From Bryum argenteum (taxonomy: Eukaryota > Streptophyta > Bryopsida > Bryales > Bryaceae): a stretch of 64,000 nt of DNA. The position numbers were made by a program, and so were the translations under genes. Of this stretch, positions 1 through 64,000 are shown piece after piece; position 1 is the first letter of the stretch; every line of letters begins with the position of its first letter. The stretch spans positions 24,642,364 through 24,706,363 of the forward strand of contig CM073322.1 in assembly GCA_037043015.1 (NCBI GenBank). The letters run 5' to 3'. A model generated the notes under the pieces. That model ran no database searches and was not told the origin of the DNA. It saw nothing but the letters and a program-made list of their open reading frames with translations.

Positions 1-3000
1 TTGAAAGATTCAATATATTGAGGGAGAGAGTGCATCCTGTATTTTCTATTCTACGACTTGGATATGATGCATTGTGCTTGGAAGATCAACATATATTTTT
101 GGACTTAGCACTCTTGTGGACACCTCGTTGGAGAAGTTGGAAATTTGAGTTGGAGTATATGTGGAAGTGGATGTGCGGAATTTACAGGAAATCAAGAGAT
201 GATATGAATGATTGTGTAAGTTTTATTCTATAAATGCCGATCTCTCCAATGTCAAGTGAGTGTCATGTTGTAAAACCATATCCAAGAAAGTATGTGAATT
301 TAAATTGAAACCTAATTGTAAGAATAACTTGTTAAATTCATAGATTCTTTTTAATACTATTGCTTTTAGCAAATGGGTGATGTTACTGGAAGTTGGTATT
401 TTTGTAAATGCATAGATTTTATTTTTGAGATTCACATGTGTTTTATAAATTTAACTCGACAAGATAATATGTTTATTTCATTATGTAATTTTGTTGAAGG
501 TGATTCTATGAAGTGATACGTTCTATGTAAGGAATGGCATGTCTACATTTCGGATGAAGGAATTGTACCATTTTTTCAATCCAACAAAAATGTTAAAATT
601 ATTACATATGACTAACATTGACGTGCTTACAATGCCAGGTGAATGCTTTAAAGAGGAACGGGCTACTAGAAGTGGTTGTTGAACCAAATGGATTAAACTG
701 TAATATTCATGATTTATATATTGACTTTGCTGAGGCTGAAGTCCAAACAGGGCCATTTGTGAAAAGGCGATTTTTAATAGATGAAGGAGGAATGGAGGTC
801 CCTTTTGAACTTCTGAAATATCCACCAGGATATTGTTGGTCGTCCCTTGAGAGGCTTGTCATACAACAAAGTAATGTGGAAAGTTTCAGGGAAGCAAAAT
901 TGAACCATTGCTTGAATGTGGAAGTGTTGTACCTACTTGAGTGCAAAAATCTTGTTGAAATTGATATTGGTACTTTGGAAAATCTGAGAAGTATGGAGAT
1001 TGTTGGTTGTGACAAGCTTGTTATAAATAATCAAGGAGTCGAGAGACTTAAGAATCTTACTTTCATATATGTTGGAGATTGCCATGTAAGCTTTGATCTT
1101 GACTTCCTTAAAGGTTCGAAAAAGCTTCAGACTCTCATCATTCAAAATTGCACGGGTCTGAAGACTCTACCTAGAGATTTGAAAGACTTGAAACAACTGC
1201 GGGACATTAATTTGCAACGATGTTGGGAATTGAGGACACTTGGAGATATTAAAGCAGTAGGGTCTTTGAAGGTGTTAAATGCTGAGAAATGCACCAACTT
1301 GAAGGAGTTGCCGAATGATTTGAGTGGTATGACAAATTTGGAAGTGCTTGATATTCGAGGGTGCAGCAATTTGGAGACGTTAGGTGATGTGAAAGCTTTA
1401 AGGGCATTGAAAATTCTGTATGCTTTTCAATGCACCAACTTGAAGCAGTTCCCGGATGATTTGAGTGGTTTGACGAATTTGGAAGAGCTCTATATTGGAA
1501 GGTGTAGCAGTTTGGAGACATTGGGTGATGTGAAAGCTTTATGGGCATTGAAAAGTTTAAATCTTGAGCTATGCACCAACTTGAAGGAGTTGCTGGATGA
1601 TATGAGTGGTTTGACGAATTTGGAAGAACTCGATATTGGAGGGTGGAGCAATTTGGAGACGTTAGGTGATGTAAAAGTTTTAAGGGCATTGAAAGAACTA
1701 TATGCTCATGAATGCACCAACTTGAAGGAGTTGCCGGATGATATGAGTGGTTTGACGAATTTGGAAGTGTTGGATATTCGAGGGTGCAGCAATTTGGAGA
1801 CGTTAGGTGATGTGAAAGCTTTGCGGGCATTGAAAAGTTTAGATGCTCAAGAATGCACTAACTTGAAGGAGTTGCCGGATGATATGAGTGGTTTGACGAA
1901 TTTGGAAGTGTTAATTATTGGAGGGTGCAGCAATTTGGGGACGTTAGGTGATGTGAAAGCTTTATGGGCATTGAAAAAACTATATGCTCATGGATGCACC
2001 AACTTGAAGGAGTTGCCGGATGATATGAGTGGTTTGACGAATTTGGAAGTGTTAATTATTGGAGGGTGCAGCAATTTGGAGACGTTAGGTGATGTAAACG
2101 TTTTAAGGGCATTGAAAGAACTATATGCTTATGGATGCACCAACTTGATGGAGTTGCCGGATGATATGAGTGGTTTGGTGAATTTGGAAGTGTTGGATAT
2201 TGGAATGTGCAGCAATTTAGAGACGTTAGGTGATGTGAAAGCTTTGAGGGCATTAAAACATTTAGGTGCAGAAGAATGCACTAACTTGAAGGAGTTGCCG
2301 GATGATATGAGTGGTTTGGCGAATTTGAAAGTGTTGGATATTGGAAGGTGCAGCAATTTGGAGACGTTAGGTGATGTGAAAGCTTTATGGGCATTGAAAA
2401 GTTTAGATGCTCAAGAATGCACTAACTTGAAGGAGTTGCCGGATGATATGAGTGGTTTGACAAATTTGAAATTGTTGGATATTCGAGGGTGCAGCAATTT
2501 GGAGACGTTAGGTGATGTAAACGTTTTAAGGGCATTGAAAGAACTATATGCTTCTGGATGCACCAACTTGATGGAGTTGCCGGATGATATGAGTGGTTTG
2601 ACGAATTTGGAAGTGTTAATTATTGGAGGGTGCAGCAATTTGGAGATGTTAGGTGATGTGAAAGCTTTATGGGCATTGAAAAATCTATATGCTCTGGAAT
2701 GCACCAATTTGAAGGAGTTGCCGGATGATATGAGTAGTTTGACGAATTTGGAAGAGCTTGATATTCGATGTTGCAGCAATTTGGAGACGTTAGGTGATAT
2801 CAAAGCTTTAAGGGCATTGAAAAGTTTAGATGCTCAAGAATGCACCAATTTGAAGAAGTTGCCGGATGATATGAGTGGTTTGGCGAATTTGAAAGTGTTG
2901 GATATTGGAAGGTGCAGCAATTTAGAGACATTAGGTGATGTGAAAGCTTTGAGGGCATTAAAACATTTAGATGCAGAAGAATGCACTAACTTGAAGGAGT

Positions 3001-3632
3001 TGCCGGATGATATGAGTGGTTTGACGAATTTGGAAGTGTTGGATATTGGAGGGTGCAGCAATTTGGAGACGTTAGGTGATGTGAAAGCTTTATGGGCATT
3101 GAAAAATCTATATGCTTGGGAATGCACCAATTTGAAGGAGTTGCCGGATGATTTGAGTGGTTTGACGAATTTGGAAGAGCTCGATATTCGAGGGTGCAAC
3201 AATTTGGAGATGTTAGGTGATGTGAAAGCTTTGCGGGCATTGAAAAGTTTAGATGCTCAAGAATGCACTAACTTGAAGGAGTTGCCGGATGATATGAGTA
3301 GTTTGACGAATTTGGAAGTGTTAATTATTGGAGGGTGCAGCAATTTGGGGACGTTAGGTGATGTGAAAGCTTTATGGGCATTGAAATTTCTATATGCTTG
3401 GGAATGCACCAATTTGAAGGAGTTGCCGGATGATTTGAGTGGTTTGACGAATTTGGAAGTGTTGAATATTCGAGGGTGCAGCAATTTGGAGACGTTAGGT
3501 GATGTGAAAGCCTTAAGAGCATTGAGAAGTTTGGAGGCTCGGGGTTGCACCATCTTGAAGGATTTGCGGAGTGAATTGAGTGGTTTGATAATTTTTGAGG
3601 ACTTTTATATTAAGGCTTGTAGCATTTTGTAG
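1..3632 (+). CDS. NB-ARC/LRR (NLR) disease-resistance protein, 3' part, two exons
   Basis: NLRs are intracellular immune receptors; this is the C-terminal part of one. Exon A (1-215) is open to the window edge and reads like the ARC region of an NB-ARC domain (FSILRLGYDAL, then DQHIFLDLALLW). A GTAAGT donor at 216 and a CCAG acceptor ending at 638 are phase-compatible. Joining them gives a winged-helix-like stretch ending IHDLYIDFAEAEVQ, comparable to the MHD-type region of plant NLRs. Exon B (639-3632) then encodes irregular LRRs up to about 1238 and 17 regular 47-residue LRR units. The first in-frame ATG of exon B (618) is inside the intron, so it is not the start; the true start, the P-loop and any TIR/CC domain lie left of the window. 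The stop at 3630 appears to be a mutated GAG codon. The gene may be functional with a shorter tail, or a pseudogene. I am sure of the family, less sure of intactness. Confidence 0.85.
1239..3629 (+). repeat. 17-unit LRR-coding tandem array, 141-bp period
   Basis: Successive LGD(V/I)K motifs recur every 141 bp (47 residues, about two LRRs of 23-24 residues), for example at 1239, 1380, 1521 and 3495. Each unit runs LGDVKALxALKxLxAxxC, then TNLKELPDDMSGLTNLEVL, then a DIxGCSNLET-type segment. Units 4 to 16 are almost identical at DNA level, and most differences sit in the short segment after ALK (LDAQE, LYAHG, LYAWE, HLDAEE and others). The two ends are more diverged than the middle. This is the pattern expected from unequal crossing-over or gene conversion inside the array. 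Confidence 0.95.
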
Positions 3633-4090
3633 ACAATAGGTGATCTTAGAGCTTTGATGGCTACAAAGGAGTCGAATATGAAGAATTGCTCAATATTGAA
3701 GGAGTTGCGAAATGATGTGTGGTTCAGAAAAATTACAAATACTTAATTATAGAGATTTTAGCTATCTGGAGACATGAAGTTATATTGAAGCCTCAGTGGC
3801 TTTCAAGGAGGTGAATGTTGGATACTGTGTTGGTTGGAGGGTGTTGCCAATGATTTGTGCAATTCTTTGAAAGCTCAAAATTGAAGGTGCAACAAATTGG
3901 GGAGATTAGGTTTGAAACATTTGGAGAATCTTGATTTTAGGGTTGTTGCTATTTAGTGACATTAGGTGATATCAACTCTTGGACGAGTTTAAAAATGTCA
4001 AGACATTGCGAATGTTAAAGATTGGTATAGTCTTTTGGTGCTTTGAGTGGTTTAAAGTAATAGGAGGAATTGGATGTGTTTGGATGGGCC
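3633..4090 (+). pseudogene. decayed LRR tail beyond the NLR stop
   Basis: Directly after the TAG at 3630-3632 the same frame continues as TIGDLRALMATKESNM followed by NCSILKELRNDV, clearly an eighteenth LRR unit, before a second stop near 3744. Further decayed LRR-like words (ggtgcaacaaattgggga near 3886, gacattaggtgatatcaa near 3958) run to about 4090 in shifting frames. The receptor once had a longer LRR domain. Confidence 0.75.
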
Positions 4091-5076
4091 TATTACGTAA
4101 TCTGAATGAATAAAATGGTTATGGACTTTAGGCAGGTTATATGGTAGTAGGTGAATGAGTTTAGAGATTTGGTCGTGTAGTTTTTAATCCCTTAACATCT
4201 CAGCCTATTTCCTGTCAGAAAACACATCTCAACTATAGAATCTTGTACAAGAATTATCGTAGTTCACGAAGCCTCATAGATTGCGAGATTATAATGTAGC
4301 AGTACTCAAAACAAACTACAAAATTTCATCATTCTCACTTGAGAGTAAAAAAGCTACTATAAAACTTTATGCAAAATCAAAAAATTGTCACCAGAAATCC
4401 AATACCAACGTTAAATTTGATCAAATTAAATCCTTCAACTAAAAAGATGTTGAAATTCATCTTAAGATCTTTAAATATGTAAATAAGATTCATGAAAAAG
4501 TATTTTTGATTTCAAATGATTGGCTTGCAATGGTATAAAATATATTTAATGCTTGAAAACCCAAAAACATATGTTATGTTGCCTTGACTAAAATGTATGC
4601 CATTAACTCATACTTCATTAGATGTGCCCGCAAGTTCTACCACACAAACCATAGTTAATCTTTGATCCAACCCACGTAAAATTGAACTCTAAACAAAGAA
4701 GTTACGGCTCTTCAAAGTCTGAGCGCTTATCCAAGATGTTGTTTTTTGTCATCAAGGACGTCTAAGGCTTAAGTTTCTTGAACCATTTAGAATAACATTA
4801 TATACAATGTAAATAGTTTCCGTGCATTAGAGCCTTGTATGATCAAAAGTTGTCATATTGTGATGAAAGAATATGAAAATGAATTTTTACTTTTGTAAAG
4901 AAACATACGTGGATTTTTACTTCCAGACATCAATCTGTCTTAGTTTAACTTATACAAAGTATGAAGCTCAATCTCGATGTCTAAGCTTCTTTATGTGGAT
5001 TCGGTTTCATCCTGTAGTTGGCATTTGGACAAACGAGTTCCATGGTCTAATTGAAAAAAATAAAAAATAAAAAATA

Positions 5077-5118
<42 letters not shown>

Positions 5119-6007
5119 GATTTTTTTTTTTTTTTTTTTTTTTGCTCTCCACAATGTACAGATAAACCAAAACACTCAACTTTGGTGGTGATTGGATAAA
5201 CACTTTGACAACTTTGAGATAACAAGGAGTGCGGACCTCCGAAGGGAGATCCTTTCCATTCATAAATTCACCTCAAACTCACGGGTAAGCATTCTTAGCA
5301 GCTACCAAGGAGGATGGAGGAGGGGTAATGAGCCCCTGAATTTTTTGATGTATAGACATTAAATGCCAAGGAGTAAGCTTCTCAGGGTAACTTGGGGTCG
5401 CAGACCTCAAATTTGAATTCAAATTATTGAAAACGGCCTTGAGAGGTCCCCACGGATTCTAGGGTGCCTCCTTGGTACCTGCCACGAACCATTGCCCCAA
5501 ACTCACAGGGTTTGTGCACTTTAATATTTCGACAAAATTCCTACCTACTTCAAACACTCACACTCTTATTCACTGAATTCAACTACTCAATTCTTGTTAC
5601 TCTTAGGGAAGTGTACAGTAACATATAGGTGTTTATTGTAGTTGAACTTCAAAAACTCTATCCCTAATTGTATACTTTTGCAAATTATGAGCTCAATTTC
5701 AACAAGTTCTTCCTATGGGTGCATCACTTTCTGCAAGGCTTAATTTTTTAACTGCAGGGCTACACCATTACTCAAAAAGCTTGTGCTTCTCCTAAAGGTG
5801 GTTCTCCCTGAAGTTGCAGTGGGAGCTTGAGATGAGATTCTGACTATAGAAGGTTGACTTCACTTGAGCTTGTTATAAATGTCCGACACCAAAGTACATA
5901 CTATATGATGAGTGGATCACAACATTGATTACCAGAGGCTTTTGCTGTAATACCTGAAAACTCAAGGAAGTGGACCACAGGACTCCATTATTGCTTTATG
6001 AGATGTT
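4091..6007. other. intergenic, AT-rich, no gene seen
   Basis: No ORF with recognisable protein content on either strand. The only clear structures are the (TA)n microsatellite at 5082-5115 and a run of 23 T at 5121-5143. Confidence 0.6.
5082..5143. repeat. (TA)n microsatellite plus T23 tract
   Basis: A pure TA dinucleotide run (5082-5115) is followed six bases later by 23 consecutive T residues. ORFs called across it are low-complexity artefacts. Confidence 0.95.
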
Positions 6008-6471
6008 TAAGGTAGAATGACCTTAAACCGCTTGAATAAGGAATTGAGCGTGGTTCTGGACTTCGAGTGCATGACGTGAAATTTTTCTTCGAAGCGGAAA
6101 CAGGAGGGAGAGTTAATGCAGAATTTTCCAGAATTAAATAGCAAAAACTGAATTTACTACAAATTTTTGAAGCGAAAAGTGTACATGACCTTAAAGTGAT
6201 CAGTAGACTCTCCTTTTTATCCGGCAGACGAGTACTTTGTGGCGCTCAGGCATGTAGCTAAAACCGTTCAAAATAGAGTTAATGAACCATGAACCATGAA
6301 CCATGAACCAACCACCTCCCTACACATGTCCATATCGAGTCACTTTTTATGAAATTTTATGAAATTTTATGAAATTGCTATGCACACAATAAGGTCACAC
6401 CATGGGCGGCTACAGGAGCGGTCTACCCTGCGCTTCTGGGGGGCCGCGCGGTTTAAGGTCATTCTACCTTA
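6008..6471. mobile_element. 464-bp TIR element, TA target (mariner/Stowaway-like), short copy
   Basis: The ends are TA-AGGTAGAATGACCTTAAACC and its complement, GGTTTAAGGTCATTCTACCT-TA. A TA target duplication suggests Tc1/mariner-type mobilisation. The interior has no coding capacity. It contains a 9-bp tandem repeat (ATGAACC-type, about 6283-6311) and three copies of an 11-bp TTTTATGAAAT unit (about 6352-6376). A second copy at 24677-27748 carries a CACTA-type insertion; this copy preserves the uninterrupted target (gctcaggcatgtagct at 6244-6259). Confidence 0.8.
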
Positions 6472-6659
6472 CATGTTACATTGGGACTGTGGTCTTGGAG
6501 GAGGATATTTCTGAATGATGTTAAGCAAGTTGGAAGTTTCTGAAAATTCTTAAGAGGACAGATGAGCATGAGTATGAAATCTCAAATGGCAAAACTTCGC
6601 AAAAATGGCATTTTGTGGGGTAGGTGGTCAGAATTCATGAAAAAGAAAAAACAATATCA

Positions 6660-7690
6660 TAACTCCTTAAGTCGACCCCAGCGAGAGGTTCTGGTTGATT
6701 TGACTTTGGTCAGTCTCTTTTTTACTAAATAAAGATTGCATGAAGTTGAAAGCTTTTGTAGGTTTGTAGAGATTTTTCATGTCTTTTTAAAGAGACCATT
6801 CATGCTTCAAAATTCCTCATACTTTAGGAGATTTTCATGGTCAAAGTTTGAAAACAGAAATAGGGCATGTTGAATGATGCCCAAAACCACATTATAAGCT
6901 CATTTGTTTTCAAAAACTGCCCAAAAATTATTTAGATCACAGAAACTTCAAAAATCGCCAAAAATTAAGATTTTACTTCTTTTTTAAAGAATAAGTTCTT
7001 GGTATATGTAGAAGAGGTACAAAGGCATGATCTCATCGTTCCGATTTTTAATCCAATAATTTTTCACATGCCTTATTTTATTCTCAAAGACCAGTCTTTG
7101 TATTTAACCCCTAACTCTCCTTGTTGCAAAATGGTCTAAGTCACAAAATCTGACCTTCTTTTAGATTAAGCTCAAAAACTCTCAATCCAAGCATTACTTA
7201 AAAGATTCAACCGTAAGATCTCAAAGTTCACTTGACATTCTTCTCACATACCAAATTTGAACCGTTCATTCTTCCTCATTTGTGAGATTATAATGGTCAA
7301 AGTTGGCTGAGTTTTTCTCCTGCGGGAACCTCCAAACCCGATTCAGGTTTTAAGGAGAGTTAGGGATTAAATTTCAGCATACCTCCGTACAAATAATCAA
7401 GCATTTCTATGAGTCCTATGACAGTAAAAAAATGCATAAACATATTCCTAACTCACCTAGGAATAAGAATGTGAAGAGCCAAATATGGTCTTTTTTGTCC
7501 CTTAAGACACTACATACCCACCCTTTTCTACAACTAGGGAAGATAACTTTTTGTTCAACTTCAAGCATTACGATCTCACAATCTGTGAGGAATTTGAATC
7601 TAAGATTTGATATACACATACACATACTAGGTACTAGATCCTACGGTTACACACTTGAAATTTTGTCAAAAGTTGAATTTGTTTAGTATT
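6660..7690 (+). repeat. dispersed repeat R1, copy 1 (about 1 kb)
   Basis: This stretch aligns collinearly and in the same orientation with 15835-16690 and, more weakly, with 60150-60880 and 63280-63760. Shared landmarks are a gttgatttgact start, an aagaccatwcatgcttcaaa-type segment, a catacctccgtacaaataat-type segment, and a closing ggtactagatcctacggtta-type motif. No protein is recognisable. The TTAA-bounded element at 7104-7370 interrupts only this copy. Confidence 0.7.
7104..7370. mobile_element. 267-bp TTAA-bounded MITE, copy 1
   Basis: The left end is TTAACCCCTAACTCTCCTT and the right end is AAGGAGAGTTAGGGATTAA, with TTAA at both extremities as the presumed target duplication. Copy 2 lies at 34354-34621. 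The paralogous R1 repeat has one intact TTAA at 16340-16343 where this element sits, so insertion into TTAA is directly supported. The interior holds the motif CATTTGTGAGATTATAATG (7277-7295), shared with other TTAA elements in the window. There is no coding capacity. Confidence 0.85.
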
Positions 7691-8192
7691 AAGGCCATTT
7701 AAGTTTGAAGTTAAGGTAGTGATATTTCATAGAAGCGGTCGATGCTCAATTGGTGATGTGGAGATACCATTTTGGAAGCACAATCATATGTCACTCAAAT
7801 AACACTTTGTAACAGTTTTGATATGTTACGGTTATGAGGAAACGCCCCTATATAAGCTATGAGGAAAGGAAATAAATGAAGTTCTTTCTGGAGGCTACCA
7901 ACATGTTCCTGCAGCCTGCTCTCTTTCAGTCGGAGGCCTCTCTCGTCCTTGCTGTGGTTGTGGCATTAGTTGGTTCTGAGATTTTGACTTCTATCTTCTG
8001 ATTTGGTACGATGGCACAATTAAACGGACTAAGCATGAAATGGATCAAACAAGAAGCATATCGTTTGAAAAAGCAACAACTAATTTTTCCACAAGCATAA
8101 GAATTATGCATAGATAAAGTACCTCAATTTTCATAAATTATCTCCTCTATATCTTATTTACTCTCATCACCCTCTTATTCATCAATCCTAAT
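7691..8192. other. intergenic stretch downstream of the ALDH3 gene
   Basis: AT-rich DNA with no recognisable gene. The short minus-strand ORF at 7926-8111 has no family features and does not continue the ALDH3 frame. Confidence 0.4.
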
Positions 8193-8198
8193 TTTATT
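8193..8198 (-). terminator. candidate polyadenylation signal of the ALDH3 gene
   Basis: The minus strand reads AATAAA about 40 nt after the ALDH3 stop codon at 8237-8239. The position is plausible, but plant poly(A) signals are degenerate, so this is only suggestive. Confidence 0.4.
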
Positions 8199-8236
8199 TG
8201 TTAAGTGACACCCCTATACAAGAAAGGATGATTTCA

Positions 8237-11345
<3,109 letters not shown>

Positions 11346-11640
11346 CTGACGAACGCAAACTGCGTAGGGACGCCACTCTAGCTGGAATTGGAATTATCGA
11401 ATAAAATTAATCCAAAACTGCAGAATTGGCCAGAACGGTCTGCAGCGCGAGTAAGTGCGGTGCGCAACCACCACCGCGGCTGCGGAATCAAGAGCGAGGA
11501 CGGCCGCGCGCTCTCGGGCGCGGCGCGGCACGGCACGGCACTACGAGCGGGCAGGTGAAAGTTTTCCTGCCCGGACCTGCCCGCTTGTGTCAGGTCTTCG
11601 GACAAGAGTCTTAAGTCTCACGTGCCATGGAGGTGACATG
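11346..11640 (-). promoter_or_regulatory. GC-rich 5' flank / leader of the ALDH3 gene
   Basis: Upstream of the ALDH3 start the sequence stays GC- and CpG-rich to about 11640, with runs of GGCGCGGCGCGGCACGGCAC type, then drops abruptly to AT-rich DNA. ORFs here exist on both strands and look like composition artefacts. Core promoter and first-exon limits cannot be fixed from sequence alone. Confidence 0.45.
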
Positions 11641-12063
11641 TAAGTACAGATCCGGCCTCACATCGGCTGGAATGGATGTAAAAGCCGACAAGTCATAGAC
11701 TTGCCCCTTGGATTATTGATGTATACTTATGAAGTTGTTGCATGAAGTTCTTGGATGGAAAATAGTGGATGTCTTTTATTGGAACTTCCTCTTTCTCCTA
11801 ATTTTACGATTGGGGTATATTTTTAAGAACTAGGGGTTAGATGGAATGATTGGCAGCAATTCTTTACACTAGGGATGTGATATTATAAAGGGTACGTCCG
11901 CAGAAGTGTTATAAGAACAGGATAGAGTATAGTTGTATGGAGTATAGTAGTGAATGATGAAGGATATTATTATGGTGTACGGAATCAATTAAGCATTCAA
12001 GGAAGAAAATTCTTGAAGCACACTTTTTTGTATAGCAATGTTGATGGATGGTGGTGGAGTTAA

Positions 12064-12778
12064 ATGCAATGAGAAAAATTCAAACCATTTGTGGAATTTG
12101 TAAAGGTCCACTAAGATTCCTTATGCAAGTACTTCACAATAAGGATGAGCTTATTCAAGCAACACTTGTGTTTATATGACCAAAAATGACATGCTTGGAA
12201 GAAGACCAACATCAACAATGCAAACAATTCGAAGTAAATCTTAGTCGAAGTATAAAAGCATTTTGAACTCAATACTGGAAAAAAACTTATACACTAGAAG
12301 ATGCAATTCGTAGAGGCACCTCAGCTTCCAAAGAAGATGGAACAAAGTTGTGGCACAGAAGAAGATTATTGAAGGTGATAATGACCTCATGAAATATTAA
12401 ACTTCTATGGAAAAAACAACAAATTTGAGTCCAACAAGGGTTTTGCACGATGAATCAGATGATGATAGAAAAGAAGCTTAAGATTTATCACCAAATGATT
12501 AAGTATGGAAAAAGTTCAAAACAAAAGGAACACCACATCAAGTGTTAAGGGTATCTAATTCTCCTCAAGCAATGCCTTTGTGGCTTTCATTCCGAGGGCA
12601 ACGGAAGGACTCTAATATTCCTCTATGCAACCAATGTGGTGGTCAACGTATATTTGAATTCCAAATTATGCCCCAACTCCTCTATATCTTAGAACTTGAT
12701 AATGGACCTCAATCTCTTGGTTGGAAGACTATTGTTGTTTATACTTGTAAGGACTCATGTTGGACAAATTCGAGTTAG
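12064..12778 (+). pseudogene. PDCD2-like (programmed cell death 2) pseudogene
   Basis: PDCD2 proteins are conserved eukaryotic factors linked to 40S ribosome assembly. From about 12085 the frame reads TICGICKGPLRFLMQVL, then QATLVFI, stop, PKMTCLEEDQHQQ. This matches the PDCD2 pattern of a Cys pair, a PLxFxLQV segment and an FVFMCPxxxC segment, with the MC replaced by I and a TGA. About 85 codons of degraded spacer follow with several stops. Then comes WKKFKTKGTPHQVLR, then PLWLSF, then QCGGQRIFEFQIMPQLL, then YTCKDSC, which is the typical PDCD2 C-terminal domain, ending at TAG 12776-12778. The parts are collinear without obvious introns, which would fit a retro-copy, although no poly(A) tail is visible. 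Confidence 0.8.
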
Positions 12779-12784
12779 AGATAT

Positions 12785-14000
12785 GAATTTGTTTGGGCCC
12801 AATTACATCCATACTTTCTTTCATCTTTGAAGATCAAGCATTTTGAGCTAAAATAAACATGCAATAATACATAGCTTTTGTAATTTTTTTCAACTTGAAA
12901 TAGAAAGAATTTAAGCGTGTTCTATTGTAAATACGAAGTTGAAGCAAACTTTAATTACATTATGAGCAAGTAAAGGCACGCACCCCCCATGAGCGTGCAT
13001 GTAAGAATCTTTCTTTGATGAAGATTTGACCACCATACAAGATTTGACCCCACATGAACATACAGTAGGGTGTCCAATTACACGTTAACCTATAGTTGTC
13101 ACTTCTAAAGTTTGTAGTTATTGACGTAAGTGCTTATAAATATCTTAAAAATATAAATACTTTGTTGTTTCTATTTGCTGATCAACAAAAATTAGTAAGA
13201 CAATCATTCCACCACTTCAAGTGTAGCGAATTCCTCAAATGCACAACATTAGGTGTTCGTACCTTACACCACGTAGAACTCGAACTAAAACCCAAAGTGG
13301 AAGGGCGATGACTGAGACCATACAACAATGTACTTTGATATATTCATAAGACAAAGTAGTTTGTTAAACTACAAATCTAGAGCGAGACTTGGCCCCAACA
13401 TCTCCCAAGTTTTAAGTCCTAAATCCAGCTCCAAGGGAACAACTAATGCATTTAAGGTGTTCTAACATCTGATCTCAAGTTTGTAGATTGTGCTTCTTCA
13501 TGTAGATTCATGATCACTTCCAAATGTAATTGTAATTTACTCGTTGAGTAGAGAAGTGTGTGATACTTCTTGCTCTTCTATGTGCACCATCTCCATAGAT
13601 TTCCACACGATTTTCAGCTTCTGTAGTACTACCCCTAGCCTCTACCAAATTTTGCTTTTGTGGAAACAAAATAATTAATAACTTTTCACATATAGATTTC
13701 ATCACTGTGTTGTGAGAGTTTATTGTTTTTTGTTCTTTATATCTAAAAATTTCAAAAATATAGAGATAAGAACATAAAGCTTTAAAAAAAAAAGTGATGA
13801 AATTTAAGCACATCAAAAAAACCGGTTTCTATTGATTGAAAATCTGAAGATTCTTGAAGCAATTAATCATTTATAACCGGAATCTGGTAAAGGCTACGGT
13901 ATTGTTGTTCATTTGGTGCCTTTCTCTTGCAATGTGATTCTCCATCTTATGATCTGCTCTCTTCACACTGTTCCAAAATTTTCCACTATTGATACTGTCA
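12785..14000. other. intergenic, no gene recognised
   Basis: AT-rich DNA with only short ORFs lacking family features. Confidence 0.5.
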
Positions 14001-14322
14001 TGTTGAATTCAGTGTTGTCTTATCAGACAAAATTCCTATTCATTTGTCAGACAAAATTCCTATTCATTTGTCAGACAAAATTCCTATTCATTTGTCAGAC
14101 AAAATTCCTATTCATTTGTCAGACAAAATTCCTATTCATTTGTCAGACAAAATTCCTATTCATTTGTCAGAAAAAATTCCTATTCATTTGTCAGACAAAA
14201 TTTAGATGAGATGTACATTTGATACATTGAAAACTTCTTAGATGTACAGTACACCTCATCTTAATTGTGTCTACAAATGAATAGGAATTTTGTCTAATAA
14301 GACAACCCTGGTTGAATTCATA
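14000..14322. repeat. 24-bp minisatellite inside a larger inverted repeat
   Basis: The unit TCAGACAAAATTCCTATTCATTTG (written here only as 24 bp starting TCAGACAAAATTCC) recurs head to tail from 14023 to about 14204, seven full copies plus a partial. The copy at 14167 has one changed base. One inverted copy of the unit lies at about 14273-14296, followed by an inverted copy of the left flank (TTGAATTCA at 14003-14011 and 14312-14320). The whole can fold into a hairpin in which only one arm has expanded. Confidence 0.9.
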
Positions 14323-14666
14323 TGATTTCTCCCCTTCGGATTGAATTCATTGGAAGGTGAAGCTTGTACTAGAAATTTGGTGAAATGCATCACAGGGATT
14401 ACAGAAAATCGATCGGTTACCAGAATCACTGCAATGTGGAAAGAATCAGGGATATCGATTGAAAAAAAATCCTTACATGCATGAAGGAGATTCATGAGAA
14501 AATAAAGCTCACTGCCCAGAAGCTCTAGATTGCTCGATCCAAGCTGCAACATGTTGAAGAGACCCAATCTCCATGAAAGCATCTGTTTACGTTTGACAAT
14601 CGGGGTATCAATTTTCATGAATTCACATGAAGTGTAATCAAATTTCACCATCTCTTTAAGCTTCAC
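14271..14666 (-). CDS. hypothetical ORF, possible gene fragment, 131 aa
   Basis: An open frame of 131 codons with mixed composition (motifs such as KQMLSWRLGLFNMLQLGSSN). Nearby minus-strand ORFs at 14921-15019 (32 aa, starting MATSAVNVLDDKGWF) and 15158-15346 (62 aa) could be other exons. The 3' part overlaps the inverted minisatellite copy, which argues against an intact gene. I recognise no family. Confidence 0.2.
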   Translation of the reverse strand: MKLKEMVKFDYTSCEFMKIDTPIVKRKQMLSWRLGLFNMLQLGSSNLELLGSELYFLMNLLHACKDFFSIDIPDSFHIAVILVTDRFSVIPVMHFTKFLVQASPSNEFNPKGRNHMNSTRVVLLDKIPIHL

Positions 14667-14689
14667 TACATATCTGGAGCAATGATCGG

Positions 14690-14880
14690 GAAAAACCGAC
14701 GGCCAGATGAAAATAAACCGTTAGTCGGTTGATTCTTGAAAACACCGGCTAAAAACCGATGAATATTACAAAAAATTATCTGTTCCCAGTATAAAATGAG
14801 ACGATTGCCAGGATAGTTTCACCTAAAACTGGTTGGACGATATTAGACACTAAGGATGAAATTATTTCCTGAACCCCGAT
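14690..14880. repeat. dispersed repeat R4, copy 1
   Basis: Aligns in the same orientation with about 37620-37805. Shared words are cggttgattctt, gggatagtttcacctaaaac-type and cactaaggatgaaattattt. No coding content. Confidence 0.7.
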
Positions 14881-15362
14881 CTGGAGTGAATGCGATTCTG
14901 ACCGTTTCTGTTTCTAAGCTTCAAATATACCGACTCAGAAGTATCTTGCAAAGTCCACACACCATGAAATGCACGAACCAACCTTTGTCATCAAGAACAT
15001 TCACAGCTGAAGTCGCCATGTATACATGAGCAATGGGTATTTTTGCAAGGAATGGTTTCTGAGGTTCTTATACCAGGGACCAGTTGCTTATTTAGTAATG
15101 TCCAGTTATTCACAACAATCGCTTAGTAGTGTCCTGTGCACACTTTCTACTGTTTGCTTATTTGTTGTTGCAACTGGAGCAGTTTTGATCGAGTGGAAGA
15201 TCTTGGGATGAATCTGAATCGCTTTCATGCATTCGATGTTGTTCAGGCACCTTTATGAGCACCTCGAGGGAAAGGTTGCTCTCAATGCAAACGTAACAGA
15301 TGAAGCAGACATCACTCTCCAAGCGTAACTGTTGTAGAGCCCTCATAAATTTGGAAGTTTGT

Positions 15363-15626
15363 ACCCAACCCCAATTCCGTTAAAATGGCATTATTCCGGT
15401 AAAATGGCACACCTCAACTTTCTGAACTGTAGTTCAAAAACCATGTGATATAACAGAATTTTAAGGTGATATTATGGAAAGTGAGCGACAATGTATATAA
15501 AGAAGTGATATTACAATAAAATTGTGATATTACAAAATATACCATTTTATATGAGCACAAATGTAAGATCTAGTGTGACAAAATGGCACATGGCATAGTG
15601 CCATTATAACGGAATTGGGGTTACCC
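15363..15626. mobile_element. TIR element with AACCCCAATTCCGTTA ends, about 256 bp
   Basis: The left terminus AACCCCAATTCCGTTAAAAT (from 15367) is repeated inverted at the right end (ATAACGGAATTGGGGTT, to 15622). The flanks are ACCC on both sides (15363-15366 and 15623-15626), a possible 4-bp target duplication. The interior is AT-rich and non-coding. Confidence 0.65.
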
Positions 15627-15834
15627 GAGCTGTGAATGTTTTGAGGATATTGGTGATTGTGATGGAGTAAGAAAGGAGGTGATTTGATGATCGTTCAACT
15701 TTTCATTTTGGCAAGCTCATTGGAGAGTGGCACTTTAGTTTGGGAATTGTACTTAAAAAGGGTGATTTTTGGATGTTGAGTGTAGAAATTTAGATCATGA
15801 AATTTTAGGAGTTGACCCTTGATATTGTAGGGAG

Positions 15835-16690
15835 CTTATACTACGTTGATTTGACTTTATGCTCTGACTATTATAAGCATATGAAGTTGCATATCGTAGA
15901 GTTTTTACATGCATTTTCAAGAATGCCATATGTTTTCAACAAGACCATACATGCTTCAAACTTTTGGGAGATATTCACTCTCAAAGTTTAAGAAGTGTAG
16001 TAAACGTATGGTGAGATATTTTAAAAACTGTAGTATATTGTAGCTATATGGCCAATTTGACACTTGATTGTCAAAGAATTAATCTGTTTTTTACTCTTTA
16101 AACTATCAAGAGCATACCCACATCAGTTTTGAGTCTTTTGAGAACCAATATACCTTAGAATAGAAATTTCTTAAACTTTTGAGGATCTAAAGCTTCGTAT
16201 AGTTTCTATCAAGCTGGCCATCCGCCACATGTATGCTTATATAGTCTCAAATCCAACTCAAAATCAATTTGATTACAAAAACATCACATACAATTACTCT
16301 TCACATGCCTTATTATTTGTCAAAATCCGGCCCTTGCATTTAAATTTCAACATACTTCCATGTGTAAAACCAAGCATTTCTTTAAGTTTTGTATGTCTTA
16401 TGGAGGTAAAAATTGTATAAACATATACCCAGTTGACTAGAAACAAGAATTTGAGGAGCCTTAAGTCATTTTTACTTCTCCAGAGGAGTTTTTCAGCCTC
16501 AAAACATTGCTTTATCTTTTTGCAACAAGGAGGAAAAGCAATTCCCTCAACTTTGAACAATTTGATCTTATATTTGATTGGTGAGTAATGTGAATTTCAA
16601 ATTTTGATACATACATGAACATGTACAAGTTTGGTACTTGATCTTACTCTTACAAACTTCAAAAAGCATCCACCAAGGGTTTCTTCTCGC
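15835..16690 (+). repeat. dispersed repeat R1, copy 2 (holds the empty TTAA site)
   Basis: Same order of landmarks as 6660-7690 but without the 267-bp insertion. The target context ccttgcatttaaatttcaac (16332-16351) contains an unduplicated TTAA at 16340-16343. Confidence 0.7.
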
Positions 16691-18060
16691 AAGAACAAGT
16701 TTGCTCCCAATTTTTTTCTTTGACCTCATTTTGATAAAAACTCAACACTTCTTTTCAACATCCAACCTTTGAGAGGATTTGCCCAAATATCCATCCGTTG
16801 ATAGAAAACATGAGGTTTGAAGTTGCCAAATATTAGCAATGAGAAGTCTTGATTTTTTAGGGTGTATTGGTTTGACCATAAGAAGATTCTTGATTCTTGT
16901 ATGAGTCTTTACACTTTGAATTTTTTTTGATATGTGTGCATTGCGTCAATAGCTTTGTATTGACATATCATATGTAAAGAAAATTTTCGTATGCAATCAT
17001 TGGTGATTGTTTTAGCAAGAGTCTACTTGAATGTATACAAAAATCTTTCAAACTTATACGGATAAAATTGGAAGTTTTAGTTTGTAAAGAGATAACTCAA
17101 GAATCACCAAACAATGAAGAATGTATTGAAAATAAAAATTTGATGAAAATTTCAAACTAAGATTTGTATCCAAATGTCTGATATACAACATAGTATGTAG
17201 TATGGTATTCACTGCATTTGATGTATTTTGTCTTGTATTCTTAACAAAATTTCCAAGTGTTATACAACTCCAAATTATGATCCGATTGATTGTTGTAGAC
17301 TGATTAATACGGATCCGCTTAAATTACCTCCAAATTATCTTAGTTTGTTACGGATTTCAGAGACATTGGTGTGAAGCACAAGAATCAACTTAGAGAAGGC
17401 TACTTTGACGTTTAAGTGTTAACCCCTCACTATCCTTGTAAACCAAAATGGTCTTTTGCCATTTCGGGAACCATGGGTTTATGGGTAAAAATTAATATTT
17501 TTAACTGGGTGTTTCTTATACTACAAGGTGTGTGTGCAACAAATAGCAAAGTCAAATTCTAAATTCAGGTTTTTTAGCGCAGATTTTAGTTTACACACCT
17601 AAAAAATTGAGTTTTTTTGTTGGGGGGGGGGGGGGTGAAATATGTTCACAACCAAAATCATTATTTAAGTTCCGGAGGAACCCAAATAAAGAAGTTTACC
17701 AATTCTACAAGGGCAACCTTCAAATTCATAAGAGCAAGCTTCAAAGTTTTTAGAAATTCCAGTAAAACCGTCTTTTCACCATAGGGCAGCTTGAATTTAG
17801 AGCGTTGAATTTTCATGGTTTCTATCACCATGTAGACTCTAATTAGGCCCTAATCTTATTTCCTTTATTTATTTATTTCTTTATAAGATGAGCACACATT
17901 CCATTATATCACAATTAGAGGGTGCTAACAATAGGTTGTAAAGATAACATCAAAGAACAGGACCTTGTCCCTGATTCATGGGAGCCAGCCAGGGCCCCCA
18001 CTAAAGTACTGAATGTTTTCTCTCATAATTGCTTTGCTTCCCCTTTTTTTAATGGTGAGC
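16691..18060. other. intergenic with degenerate repeat R2 words
   Basis: No gene. Around 17460-17760 the sequence resembles, in reverse order, parts of the 936-bp element family (a cacaaggtgtgtgtgcaac-type segment, then caagggcaaccttcaaa). It also contains a G-run near 17622. Confidence 0.4.
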
Positions 18061-18067
18061 TTTTCCC

Positions 18068-18985
18068 CATTCCACACATCTTGCTAACTAAATACATCAT
18101 GATAACAAGCATATACTGCGGTTTCCAATATTCTTATTCCTCTTTTTTATTTTAACTTAAATTTTTGTCATAGCAGAAGAAGTATAGAATATTTTGATCT
18201 TGTTTGTGACTACACTAAAAATTATATTTAGTGTTGGATGACAATTAGTGTAGTACCCACCATCATGCTCCAACACTATTAGTCAACTTGTGGACAATTA
18301 GTGTATTGGGGGGCCACCCCTTCTTAATAGCAACCTCCCTTTTATAGTCAACTTGTAGACAATAGTGTATTGGGGGGCGACCATATCTTCATGGTAGCCT
18401 CCCTTTTAGTCACCAAAGTTGCAAGTTGGCTAACACCAAACCAAAATCTAGCACTAAATGTCAACTTCTTCATTTTTCAATTCTATAATTCTTACTATTG
18501 TTCACAATTGGTGTTGGAATTGACAATTAGAGTTGCTACAATTCTACCCTTGTTGACAATTGGTGTTGTTGTTCGTATTTAGTGTTGCCAACACTAAATA
18601 TAATTTTTAGTGTAGCTTGAATAGTGACTGTTTGTTTGACTTTAATCCCTAGAGCTTCTTGTGTGTTTTGGGGAGCTTTGAAAGCCCGAAAGTGGACTTT
18701 TTTATCTCTATGTAAGGGGGTGAGAATTAATTTTGTTTTATGTTTTTTTTTGGAACTTAGAGATCTTGTATCTTGGACTATTTTTTATTAGAAATTGATG
18801 GTTGGATGTTTGCCATTTGAGAGATTGTAAGATTCCACACATCTTGCTAACTAAATACATCATGATAACAAGCATATACTGCGGTTTCCAATATTCTATT
18901 CCTCTCCTTTATTTTAACTTAAATTTCTCTTGTAGGAGAAGAAAGTGAGAATATTTTAACTTATTTGTGACCAACTTGAATAGTG
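18068..18985 (+). repeat. about 140-bp direct repeat flanking a CTACACTAAA element
   Basis: The block starting at attccacacatcttgctaac (about 18068) recurs at about 18834 in direct orientation, with the same continuation catcatgataacaagcatat. The first copy is followed by the element at 18210-18615. The second runs uninterrupted from tttgtgac to cttgaatagtga, so it approximates the pre-insertion state. Confidence 0.75.
18210..18615. mobile_element. 406-bp MITE with CTACACTAAA termini
   Basis: The ends are CTACACTAAAAATTATATTT and AAATATAATTTTTAGTGTAG, inverted complements. The sub-terminal parts carry repeated fragments such as caattagtgt and tagtgttg. Related elements lie at 35880-36102 and 36171-36497. 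Non-coding. Confidence 0.8.
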
Positions 18986-19011
18986 ATACGCTTAGTATAT
19001 GTGATAGGCAC

Positions 19012-21200
19012 TTAGGGCCGGTTTACACTATGGTGGAGAAGGCCTCCGGTCGGTCAAGAATGCTTGGCCAAGACATGGTTATATGAGGCAAATGGTGGAT
19101 GTGCCGGAGAAGAATTAATGGCAATAAACAATTTCTTAACGAGTCTTGACCGGTTGTAGTCTAAACACCTAGAGGAGAAGTTTAGCGGTGGTGTCCACCG
19201 GAGAAGGCCACCGGTGAAGAGAAGTTCACCGAATGGTGACACTATCATGATAAAGAAAACTATATTCCCTACATGGACATTGTATCAAAAAAATTCAACA
19301 AATATTTGTTCATGGAGAATTATAATCTATATATATGGCAATTTTATTAAACCTTGAATCAATATGCCTATGTACAATCACATTGTGCTATAGAATGATA
19401 ACTTTCTTTGTAGATTTTCACTTTAAAAACTAAATTGAACATTCTATGGTGTTCAACCTTATGCAAAAAAATTGGAATCTCCAAATGTATTGTGAAATTT
19501 GACTCATTTAAGAAATTATTGTTTCCTTGGCTGGTGGAAATGAAGGCTTGTACCAATATAATGTTCAACGAGTAGAAAATAATAATGTTCAAAAATTATA
19601 TGTCAATATTGACAACTCTAATTCCATTACACTACAAAACTAATTATTTACCAAATAACAATTGTTTTTGGTACACATAATTCTGAAGTACTACCTCTCA
19701 AAATGTATTGTTCACCACTAGTGATTGCAGATAAATGCGCTTTTAACCCCTAAAAATCCAGGAAAACCGATTCGGTTTTCTGAGATTTCGGGCAGCTCAT
19801 TTTAAGCATTTAAATTGATATTTTTGCCTAAGATTTTTACTGGGTGCTCCCCATACAGTAATGTGTATGTGGTAAAATTTTCAAAGTCAAATTTTAATTT
19901 TATAACCTTCACCTAGAAATTTTAGGTTTCAAGTCCTAAACGGGCAGTTTAAAATAATTTTTTTTATTTTTTATTTTTTTAGAAATATGTTCATTACCAA
20001 ATTACTATTCAAATTCCAAAGTATCCAAAGTCAAAAAGTTTACCACTTTTACAAGGGCAGCCTCCAAAACTTTCAAAAACAATCTTCACAATTTCTAGTA
20101 ATTTTACAATTTTTTCTTTCAAAAATTTCCAAAATTCGAGATTTTGGATTTTTTCCAAGATTTTTTTTTTTCAAAATTCACATTATCATAAATGCACCTT
20201 CTCACCGTCAAGATTTTTCTCAAACTAAATATATCATACGTGGTGCTTGTTTTACTATATGGTTGTTTTTAGACCTTCTTTCATAAAATATTTTACATTA
20301 AGGTCAAAAAGTGGAATTGGTCTCTAAAATTTTGCATGAGCATACCCAACTTGATTACCTACATGAAAAAAAATGAGGGAAAAATATTTGGAATAACAAT
20401 CATCAAGTTGCCCTTGGCACCATTTAGACGATGCCTCTCACGCAGCGGCAAAAAAAAGTGTTGGTCAAACTTTGATTGTTATGATCTCACAAATGACAAA
20501 CATCCAACGGTTGAAATTTTGACCAGTCTTTTGTATACAAGTTAGGTACAAGATCTTACGGTTCAAAGTCTAAAACCAGAAAAAAAAGTTTCTCCATTTC
20601 CCCATTTCCCAACGAAGGTGAAAAATGGCAATTTTTGGTTCTGGAGGTCGAGGAAACCCCTGGATTTTTAGGGGTTAACTTAATGATACCATTTCAGTTC
20701 TAGCCCACTTTCGAAGGTAAAAATAAAATTGAAAATGATTTTCACTGCTATTTACACCCCCTTGAGGGGTATTTGAAATACCGAATGTATGCCATTAAAG
20801 TGAGTATAACAGTAGGACAAAGAAAAACCTACCGGGGTTACCTTCACTTGCACTGCTGTTAACTTGGGGCTAACTTCACTTGCACTGTAGTTCCATAAAA
20901 AGTGAAACTAGAAATGAGGAAGCAAGCACAAGGGTTTGCTATTTTGGACATTTAATGTGCAAGTTGGAGGAGAGAAAGGACAAGAAATATGTTCTCCGGA
21001 GAAGCCCTTGTTCAAAAAGTACCGCCACGTAAGCCGCCATGTCATTTTATCATCCATGACAAAAGTTGACCACCATTGCTTTCTTCACCAAGTTTAAACA
21101 CCCACCGGTCAAGAGTAGCATTTCCAACCAATCACAATTGAGAAACGCCCTTTTTTTCATGACCGGTGGACTTCTCCACCGTAGTGTAAACCGGCCCTTA
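19012..21200. mobile_element. 2.2-kb Tourist/PIF-Harbinger-like element (TTA target)
   Basis: The termini GGGCCGGTTTACACTATGGT (from 19015) and its inverted counterpart ACCGTAGTGTAAACCGGCCC type (to 21197) are flanked by TTA on both sides (19012-19014 and 21198-21200). Tourist/PIF-Harbinger elements typically show a 3-bp T(A/T)A duplication and G-rich ends. The interior has no transposase and holds the 936-bp TTAA element (19743-20678). The paralogous sequence at about 29675-29690 reads ccttaagtgcctatta, the uninterrupted target in the opposite orientation. Relatives are at 35824-36532 and 59514-59927. Confidence 0.85.
19743..20678. mobile_element. 936-bp TTAA-bounded element, copy 1
   Basis: The ends are TTAACCCCTAAAAATCCAGG and its exact complement, CCTGGATTTTTAGGGGTTAA, with flanking TTAA. 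Copy 2 at 57585-58519 is inverted and almost identical, so at least one insertion is recent. The short ORFs (for example 19987-20286) are low-complexity and resemble no transposase. It lies inside the Tourist-like element and so arrived later. Confidence 0.85.
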
Positions 21201-21209
21201 AGGTGTATA

Positions 21210-21485
21210 GTTATAAAGAGCGCATATATCATTAATTAATTAATGGCCTTTGGCCCATGGGTGAGAAAAATTGGGTTTCAGAGACCATTTTGTAATTTTT
21301 AGGGGAAGTGAGGAGATGCAATCGTTATGGGATAAATCCCCAATCCCATACTATCACTATGCCATACCATCACCATGCCATATCATCACTATGCCATGCC
21401 ATCACCATGACCCAGGACCCCATGACCCCAAGCCGTGCACACTACTTGCCCCCCTTGGACCCAGGCCTCTAATTAATTAATGCCG
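21210..21485. repeat. dispersed repeat R3 with ATTAATTAATTAATG ends, copy 1
   Basis: Contains an 18-bp ATGCCATACCATCACC-type minisatellite (about 21340-21410) and is bounded by attaattaattaatg-type words. An inverted copy lies at about 29404-29690. The left part overlaps the flank that the Tourist-like element entered. Confidence 0.65.
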
Positions 21486-21489
21486 CTGC

Positions 21490-23180
21490 ACGCAATTAGT
21501 GACTGTTTGTTTGACTTTAACTCTTTGGCCCCCTAAAGCTTCTTGTGTGTTTTTGGGAGCTTTGAAAGCTCAAAACTGTGAGCTAGGCAGGAGTAGCTTC
21601 ATAATCTTACTTTGGTAGTAGAAAATTTCAAAAATATCGCCGGGCCCTCTGGTGCTCTGGTTCCCAGTGTATTAACATGCAATTGATTAATACATTAATT
21701 GTTTCAAAAAAAAAAAAAAAAAAAAAAGCTCAAAACTGAACCGTTCATAGATAATTTTAGTTTCAAAAATATTTAGAAAATTAAAAATTACAAGCCAAGA
21801 GGAACGAAAAGTTGGGAAATCATGAGGTACTGCAACAATCAACTGGATGAGTTACTACAATAGTCAGAGCCTCCGGTTCATCTCTCTCCTTTGCGTAGGA
21901 TTTTCCAAAAACCAAAGAACTAATTTCAAACAAATCTATTTATGCCAAACAAACCTTATTTTTTCAAAAATAAATTAAAATATTCATTTGTTGAGGACTG
22001 AACATGCTATGGTGGTATAGTAACGTTCTACCCTCTATGTAAGGGGTGAGAACCTCTTTTTTTTTCTTTTTTTTTTAAAGTTTTTAAATTTTTTTTTTTC
22101 TAGGGCTGCCGATTGTAAGATCTTGTACCGCAGATTATTTTTTATTTAGTGGTCTCAAAATTGAACGTAGGAGGATTACCATTTGAGAGATCGTAACATT
22201 CAAAGTTTGTCTTTTGAGTTTTTTTGGGCATTGTGAATTTATTTTTTTGGAATTTTGAGGGTTGCCCTTGTAGAATTGGTAAGAGTTTCAACTCTGGACA
22301 CTTGGGAATGTGAATAGTGATTTGATTGTGATTGAATTCCCCTTTTCTCTTTTTTTAAAGAACTAAATCAAATTTGCCCAATTGTGGCCTGCAATCCAAG
22401 GATTGTCCTAGACAAATAAAAAATTGGAATTTGGCTTTGCAAATTTTACCACGTACAACTCATACGTCTTGCTACAATCATACCAAATTAAAATCCAAAA
22501 TTAAACCCTGCATCTAGGCTGCCCAAAATTGCTAAAATCCATTTTGAGTATTCAAGAGCTTGAGAAGTTAAGGACGAGTAGGCCAACCGGGACAATGAAA
22601 CATACCTGCTTATGACATTTCAGAGGCCTGATTACCAACTTTGATGAAGATCTTAAAGAGTTGATGAAGACATGTACAAATGGAGTTGTAAGATTAGGAA
22701 ACTTTTTGCAAAAATTCAACCAACGTACCCCATATTACAAGGTGCATGTGGGAAATTTGCAAAGTCAAATTTCAAATTTTGAAGTTTAAAATGCAACTTT
22801 TTGTTTCAAGCCCAAAACGGCCACAAAAGAAGTTAGTATTTTCAACATAATCTCTTACCAAAAATTTGAATTTCAGCCCTTGGGGTAGGCCAAAATAAAA
22901 TAAGTCATGTTCAATTCTTTTGTTCTTTTTTAAGAAATCTTTTCTTAACTAATTTTGTACTCAGATTTCCAAGCGACCCAAGTTGATATTTTTTACGAAC
23001 TCTACAAGGACAACTTTTAAAAATTACAATTGCTAATCTCAGTATTTTTAATATTCCATTTTACTTCATATTTCCCCTTTGTTAAATTTTGAGAAGAAGA
23101 AATTTTATGAATATTATTTTTCTTAAAATTCACAAAGTCATGAAGGTACCTTTTCTCACCCCATGCGACAGAGGTACGAG
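21490..23180. repeat. intergenic with degenerate repeat R2 copies
   Basis: No gene. 22050-22350 and 22430-23180 share words with the interior of the 936-bp family (ccgattgtaagatcttgtac, ccatttgagagatcgtaaca, gggttgcccttgtagaattg; the second block is in reverse). They look like old, strongly diverged relatives. A poly(A) run lies at about 21706-21726. Confidence 0.5.
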
Positions 23181-24676
23181 GAGCAGGAAAGGGGGTCACA
23201 TCTCAAAGTGCAAGGCCAGCACCAAAAAGCTGCTCTCAGGAAGGGGTAGGTCATTTTCATTGCACTTTCATGGCCACCAAAGAGTGGCAATATAATGATA
23301 TGCAAAAACCTATGCCAGTACCACAACACCCCAAATTTCACTTTTCAATTACTACTACAATTATTTATTTTATTTTTTCTTTAATCTTGTGAGCAGAAAT
23401 AGGGGTACACATCATACTCACTACAATACTCCGCTTCTCATCAAACCTTTTGAAGAGTCAAATCCGGATGTCAAAGCCACCTTTGTCATATCTAAAGGGC
23501 CCATATAAAACTAGCAAGTTATTGGTCGGAGTTTGTTGTGATGATGTGTGGTCATGTGAGACGAGGGGGATCTTTGCGTGCATTGTATGGGCCACTAGCC
23601 TCTATTGATTGAAAATTACGTCAACAAAGTACGCACTCGGATTTGGCATTCTCTTTTTGCTATATCGCACTAAAGGATGTGGTGTTCTCATTGTGAAAAA
23701 AGTGGGACACATGCCTCTTCCAAAAGCAAGGCATCTACTTCAAAATTGTGAGATATTTTGGGTACTTTCAATCCAAACATCCCTTACCACTTGTGAGCTT
23801 GTAAGCTCCAAAAGTGTACATGAAGCAAGCAACGTGTCAAATTTGTCTTCAAGGTGCTTTTGGTTTCATACTTCTCAAGTGAAGGGAATCAACAAGTTTG
23901 GCATTCTCAGAGTTTGGCAACCAATAATATTTAATGCTCTTTCAATTGCAAGAGACATTTTTATTCTAATGTGCAGATGTGAAATTTCTTGAAGAAGGAA
24001 TAGTTGAGGAATAAATTACAAGCCATTTTGCTCCTACAAAATGCAAGAGGTGAACAATGGTTCTTTCAAAACTATGATACTTTGAGCTTATTTTATGTTT
24101 TTCTATTTACTTATAGAGCAAAAAAGTTAGTTAGACTTGTGAGTGTTACAAGTACTTTGGAGCCCTTTTGACATCATATTGTTGTCACAAGGAAATTGAG
24201 TGAAATGTATAATAATGTAAAGAAAAAACCAACAAGATTTTTTGCCTACAACATTTCTAGGATTGTATGATTGAAAACTTTATTGAAAGTTGATACATTA
24301 GTCTACATAGAGGCATGACCCTCTTCTTACAAGTACAAGGTTGAGTATTTTAATTCCTAAGAGCATCGCCGCCCAAGGGTTGCACCATAGTATACCGTGG
24401 CTGCTTTTCTAAATACTATGCACAAATTATTATGGAACCTCACTCAATCTCCAACTGAGCCACATAGCAAATGATGGCAACCATTTGTAAGAGCTTGTGG
24501 ACAAATCAAGTCAAAAATAATAACAAAAGAAAGCTAAAATAGAAAAGTGAATATCTACTCACTAGACGCCAACATTGCGGGTGTTGGTGGAATTTTAGCA
24601 CCCTCACATGGCCCATAAATGCCCCCATGATAGTTCCTTGCAGGGCATACGCACAAAATTTGTCCAATCCTTGATC
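23181..24676. other. intergenic, no recognised gene
   Basis: An ORF of 127 codons at 23609-23992 (plus) has unbiased composition but no family features and no supporting neighbours. I do not call it a gene. Confidence 0.4.
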
Positions 24677-27600
24677 TAAGGTAGAATGACCTTAAACCGC
24701 GCAAATAAGAGATTCAGCATGGTTGTGGACCTCGTGTGTGGTTGTGGACCTCGTGTGTACTGTTTGTAATTTTTCTTGGATGGGAAAATAGGAGGGAGAG
24801 TGAATGCAAAAATTTTGAAAATAAAATAGCAAAAATTGAATTTACTACAAATTTTTGAAGTCAAAAGTGTACATGATCTTAAAGTGATCACTAGACTCTC
24901 CTTTTTATCCGGCAGACTAGTACTTTGTGGTGCTCACGCATCACTAGAGGAAAACAGTGATTTGTCCCGCGTTATTTCGCGTCAAAAGTGACGTTTACCC
25001 AGACTAGTCGAAATTAGTGTGGGTAACTTGACCAAAGTGACTTTCTGCATGTTAATCGGTTTAACATACTTCCGTCACTATTGACGTTGGTTTAACAGCG
25101 AGTGTCATAGTGACACTAATGGATTTTGGAGGAACGGAACCGCGTTAAAACGAACAGAGCCACGTCAACGTTGACATGTACGCCCCCGGGGGGGGGTAAC
25201 TTTAGCACTTCATTTTTTACCTTCTAGTAATTTTTAAATGATTAAATATATTCATGATCCACGCGTCGTGACGTTTCTTTTAACATTGATAACGTTTAAA
25301 GTGACATGGGCGACGTTCGATGTGTGTTACTTTTGACATATTCATAAATCCTACGTGGAATGCCTTGCTGATGTGGAAGGCTTATGTGGAGGATAGGGGT
25401 GACTAGGACAAGTTGGTGTTTGTCCGACGTGGATGTCAATAGTGACGTTGCCGTTTATTTTGACGCACAATTGTGTCAACATGTGTTTAAGAAAACGTAA
25501 TGACATAGCTGACGTGTCAAGTGCATTTATGATAGGGTGACGTGGCAGTTCGGGTTTGACTTGGTCAATGATCCTAGAGAGTGTCAATGTTGACGTGAAT
25601 GTCAAAAGTAACACATATTATTTTTAATTGTCTTTAGGGTTAGGGTTTGACCTACGGCGGCTAGGGTTTGACGCTTGTCAAAATTGACGTGCGTGTCTAA
25701 AAAGACATACGATATGTTAAACACCGATCCTAAAGATGTCATCATGGATGCGTTTCAATTGACGCATGGTTAACGCTAGCGAGTCATTCTCGACGTCGTG
25801 TTACTTGTATAACGTGAACGTGTCACTAGTGACATGATCACATCAACACAAGCATGTGAAAAAGACGTCTACTATGACGTCTAGAATAACGTCTTTTAGT
25901 CCGTTCGGAGGATAACTTTCATCGGGGTGGATGAGCAGGCGGCTAGGGTTAGCCGCCATAGTTAGGTCATGGTACTTTTAGGGAAGATATAAGCTAGAAT
26001 GTCACTCTTGCTTTCATTTCTACACATTTTGTGTTAGAGTTCTACAGTTTTAGAGATTAACATATTAGATTGTTAAAGTATGAGTTGTAGAGGTGTTGGA
26101 GTTTTACAAGTTTTTCTTCTTTCTTTGCAATTTCTCTTCTTCACATTCTGTGTTAGAGCTCTACAGTTTTAGAAAGTAGCATGTTAGATTGTTAAAGTAT
26201 GAGTTGTAGAGGTGTTGGAGTTTTACAAGTTTGTCTTCTTTTTTTGCAATTATTAGGTTGTTCAAGAGTTGCATTATGATGATCTCCATCACGGTTTGAT
26301 TGCATGATGTGCCTTATTAAACTCGGCGTGTCCGTGGTAATGTGTGTTGTGCGGATCAAGAAAAATCGAGCATGAGGAAACCGAGAAAGTCACTCTACGG
26401 CGGCTAGGGTTTCTGCATGAAAAGTGACGCGCCCGTCAAAAGTGACATAGGTTGTGTTAAACACTGTTTTTAGAGACGTCATCATATAGAGTGCTTGAAT
26501 GCGTCACTATTGACGCAAGATTAACGCTAGCGCGTCACTTTTGACGTAGTGTAACGCAAGGAGTACCCTAGCACACAGCACATATATGTAGCCTTTATGC
26601 TTTATGCTACTCAATACTTGCAACTTTGTACCGGTGGCTAATTTTCCATCTAATACAGCGAAAGCACTGACCAGGTTTATGTTGCACTCCATTTCGTGTA
26701 TGTTTACGTCCAGTGTGTTATGTTTGACGTTGCATTTACGTTATCGAATGTGTCATGTAACGTCACTTTTAACGTTTTCATTTCCGTCATAATGTGTCAT
26801 GTTGTATTTCTTTTGACACACGTCTGCCATCGAATTGCGTTGAATGGATGGCGTGGCGAACGTCATCCTTCATCTTGTCTCTTTACTTGAAACACGCTAA
26901 AACACGTGACATTCGTGTTTAAGTGCGTCAACTTTGACACGATGCCCTGTTTCTTTTCACACATAACTTGATAACGTGAATGTCACCCTCGCCTAAAGAC
27001 ACATCCAAAACGCGTTAAAACAAACGACATTTGTGTTTAACGATATTAAACAACGTCTAAGTATGTTTTGGAAATCGCGTTAAAACAAAGGACACAAGTG
27101 TTCCTCAACGTCAATGTGGACACTATCTCCTGTTTCTTTTGACACAAACTCCGAACTTCTTTCACATTCTAGGATGTGGCCACGTGTCACGATCTCAGCC
27201 ACCGAAATTTAAATGCCACATCAGATTTCCGACGCCACATCAGATCAGATTTCATCTATCACAAGGATGAAAACTTGTCCCACGTGGCATGTACAAACGC
27301 GGGAAAAGCTGACGTGGAAAGTAATTTACTTTCCAAGTTACTGACCCTCGGTAACTTACCCAAGTGGAAAAATGTCATTTTAACACTGCGTCATAAATCA
27401 TTTGTCCCCGTTAACATTTTTTAACACTACACGTTAAACTCAAAAGACGTCCGTGACATTTTTGATTTATTTGCGTCACTTTTTTTGTCCGCGTTAAACC
27501 ACGTTAAACCGCGTTAAAAACAACGTTAAAAACAGTGTCCGAGGACCCTGTTTTCCTCTAGTGCATGTAGCTAAAACTGTGCAAAAAGGTCCACGCCATG

Positions 27601-27748
27601 GGCGGCTATGCACCGTCAGATTTCACTATGCATCCTCACATTTCACAGCTGTTGTGCGTGCAATAAGGTCCACGCCATGAGCGGCTACAGGGGCGGTCTA
27701 CCCTTCCCTTATGGGGGGGGCCGCGCGGTTTAAGGTCATTCTACCTTA
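24677..27748. mobile_element. TIR element, TA target (mariner/Stowaway-like), copy carrying a CACTA insertion
   Basis: It has the same ends as the element at 6008-6471 (TA-AGGTAGAATGACC and GGTCATTCTACCT-TA) and the same sub-terminal sequence. It is 3.07 kb long because a 2619-bp CACTA-type element plus a 3-bp duplication is inserted at 24942-27563. Without it the host element would be about 450 bp. Confidence 0.85.
24942..27560. mobile_element. 2619-bp non-autonomous CACTA-type element
   Basis: The ends are CACTAGAGGAAAACAG and CTGTTTTCCTCTAGTG, as in CACTA (En/Spm, CMC) elements. The 3-bp duplication CAT (24939-24941 and 27561-27563) is confirmed by the uninterrupted copy at 6251-6253. No transposase ORF. 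The whole interior is crowded with short motifs of the TGACGT, GTCACTTT, AACGTT and GCGTTAAA types on both strands, far beyond the usual sub-terminal zone. It contains a tandem duplication of about 105 bp (26025-26130 and 26141-26252) and a second duplication of about 155 bp (25648-25803 and 26394-26555). Confidence 0.85.
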
Positions 27749-28664
27749 TTGTGTAAAACTGGTGATAGCGCCCTTAGTAAACAAGCTTCTACCACTTCCT
27801 TCCAAACCCAAAAAAATCCCAACAAAACACAAAAATCTCTTTCACACCCTCCGCATCTTTTCACATTCAATACAATTTTTTCATACACGATTACAAAGAT
27901 CCAACAAAGATCTTCTAGTGATACATAAGTTATTGAAAACGACACCTAGCAAGTCGCAATCACACTCCAAAGCCATGCACTCGTGCATGCAAAATCAAAA
28001 TTAATGCAAATATAGAACCACAAGATCATAGCTCAATCTTGTCAACCCCTCACCACAAAATGCAAGTACATTTTCACATGCATATTGGATTTCATTTCAT
28101 CATTGTTGTTATTGTGGGCAATGTTGCTTTGTACACTTCCACAAAAAATAATAATAAATAAAAAATATATAAAGTCCTTGATTGTACTGTACCAACAAAC
28201 TTGAGATCATGATAGAACAAGGAGGTTCCATGATTTCCATTTAAAGGTTATCCTACATTCGTACATGGTAGCCAAGATTCCAGTGTTTCATTTTGAGGAC
28301 TTCAAACGCACTGTTCAAAATACATGAAACCACTCATTGGGTAAAAATGGAAATGAACTTTTCTTTAGGGAATATGCAGGGTTTTAATTTGTTATTTAAA
28401 ACAATAATAAAAATAATGATAAAAATAATAGTAAAAATCATAAAAAGTGTTGATTGGGCAAAGTCGTACAAAGGCTCCAAATTTTGAGCACTGCTCATTT
28501 CTTGATGTAGCAGTACTTGTAACCTCCAAAGTTTGTGTATCCAAATATTTTAGAATTGTGAAGATTGTTTCTGAAATTTGTGGAGGCTACCCTCGTAAAA
28601 TTGGCAAGTGTTTGACTTGGGTCACTTTGAAACTTACCCAATAATCTCGTTATAAACTCTTTAC

Positions 28665-28665
<1 letters not shown>
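27749..28665. other. intergenic, diverged R2 repeat near 28500-28650
   Basis: No gene. From about 28540 it shows the agattgtttctgaaatttgt and ggctaccctcgtaaaattgg words of the 936-bp family interior. Confidence 0.45.

Positions 28666-28701
<36 letters not shown>
28666..28701. repeat. A36 homopolymer
   Basis: An uninterrupted run of A, followed by further AT-rich R2-like sequence. Confidence 0.95.
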
Positions 28702-28704
<3 letters not shown>

Positions 28705-28839
28705 AAAAAACTAAATTCAAACCTGCTCTTTCCCGATTTGAAACGTAAGATTCTAGATGAAGGTTTCAAAATGTACAAATTTTACCGTATATAATCTTAC
28801 GACACACACACACACAACCATTTGTATTCATGTTTCATG

Positions 28840-29403
28840 AAATCATCCTCAATCGATTATAGAATTTAGGAGGGAAAAGCTACATGTGCACCTCAAACTA
28901 TACACTCTGAAATGTACACAATGATGACATGAGATATGAACTTGGAATCTTCAATATACCTCTAAGATGTTGCCCCTACTATTCGGTTCTATAATCATAT
29001 TTGGTTTTTGAGCATGTTACACTAGCATAAAAGTAGCTTGACTACACCAGCCACTATACCAACGCCTGATGTGGCAATTCACACACACCTTGGGTGTAAA
29101 TCGCCACTTTGAGGTGTACATGTGTGATATACTCAAGCCACTTTTCTACTACAGCAATGTTAGCTGAGCTGAAAATAAATAAGAAATGTGTATGTAAAGA
29201 TTGTTCAACACATCATAAGTCAAGATATTTGAGGTATTCATCCTAGGATCAATCTATGAACACTCCATTCACGCTAGCATTTGAAATTCTCCTTCAAGTT
29301 ATATGCACAAATCTTAGGGTTCAAAGTACATAGAGTGTTGCAAGATCAGTATAATTGGGTCCTTTGAGGTTATATACTATCCACTAAGAATGGTCTGCAC
29401 AGG
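28840..29403. other. intergenic with remnant of a CACTA-type MITE near 29035-29155
   Basis: The words caccttgggtgtaaatcgcc and ccacttttctactac relate this stretch to the MITEs at 30738-30879 and 37805-37920. No gene. Confidence 0.4.
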
Positions 29404-29690
29404 CATTAATTAATTAATGAGGTGAGGGGGTCAAGGGATGGTCAAGGGGTCAAGGGCATGGTGATGGTATGGTATGGTGATGGTATGACATGATGATGGT
29501 ATGGAGTTGGGAATTTATCCCATAACGTTTGCATCTCCTCACCTCCCCTAAAAATTACAAAAGGGGGGCGAGGGGTGAGTAGGAAAAAAGTTCCCACTCA
29601 AAATTCTCACCCTTCATGGGCCGGAGGTCATTAATTCATTAATGGTATATTCGTGTTTTATAACTATACACCTTAAGTGCCTATTACATA
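29404..29690. repeat. dispersed repeat R3, inverted copy 2
   Basis: Reverse relative of 21210-21485, with a ggtatggtgatggtatg minisatellite (about 29463-29500) and attaattaattaatg-type borders. At 29675-29690 it preserves the target sequence that carries a Tourist-like insertion at 19012-21200. Confidence 0.65.
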
Positions 29691-30737
29691 CTATTATTAT
29701 TAAGGTTATATACTACTCCACACGATGGACTTCTATTGTGGGTTTTACATGCAACAAATAAGTGCAAGTAAAAAAAAATAAAAATACAGGACTCTCTGTA
29801 CATGCATGTAATATTACATTCTGTTGCCAATATGTACTTTATTCAGTGCAGATGAGGTCAGAATGTTTTTTTAATAAATTACTTTCTCTGCCCCTGGCTG
29901 ATGTTTTAAGAACTGCACCCAATTGACATTATCTCCCAAAATCTCACTTATGTTCCAGAAATGCAGTCCGCATTTCACGCCGGAAAATGCGGAGACGAGG
30001 GTCCAGTCGGGGGTCTTGGCGGGGACTTGGGAGCAAGAGATTTATCCCATACTGTTTGTAACTGCTTCCTGCCATGGAAAGTACAAGAGGGCTGGGACTA
30101 GCTCATTCAAATATGAATATTATGTAATGTCAATCATGGGGTCCATGTGGCATCCCCTCAAGGAGGTCCATGTGACAAAAAAAAGGCTTCAAACTAATTA
30201 ATGTTGTTGCATAGTGAAGGTCACTATGCAGCAACATCTCAAACTGTGACAGCAGAGAAGAAAGAAACAGGGGTACGTGCAATATCATGTGGCACCCAAG
30301 TATAGTACAAGAAACACTTCCATCTCTACAAGAGGGTTGCCGCAATCAATGTCTCTCTCTTTGTTCCATCCGGGGACACTAAGGGAGAGTGCTCAAAACT
30401 GCAGTGGTATCAATATTGGAGCACTAGGCTTCTTCACTCGGAGGTTCATAGTAGCTTCTTCACTTAATAGTAGCATGTACTTCTGGCAAACATTACGAGG
30501 GTGCAAAATTAGGGCACCATTTTAGAAATACCTTTGTGATAGCATTCATAGCGAATTGTAGAAAAGTCCAAAAATGATGAATCCACTTAGACTATTCTTA
30601 CATTTACTTTTCTCATGCACAAAAATTGCTTGCTACAGAGTAGAAAATCTTTAATTTGAGCCATTATTGATCACTCTCCCTTAAAAATAATTTGGAACAA
30701 ATTCTACTTCTTAGAGTAAACATCATTCAAAGCCTCG
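29691..30737. other. intergenic, no recognised gene
   Basis: Short ORFs only (for example 29923-30201, plus); none has a recognisable family. Confidence 0.4.
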
Positions 30738-30879
30738 CACTAGTAGAAAAGTGACTTGAGAACAGGAGGCACAATACACCCAATTAAATGCAAATGAGGC
30801 CTTTTACACACACCTTGGGTGTATATGGTGTACCGACCGGTATAGTACATGGTGTTCTTAAGCCTCTTTTCTACTAGTC
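30738..30879. mobile_element. 142-bp CACTA-type MITE
   Basis: The ends are CACTAGTAGAAAAGTG and CTTTTCTACTAGT, near-perfect inverted complements, with a cacaccttgggtgtatatgg core. Degenerate relatives lie near 29035-29155, 34799-34915 and 37805-37920. Non-coding. Confidence 0.7.
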
Positions 30880-31103
30880 TTGAAACAATGTTTTTACCAA
30901 AGCTTTTGAAGATACCTTCATAACAAAAATCTAAGAACATCATTAAGGTTGGTGAACTTTGGCAATGTAATGACTTGTACCCACAACCATTTAGTTAGTG
31001 ACCAAGGTTGTGGTGCCTTCACGTTATGATGACAGTACTTTGGGATACTTGCTACCAAATGTTTACATACCAAGTCAATAGGCATTCTCAAGCACGCAAG
31101 TTA

Positions 31104-31212
31104 AATGCATCTTTGTCCTATTATAATTTTCCAGTAGATTCTCTCAAATTGACTTGGAGCGATAGAGTTGAGAGAACCTACTAAACAGTTATAATGGGAC
31201 ATAGAGAGTATC
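31104..31212. mobile_element. degenerate Stowaway-like MITE
   Basis: Mutated relative of the perfect hairpin at 36361-36462. One arm reads tcctattataattttccagt and the other aacagttataatgggacata, with further tctcaaat/gagagaac pairing. Confidence 0.7.
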
Positions 31213-31795
31213 AGAGTACACAACTCTTTTTCTGATTTCTGTGGTTGTATGTGTCAATCGAATCATAGGGATTGACTAAAGCCACATATAAAATATTTTG
31301 CAACCATGAGTCTAACTATCCAAAAAATCAAGTCTTTGCCCAAATTTGCCCATTTTATCTTGCTATAAAACCAAATGATGGGTTAGATTCTAAGATTGCT
31401 TTAGAGAATCAAAGAGGTTAGCATGTGAACTTTGAAGGTATATTCCTATTGGTTGTCAATAACACTTTGCAAATGAAAATAAACAAAGTAAAGAAATGAT
31501 AGTTGGAACCCATGCCCTGACTCATATTGTCATGTCAATTGTGAGTCATTCATGGGTGACAATGATTCTCTGACTAGGACACATGAGAGACTATTTTGTA
31601 CATTTTACAAAGAAGGGGAATTACGTGGAAGCTTGTATCAGATTAATACAACGTGTAAGTTAGTTTGTGACCACTTGAAATAAAGCCAAAATCGTATAGG
31701 ATTCATCTTTATTTAAAAATGTCAGAATCTGGTACAGAAAGGGACCTTCAAAACTAAATGGAAACTTTTTATCAAACTTCTGGTCCGGAATGACC

Positions 31796-32165
31796 TTAAC
31801 CCTTAAACGCCCATGGGGTGTGAAACGGGCAGCCCAAAATTGGATCGCAACATCTTTTGGACTTGGGCATCATGAATAGTGCACTTTTTGAACAAGGGCA
31901 TCGTGAATGCACCAATCAATGATGAGCTTGCAACCTCCTGCAAGGTTATGTACAACCCCAACCTCGCTACCACAATCCTTTCAAAGCACAAAATCACTCA
32001 TACAAATTGTGATTTGAATTGTAAAATTTCACTTTTTGAATGCATCACAAGAAGGTGACCAATTTGACATCAAAATATAAGTGAAAAGTTGAGTACAGTG
32101 AGAGCTACAGAGATGATTCTGTTGGAAAGTGACCCCTCGGGTCACCTTGGGCGTTTAAGGGTTAA
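31796..32165. mobile_element. 370-bp TTAA-bounded element (TTAACCCTTAAACGCCC family), copy 1
   Basis: The termini TTAACCCTTAAACGCCCATG and TTGGGCGTTTAAGGGTTAA are inverted complements with TTAA at both ends. Copy 2 is at 50115-50515. The right-hand TTAA (32162-32165) is shared with a further TTAACCCCTAAAAT end. The ORF at 31803-31997 (minus) is non-homologous to any family I know. Confidence 0.8.
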
Positions 32166-32640
32166 CCCCTAAAATATTTTGGGGGAGAAAGAAGTCTCAA
32201 TCCTGCCTTTTTAAGTACATTGCACTCCCACATGTGAATCATTTTTTTCCCTCCATTTTTAGACTTACAACTCTAGGATCTTGTACCTTACTTGTTTATG
32301 AGCTATTGCTAAAATTTTCAATTGTTGTATTGTCTCCATTTGCGAGATCATAATATTCAAAGTTGATGCAAAAGATTCTTGGCCATTGCTGGGAACACAG
32401 TGTAAATGGTGCCAAGGGCAAGTTGAAGTTTGTTACCCCCAACATTTTGGGCTCATGCAAAGTATTTTCTAGAAGGTCTAAAAACAATGATATAGTGAAA
32501 GATGTATTTTCATTAAATATATTTGGTTTCAGAAAAATTAAACAACCAATAGATGCTTTAATGAGTTTGTGAATTTTGAGAATTTTTTTTTTTGGAGAAA
32601 TTCCAAAATTCGATTTCACTGATTTCATATATGGCCATCT
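32162..32640. repeat. one-ended, diverged relative of the 936-bp TTAA family
   Basis: It begins TTAACCCCTAAAATATTT on the TTAA of the preceding element. It then follows the family order through ccatttgcgagatcataata, tgtaaatggtgccaagggca and gaaattccaaaattcga. The far terminus is not visible, so it is truncated or eroded. Confidence 0.6.
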
Positions 32641-34241
32641 CAAGTGTCACCATTAATGGAGCTTCTCCTATAGAAATTAATCGTGTAAGGTCGAAGTACC
32701 TATTACCACCACCCACCCCGAGACCACTCGGTAGGATAGGCTTGAAACCGCGTCTACAGGCAAGAAATTCCGTTAATTCTAGATGTGAATAAGAATGGTA
32801 AGCTTCTCACAGATCGGTTCAAGATCATGCGTTGTATGGTGATGCTCCTGTTATTATTATCCTCGCCACTGCCATTGCAGTCATGCACACTCTCCCCTCC
32901 CATTGGCCCAGCCCTCCCTCTGGTGTCTGAACGTACTACTTCCATTCATGCGGCATGTTGGCATATTAGAATTCTAGGAGGAGGGGATATCCACATTTTA
33001 CAGTGTGGTTTTTGCATACCCTATAGGTTGATTACGGGTCCTGCAGTACTTCACTGTTTGAAAATTTGTATTAATTCATGAGTTTTACAAAAAAATATTT
33101 AAAAAAAATTACAAACCTTCATAAGAACTATCTTGCCACCCCAAAAAATTACACACTATAAATAGACCCGCTACAAATGGGCGAATTTTCTTACGTTGGT
33201 GGTTATGGGTACTTCAATCGTAAACAAAACATCAAGAAACATAACAATTGCTTGTTCGGCTGAATACATAGTTTTCTCTCACGCCTTGGACTGGCATACG
33301 TAAGAGTCCCTAACTGCCCAAAACTGGCAACTGGTATAGTATTCACTGTTGCTCTCACATGAGAGTACCACACACATTGATGCAGTGCTCAAATTATAGG
33401 CATTCAAGTATCAAGCATACTTGTACTCAGGGAGGCTGTCTGTCTGAGTGTGTCAAAATCTCTGTTCTTCAAAAGTAGATAGATAGGCATATGGGAAAAT
33501 GTAATCATGGGGGGGGGGGGGGCTATGCTATGCTATGCTACTTTGTAATAATGTGTTACCTCATGTGGATGAGCACGGATATAATACAATACATGCCAAC
33601 AACACTTTCCTCCTCACAAGCATGGCTATCAGAATTATTATTATGGCAAGGGCCCATGTTGTTGTACTATCCCCAAAAGCGCACTGCTGCCGAAATGAAA
33701 AGTGTGTCCCAAACTGTGTCTATTCTAATCATTTTCAAAAGTGCTGACAATGTGTGAATGGATTATATGCTTAATCGAAGCGGACAACAAAGATGGACAA
33801 CTTTTTTTTATCTACGATAATCTTTCCAACTTCCTCATCATCTACAGTGATGGGCTCCAATGTTCTAGAGTTAATGCAGATGACTTGGGGTTTGAACATA
33901 ACACCACTAACACAACTGGAAGCTTGAGACGCCCTAGTTACTCCCACCATCGAGGCTTGAACATTGCGTCCGCAACCAAAGTAGGCAACCATTTTGCAGC
34001 AATTCTCGAAGACATCGCTCAAGCTTGGAGACGACATCATCGGTCACTTACCAAGCAATCTTCAAACTCCTACCAATTTGGCCAACCAAGCCGCCTTCTG
34101 GGCAGACAATCAGCACGGTTCAACTAGACAGTCTTGTTTTAGTTGAGTTCCAGAACTCCTTGTGGCAAGCCAGGCATGAATGCCAATTGTATACTCTTTT
34201 ATTCAATACCCTGATATGGGCTTTCACTGTTCTGACTAGAG
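32641..34241. other. intergenic; unrecognised ORFs at 33741-34127
   Basis: A minus-strand ORF (33771-34040, 89 aa, with LSDVFENCCKMVAYFGC and VDDEEVGKIIVDKKKL) looks somewhat protein-like. It lacks supporting exons and is overlapped by a plus-strand ORF, so it may be an old gene fragment. Nothing else is recognised apart from a G-run at about 33511-33523. Confidence 0.3.
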
Positions 34242-34353
34242 TTAACCCTTAAATGTCCAAAATATTAATGAATCTCATTTTGGATGAAACCATAAACTTC
34301 GAAGAATCATAACTTCTTCATTTGGAGTTTGTAAATCTAACTTGATTATATGC

Positions 34354-34621
34354 TTAATCCCTAACTCTCCTTGTTGCAAAACGGTCTAAGTCTCAAAATT
34401 TGACCTGCCTTTAGATTAAGCTCAGAAAATCTCAATCCAAGCATTATTTAAAAGATTCAACCGTAAGATCTCAAAGTTCACTTGACATTCCTCTCACATA
34501 CCATATTTGAACCGTTCATTCTTCCTCATTTGTGAGATTATAATGGTCAAAGTTGGCTGACTTTTTCTCCTGCGGGAACCTCCAAAACCCGTTTCGGGTT
34601 TTAAGGAGAGTTAGGGGTTAA
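34354..34621. mobile_element. 268-bp TTAA-bounded MITE, copy 2
   Basis: Close copy of 7104-7370, with ends TTAATCCCTAACTCTCCTT and AAGGAGAGTTAGGGGTTAA. A lone TTAACCCTTAAATGTCC end of another element lies just upstream at 34242. Motif CATTTGTGAGATTATAATG at 34527-34545. Confidence 0.85.
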
Positions 34622-35823
34622 TCCTAGAACATCAAAGTGGACACAAAGTGTCCGATCTATAATTTTGAGTGCCGATAGTAGACAACATTTTTTTTTCATC
34701 CAAAATCATCTTCCCAACTTCTTGAGCTACTACATTATTGTAATGTTTGAATTGATCTCAAATCCCACGATCAAGTTGATTTATCAAGTGGAGAAGGTGA
34801 TTGAAACATTTTAGCTTGGTTTACGACTAACACCAATATACTCAATTATTACAAAGTGGGTGTAAATTCCCGATATTGGGTGTACATGCTTGGTCACTCC
34901 TCCACTACATAGCCATGGTAGTACACCATACTAGTTCATAAATGTACTAAATAGAGTATCATCCCCATGGATACAATAATGAGAAGTTGCAATGGGCATC
35001 GTCCCCATATTTGCAATAATGAGCAAAATACTACTGTACTCAACAAGATGCAAAACTCAACCCCCACTCACATGAAAAAAAATATATTGCAATCTTTACT
35101 GAAGATATTCCCCACAATGGGGTTTGATCAATTCAAATCCTCTCCAGTGTGCTGAAGTACTGTACAATGTGGATTGCATAGAAACGACCGGATTTTATGA
35201 CCATACCCCCCAAACTTTTAACTTTCTATTCAAGTCTAATTTATTGCTCTAAGCCCTCAAGAACAAGGGCTCTCTATTTGGTGGGATTTATGCTCTTTAG
35301 CAAATTGGTATACGGTACCACCATAGCAGGTTCGGTACTCAACGAACGAATATATTTTATTTTATTTTTGCAAAAAATAAGGTTCCTCTACCAGAAATTG
35401 ATTCTTTTGAAATTTGTTCTTTAATTTTTAAAAAAAATCCTATGCAAAGAAGAGAGATGAACGAGAGGCTCTCACTGTTGCAGTAACTCATCCAATTGAC
35501 TGTTGCAATAACTCATAATTTCCCAACTTTTCGTTCTCTCGGTTTGTAATTTCTATTTTTTTTACATTTAAAAAAAATAGAATTATTTATGAACGAACTT
35601 GCTATGGTGGTACGGTAGTTTTTCTGAGGCAAAAAGTCTTTCCAAGTTCCATGTCCTCCTCCTGTATGCTCTTATGTTAATATATTATTGAACCAAAAAA
35701 ATGTGGTGATCATTTGAGTTGTATATCCTGAATTAGACCAAGATGGTTGCTACATACATTTAGATTTTATCAAGAATGTAGCATTTTGGGGAGTGATATT
35801 TATAGAGTTATAATATAATATAC
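34622..35823. other. intergenic with a CACTA-type MITE remnant near 34799-34915
   Basis: The words gtgggtgtaaattcccgata and tgggtgtacatgc relate this remnant to 30738-30879. No gene. Confidence 0.4.
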
Positions 35824-35879
35824 TTAGGGCCACTTTACACTATGGTGAAAAAGTCCACCGGTTGAGAAATTTACAAGAA

Positions 35880-36102
35880 CTACACTAAATTTGATAATTA
35901 GTGTTAGATTATTATAAGATTTGAAAATGCTATAAGTGTTTACTTTTGTTTAAAAAAAATTACCAAGAGCATTGATTCTGATACTATATAAGGACCCCCA
36001 TCTTGGCCAACATAGTGGGTAAAATTATTGAACAACAGTAAAAACTTGTAACATGTTTATGTAAATTAGTGTATCTAACACTAATTATCAAATTTAGTGT
36101 AG
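35880..36102. mobile_element. 223-bp CTACACTAAA MITE, uninterrupted copy
   Basis: The ends are CTACACTAAATTTGATAATT and AATTATCAAATTTAGTGTAG. It is the unfilled reference for the copy at 36171-36497. Confidence 0.85.
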
Positions 36103-36170
36103 TAAATTTGATTGGTAGAAAGTGAAACTCTTGAAATTTGATTTGTTTAAATCGAATTTTGGTTGACCAA

Positions 36171-36497
36171 CTACACTAAATTTGATAATTAGTGTTAGAT
36201 ACACTAATTTACATAAACATGTTATAAGTTTTTACTGTTGTTCAATAATTTTACCCACTATATGGGTCAAGTTGGGGGTCCTTATATAGTATCAGAATCA
36301 ATGCTCTTGGTAAAAATTTTAAAACAAAAGTAAAAAATTATAGCATTTTCAAATCTTATACTCCCTCTGTCCCATTATGATTTTCCGGTAGGTTCTCTCA
36401 AATCTACCTTTGGAGGTAGATTTGAGAGAACCTACCGGAAAATCATAATGGGACAGAGGGAGTAATAATTTAACACTAATTATCAAATTTAGTGTAG
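36171..36497. mobile_element. CTACACTAAA MITE, inverted copy with nested hairpin
   Basis: 327 bp long. Subtracting the 102-bp nested element and one TA gives 223 bp, exactly the length of the copy at 35880-36102, to which it is inverted. Only 68 bp separate the two copies. Confidence 0.85.
36361..36462. mobile_element. 102-bp Stowaway-like MITE, perfect hairpin
   Basis: It starts CTCCCTCTGTCCCATTATGA, the classic Stowaway terminus. The two 49-nt arms are perfect complements around a 4-nt loop (ttgg). TA flanks both sides (36359-36360 and 36463-36464), and the uninterrupted sister element shows a single TA at this point. Perfect arms imply a very recent insertion. Confidence 0.95.
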
Positions 36498-36779
36498 TGA
36501 CCTTGTTCACCATAACTGTAAACGGACCCTTATTACACCAAGTTATGGCACAGCATACTATGCACTATAAACAGGTATTTGTTCAGACTCCAAAGGGCCA
36601 AAGCTGATGTCAGTACCAAATTAGTGGTCCATAAAACAGGCATGACAGGGTTATAAAATTCAGACACATTGGAGGTTTATTCTATTATACCCATCATTTG
36701 GACAGACGCCATCTTTTAACTAATTCTGGGGTTTTGAGGTCAAAGCGTTGTAATATGGGCATAGTAAAACATCACTGTT

Positions 36780-36975
36780 AACATTCCATTAAAGGTTTTT
36801 AAAGATTTGGAAATGCTGTAATTTTTTACTCGACATAAACTTTTACCAAGAGTATTAATTAAGTTTCCCATCTTGAGCAATATAGAGGGTTCAAATATTG
36901 GTCAACAAAAAAAACTATTAACATATTTAAGTAAGTTAGTGTACCTCACACTAATCAACATCATCAATGTAGTGC
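36780..36975. repeat. degenerate CTACACTAAA-family relic
   Basis: Retains agatttggaaatgctgta, taccaagagtattaatt and aagttagtgtacctcacact in the order seen at 35880-36102, but the termini are eroded. Confidence 0.55.
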
Positions 36976-37619
36976 TTTGAGGACAGTCATTCTCAATAAA
37001 TCCTTTGTATAGAATATAAAGTCATCAAGGTTTGTCTTGGATTCCAAAGGAGAATTGTATCACAAAATTATTGTGGTGAGAGTTCTAAGATTGGCTACCA
37101 AATATTGCTAAAAAAATTGCAAGAAGTAATACAAGTCATAAAAATATGCCAAGAAATGAACCTTTTCCTATTACAGAGGCAATAAAATTCTTATATACTT
37201 CTTCTGCACTAAGCTTTGTAGGAGTCAACACTCAAATGGCCAAGTGACTCAAGTTCTGATATACTTGAATAAGGAGATCACACTATGAAGTTGCTACACT
37301 TGTGAAAATAAATTCATAATTGATGATAAACCACAAGAATGAAAAAGTGACTAACATTTATTTGTCCAACCAAAAGCTAGTATCATAACGTTGCATCACT
37401 TTACTCCGTTTCGAGTTTACTTTTGTAGGAAGTGAACTCTCACAATCTCACATAAATGTGAATAGGACGATACGCAAGAAGTGGGAGACATTAAATATAG
37501 GAATACTCAAGGACAGAGTTCACAAATGAATGTAGTCGACCTACCTTTCATTTCAAAATCAATTAATAGTAATAGAAAAGTGTCATGAGTACACCACGGC
37601 AATAATCACGAAAACAGAC

Positions 37620-37920
37620 AGCTAGTTCATTATCAACGGATGGAAATAACCCAACAGCCGGTTGCGGTTGATTCTTAAATCGATGAAAATCACAAGAAAA
37701 TTTCTACTCTCAGTTTAAAATGGGACAATTTCCGGGATAGTTTCACCTAAAACCCATTGAACAAGGGAACTGTAGGATATTAGCCACTAAGGATGAAATT
37801 ATTTCCCGAACGGAGCACCACAGGACTACACCCCCAAAGTGACGATTTACACCCAAGGTGGGTATAAAACACCACATAAGGTGTACTTGTTGGGGTGCAG
37901 AGAGGACATTTTTCTACTAG
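37620..37920. repeat. R4 copy 2 followed by a CACTA-type MITE remnant
   Basis: 37620-37805 aligns with 14690-14880. 37805-37920 has cccaaagtgacgatttacac and ends atttttctactagtg, like the right end of the CACTA-type MITEs. Confidence 0.6.
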
Positions 37921-39327
37921 TGTAAACTCACCACTACTGTAGTAAAACCAAGTTAGTTCAAGGGGAGGCGGTTCCTAAGGAAGGTGGGCTGAGTGGGGGG
38001 GGGGGGTGACATTTATTTAATGATTGTCCTAGGGACAAAGAATGGAGGTGGTGGTTTAAGCAAGAAATATGTACACTAATTACCTGCACACAAGGCAAGG
38101 ATTTGATTTTATACTACAGACCCCCAATCACCCCCATGTCGCCATAATCTTTTGTTTGCAGGAAGAGTCAGCTTGGATGGTGCAATATGAGTCATGTCGC
38201 TCTTTATTGATACACAAGGAGCCCTCTTTTTCCATTTTCTATGCTGGTCAAGTGGGTCTACTTGTCATTGAAAGGACTGATGCAAGCCTGGAACATGCTC
38301 CCCCGGCCCCCTTTCTGCATGTGGCCACTCCTTCGCCCTCTTAGCTACAGTAGTAGCCCCAGTCTGATATCAAAGCAGCATATATCAAAGCATGGGCTTT
38401 ACTTAACCCCACCCCCCTACCCTTTGGAATATGTCACTACTCTACAGTACCCTATCTCTCCCCCACCCCCCCCCCAATTTCAACTTTGTATCTTAACTGA
38501 CATGGCCGTGCTTGCTTGTACTGTTCATCATTTTATCCCATTTTTGTGTCTGAAATTTTTTCTCATGGCGGTCACCATCCCCCATAGATTTTTTGGAGGG
38601 TGACTTGTCTGCTCCAGGTGAGAGAGAAAACGAAACCACTACTGTTGCTTTTTATGGTTTTTGCAATTTTCAAGGAAAACAAGAGTCTCACTCTCGTCAC
38701 CGACCTAGAGAAGGTGGTGGGGGGGGGGGAGAACTTCAATGCAATAGTGAGAGAACTTGGTCTTCCCCACAGATTCCCACAATGAACAGAGTCTGCCTCT
38801 TTAATGGCGGAGAGTGGACTTGGTAGTGTTGGAACTTTGTGTTTTTTATCATGATCAAATCTAACGGGTGAATCATCTCTGATAAAAAGAGGAGTTTTTT
38901 ACTAATTCTGGACTTTGAAATTGAGAATTGTTCTGAACAAGAAGCGACAAAACCCATGCCGTGATCAATTCGATTCGATCACGTTTCCAGCTGGATCCAA
39001 TTCTCGATCTTGGGTCCCGTTTCACTCTTAGAAATCTGTGCTCACCTCTTGAAACAGTGAACTCCCGAGTAACCCTAAACACTCTCAAACCCTAGCAAAT
39101 GCACACAACAATCACCCATTTTAAAATCATTCAAGCTCGGTGACAGCAGCAACGTGACTGAAGAAAAGTGCGTGAACTGAAGAAAATTGCATGGAAAGGA
39201 GAGAGAAACTGCATTCAGAGGAATTTGTCATGAGTATGAAGCACGATTGGAGATAGCATCCGGGGTTTTTTACTTACAAGAAATCAGAGATGGGAAAAAA
39301 AGAGGGGGGAAGGGGTATAGAAGGTCC
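37921..39327. other. region downstream of the F-box gene, no other gene recognised
   Basis: Several G- and C-runs (37997-38008, 38463-38473, 38719-38729). Unrelated ORFs overlap on both strands. Part of 39100-39327 is probably 3' UTR of the F-box gene, but no convincing poly(A) signal can be fixed. Confidence 0.35.
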
Positions 39328-40824
39328 TCATTGAAGAGCCTGCAAACTAGGTCCGTAACAGAATGTGGCCACATCTACTTTGGTGTTGAGCGGGCACTTG
39401 GGAAGCTCGCGCCATGTGCGGCGAACCATGTCGTAAACGGCCACCGAGAGAGTTTTCTTCGACGCCACGCAGATGAGGTCGCCAAATGCGACCGGCTTCC
39501 ATCCGCCTCTGCATTTGAACACATCCAGCATCACATTCTGCGGCATCTCTGTGACTTCCAAAAACTGCTTCGATACGGGCTCGAATTCCACGATTCGAAT
39601 GCTGGTGAGCCGGCCATTGGCATTCTTCTGAGCCGCGACTACGAGAACTCTGCCCCCGCAGGAGAGCACGTAGGGCTCGTCCCGCATCCCGCGCGGCAGC
39701 TCGTGCACCTCCGTCCACACCCCGGATTTCACATCGTATGCTATCAGCCCTTCCATGTTCATGCCCCCGATTTCGAGCGCCACGCAGTAGAGGTATCCTT
39801 GACAGAATGCTGAGCTTCGTCGCCCCCAGAGAAGGAAGTGGGGCGGCAGGCAGCTGGTCGCTTGCCAGGAATTCTGTCGCGATTCGAACACGTGCGTGCT
39901 TTCCAAATAATGCGTGAGCGTGACGATCATTTGGAAGCCATGGTTCTTCCCATTCACCACCATGTGCGTGATCCCGGGCTCGTAGTCCTGGCTCAAGCTT
40001 GGCACCCTGCTGAACGTCCGCGTGATGGGATTGCACACGTAGTTCAATGCTGAGGACGGCGATTCGCTCAAGCAGAGCAGCCCGCCATCGCCCGCTAAGA
40101 TGTGCTTCGCCTCTTTCGGCAGGAATGTGAGCGGCGGGAGATGCAGCCACTTCTCCTGCACGTGATCATACGCGCACCATCGCCGGTCCTCGCCCTTAGA
40201 CAAGAAAACGGGGTAGTATGGCGGGGGCGTAGGCGCCTCCGTGCGCAGCTTCAGGAGATTAGGCGAAAAATCGACGTTCTTCCAGCACTTGCATACGCAT
40301 CGTGCTTGAAATAAGCTGTGCAAAGGCAGGAATGCGAACACTTTCTCCACCAGATCTTTCGGCAGCAACGTCCACAGCGGCATCTGCGCCGTGGTCGCCG
40401 TCTCCGTGCCTCCGCCTGACGTCGGCGTCATCGGCTCCACCACTTTAACCGTACTGCTACTGCTACCTCTAATGTTGCTGCTACTGCTGCTACTAACATA
40501 ACTACTACTGCTGCTACTAACATAACTACTACTACTACTACTCAGAGTGCGCGGATGCTGCTGCTGCTGCTGCTGCGGAATGCCCCGCCACAACACCTGC
40601 TGCTGCATGCCCTTCTTGATAATACTCGCTTCGTAAGCAGCGCCCGCATGCTGATGTTGATAGTAGTGGTTATGGTGATGATGGCGGTACTGCTCCCGAG
40701 GGAGAAACCCTCCGGTCGGCCCATTCGTTGGCTTCACCCCATTATTCTGCTGCTGCTTCGTCTGAAGCCTTACCCCATTCTTCGTCATCTTCTCCTCCCC
40801 GCGTCTACTGCCGACACTAAACAT
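39328..40824 (-). CDS. F-box/kelch-type protein, single exon, intact
   Basis: Probable substrate receptor of an SCF ubiquitin ligase; the target is unknown. It has 498 residues. The N-terminal 145 are low-complexity, with Gln, His/Tyr and Ser runs (about 25-27, 48-60, 84-90 and 95-124). The F-box spans about 150-193 (MPLWTLLPKDLVEKVFAFLP, then LFQARCVCKCWKN). The C-terminal about 300 residues are kelch/galactose-oxidase-like, with YDHVQEKWLHLPPL, VCNPITRTFSRVPSL, AYDVKSGVWTEVHELP and VYDMVRRTWRELPKCP blade motifs. The layout resembles Arabidopsis F-box/kelch proteins of the HWS/LCR kind, but I cannot assign an orthologue. The ATG at 40824 is the first in the frame; Met13 is an alternative. 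The ORF is GC-rich and uninterrupted, unlike its surroundings. The large plus-strand ORF over it is a shadow. Confidence 0.93.
   Translation of the reverse strand: MFSVGSRRGEEKMTKNGVRLQTKQQQNNGVKPTNGPTGGFLPREQYRHHHHNHYYQHQHAGAAYEASIIKKGMQQQVLWRGIPQQQQQQHPRTLSSSSSSYVSSSSSSYVSSSSSSNIRGSSSSTVKVVEPMTPTSGGGTETATTAQMPLWTLLPKDLVEKVFAFLPLHSLFQARCVCKCWKNVDFSPNLLKLRTEAPTPPPYYPVFLSKGEDRRWCAYDHVQEKWLHLPPLTFLPKEAKHILAGDGGLLCLSESPSSALNYVCNPITRTFSRVPSLSQDYEPGITHMVVNGKNHGFQMIVTLTHYLESTHVFESRQNSWQATSCLPPHFLLWGRRSSAFCQGYLYCVALEIGGMNMEGLIAYDVKSGVWTEVHELPRGMRDEPYVLSCGGRVLVVAAQKNANGRLTSIRIVEFEPVSKQFLEVTEMPQNVMLDVFKCRGGWKPVAFGDLICVASKKTLSVAVYDMVRRTWRELPKCPLNTKVDVATFCYGPSLQALQ
40440..40575. repeat. coding trinucleotide repeats in the F-box gene
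   Basis: Interrupted AGT/GCT/GTA-type trinucleotide runs encode poly-Ser with regular YV insertions (SSSSSSYV repeated) and a poly-Gln run. The SSSSSSYV-coding unit is itself tandem (about 24 bp), so the length is probably variable between individuals. Confidence 0.85.
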
Positions 40825-41700
40825 CTCGCAAATCTCGCGCCAACCAAATCAACACCCACTCAAGGCAACCGTTACATTGCTACACGCTAACCACTAAAAC
40901 GATCACCCCCAAAATTCCCCAATTGTGGCCACACCAGCTGCCGCGTAGCAAAACACCAGCTTAGCAACGACGAATCTCCTCCTCAGGCGGTTTAAGAATC
41001 TGAAGAAAGCACAGCATCACGGCCATAGCCATCGAACTCAAAGCTCCCGAACTCAGACCCGACTGCCACTCTAAAGGGGTCCAGCTACGCTTGCTACTAC
41101 TACTACTACAAGACCCAAGTGTAGCGTGCGCTGGGTTACAAAGGGGTGCAGGGGGAGGAAGGAAACTTATTACCGCAGAGGAGGGAGGGGAGGAATTGAA
41201 GCAGAGATGAGACGAGAATGATGATGAGATGATGATGAAAACATCCGTCGTACGAAGGGAAATGTTCGTCGTCGAGCGGGGCGCCGAGATAGCTGTTGTG
41301 CGCTAAATGCTAACTGGAGTGATGAGTCGGTCGGAGAGTGCCGGACGCGCCCCCGGCTCCGGCAGGGCAGGCATCTCCACTCCACCATCGCCAGGCCAGC
41401 CCAGCCCAGCCAGCCATGGCCCAGCCCTCGCCACCCCCGCCCTGGGGCTCGGAACTCGGGCCCTAGCATAGCATAGCTAGCCCGGCGTCCGTGCTTCCCG
41501 CGGGCAGTTCCGTTCCGGGCAGTACGGGCAGCAAAAGAGCAATAGAGCTCCATGGCTCCATGCAGGTCCAGGAAGCCCCATTTGGCATGGAGTGAGCAGA
41601 ATATGGAGAATGTGTGCAGAATGTGTGCGGCTGGACTGCAAAACCCTATTCTTACCGCACCCTCTTCCTGTCTGGGCAACGAGAACCCCTGTTTATTAAC
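40825..41700 (-). promoter_or_regulatory. GC-rich leader and promoter region of the F-box gene
   Basis: The GC-rich, CpG-rich composition continues about 0.85 kb upstream of the start codon and then falls. The 169-codon ORF here (41170-41679, minus) has Arg/Ala-rich composition typical of GC-rich non-coding DNA. A 5' UTR intron is possible, because a TTTCTTCAG acceptor-like word lies near 41010. Confidence 0.4.
40961..41032 (-). other. possible upstream ORF of the F-box gene, 23 codons
   Basis: It reads MAMAVMLCFLQILKPPEEEI and three more residues before TAA, 136 bases before the F-box ATG. If it lies in the mature leader it could dampen translation. Whether it is transcribed is unknown. Confidence 0.25.
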
Positions 41701-42149
41701 CTTCTTTATTCCCCTCTCCGGCTGTACATGGCAACCCCGCGGGCTGCCCCCATGCCGGCACTTTCCTTTTTTATGACCTTCCAGTCCTTTTCAATGGGTT
41801 TTGTTCAAAGTCTAAACCACCAAACTCCCCTTTTTTTCTTAAAATAAGGAACTCGAAAGAATGGGGTTCTGTTTTGCCGAGTCATTGGCACGATGGACGT
41901 TTTCCTATTTTCTGTTTTGCTTGTGCTTACTGGTTGTTTGAGAAACCAAGGCATGCGGGATACTTCGTCGTAGGTAGATGAACGTATGATTGACTGAAAC
42001 TGTGTTTGCCTCTTGCAAAGAAAATGGGAGCTTTGTCGTTCTTAATCACATGTGAACATCGATCCCTAAGGACCACAAATTTGCATTAGAAGGTAGTACA
42101 AAATATTGTAAGTGCTCTATTGAACAAAATTATGTGGTTTTTACATGGC
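41701..42149. other. intergenic, no gene seen
   Basis: Composition returns to AT-rich. No recognisable features. Confidence 0.4.
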
Positions 42150-42600
42150 TAAGGTAGGAGTGGTGAAAACCGTCTGACTTTCAGCTTTGCATACTTGGAA
42201 TAGTGGTGTAAAATTTTAATTATTTTTCGATGGTCTGCAAAGCTAGTGCAAACCCATCCCCCAAAAAAAAAAAAAAAACATTTTTAAGTAATCCTATAAT
42301 TTCCTATGAATTTTTGAATCTCGAGTCTTAGGAGTCCCACTACCCGAACATAGAGTGCTGGCTTTTTTGCAAGGTTGTATTCCGAAAACTGTGGATTGAA
42401 TGTCCCAAAATTAATTAAAATAGGTTCAGGAACTGACATAGGAGTTGTTTAAAACCGTTCAACATGCATGGTTTGAGCTAAAAACAGTGGATGGTCCCCA
42501 AAACCTACCAGTTTACCATGAACGGACGGTTCTACAGCCCCTACCCATAAACCTACTGTGCGGTTTTTGGGGTTGGACGGTTTTCACGACTCCTACCTTA
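42150..42600. mobile_element. 451-bp TIR element, TA target (mariner/Stowaway-like)
   Basis: The ends are TA-AGGTAGGAGTGGTGAAAACC and GGTTTTCACGACTCCTACCT-TA. The AGGTAG start resembles the 6008-6471 family, but the interior differs. Non-coding; contains a poly(A) run at about 42264-42279. Confidence 0.8.
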
Positions 42601-42779
42601 GAAAAAGTCGCTAGACTTTAGACTTGAGAGATGGAAATCTTAAAAAAGTAAATGTAAGTTCTAAAAGTTTGTCATCAATATCAGAAGTAGTTCACCAGTT
42701 CTTTAGGCTAAGATTGATTTGACTATACGTTCTTTAATTTGCATAGAATAGATTGTTGGTTTATTTAGGCCATGGTAGA

Positions 42780-44170
42780 CTAAAATAGTGTAACAAACAA
42801 CAAGATTTATTTTATGAACATACAATAAATTAGTGTAGACCTGTAGATGACATTTCTATAAAGATATGATTCCATACTACAATAGGAAAAAAAATAGTAG
42901 TCTCATAGGCCACTATGGAAAAGACTACAAATTTTCTAAGTCACACGATAGACTGAACTGCAAATCTTTCAAATCACAGTATAGAGTAGATTACCTATCT
43001 TTAGGACCAGTCGATTGAGAAGATTTTTGTTTACAAGCTACACAACGGATCAGAGTGCAGATTTTTGAAGCGAGACATGATTTAGACCACATATTTTCCA
43101 TGCCATACACAATTATTGGAATAACAAGAAATCTTCTTGGTCACACACGATCAATGGAATAAATATCAACTCTTTATAGCCACACACAATCAATAATATA
43201 GACAATTAATCTTTATAGCCACACCCGATCAATGGAATGAATAGCCGATCTTCATAGCCACACACAATCAATGGAATATGTTGCATATCTTTATGGCCAC
43301 AGAGGCTCAATGAAACATAGTGCAAATATTTTAAGCCACATACACTGAATAAATTAATCTCCAATTCTTCCACATTATCGATCATTCTAGATTATAGATT
43401 TTAAAAGCGACATAATTAAATAGAGTGCAAATCTTTCAACCCCACATGGAGTAGACTACCAATGTTTAAGTCCACTTGATGGAAACATTGCAAATCTTTG
43501 AAGCTACAATGGCAAAATGAGCAAATCTTTTATGTCACTAAGTCACACGATGATATCAAAAATATGTCTTTAAAGATACCAATATAATTGAGTAGTCTGT
43601 CACCAAAAGAAATAAGATTCCAATTGTTGATATGATAACCATTGTAGAAAAGTCGTTTTATAGGTCACAAGAAAATTAATGGCACATTATTCAAACTTTA
43701 ATAGATTAAGCTAGAAGTAATTCTAATCGCAATAAATTAAATCGTCACTCTTTTAAGCCACATGGTATAGACTACATGCCTGTAATAACACAATAAAATT
43801 CAAAACTCAGGTTTTGCATGCCAGAGCAGAATAGACTACACATCTTTCTTGCTACATTAGAATAAATTACAAGTTTTTAAGGACTTGACAACATAACCTA
43901 TATGTCTTCTATATCACGATAGAGTAAACCAATTGTTGTTTCTGTTACAATAGAACCAACCACATGTCTTTCATGGTATAAAAGAATGATTTGCAAGTCT
44001 TCAAGGAAGAACCATATAACCTATAGGTCTTTTATGCCACATGGGGAATAAACCACATGTCATTGATGTGATGAAATTAACCACAAGTCCACAACCCTTC
44101 TAGGCCATGATATAATCCACTACATGTCTCATTGGCCACGATAAAAGTAGACTACTAGGTACTTAAGGTA
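42780..44170. repeat. 1.4-kb strongly decayed tandem repeat
   Basis: The same theme recurs about every 45-60 bp across the whole stretch: a (g)ccaca-c-gatcaatggaata or gatagagtagactac segment, followed by gcaaatcttt- or catgtcttt-type words (for example 43141, 43192, 43252, 43302, 43425 and 43860-44100). Units are too diverged for a sure period. No gene. Confidence 0.55.
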
Positions 44171-45389
44171 ATAAATTGCTCACCTCTCCAATTCTTCCTC
44201 TTAGCTTCTTCCGCGGTAGGCACCTTCGCTATCGCCACATATATCACAGCAATGACATCCAACTAAGCATCCAACTTCTCCATTTGACCGCCTGCTCATC
44301 GAGTTTCTCCGACCTGCTGTTACCTACATCTCTCACTTGATTATTCAAACTTCTCTTGTACAGTAAATTTCTACCACCTTCTCACCTTATGCTATTGTAC
44401 AAGTTAGGGTAGACGCAATGGGAATTACTCCCGTCGCTGCTCAAAATCTTAGTCATGTTGCTCCACCGGGACCCTCTCCATGTCTTTCAACACAGAGGAG
44501 GTTGTGGTCTGGAATAGTAAGATCGAGGAAGTCTTCCTTCACCAATTTTTGTGCTGACTGTGGAAGTTTTTCTTCAGATTCGCTGAAATCTGCCTCTCAT
44601 GTTGTCTCCATTTCCAACCATGCTTGTTTGATTGTCTCCCTCTTTAACCTGCAAACCAGTTTCTTCTATGCATTCTTGTGCTTCAACTTGGCTTTGGCTT
44701 TATTCATCTCCATATACTAGACCCTTTAGTCGCTAGATCCTTCTCCTCCTCAAGTCTGTTTCTCGTGAGGGTGCATCCCCTTTATTACCCTCCTCTGGGA
44801 TTCTATAAAGTATCCATCTCTGCAACAGTAACTCATTCATTCTTAACATAGACATGGTACAAAAACGGCCCCATCGGTCAAGACCTCTAGCCGCCCAACT
44901 ATCCCACTTCCCAGTTAATGACTTCGTCAATAATGATTTGCCAATAATGACGTTCCATCCACATCTTTGCTTCCCCTAGTAGGCCTTCAAATCAACCTCG
45001 TTAGCTTGAGAGTGGAGGTGGTCGGCTTGTTTGGGCTCAAAATGGGAACCAAGAACCGGATATCCTCTTGTTCTCTTTGATTTCGACTTGTTGATAATGT
45101 GTTGTAGAATAATAGGTTCTCAATGTGAATACTTACTAGCTCACACATGTATGTTTTACGATTACTACTTAAACATGACCCGTTGAAGATGAGTGATATA
45201 GACAATTGGAGCTTTACTTTAGCATGCAATTCTTCTGCGAACTTTTTGGTGTTCTCATTATCCACAACCTTCCTATTTCATGTTGTCTTATAGAAGTAGG
45301 ATTATTTGAATGCCCCTCGGCTACCATCCCATGGATCCAAAGTTGAAACTTTTGCTCGTCATGAACTCATTCCTTGTTGATCTCACCTA

Positions 45390-45780
45390 TTATTGATTTA
45401 CTATCGGCGGATGTTATATCTCACCAACATGCGGCTTGATATATCTTATCTCGTGGATCTATACACACGGTTCAACATTCCTTCTTGTCATGCTTATTTA
45501 GATGCAGCAGACTAATTTTTTTGATATTTCAATAGCACAATGGACCTTGTTATTCTCTGTGGATAGAAGGAGAAAATTGTACCTACAACTTATTCCAATA
45601 GTGACTACCAAGGTGATATTGATGAACATAACTTGAGCATAGCCTTCGATGTCAGAAGCTCTTAGCGTAGCAAACTCCGATAAAAGGGGTTTATGTATAA
45701 GTGCAAAGCTAAATGTCAAGCGTTGGCGGACATTGTAAGTGAAGGTGCATGGTTGCACGGTCTACTTAGAAATTAAGTAG
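45390..45780 (+). pseudogene. Ty1/copia relic: reverse transcriptase end and RNase H
   Basis: Translated pieces read YLTNMRLDISYLVDLYTRF, then a frameshifted YSNSDYQGDIDEHN, then KCQALADIVSEGAWLHGLL. These match the copia RT C-terminus (YLTxTRPDISYAV), the RNase H DYAGDxD motif and the AEYxALxxxxxEAxWLxxLL helix. Stops and frameshifts disable it. More of the element may lie upstream to about 44180, but nothing there is firmly recognisable. Confidence 0.75.
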
Positions 45781-46127
45781 TAAGGCACAAACACAACCTA
45801 TTGTTATTCATTATAATAATCAAGAGTATCATCAAACTTGGCATACGGTACAAAATTCAAGAACAAAGCACATTGAACGACAAGTGCACTTTGTAAGATA
45901 TCACATCAAGGAGAAAAGCATTTTTGTTACTTTATAAAAAGTCGAGGTCAATTTACAAACATCTTGACAAATCTTCTTCAACCTACAAATTATAAAAAAA
46001 TTCACATATATATTTTGTTTGACCACTTTGGGCAAATGCGAGAAACTTTATAGCACATGCAGAGTTTTTAATAGTGATGGCTCATTGCTATCCTATATTG
46101 GTTTAGAATAGCAATCCTTGGTCCGAT

Positions 46128-46425
46128 CATTAGTAGGAAATGGCACTAAAAGTGACGTTCGTAATGACTTGTTTCTAGTTACGTAAACTGCCTGTTTAAT
46201 TGTACTTACAACAAACTAAAAAAACTGTTATATTTCACTTCTCCATAAGATTACCAATCTAGTAGGCTATATTATGTTAATCACACCAAAAAAAATTAAG
46301 AAAAAGTAACAAACATTACAAATTAAGTATCTTGATATCATTAATAGCACAATCACAATTGGAATTCTGCTCAATTAGAAAAAAGTCACTACGGAGATCA
46401 CTTTTAGTGCCATTTTCTACTAGTA
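46128..46425. mobile_element. about 298-bp CACTA-type MITE, copy 1
   Basis: The ends are CATTAGTAGGAAATGGCACT and AGTGCCATTTTCTACTAGT, with inner AAAAGTGA/TCACTTTT pairing. A relative of equal size lies at 48814-49117. Confidence 0.7.
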
Positions 46426-46739
46426 GATGCACCAAGTCAGCAGACCTAATGACACTGGAGTCTAATCTAAGACCACTTACAGATGATTGACTTTGTAACT
46501 ATACCTCTCTTCTCGAGACCTACGCTTAAACCTAACCATCACATGTGCAATTGTATTATCCCATGATCTTCATATCTTAGCGCATCTACTATTGTAACTT
46601 CAGCGCACTCCGCCCTATAGAAGACTCAACTTCATTGCGCCATCCCTTGTGGAAAATTCACAAACAACAAACAAGAGAGGTCTATATTTGTTGCAACAAC
46701 GAGGAATCCTTTCTAATATAATTGCGAGTGATCTGGCAA

Positions 46740-47160
46740 GTAAATCTGGCACCCCTAGTCTAGCAAGTACGAACACAAGAGGGGACGTTTTAAGAATCTT
46801 GCACGACTGGTTTAGTAAGTATTGCACGACTGGTTTAGTAAGTATTGCACGACTGGTATGACTGGTTTGATAAGTATTGCACGACTGGTTTGGCAAGTTT
46901 TGGAGCAACACCCATGGTCTGGCAAGTAAGAACACAAGAGAAGAAATTTTAGGGATCTTCTCTCTTCTCTGCAACTCTGACTAGTATTGCAACAACACCC
47001 CTGGTCAAATAAGTAAGAACACAAGAGGGGACTTTTTTTCAATCTTTTCTCTTCTCTGGGACGTTTTAGCGATCTTTTCTCTTTTTTGGGACGTTTTAGC
47101 GATTTTCTTTGGGATGTTTTAGCGATCTTCTCTGGGACGTTTTAGCGATTTTCTCTAGCA
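46740..47160. repeat. two adjacent minisatellites
   Basis: At 46801-46900 a 23-bp unit (GCACGACTGGTTTAGTAAGT...) occurs about four times. At 47040-47160 a 22-27-bp unit around GGGACGTTTTAGCGATCTTC occurs about five times, with related words (gaggggacgttttaagaatc) already at 46780. No coding content. Confidence 0.8.
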
Positions 47161-48589
47161 CCCCGGAATGCACTTGAGGACTTTAAGAACACAAGAGAAG
47201 ACGTTTTAGCAATTTTTCTTCTTTCCACTCTCCTTAAGGCTTAGCGTTGTAAAACTTCAAACGTCTCATCGTATTCCTATGTCCACCCGATCCAAAAGCC
47301 AATTGATTTTCTTACATAAAAAACATGTGGAAATAACAAAGATAACAAAGGACTACTACCAAGTTGTTTGTGCAACAAAATCTCTCTCGACCACATTTGT
47401 AGAGAGCAATTTACACCACTGATGATTACTAGTGTGTCTCAGGTTTTTCCATATTTTAACCTAATTTTGCTTTAAGACATCACCCTCTAACCTCTAAAAA
47501 TGGAGAGAGTGTCGAAGCATATATAGCGTAGCTTCTTTTTATTGTCTTTCAACCACTAAAACAAGTAGTCGCTTTGGATAAACTAATCACCACACTTTTT
47601 GTGAGAGTTACCACATTGTTCCATGAAGACCTCCACACATGTACTTAAGCTATGGTTTTCAATAACTAAGCATATGTGTGATTGGACCAATTTTCGTACA
47701 TGGTATCACAATTAACCTCTTTTTTCTAAACTCTAAATGTGTACATACAACATGTAACATTGGAAAATGATATTGAGAAAAGCGTAGCAAGAATGGTACG
47801 GGATGCCTTAGATGAGACTTCCAAGCTTGCAGGAATATTCGACCATCTGTCTTAGAAGGGACACATGCGCCTCCTTTTCCTCAAAGAGGCCACCAATTGT
47901 TACATCGGTTCTACTAACAACAATTCACCAATTGCTAACAAAGAAAGTGCAAAAGTAAGGGCATTATACTCCATCTGCATATTCTACCAAGAAGGTTCTA
48001 CTCCAAGATAGTTGCGTGCTCTGACCCTCATGAAGCATAGAACCTCCTAGCTACGACGTACCAATCTATTAACAATGCTCGTTGTCTTATGCTAAAAAAT
48101 ATAAACTGCACTTACTCTGCTTACTTGAGGCGAATTCCGATCAAGGCTACTTGAGGCAAATCAAAGAGTCATAAGCCAAACTCCTTGGCACTGCCACTGC
48201 CAGCCTAGAACCTGCATTTGTGGAGTGCATGATAATTACCCTACCACCAAGTTTAAATTACATATATTAAAATGTGCTTGGGCTTAACATGATACTTACC
48301 TGTACAGATTTGAGCGCACCACTCCTACAAGCTGAAACACACCCTAAGTTTTGTGCAACACTGCTCGAAGAATACTTGACAACTCTCTTAGTGTACGGAT
48401 GCACATCTCGAATTTCAAATCTTTAGCAAATAACAACTTACGCATATTCATTGGCTACCGACGTCCACACCAACAATCCTACCACAAGCCAGGCCCCTAC
48501 AACTTTGAGAGTAGCAATGAGCACTAGAAGCGATAATGCCTCGATCTAGCTTTATGAATTTGTTACGTGCACACAAAATTGCCACATAC
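47161..48589. other. intergenic, probably decayed retrotransposon sequence
   Basis: No intact ORF. Its position directly upstream of a copia protease/integrase relic suggests old gag sequence, but I cannot identify a gag motif. Confidence 0.3.
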
Positions 48590-49330
48590 GTATACAACGT
48601 TCACCAACCGCTTTTAAAGCCAACCTGACTGTGAATGCCTTGCAATACGATGACCATGAACGTGGTTATTTTGTCGTTGCTCTCACCACCCTGAACCTTG
48701 AACAAGCGGACACTTACATTGTAGACAGCAGTGCAACTTACATTGTAGACAGCAGTGCAGCTCGACATGTCACCTGACATGTTGTGACCTATTCATAGAC
48801 GCTCAACCACACAACTAGTAGAAAAGGGCACTAGAGATGACGTGTGTAGTGCCTTGTCCCTACTGACGTAGAGAACATGTTTTAAATATGTTTTTTATAA
48901 CCTTAGAAGTAAGGTATAATATTAATCAATTTTCCTTTCATTTTTTATTAATCTAGTAGGCTAAAGTATACTTATTACAACAAAAACTATTCAAATGAAA
49001 AGTGAAAAATATACCAATTTATTTTGATGTTATTAAAAGCACCATTAAAACACACAATTTATCTCACTAAGGTCAAGTCACTATGGCTGTCACTTTTAGT
49101 GCTATTTTCTATTAGTGACAACCCCACCGTTCTACAATTCAAAACACTTCTAGAAATCTTCTCCATGTTACTCGCACATGAAATGTAGACCTTTCTTTAC
49201 AAGATTCTGAAATAAAATTTTATAATATTTATTATGTGTCTAGCCTTAGCTACAAATTTATGTCGGTTGGTTGCATTGTCGCTAAAGGATACACTCTCCC
49301 ACCCCACAACAAAGAGTGTTTGTCTTCAAG
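48590..49330 (+). pseudogene. Ty1/copia relic: protease/integrase junction, split by a MITE
   Basis: Upstream of the MITE the frame reads TLNLEQADTYIVDSS, then YIVDSSAARHVT, the copia DSGASxHVT site, with a 24-bp tandem duplication that repeats the active-site segment. Downstream, CVSSLSYKFMSVGCIVAKGY matches the copia VLYVPGLxxNLLSVGQLxxxGY block. Stops are frequent. The MITE at 48814-49117 separates the two parts. Confidence 0.7.
48814..49117. mobile_element. 304-bp CACTA-type MITE, copy 2, inside the copia relic
   Basis: The ends are ACTAGTAGAAAAGGGCACTA and TAGTGCTATTTTCTATTAGTG, near complements. ACA flanks both sides (48811-48813 and 49118-49120), a 3-bp duplication as expected for CACTA elements, with the first C apparently lost. 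Confidence 0.75.
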
Positions 49331-50014
49331 GGGCTAGGACAAATCGATAAAAGAGGCCACCGGCTTATAAAGGTACATTATACATTATCCACCATTTCCT
49401 ATTTGCATTGCAACATCTTCTATCACTCGCCTTTGGCATCAACCACTTGAAAACATCAATCCTCATAGACTTGGATCCATGGGCTCAATAAAGGAGCTGC
49501 CTATGGTGTTCCATTTATTATAGTTTATTAGAACAAAGTCCAAGTTGCCTCCAAGGGAAACAAGCACAAACACATGTATCCAAGCTTGCTATTTTAGGTA
49601 TTTTAGGTATCGGATTCGCATTGATGTGAATTTTTTTAAAAAAAAAAATAAATAAATACATGATTTTTGAGTAGATGTTTCTCATTAATTTGCCGTTGGA
49701 TCTCAACTTTCTTTTTTGGGTTGAATTCAAATTCAAATCTTGTTTTTGTAGTAGAAACCTTGCCTCCATTCAAGATGTGAGGAAGTTATGGCATTGATTT
49801 GTGGAAGGAGCCTAGTTTTGGATATTATTTCCTCTCTAAATTTTCAGAGAAGTTTCACCATTATTTACGAAAAGAAATTTTCAAGGGTGTTATTGCGATG
49901 AAGAAGGCAAACATCTTTGTAGTTGATGATTTTCATCATTGCACTAAGTCTATCAGTAGCATATTCATTTCGAAATGGAAATGATGAGATTTTTCTCATC
50001 GTTCATGAAAAACT
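49331..50014. other. intergenic, no gene recognised
   Basis: Only short ORFs. The last part (gtttcaccattattt to ctcatcgttcatgaaaa) leads into the TTAA chain. Confidence 0.4.
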
Positions 50015-50118
50015 TTAACCTCTAAATGCTTTGGCTCATTTTGTAGCAAAAAAGTGTTATAAATAGTAAATAGAAACAAAGGTAAGTAATTCAGATGAGC
50101 GTACCATTTAGAGGTTAA
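50015..50118. mobile_element. 104-bp TTAA-bounded MITE, first of a chain
   Basis: The ends are TTAACCTCTAAATG and CATTTAGAGGTTAA, perfect complements. Its right TTAA (50115-50118) is also the left TTAA of the next element. Confidence 0.8.
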
Positions 50119-50515
50119 CCCTTAAACGCCCATGGGGTCTGAAACGGGCAGCCCAAAATCAGATCACAACATCTTTTGGACTTGGGCATCATGAATAGTG
50201 CACTTTTTGAACTTGGGCATCATGAATGGTGCACTTTTTGAACTTGGGCATCATGAATAGACCAATCAATGATGAGTTTGCAACCTCCTACAAGGTTATG
50301 TACAACCCCAACCTACCTACCACAATCCTTTCAAAGCACAAAATCATTCATACAAATTGTGATTTGAATTGTGAATTTTCACTTTTTGAATGCATCACAA
50401 GAAGGTGACCAGTTTGACATCAAAATATAAGTGAAATGTTGAGTACAGTGAGAGCTACAGGGAAGATTCTGTTGGAATCATGCCCCTCGGGCTTGGTTGG
50501 GCGTTTAAGGGTTAA
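50115..50515. mobile_element. 401-bp TTAA-bounded element (TTAACCCTTAAACGCCC family), second of the chain
   Basis: The ends are TTAACCCTTAAACGCCCATG and TTGGGCGTTTAAGGGTTAA. It is close to 31796-32165 but longer by about 30 bp, because a unit of the type acttgggcatcatgaat is tandemly repeated (three copies at 50178-50262 against two in the other element). Confidence 0.85.
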
Positions 50516-50758
50516 CCCCTAAAGGTTCTTGATGCAAAATTGTAAAATGGACATTCCCTTACTTCAGGCCTAAAAACTCTCAATCTAAGAATTATTTGAA
50601 AGATCCAATCATAGGATCTTGAAGTTAACTTAACCTTCCACTCACTTGCCAAAATGAACCGTTGATTCTTCTTCATTTGTGAGATTATAATGATCAAAGT
50701 TGGCTGAATTTTGGACTCCAAAAAGCAGTTTTCGCTTTCTTGGACCTTTAGGGGTTAA
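50512..50758. mobile_element. 247-bp TTAA-bounded MITE, third of the chain
   Basis: The ends are TTAACCCCTAAAGGTTCTTG and GGACCTTTAGGGGTTAA. The interior carries CATTTGTGAGATTATAATG (50674-50692) and a tcaaagttggctga continuation, shared with the 267-bp family despite different termini. Confidence 0.8.
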
Positions 50759-51789
50759 AGTCATCGTTCATGAAAATCAGTGGATATGCTCTAGTAGCGC
50801 CTAAAACACATATTATGCTTATCAAACCAAACATCTTCACACACATTTAACTTTGCAAATAATTCACACCAAGTATAAAAACCACGACAAACAACAAAAT
50901 TACATGCTTCGAAGTGAACAAGGTGCAAATGGCTTTAGCACTTTTCTCTAAGCAGTGGTCCTTAAAAGCATGAGCTTGCAATAATTCAGTTTCATAAACC
51001 AACCACACATGTGGTCACTTCATATTTATATTATGTTTCTTTTGCAGCCCCTAAAGTCGCGCAGCCTAATGAATCCATGAAGGGCATATACTTTGTGGCT
51101 TGGGGGCTTGGAGAATTTGATGCTGCTGCCCGGGGTAAAGCTGCCCGTGGATTACTTTGCTTTGCGGGGCGTGGAGTTTTACCTTATCTGAGTGACAGAC
51201 AAAGCTAGATTCACGGGATGTGACAAGCTTCACCTCGAAGGATGGGCCCAAGCTGGCTTGAGTGTTCTTCTTCATGATTATCAACTCCTCCCAACAAAAA
51301 GGAAAAAGGGGAAGTTCGTTTACCTCGCTCCTACATATCCTCCCTCCACCCATACTTTCATTCCATTTTCTCCCCATCATATCACGGAGAAACGGTACTA
51401 CCCAAGCAATAAGGGTCACTTTACACTATGGACGAAGAGTCATGACTTCGAAAATTAAATCATTTTCATGATCATGGCACTTGGTCAACAATACACTAAA
51501 TGTATATTGTCAAACTTTATTTAGTTCAAAGAAGAAAAAAAATAGTGAGCGTGTGTAATTTTGTGAGTTTTTGACTTTTAGACAAAATGTTTTTAGAGAT
51601 TGCATATACCTCAAATTATGACAATTTTTTTTTAAGAAAGAGATAAATATAACAGCACTAGTAAAAGCTTGCTTTTGTATACTTCACAGGTTGCCCCTGA
51701 AAAATGTGTGAAGTTCATTCAATTAGGTCACTTGGAAATTTGAGTAGAAATTTGCTTAAGAACATGTACCAAAAATAAAGTAAAAATAA

Positions 51790-51790
<1 letters not shown>
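50759..51790. other. intergenic; one-sided Tourist-like end at 51408
   Basis: TAAGGGTCACTTTACACTATGG-type sequence at 51408-51429 looks like one end of a Tourist-like element, but no partner end was found. The overlapping ORFs at 51011-51458 have no family features. Confidence 0.35.

Positions 51791-51861
<71 letters not shown>
51791..51861. repeat. long (TA)n microsatellite
   Basis: About 70 bases of uninterrupted AT dinucleotide repeat. Confidence 0.97.
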
Positions 51862-51867
<6 letters not shown>

Positions 51868-52469
51868 TAAAACACTTTGTTCTCGTTTGATTTGACCGGA
51901 TTTGAGAATTTTAGATATGAGAATTTGACTTTGTAAGTTTTACCAAATACACCTTTTATGTATCGCCATATTTACACCTAATTATTTCCTCAAATAAAAA
52001 TATACCACCCTTCATATAAGCTTGACAAAATAACGAAAAGTCATTTTGGCTTTTGAGAATCTTCACGGGTTGATTGTACACTTTTTAAAATTGTTTGTTG
52101 TAGATATGTCTCAATATGATGGTAACACCTCAATGTACCTATTGAGAGTGCTATAAGTGGTATTCCATTTTAGCAAAGTTTTGCCTTTTTTTTTTTCTTT
52201 TTTTTTTTTGTGTGTGTGTGACTTTGGCAACCTACATATGAATTTGAAGATTTTGGCACCATCCTTAGGTTTTGAACCATGTATTGGTGTTTTAAATCTT
52301 TTCATGACATTATTTTGTATTTAATACTATGTATGTTGGTTTATGTATCCGACTAGTATATGCCCGTGTCCTCTAGAGACTAAAAAAAAGAGGAGTATTT
52401 GATTAATTTGTCAGTAAGGTCCCCCTCATCCGGATGGATGAATTCTTTATTTGGTGCTCTTCAATAACT

Positions 52470-52830
52470 ACCTTCTATCCCCGGTTCCCTCGTTGATGGT
52501 CCCTCTCCTTTTTGAGATTTATAGCATGTCTTCCGTTCCCTCGTTCCCGATTCCCCGTCCTCTTCTGGTTCCCTATTATCTGCTTCCTTGTCTTTAAACC
52601 CTCATTCTTGGTTCCCATCTTTTATTCCCGGTTTTCCGTCCTCCAATTGCCCTTCTTAATTTCCACTATTCGTTCCTCCTTCTCATTATTTGTTCATGGT
52701 TCCCATCCTCCGTTCCCAATTCCTATGCTTTGTTTATGGTTCCTAATTCCCCTCTGACGTTCCCTTGATCTCCTGTTCACTCCTTTTATGCTCCCAATTT
52801 CATATTCCATATTCCTTGTCCCTTTGACTC
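52470..52830. repeat. degenerate GTTCCC-type pyrimidine-rich repeat
   Basis: Words such as cgttcccgattcccc, ggttccctattatc and cgttcccaattcc recur irregularly across 350 bp. The ORF at 52512-52757 (Phe/Pro-rich) is a by-product. Confidence 0.6.
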
Positions 52831-53239
52831 CTCCTTATATTATTGGGATCAAATAAACTCTAAATCAAAATCAAATACTGTGCTAGAGTCTGTAATATTT
52901 GACTTGCTTTCAAGAAGGCGAAACCTCTTAATGCCTTCGAGGAAATAAAAAACAACTTGCTTTTTGGGGGCAATTTTTCCTACCTCCAAAAACAACGCAT
53001 CCCTGTCCTTCCTTCAAACTTAGAGATAAGAATACCAAGTTCTATTCCACAAGGAATCAATACCACTCATAAGAGATTATCACAGAAGTGAAAAGAAAAG
53101 TTTTTAAAATTGAGGAGGACAAACATTGGTTCTACTCATTAACTTTTTAATTTAGATTGTTTCATAGAGGAACTGAAAGCTGTACTACCGTTCCATGAGA
53201 TGTGACAAAACATTATTCTCTCCGAGCCTGGATTCTGAG

Positions 53240-54240
53240 CAAAACAAGCATGTGGCGTCGGTAGCTTTACATCTGTGCCCTAAGAACCTTCTCCTCAAAG
53301 TACAAGTCAAGTCTAATGATCTCGCGTATATATTTTCTTGAGATGCAATTTTTGCCCCAACTTTTAGATTTTTTTAGACTTGTGTGCTCAAAAGCGGTTG
53401 GGGATTCAATTCCTCTCAAGAGGAGGGAGCCAAGTCCATGAGTTCTTGGGTGTCTTTGAAGAAGAAGCGAAGCGGATAATTTTACGATCCTTACTTGCAT
53501 ATTCGGAACCATGAAGGAGTTCAAGCCTTAACCTATCCTAGATGCTTATGAGGTTGAATTTCCCCATAATTTCAAAAGATATGAGGTTGATTGCGCGGGG
53601 CTCCTTCTATCCATTGACTTAGACATAGAAGGAGAACTTCCGATTGTTAGGAGCCTAAGGCGTATTAGAGTGGTAGAGACCACATACAACAAAGTGAAGA
53701 ATGAGTTAACTAGATGATGGTATGTTGGCATTCTTGAGAACCTCGGCTTTGAACTAGGCAAATGGCTTTGGGGGAATGATTGTTATCTATTTTGTTACAA
53801 TGTTAAGAAAGGTACATACCTCATTAACTCCCTTAACAAGCTTTGCAGACCTATTGCCGATAAATGCTATGCAGGTGGAAAGAGGTGTGGGAAAAGTCTA
53901 AACCCAAAAAGAAGCTGCTTTTATGTGGTCAGTTTATCACAAGGCAACTGCAGTTTAAGTTTGGAGAAACCAAATGTTCCCCTCAACAGATAAATATTGC
54001 GTGTGTTGTGACGCCATGGATTTGGATTCAGTTAAATTTAGGTTCCATTATTGCATTAAGGCCCAACATGTGTAGGATTTTGCGTAAGACCTTCTCTACT
54101 CCTCCATGGAAATTCCTAAAGTTAATGGCAAATTGGTTTGCCTCCTTTGGCCTCCTATGGAAGTTTTTTTGTAAAGGTGTGGAACTAGTTTGGAGGCAAA
54201 GCTTGCCGAACGGACGTTAGACTAAAGGAGGGACCGTCTA
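53240..54240 (+). pseudogene. possible relic of a non-LTR retrotransposon (weak)
   Basis: An ORF at 53864-54220 has RWKEVWEKSKPKKKLLLCGQ followed by RQLQFKFGETKC, faintly like the zinc-binding region behind LINE reverse transcriptases (W, W, PxKxKxFLW, then C). Preceding pieces such as LENLGFELGKWLWGNDC have frame changes. No reverse-transcriptase core is visible, so this is a guess. Confidence 0.25.
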
Positions 54241-54967
54241 AGTGTCTAAAGTTTTTTTACTATACAAACTAAGACTTGATTTGGGACCCAATCCAAGTCA
54301 TTGAATCCAAAATGGACTTTGGATGAAGAAGTTATGACTTTTCAAAGTTGCAACTTGTCATTTAAAATGTAGTTTCTCTACAGATTTAGGAGTTGAGATA
54401 ACCCCACATGTTATTCTTAAAAAGGAAATTGAGGTACCTATACAATAAGATTTAGGAACTTCCGACTAAGAATTTCTTACCATAGTTAGATGAGCAACAT
54501 GCTAACATGGAAGATGGTACTAACCACCTTCTGATTGGGGGCAATGAGCCCCAACCACCAAGCCAAGGCAACTTGTACCTCTATTCTTCTACACTCATAA
54601 TACTGATTGATGCTATATTTTTATTTGTGTAGTATTGAGATTTTACCTTAAAAGACTATCTACAAAGTAGTTGAAAGATGATAAAAAAAAAACAACTTTC
54701 GACACAATTCACAATTGGGCATCAAACTATTTATGAAGTTATCTCAATGACCTCCAATGTTGTCGATTGTTCATAATAGTTGGATGAAAACCTCAATGAC
54801 AACCACAATGACAAACACTACACAAAATCACAAGAAGTAAATTGTTGTTGCTCTAAAAGTTATTAAAAGCAATCTTGGAACTCACTACTAGTATTGCTAC
54901 ATGTTTTCCATTGTTAACATGTTGTGTTGAAGTTTGTAAATAGTGTACAATCAACATTGTAGTGTTC

Positions 54968-55250
54968 CAGTTTCCCTTTGCCCGGTGGCCATCGGGATAT
55001 TAGCATCACGAACGGACACTTCATTCACGCGGGCCCATCGGAATATCAACATCACGAACAGACACTTCATTCATGTGGGCCCATCCGAATATTAGCATCA
55101 CAAACAAGACACTTCATTCACGCGGGCCCATCGGAATATTAGCATCACGAACAGACACTTCATTCACAAGGCCCATCAAAATATTAGCATCACAAACGGA
55201 CACTTCATTCACGCCAGTCGGCCCCTTAGAAAGGGACCGGAGTTTCTATC
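54968..55250 (+). repeat. 46-bp minisatellite, five units
   Basis: The unit with aatattagcatcacgaac and gacacttcattcacgcggg occurs five times between about 54986 and 55215, with point differences (gcatcacgaac, acatcacgaac, gcatcacaaac). The flanks ccctttgcccggtggcc and agaaagggaccggagtttct also occur around a single inverted unit at 63800-63880. Confidence 0.9.
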
Positions 55251-55766
55251 TCCAATCAACGATATAATTACATTGCTTTGTTCAATGATGTAATATGCAA
55301 AATCAAAAGGTTATATGATGGAAAGGTTGGATCCACTTCACTTCAAGTCTCACCCGACGATTGAATGCCTTGAGCTGTACATGTACAGGATAAGTTATTT
55401 TGGGGAATCAGGAGTTGGGCAAATATGCAACCGACCCCCCAAGTTGGCCTAAAACAACCAAAAAGCAACGCCCATGCCTTTTTCGCACGGGACGCTTGGA
55501 CTTATCCAGCGGGGCAGGGTGCTGCCCGCGAGTGGGCATTGAAGTGCAGGCCCGGGGGGGGTCCAATAGACGGCCGCACATGGGAATGGGGCTGCCATTC
55601 ATCATGGAAAGGACAGGCGGCGGCAGACTCTACACCATTACTGTACTTGGAAAAGTGAAGGGCTGGCACTGACACTGCAGGCGGCTGGTATCATCCTATC
55701 CCTTCTCTTTTCCTCCCAATTGTTTTTACCCACAAATAATAACCATGTTAGGGCAGCAGCAGCAAA

Positions 55767-55792
55767 AGAGAGAGAGAGAGAGAGAGAGAGAG
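55767..55792. repeat. (AG)13 microsatellite
   Basis: Pure dinucleotide run in a locally GC-rich segment (55400-55980) whose ORFs overlap on both strands and look non-coding. Confidence 0.95.
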
Positions 55793-56186
55793 GGTGTTTT
55801 TATGTACATATTATTCATGAGACGAATCATGGTCCACTTGAGTATGCAGGACTCAAGGCAGGAACATTCCCCTCCCTCCCCACTCACTCACTCCCTGCTC
55901 TGCTCTGCCCTGCCCTGCCCGTGCCACTGCTTGCTCCACCTCCTTTTTGCCTCTTTCGGAGCATTACGCCACTTTTTCTCATTGCCACATCGATACAGAA
56001 TCACCCCATTTCTACATTGATCGATCTTCTTGTCCTTGGATTTTATTTGTCAACATGATTCATCCTTTGAGAGGCAGATGTCTTGCTTGGTTGTGATATC
56101 CACGGGATCTTGCCGAGTGCCGAATCTGTCCAAATGGAGGGAACTTGCGATGAAGGTTCACATGGAGTTTGTCAAGTGATCAAGTG

Positions 56187-56619
56187 CTGAGAGCATTCCC
56201 ACCCATCATGCCCTGAACTGAAAAAAGGATGAATAATAGTTCAGTTCAGGGCGGAAATGCCCCACCAACAGGCAAATCCCCCGAACTGAACTACTATTAA
56301 TCGTTTTTTTCTAGTTCAACCTGCAAATGCGAGCCCTTTTGCAGGGAAGAAGGCGAACCTGAAAACCGAATACGACAAAACCGATGTTCGTGTTGACCGA
56401 TGTTCGTGCTGGCCGATGTGCGTTTGGGGAGCAATGGCGCAGTTGCGAGTGGTCAAAATTTTATCTCAACCATGTTTTTTCACCCACTCTAACCTCAATC
56501 ATGAGGTCATGGGTGGGGCTCCTCCTCCGCCTTGACGATTCGGGGTGATTGAATTGATGATTTCAATTATTGAGTTGAGTTCAGGGCGCCCCCATGGGTG
56601 GGCATGCCCTGAGAGCATT
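56187..56619. mobile_element. TIR element with GCATnCCCACCCAT-type ends and an 11-bp flanking direct repeat
   Basis: The left end GCATTCCCACCCATCATGCC pairs with the inverted right end GGGTGGGCATGCC, and the CCTGAACT words pair further inside. CTGAGAGCATT occurs directly repeated at 56187-56197 and 56609-56619. The inner gaactgaa and gaactgaactactatta words are inverted repeats too. The superfamily (hAT or Mutator-like) is unclear. Confidence 0.5.
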
Positions 56620-56799
56620 GTCTGTCACCCATGGGCTCCATCGCATTCCGTGGATATCAAAGTTGAGGGTGCTTTTCCACATTCAGATCACAAAAAATTG
56701 TAAATGTCACACGTTCCCCTGACTACACTAAGCCTTGTTAATACACAAGAGTTGTTAATTAGTGTTACGAATGTGTAATTTTACAAATAAATTATTAAA

Positions 56800-57584
56800 A
56801 TTTTGAGATTTAGGAATATTTCCAAACTATTTTTTCTCAAAATTTAAAAAGTCACAAAGGCAACTACTTACTATTCCAAAAAAATCAGAAAATAAATATA
56901 TGTAACTTGGTGCATGTTTTCTTATATTGTTTTTTTTTAACCCTTTTTAGAAATCAATCTGCATAAAGGTCAAAAAAGCAGAATGAGTCTCTAAATTTGC
57001 ATGAGCATACCCACCTTGATTACATACATGGAAATAAATATGACCAAAAAATTTGGGGTTAGAATTTCCAAATTTCCCATTGCACCATAGAGACAATATC
57101 TCATAAATAATTTCCAAAAAAACTTTTTCACAAGCTTTGGGTGTTATGATCTTCCAAATGAATAACATCCACCGGTTAAAACTTGGAATAACAATTAGAA
57201 ATAGGACTAAACTCTAATGGCATAAGCCCCCTTTTTTAGCCTTCAAAACCATAACTCCGATCTTTTGACCGCTTTGCGCAAGTTGAGGTATGATTCAACT
57301 TTTTACTTTTTTAATATTTTCAATTGTAAGATCTTCAAAATGACAACTTGCACTCACATCACATCAACTATTGGATCTTTACTGTTTTGTGAGATGAAAG
57401 TTGATGTGTCAAGTTTTTTTGCAACCTTTGAAGCTTGCGCTTGTAAACTTTGAAGGCTGCCCTTGTAAAATTGGTAAACAGCTTGAACTTGGAATTTTTA
57501 AACTTTGACTAGTAGTATCACAATAAACACCCCCCCCCAAAAAAAGCACTAAAAGATGTTTATTTTTTGTTGGCTTTTTAGGCT
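56800..57584. repeat. diverged R2 sequence directly left of the 936-bp element
   Basis: Shows the gcatgagcatacccaccttg, gttatgatcttccaaatgaa and gctgcccttgtaaaattggt words of the 936-bp family in mixed order. An old, eroded relative. No gene. Confidence 0.5.
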
Positions 57585-58519
57585 TTAACCCCTAAAAATC
57601 CAGGGGTTTCCTCGACCTCCAGAACCAAAAACTGCCATTTTTCACCTTCGTTGGGAAATGGGGAAATGGAGAAACTTTTTTTTCCTGTTTTAGACTTTGA
57701 ACCGTAAGATCTTGTACCTAACTTGTATACAAAGAACTGGTCAAAATTTCAACCGTTGGATGTTTGTCATTTGTGAGATCATAACAATCAAAGTTTGACC
57801 AACACTTTTTTTTGCCGCTGCGTGAGAGGCATTGTCTAAATGGTGCCAAGGGCAACTTGATGATTGTTATTCCAAATATTTCTCCCTCATTTTTTTTCAT
57901 GTAGGTAATCAAGTTGGGTATGCTCATGCAAAATTTTAGAGACCAATTCCACTTTTTGACCTTAACGTAAAATATTTTATGAAAGAAGGTCTAAAAACAA
58001 CCATATAGTAAAACAAGCACCACGTATGATATATTTAGTTTGAGAAAAATCTCGACGGTGAGAAGGTGCATTTATGATAATGTGAATTTTGAAAAAAAAA
58101 ATCTTGGAAAAAATCCAAAATCTCGAATTTTGGCAATTTTTGAAAGAAAAAATTGTAAAATTACTAGAAATTGTGAAGATTGTTTTTGAAAGTTGTGGAG
58201 GCTGCCCTTGTAAAAGTGGTAAACGTTTTGACTTCGGATACTTTGGAATTTGAATAGTAATTTGGTAATGAACATATTTCTAAAAAAAAATAAAAAAAAA
58301 TAAAAAAATTTAAACTGCCCGTTTAGGACTTGAAACCTAAAATTTCTAGGTGAAGGTTATAAAATTAAAATTTGACTTTGAAAATTTTACCACATACACA
58401 TTACTGTATGGGGAGCACCCAATAAAAATCTTAGGCAAAAATATCAATTTAAATGCTTAAAATGAGCTGCCCGAAATCTCAGAAAACCGAATCGGTTTTC
58501 CTGGATTTTTAGGGGTTAA
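57585..58519. mobile_element. 935-bp TTAA-bounded element, copy 2 (inverted)
   Basis: Inverted, nearly identical copy of 19743-20678 with the same TTAACCCCTAAAAATCCAGG ends. The flanks outside TTAA differ (ggct before, aaac after), so these are independent insertions rather than a segmental duplication. Confidence 0.88.
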
Positions 58520-59513
58520 AAACTAAAATTTGCGTGTAAGAATTCTTAGTTTAGAATTTGACTTTGCAAATTCTCCCTCACACAGACACACACACACACA
58601 TTGTAGTATCGGAAACATGATTCTCCACCCCATGCCAGTTGACACAGCAGAGGAAAAGGCCACTCACTAATCACATTTTCTAACAAGCCGGTTATGATAA
58701 AAATTATTTTCTGCCAATAAAGTATTTGCCACATGGCACTCTTCCATTGGTCAGTGGGAACGCTGAAATTGAAATGAAGGCACGGGATAAGGAGGAGTTG
58801 TGGTGTCTTAGAATTTCAGAATCCTCAACCCCCTTGACCGGGTTACAAGGATAGTGTGTGAGCTAGGGTTCCTCACACTCCAAACAAGGCTCCGCTCTCT
58901 GATCCATGGTGCGGGCTGGGCATGCTCTAAGACTGGACGAGAGGAGTGCTTGCAGGGTGGCCATCGGAGATAAGCTTTTGAGCATATGAGACATTCTCTA
59001 AAATTTCTCAATTCTAGTGTAAAGAGAGCCTTCCTCAGTCGTTTTGGTGATGAGTTGGTGGTTGCTATTACAGTAAGGGGGGGGAGCTTTTCATCCAAAA
59101 GTGAGCGAGCAACTCTTGCTGTGGCGCTAGGGGAGATGCCGGCAGCATTAAAAGGATTCTTGTGCTCAAAAAGTGAGCCACAGGGGCAGGAGGCCCACTA
59201 ACTTTACAGGCCTGCTGGAGTGATTAGTGAGAGAGATCGAGGTGGGGGTGGGCCAACCTTTAAAGGCACCTGCAGCAGCAGCAGCAATATACTTCTTGTG
59301 CACACTGCAGAGCCAAGCCATCGCAGCAGCAACAGCAGCAACAGAGGTTTGGGTCAGCCAGCCGGGGAACCACGTCAAACATGGCCGCTTCTCCATTGGC
59401 GTTCCAACCCCACTTTCACATGCCTCCAGGGGATGGCCACTCCGGCCCCCCGCCCACCCGCCCGCCTGCCACCAGCTTTTACCTCTTTACCCTTCGCTTG
59501 TTGCACCATTAGC
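58520..59513. other. intergenic, locally GC-rich, no gene recognised
   Basis: 58800-59513 is GC-richer, with CAG-type trinucleotide words (59271-59343) and overlapping ORFs on both strands. None has a family signature. An (AC)n tract lies at about 58580-58599. Confidence 0.4.
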
Positions 59514-59927
59514 TTAGGGGCGCTTTACATGGGGAAGCCAATTCACAAATTCTCCAGGCCAATTGGTTCCATGGGCCACTTGGAGAACACATTAGACAAC
59601 TGATAAAGTGAGGGCCGATTCCCCCACGTATGACGCCCTTGGGGGCTGATTTCTAGATGGAAAAACAAGGCTATGGGGCCAGTTTGTTTTAATAGCTACA
59701 TTCCATGCTTTTGATTTCTTCACATTTAAGTATTTTAGTGAAATAATGATTTTGTATTGAAATCAAGAAACGGTCTTTAGGTCGTGCATTGGCCCTTCAT
59801 TCTTGTATCTCCCAACATTTAGAGCGGGCCGTGTCACAACTTGTCCCCCACCCATCATAATATGATTTTAGAAAATTGGCCTTGACTGGTCATTGATGGC
59901 TTGATCCCTTGTGTAAAGCGGCCCTTA
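59514..59927. mobile_element. 408-bp Tourist-like element (TTA target)
   Basis: The ends GGGGCGCTTTACATGGGG (from 59517) and CTTGTGTAAAGCGGCCC (to 59924) are near inverted complements, flanked by TTA on both sides. The termini resemble 19015 and 35827. Confidence 0.65.
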
Positions 59928-60149
59928 CCTTCCTCCTGAAGGTGCCTAAACCCTTCATCACATCATCTTCTTCTGTTTGTATTTTCAACACACCCCGAGA
60001 TGGGCGGAGGCCACAAAACTGTCCTCTTTTAATACAATGTGAAGTTTCTCAATTTATGATGTGTTTATGGCATAGCCACTCATAAATAGAAACAACACAA
60101 AACGCAATTATTGCTATTGAAAGGACGGCCACTGTTTAACACGAAAGAC

Positions 60150-60880
60150 TATAATTTAGCTTCCGTGTTTTGGTCAAAATTTGGTCAAAATTTGCTCTCT
60201 TGGCGTGCACAAAATACCTTTCTACAAGCTTTTATTCTGGCTTTTTCAGACTTCACACCATTGTTTTGTTGAAGACACTACGAGAAACACAAGGGGGAAT
60301 ACAATTCAAACTAAGTTACATGCTATGTGATTCTCAATATTTTCCCAAAATCAAATAAATTGCACAAAAAACAAAAAACCCCAAAATTGAGATTTTACTT
60401 TCTTTTCGAGTTTTCTTTTTTGTACATATAAACAAGGACCTTCTAAGGCATGATATCACCGTTTGAGTTGCCAATCCAACTATTCTTCTCATGTCTTTTA
60501 TATTGTCAGAAATTAGCCTTAATTTGTACTTGAATTTGAGCATACCTCTATGTGAATAATCAAACATTTCTATAGGTTTTACAAGTCACATAGACATGTT
60601 CTTAAGTCACCTAGGAACAAAGAATGTGAAGAGCCTCAATTCAAATTCGCTCTTTAAATTGGGCTCACAAAAAACTTCAAACCCATTACGCAACAAGGGA
60701 CAAAAAACTTCTTTTCCAACTTTGAATGTTACGATCTCCCAATTCTCTTCCAATTTCGCAGTACACACGTACATGAACAAGATCTCACAGTTACATACTC
60801 AAAATTACGTCAAAAGTCAAAAAAATATTCACCTTGCATTGAAAGATGGTAGTTTTGAGTGCTTTCAACTTTATGGGTTA
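60150..60880 (+). repeat. dispersed repeat R1, copy 3
   Basis: Has the R1 landmarks in order: gcatacctctatgtgaataa (about 60540), cacctaggaacaaagaatgt, then gatctcacagttacatac. Like copy 2 it lacks the TTAA insertion. Confidence 0.6.
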
Positions 60881-61257
60881 ACAGCAACAAACTTGAAGAT
60901 AAAATTCTTCTAAATGTCAAATGTCAGGACCTGCAGTATATAACTGAATGTAGTACAGACTGGCAAACACACTTCAAGAGGTCCGACTACTGTTGTACTG
61001 TGAGTAGTGAATGACTTGTATTTGTAGGCAACAATCTCAACTGTAAAAAACTAGTGGGACCCGTGCCGTTGAGCACGTTCAACTTGGATTGCCTAAAGCT
61101 ATAAAACATTCATAAACTTCAAATAAGTTTATACAGAAAATATTTAAAAATACATATCGAATTTATATATTTAGAATAATAAAATATACATCAATGGTCT
61201 CAAACATGGTCTCTATTGGATCATTCCTCAAAATGGGTATTGACCGTTGGAATCCCT
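60881..61257. other. intergenic, possible element border at 61050
   Basis: ctagtgggacccgtgccgtt (61050-61069) faintly resembles the sequence near some plant Helitron ends, but no matching 3' end could be shown. No gene. Confidence 0.25.
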
Positions 61258-62310
61258 TTACTCTTTGTAAAAGGGTACTATAACGCGCTCGTTTGCGGGT
61301 TCACTCTTGAGCAACCATAGGCCATGAGTGTATATCTCATAATCTGTGGACGAAATCTCACTGTCTTCATCAAAAGGCCCTATAATCCAAGATGCTATCC
61401 TTGATGTAACATACACATCAGTAGCTAAACTAAATTTAGCTACTTTTGATCCATAAACACTCATTAAAGATGGATCCACCCAAGGCCGTCTTATTCTATC
61501 TCCTCCAATTCTTTTTGTGATGGATATGCATAGTTGGATAGCGAGAGGAAACTCTATCTTACATGCAAATCCCCAATCACAAACACCTATGTACATATTA
61601 TCTTCTTCTCTCGTGTAATAAGATGTTGTCGGGAGACAAATCACAATGTATGCTACCATTTTTATACAGAAATAGCATACCAAATAAAAAGTGCCAAGAC
61701 AATCGGATTCGTAGTCGTTGAAACAACTTCACATTGTCAGCATCCACTCCTGGCTCCATACGTGATTTTCCATTGCGCTTCAAGACCATACTTCTCAAAG
61801 TTCCAACATTCCACCATCGCATATATCCATGCGGTTTAGAAGGATGTATGGCAAATAATTTCATAAATAGAGGATGGACCAAAGGACAACTTGTGGCTTC
61901 TATGTTCATTGATTGAAAACTATTTCTATGAACAGTACTAATGAAGGCTTTACAAGCGTACTCCTCCTCTCTTGGAATGAAATCGACTCCTATTATGTGA
62001 CACTTAAAAATCACACCGTAGCTACGTCTAGCAACCTCCCTATTACCGTTCAAATCAATAACCTCTCGCATCGAGTGGGAGGAAATGCAACAAAGATCCA
62101 TCTAACGGATCTTTGTTTATCCCATGTACTAACCTACGAGGTTCAATTACTAATTCTCATCAACTCGGCATCAAGCCATGAAATTTTTGTCATTAAAGAG
62201 TCAAAATTGGGATCAAAAGGATCTAAAACTTGAAGCATCCAATTTTTTAAATTAGTGGTACCACTATTGACCTCCTCGCAAATAAGACTATCAAACCTCT
62301 CAAAAGACAT
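61258..62310 (-). pseudogene. divergent protein-kinase relic, frameshifted
   Basis: Read on the minus strand. 62310-62143 is a 55-codon ORF (MSFERFDSLICEEV...) ending in TGA; it may be an N-terminal exon or remnant. 62101-61598 carries EEEYACKAF (the AxK lysine), a hinge-like stretch and SIHCDLSPDNILL, the catalytic loop with HCD for HRD. The next frame (61683-61258) resumes at REEDNMYIGVCDWG (DWG for DFG), then RRPWVDPSL near the APE position and SLATDVYV. The two frames meet in the run gagagaagaaga (about 61602-61613), where a one-base slip would join them. It stops short of a full C-lobe. Either a pseudogene or an assembly error plus truncation. Confidence 0.75.
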
Positions 62311-62614
62311 CCGCTACCTATTTCTTTCTAACACATTTTATATCTTTTTACTATCTAAATACCTAAAAAAACTAAAGACTACTTCTAGTCTTTTTATTTT
62401 ATATTCCAATTTTAGAGCTAACGCATAGATCTTCCTATCTTTTAACCGTAGGTCTAAAACAATCTTATCTCTTTGAGAGAAGTTCCTTTCTCAAAAGACC
62501 AACAGTCTACTCCTACTCTTTTTACTTTCAGTTCCTACTTTAATTCTAAGTCATAGATTTAGCTACAATCTACTTCTAGTTTTTTTACTTTCTATTCCAA
62601 TATTGGTTGTGTGG
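62311..62614. other. upstream of the kinase relic; degenerate internal repeat
   Basis: Words of the type ctacttctagtctttttatt recur two or three times (about 62381, 62511, 62569) with ttctattccaat-like neighbours. No gene. Confidence 0.4.
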
Positions 62615-62682
62615 ATACAGGAGGCAAGTCTCCACGACGGATTCCAGCGCGGAACCGTCGTGTGAGACAAAGCCTCCTGTAT
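62615..62682. ncRNA. strong 68-nt foldback, possible structured RNA or element end
   Basis: The arms pair as ATACAGGAGGC with GCCTCCTGTAT, then GTCTC with GAGAC, then CACGACGG with CCGTCGTG, then TTCC with GGAA around a short agcgc loop, giving about 28 pairs. The GC-rich hairpin stands out in AT-rich DNA. It could be a small-RNA precursor, a structured 3' end of a transposon or a retroelement tail. Strand and transcription are unknown. Confidence 0.4.
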
Positions 62683-63280
62683 TGTAATATAGATAAAAAA
62701 GGATTTCATTTTCTGTCATTGCCACGTCTAGATCTAGATTGTTTCCTATCTAGGTGACTGTACTTTGCTCGACAGGGATTGTGGACCACACTACTACAGT
62801 CTCTGGGATGCTATGACCAAACTTAGACTATTTGTACCGAATCTGCTAATTTTTGAAAGTGGCAATTCATTTCTCAATTTAGGGTTTGAGTATTTGTCAC
62901 GTAGTACTGCTTCCCATGGCAATCCATGCTTGTGAAACCTCTGCAAAAATGAGCCCTCCGGCATCGGCCCGACTGGGGCTTGCCACGAGTTTCGATCCTT
63001 GCATTTGCGTGAGAGCATCGCCACCCATCGACTGAAAGGTCTACTTTTATGTCGTTGAACCACCTTTGCCTGCAGAGCAATATCTTCATTTGCGGTGAAC
63101 TTGCGACCCGTTTCATCACAAAATGCAGCCCCTCCTCATGGCCTTAAGCAATCAGAGTGTGTGTCAAGGTGTGGAGGGAAATGTGATTTTTGTCCATATC
63201 GTGATTGTGTGAGTGAGCGAGGCATGGAATACTTTTGCGTTCCAGAAGCCTGCGGTGACCTCCCGTTTGAATTTCAATCC
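62683..63280. other. intergenic, no recognised gene
   Basis: Overlapping ORFs at 62794-63119 (minus) and 63095-63472 (plus) have no family features. Confidence 0.35.
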
Positions 63281-63760
63281 TCTAATTTTTTACATGCGTT
63301 TTTGATTGTTGAAATTGCCCTTTGTATTTGGACTTCTTCAAGTAAACTTCTTCAAGATCAAGAATTATTTTTTTCAAGTTTGAACTTCTTCAAGATCAAG
63401 AATTTTTTCAAGTTTTATAGGACTGGTCGTATGAGGGTAAGAATTACACACACATATTCTTTACTCAATTAGATACATGAATGTGAAGCGCCTCATGTCA
63501 AATCTCCTTTCAAGAATGGTTTTTTTTTGGCCCCCAAAACATTACTTTGCAAGTCTATAACATGGAAAAGCCTTATTATTTTGCAACTGTGAACATTATG
63601 AACCTACATATGGTGAGGAATTTTAAATTTAAGATATGGTATACATATACATGTACAAGTTAGGTACTAGATCCTATCATTACATACTTCAAAACGTGTC
63701 AAAATCCAAAAAATTGCATCTTGCATCAACAAAGGGCACTTTTGAGAGCACTTTTGAAGT
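63280..63760 (+). repeat. dispersed repeat R1, copy 4 (3' part)
   Basis: Carries atacatgaatgtgaagcgcc, ttaggtactagatcctatca and acttcaaaacgtgtcaaaat in R1 order. An unexpanded 46-bp minisatellite unit follows. Confidence 0.6.
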
Positions 63761-63772
63761 TGCTCACCTTCA

Positions 63773-63890
63773 AGATAGATAGATAAATAGATAGAAACTC
63801 TGGTCCTTTCTACGAGGCCGGCGTGAATGAAGTGTCCGTTTGTAATGCTAATATGCCGATGCCCACCGGACAAGGGGAAACACCTTCAGG
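63773..63890 (-). repeat. GATA microsatellite and a single inverted 46-bp unit
   Basis: A short (GATA)n tract (63773-63797) precedes one copy of the unit found five times at 54986-55215, here in reverse orientation with recognisable flanks on both sides. Confidence 0.8.
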
Positions 63891-64000
63891 AGCTATTGGT
63901 GTATATTTCAATTAGCTTCGTATCTGATAAGTTGGAACAATACAGTGGAGGGATTAGCGAGTGAAAAGAGACTATGATTGAGCTGTTATTGTGACATACA

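Follow-up and report, generated by a model that had tools for sequence, protein, structure and literature searches.

The Bryum argenteum window analysed here, a stretch of 64,000 nucleotides, carries eight short elements bounded by TTAA, and raises the question of which transposons they derive from and which enzymes moved them. We consider, with a probability of roughly 94%, that they are internally deleted, non-autonomous piggyBac MITEs, part of a large land-plant radiation that comprises several lineages and has been mobile recently, with transposases acting in trans.

All eight elements named in a preliminary description of the locus were found at their coordinates, each bounded by TTAA on either side and with inverted termini, although the span given there, 19743-58519, omits the element at 7104. 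Their ends had been described as CCC or CCT in type, which holds for 14 of the 16; the two others begin TCC, with TTAATCCC instead of TTAACCC at the right of 7104-7370 and the left of 34354-34621. End and sequence comparison groups the elements into about five families, in agreement with the minimum of five previously proposed, and all but one are read on the forward strand. Family A comprises 7104-7370 (267 bp; ends TTAACCCCTAACTCTCC and TTAATCCCTAACTCTCC) and 34354-34621 (268 bp), the latter 93% identical to 7104-7351. Family B is represented by 31796-32165 (370 bp; end TTAACCCTTAAACGCCC) and by 50115-50515 (401 bp), which shares 91% identity with 31855-32154. Family C (50512-50758, 247 bp; end TTAACCCCTAAAGGT) is similar on the inside to both family A copies, and family D (50015-50118, 104 bp; end TTAACCTCTAAATG) has 14-bp perfect inverted ends. 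These last two flank 50115-50515 in a chain (50015-50758) of three adjoining elements, neighbours having a single TTAA in common. Family E consists of 19743-20678 (936 bp; end TTAACCCCTAAAAATCCAGG) and, in opposite orientation on the reverse strand, 57585-58519 (935 bp), with complementary arms of 95-97% identity. Among the best 40 genome matches of each query, itself included, identity ranges from 95% to 100% for 7104-7370 (265-267 of 267 bp covered), and from 97% to 100% for both 31796-32165 and 19743-20678.

The window was scanned for pairs of TTAA at a spacing of 60-1500 bp that carry inverted arms of 9 bp with no more than one mismatch, low-complexity arms being removed; this returned nine matches, namely, the eight elements and one out-of-register match within 31796-32165. 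The identical scan with other palindromic cores gave 22 matches for AATT, 6 for TATA, 5 for ATAT, 4 for CATG and 0-2 for the remaining eleven. Since other cores reach comparable counts in this AT-rich DNA, the number of TTAA pairs is not special by itself; the C-rich arms are. In comparison with 100 second-order Markov simulations, the window with the low-complexity filter off holds 10 TTAA pairs where the simulated mean is 0.71 and the maximum 5; when arms must start [CT]C[CT], it holds 8, the simulated mean being 0.04 and the maximum 1. Genome-wide, TTAACCCCTAA occurs 17,696 times versus 317 for its reversed control and TTAACCCTTAA 11,206 times versus 428, that is, 28,902 versus 745 together. 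The longer ends behave likewise, with 3,298 occurrences of the 17-bp end of 31796-32165 and 1,066 of the 20-bp end of 19743-20678, versus 0 in control for each.

In line with the preliminary description, no transposase was detected in the window, tblastn giving no transposase fragment there (best E 0.22). In the 258.8-Mb genome, 116 scored matches to DDE_Tnp_1_7 (PF13843) were obtained among 775 candidates (best E 7.4e-82), while the PF13843 search of 14 control genomes gave no match. Two transposases were compared with solved structures, and both match piggyBac and piggyBat: P0001 (locus L051, 886 aa; PF13843 at 1.3e-82) at 2e-29 for piggyBac 6x67 and 7.4e-24 for piggyBat 9c0f, and the L058 transposase at about 1e-31 for each. 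In an alignment of nine sequences, some of which are closely related to one another, D561, D640 and D753 (P0001 numbering) do not vary, and against 6x67 they fall on piggyBac residues that we take to be the catalytic ones. Most of the aligned transposases end in a Cys/His-rich tail, with no Pfam zinc finger above the cut-off. At least five deeply diverged lineages are present, only about 30-40% identical to one another, and four of them include full-length elements of about 5-6.4 kb. The uninterrupted frames, found at seven loci, measure 867-1187 aa from stop to stop. In addition, 10 of the 11 long loci examined (out of 116 scored) carry, ahead of the transposase, a conserved domain of about 100 aa that belongs to no recognised family; 58 copies of this domain have one identical score, and only eight of these have a listed transposase domain downstream.

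Of these 11 loci, nine hold a complete element, about 5-6.4 kb long and bounded on both sides by TTAACCC-type ends, and six of the nine have an uninterrupted transposase frame; L053 and L057 lack a complete pair of ends, and the frame is interrupted in L052, L053, L054 and L073. The eight full-length elements measured have ends of 17-22 bp, TTAA included, with up to 2 mismatches, and a TTAACCC[CT]TAA core is common to most of the nine. The end regions of L051 and L056 are without inverted subterminal repeats, the left end of L056 having two direct repeat pairs, one of 17 bp (88%) and one of 11 bp. Inverted ends of the window type and transposases flanked by them thus both exist in the genome, and the autonomous partner that had been placed elsewhere is matched by full-length elements with like ends that encode PF13843 transposases.

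How closely are the short elements tied to these full-length ones? In blastn comparison with the nine, seven of the eight window elements resemble them beyond the end motif; these seven are short and non-coding and have ends and subterminal sequence as in a transposase-bearing element, which is what defines a MITE. Family B corresponds exactly to one lineage, the 17-bp ends of 31796-32165 being identical to those of L051/L052 on both sides; its end regions (40-43 and 33 bp) align to L051/L052 at 81-83%, and those of 50115-50515 at 84-89%. Families A, C and E are each related to several full-length elements (L055, L056, L073, L074). In 7104-7370, a stretch of 103 bp matches the left part of L056 at 76%, and 34354-34621 resembles L056, L074 and L073 both internally and at the right end. 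The family C element agrees with the right end of L055 at 24 of 25 bp and also matches L073, L056 and L074, while the family E copies match L073 at 77%, over 251 bp for 19743-20678 (67% across its first 161 bp) and over 253 bp for 57585-58519. For family D, the comparison gave nothing at E 0.01, the end motif alone being common, and none of the nine full-length elements compared carries the ends of family A, C, D or E in full.

We propose that the transposases of full-length elements would bind the ends of the short elements, then excise and reinsert them in trans, with a lineage preference that may be set by the bases following TTAACCC and by subterminal sequence. Each short family could instead, while still piggyBac-derived, be moved mainly by transposases of another lineage, in which case matching ends would not name the real partner. 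Such cross-mobilisation is a possibility to be taken seriously, though we lean against it: several full-length elements resemble families A, C and E, none of the nine having exactly their ends, and the core is common to most of them, but exact partners may lie among the remainder of the 116 scored loci, and family B agrees with one lineage over 17 bp at both ends.

With regard to target sites, TTAA is present at both ends in 30 of 30 family E loci, all being full-length matches to a query that has TTAA at its own ends. The transposase-bearing L056 (5.8 kb) has a gapless empty counterpart in L018, 100% identical over 124 bp and with one TTAA, and others in L016 and L031 at 99.2%; TTAA is kept in four of its seven empty-site matches. 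L018 lies in turn in a site reading TTAACCC, TTAA and GCGGGCC in succession, whose uninterrupted version adjoins L056. Empty sites that align without gaps and carry one TTAA thus occur for L056 as well as for the host of L018, and indicate a 4-bp duplication, not one of 3 bp. More diverged relatives are less regular. A candidate empty-site relative of the insertion place of L011, a family E copy, lies within the window at 59642-59747 (reverse strand); as the sole match to the joined L011 flanks, it is 84% identical over 107 bp, with a single-base gap near the site and a single TTAA kept. The family B copy in L031 has 34 empty-site matches of up to 85%, TTAA being present in none and the best four reading TTTT, while L052 has a match with TTAG at the site (82%), and a possible empty counterpart of 7104-7370 in L007 reads TTGA (79%). 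Flanks that are not TTAA duplications, which the preliminary description had named as counter-evidence, were seen only as changed site bases in such diverged relatives. One query in this comparison matched itself.

By these sequence comparisons, at least one transposase-bearing element has moved recently. Among the 31 family E copies compared, divergence averages 2.3%, or 1.3% when measured against the majority, values biased towards youth because the copies are the best matches of one query. It is rather unlikely that the system, though recent on the evolutionary scale, is now extinct, with no transposase still functional. Stops occur in 23 of the 116 domain matches (with further ones in a separate check) and four of the 11 long loci are interrupted, but the other 93 matches have no internal stop, the nearest empty-site relatives of L056 are 99-100% identical, and one identical score recurs in 58 copies of the upstream domain.

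Kolobok, Sola3 and PIF/Harbinger also insert at TTAA or at TTA/TAA, and the elements might belong to one of these superfamilies, the piggyBac transposases being unrelated bystanders. A TTAA target is by itself no proof of piggyBac, and PIF/Harbinger (Tourist) elements with TAA/TTA duplications are a common MITE type in plants according to the accessible text of PMC10004981. We regard this reading as very improbable: like ends bracket PF13843 transposases in nine of 11 loci, seven of the eight window elements have sequence beyond the end motif in common with full-length elements, and the duplication at gapless empty sites is of 4 bp. A Tourist identity was rejected for the same TTAA unit, which differs from a 3-bp TAA/TTA duplication. 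The 4-bp TTAA duplication, CCY ends, PF13843 within the ends and the DDD triad are all features of the piggyBac superfamily seen here; a cysteine-rich, zinc-binding C-terminal domain and precise excision that leaves no footprint are further traits of that superfamily. The non-autonomous piggyBac-type reading of the preliminary description is upheld by transposases within like ends and by TTAA duplication at empty sites.

The PF13843 matches are spread over all of contigs C1-C11 (7-44 Mb), which also bear light-harvesting-type genes, and an Lhca2-type protein of this genome scores 409-445 bits against 8htu, 7xqp, 6l35 and 7ksq, presumably Physcomitrium patens structures, and at most 380 against the chains of other entries. 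By this protein the host lies closest to a moss, and is most likely one itself. Contamination, for example by small moss-dwelling animals, may come to mind since piggyBac is best known from animals, but is hardly credible for matches on these contigs and with F-box/kelch, LRR and aldehyde dehydrogenase genes sitting among the elements in the window.

The view that such elements are seldom reported from land plants is borne out only in part. No described plant piggyBac family was found in the literature searched (land plants, angiosperms, bryophytes, Viridiplantae), most subscription papers, including Bouallegue 2017, being outside reach. Passing mentions do exist in the accessible text of PMC8086355 (citing Bouallegue 2017), PMC10813416 and PMC10794571, along with an entry in a fern repeat table (PMC6890710) and one in a list of angiosperm MITE superfamilies (PMC10004981).

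We tentatively suggest that mosses might host an old, still radiating piggyBac branch with its own architecture, in which a separately encoded or spliced upstream helical domain of about 100 aa (ORF1 domain), of no recognised family, is kept across lineages and possibly self-amplified in a very recent, homogeneous family. Should this domain help to bind ends or to choose lineage-specific partners, it would add a new component to machinery that has been studied in depth. piggyBac is a standard, moth-derived tool of genome engineering, and what is known of its natural history comes chiefly from animals. A plant genome that combines five or more diverged transposase lineages, end motifs in the tens of thousands, and filled and empty sites that are almost identical would make piggyBac biology testable in a plant, including its arrival time, descent versus horizontal transfer, silencing, and use as a plant-native clean tagging tool.

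Compared with piggyBac (6x67/6x68, which we take to be that of Trichoplusia ni) and piggyBat (9c0f), the moss system has the same DDE_Tnp_1_7 domain, aligned catalytic aspartates, TTAA target and CCC-type short inverted ends. However, its frames are longer (867-1187 aa versus chains of 594 and 578 aa), the N-terminal parts are divergent and accompanied by the upstream conserved domain, and the L051 and L056 end regions show no inverted subterminal repeats. Animal piggyBac MITEs are short TTAA-bounded derivatives more numerous than transposase copies; the moss elements are likewise TTAA-bounded and outnumber transposase copies, but differ in their plant host and in the coexistence of several families with a common TTAACCC[CT]TAA core. 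Finally, the moss elements resemble the Tourist (PIF/Harbinger) and Stowaway (Tc1/mariner) MITEs in size, high copy number, inverted ends and plant host, whereas their target site duplication is TTAA, as opposed to TAA/TTA and TA, respectively, and the transposase inside matching ends is of the piggyBac type.

All eight elements proposed from the window were recovered in place, with an exact TTAA at both ends and inverted termini: 7104-7370 and 34354-34621 (family A), 31796-32165 and 50115-50515 (family B), 50512-50758 (family C), 50015-50118 (family D), and 19743-20678 and 57585-58519 (family E). The CCC- or CCT-type ends ascribed to all of them in the preliminary description hold for 14 of 16 termini, the other two beginning TTAAT. 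Self-comparison of the window united 7104 with 34354, 31796 with 50115 and 19743 with 57585, while 50512 and 50015 stood apart from these three families, the former having internal sequence in common with family A. Together, the elements cover approximately 3.5 kb (5.5%) of the window. An independent scan for TTAA pairs returned nine hits, namely the eight elements and one out-of-register pair; other palindromic cores also gave pairs in this AT-rich window (AATT 22, TATA 6, ATAT 5). TTAA pairs with arms beginning [CT]C[CT] numbered 8, where 100 simulations gave 0.04 on average and never more than 1; without the arm condition the count was 10, against a simulated average of 0.71 and at most 5.

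At 50015-50758, neighbouring elements overlap by exactly 4 bp, i.e., a single TTAA, and same-family, same-strand chains also occur in the assembly (G000) at C3:24745075-24745810, C7:11991839-11992349 and C6:10818316-10818852. These abutting chains look as if terminal TTAAs had been reused as targets. The window also harbours a 1006-aa open frame (612-3632) with at least 17 tandem leucine-rich units of 141 bp (47 aa) of the disease-resistance type, a foldback (36359-36464) with 51-bp perfect arms starting TACTCCCTCTGTCCC, resembling Stowaway elements and adjoined by a 191-bp inverted repeat (35913-36360), and short tandem arrays at 43124-43350 and 54969-55211, with units of 39 bp and about 46 bp.

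Putative autonomous partners, expected elsewhere, were located in the same genome. A search with the PF13843 (DDE_Tnp_1_7) profile gave at least 116 scored matches among 775 candidates (best E 7.4e-82) on contigs C1-C11, 93 of the 116 listed being free of internal stops, and none in 14 control genomes. Eleven of the 116 listed loci were retrieved (8-9 kb each), and in nine the transposase lies within paired TTAACCC-type ends: TTAACCCTTAA... at L051, L052 and L054, TTAACCCCTAA... at L055, L056, L073 and L074, TTAACCCCTCAAGGCCCATG (20 bp, perfect) at L058, and TTAACCCCAAAG at L075. L053 has one end and L057 none. The frame is unbroken in six of the nine, and broken in L052, L054 and L073, as also in L053. 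The 886-aa L051 protein (P0001) matches PF13843 at 1.3e-82, the solved piggyBac at 2e-29 and piggyBat at 7.4e-24; its genome search gave 58 match rows (50-100% identity) from 51 of 914 candidates. Five lineages are represented (L051; L055/L056 and kin; L057; L058; L075), mostly 29-41% identical pairwise, with L055 and L056 sharing 68%. All three catalytic aspartates are invariant in the nine aligned sequences, several of which are closely related.

All window elements except 50015 resemble full-length elements beyond the end motif. Family B carries on both sides the 17-bp ends of L051/L052, together with a stretch of similar end sequence of 33-45 bp. In family E, identity to L073 is 77% across 251 bp close to one end and 67% across the first 161 bp at the opposite end; its matches to L074, L056 and L055 are weaker. 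Family A aligns with L056 (76% over 103 bp), and family C with the L055 right end (24/25 bp), with further matches to L073, L056 and L074. None of families A, C and E has a single best partner, and their exact ends are absent from all nine full-length elements read. Such short-to-long matches look like the pattern of internal-deletion derivatives.

In the 258.8-Mb assembly (25 contigs), TTAACCCCTAA is present 17,696 times and its reversed control 317 times; for TTAACCCTTAA the figures are 11,206 and 428. The two motifs would correspond to about 14,000 elements if all ends were paired, a figure that unpaired ends would raise and that leaves variant ends outside. The family B 17-bp end occurs 3,298 times and the family E 20-bp end 1,066 times, against 0 for either control. 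Three window elements searched genome-wide gave 4,110, 3,088 and 2,104 first-look candidates; the best 40 rows per query, which include the window copy itself and are followed by some weaker rows, span nearly the whole element at 97-100% identity for two and 95-100% for one.

With regard to the target site, TTAA bounds each of the 30 retrieved family E loci, which had been chosen as full-length hits to a TTAA-ended query. Joined flanks of 68 candidate elements were compared with the fetched DNA, and six queries found a spanning match, one of them a self-match. Across 124 bp, the L056 flanks are 100% identical to L018 and 99.2% identical to L016 and L031, gapless and with a single TTAA; L018 itself sits within TTAACCC/TTAA/GCGGGCC, a site that is unbroken beside L056. 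These empty counterparts show that L056, a 5,758-bp transposase-bearing element, moved recently into a repeat whose other copies are still empty. TTAA is retained in four of seven L056 matches, and in the match of L011, a family E copy, to window 59642-59747 (84%). It is altered at the matches of L052 (82%, TTAG) and window 7104 (79%, TTGA), and lacking from all 34 matches (up to 85%) of the family B copy at L031, the top four reading TTTT. At such divergence, altered sites could reflect drift. Divergence among 31 family E copies averages 2.3% (0.3-3.6%), and that from the majority 1.3%, values biased young since the copies are the best hits of one query; on these comparisons, the L056 empty site is more recent than the divergence of these copies.

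Upstream of the transposase, a separate open frame (ORF1) encodes a conserved domain of about 100 aa in 10 of the 11 long loci (L051, L052, L054-L058 and L073-L075; tblastn, E 7e-6 or better), L053 being the one where tblastn did not find it. L055, L056 and L074 have AG/GT...CAG sites at comparable positions between the two frames, with phases that fail to join them. The domain alignment took in nine loci, and the structure predicted from five members is helical (mean pLDDT 82.6, pTM 0.73); Pfam, NCBIfam and PHROGs gave no convincing family, and fold searches no clear relative. A genome search with one member gave at least 150 scored matches among 369 candidates. Of the 150 matches listed, 35 are followed by a listed transposase domain at a distance of 1.0-1.7 kb on the same strand, and for none of the 150 does such a domain lie within 4 kb in the wrong position or orientation; conversely, 35 of 116 listed transposase matches have a listed ORF1 domain upstream. 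Fifty-eight matches, on C2-C11, share one identical score, which looks like a very recent burst. Eight of them are followed, at 1,263-1,265 bp, by a listed transposase domain, and the other 50 may have lost it or may carry one with a lower score; the burst family is perhaps a derivative with ORF1 and without transposase.

As for the host, 90 PF00504 (light-harvesting) matches point to a green plant, a family that also matches Synechococcus among the control genomes. An Lhca2-type protein scores 445, 421, 419 and 409 bits against 8htu, 7xqp, 6l35 and 7ksq, which we take to be Physcomitrium patens structures, followed by another 8htu chain (391 bits) and the next entry (380 bits). For a major LHCII protein, 8htu and 7xqp lead among ordinary-length chains, after one 620-residue chain (9vfj_2). 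A moss is the best reading of these scores. Strong PF00504 matches also lie in tandem on C5 and C6, and tandem clusters of weak matches (C5 8.16-8.41 Mb, C5 14.73-14.76 Mb, C2 25.06-25.09 Mb) look like the expanded ELIP genes found in desiccation-tolerant plants.

Passages in PMC8086355, PMC10813416 and PMC10794571 place piggyBac-like elements in plants, the first naming Bouallegue 2017 as its source; a passage in PMC10004981 includes PiggyBac among angiosperm MITE superfamilies, and a fern table in PMC6890710 gives 1,230 piggyBac fragments. Since plant presence is thus stated in print, but the literature searched yielded no plant family described with transposase, ends and target site, the kind of element is already known, and what looks new is its host and scale. 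The upstream domain, judged from the loci of this genome, may make these elements a variant of that known kind.
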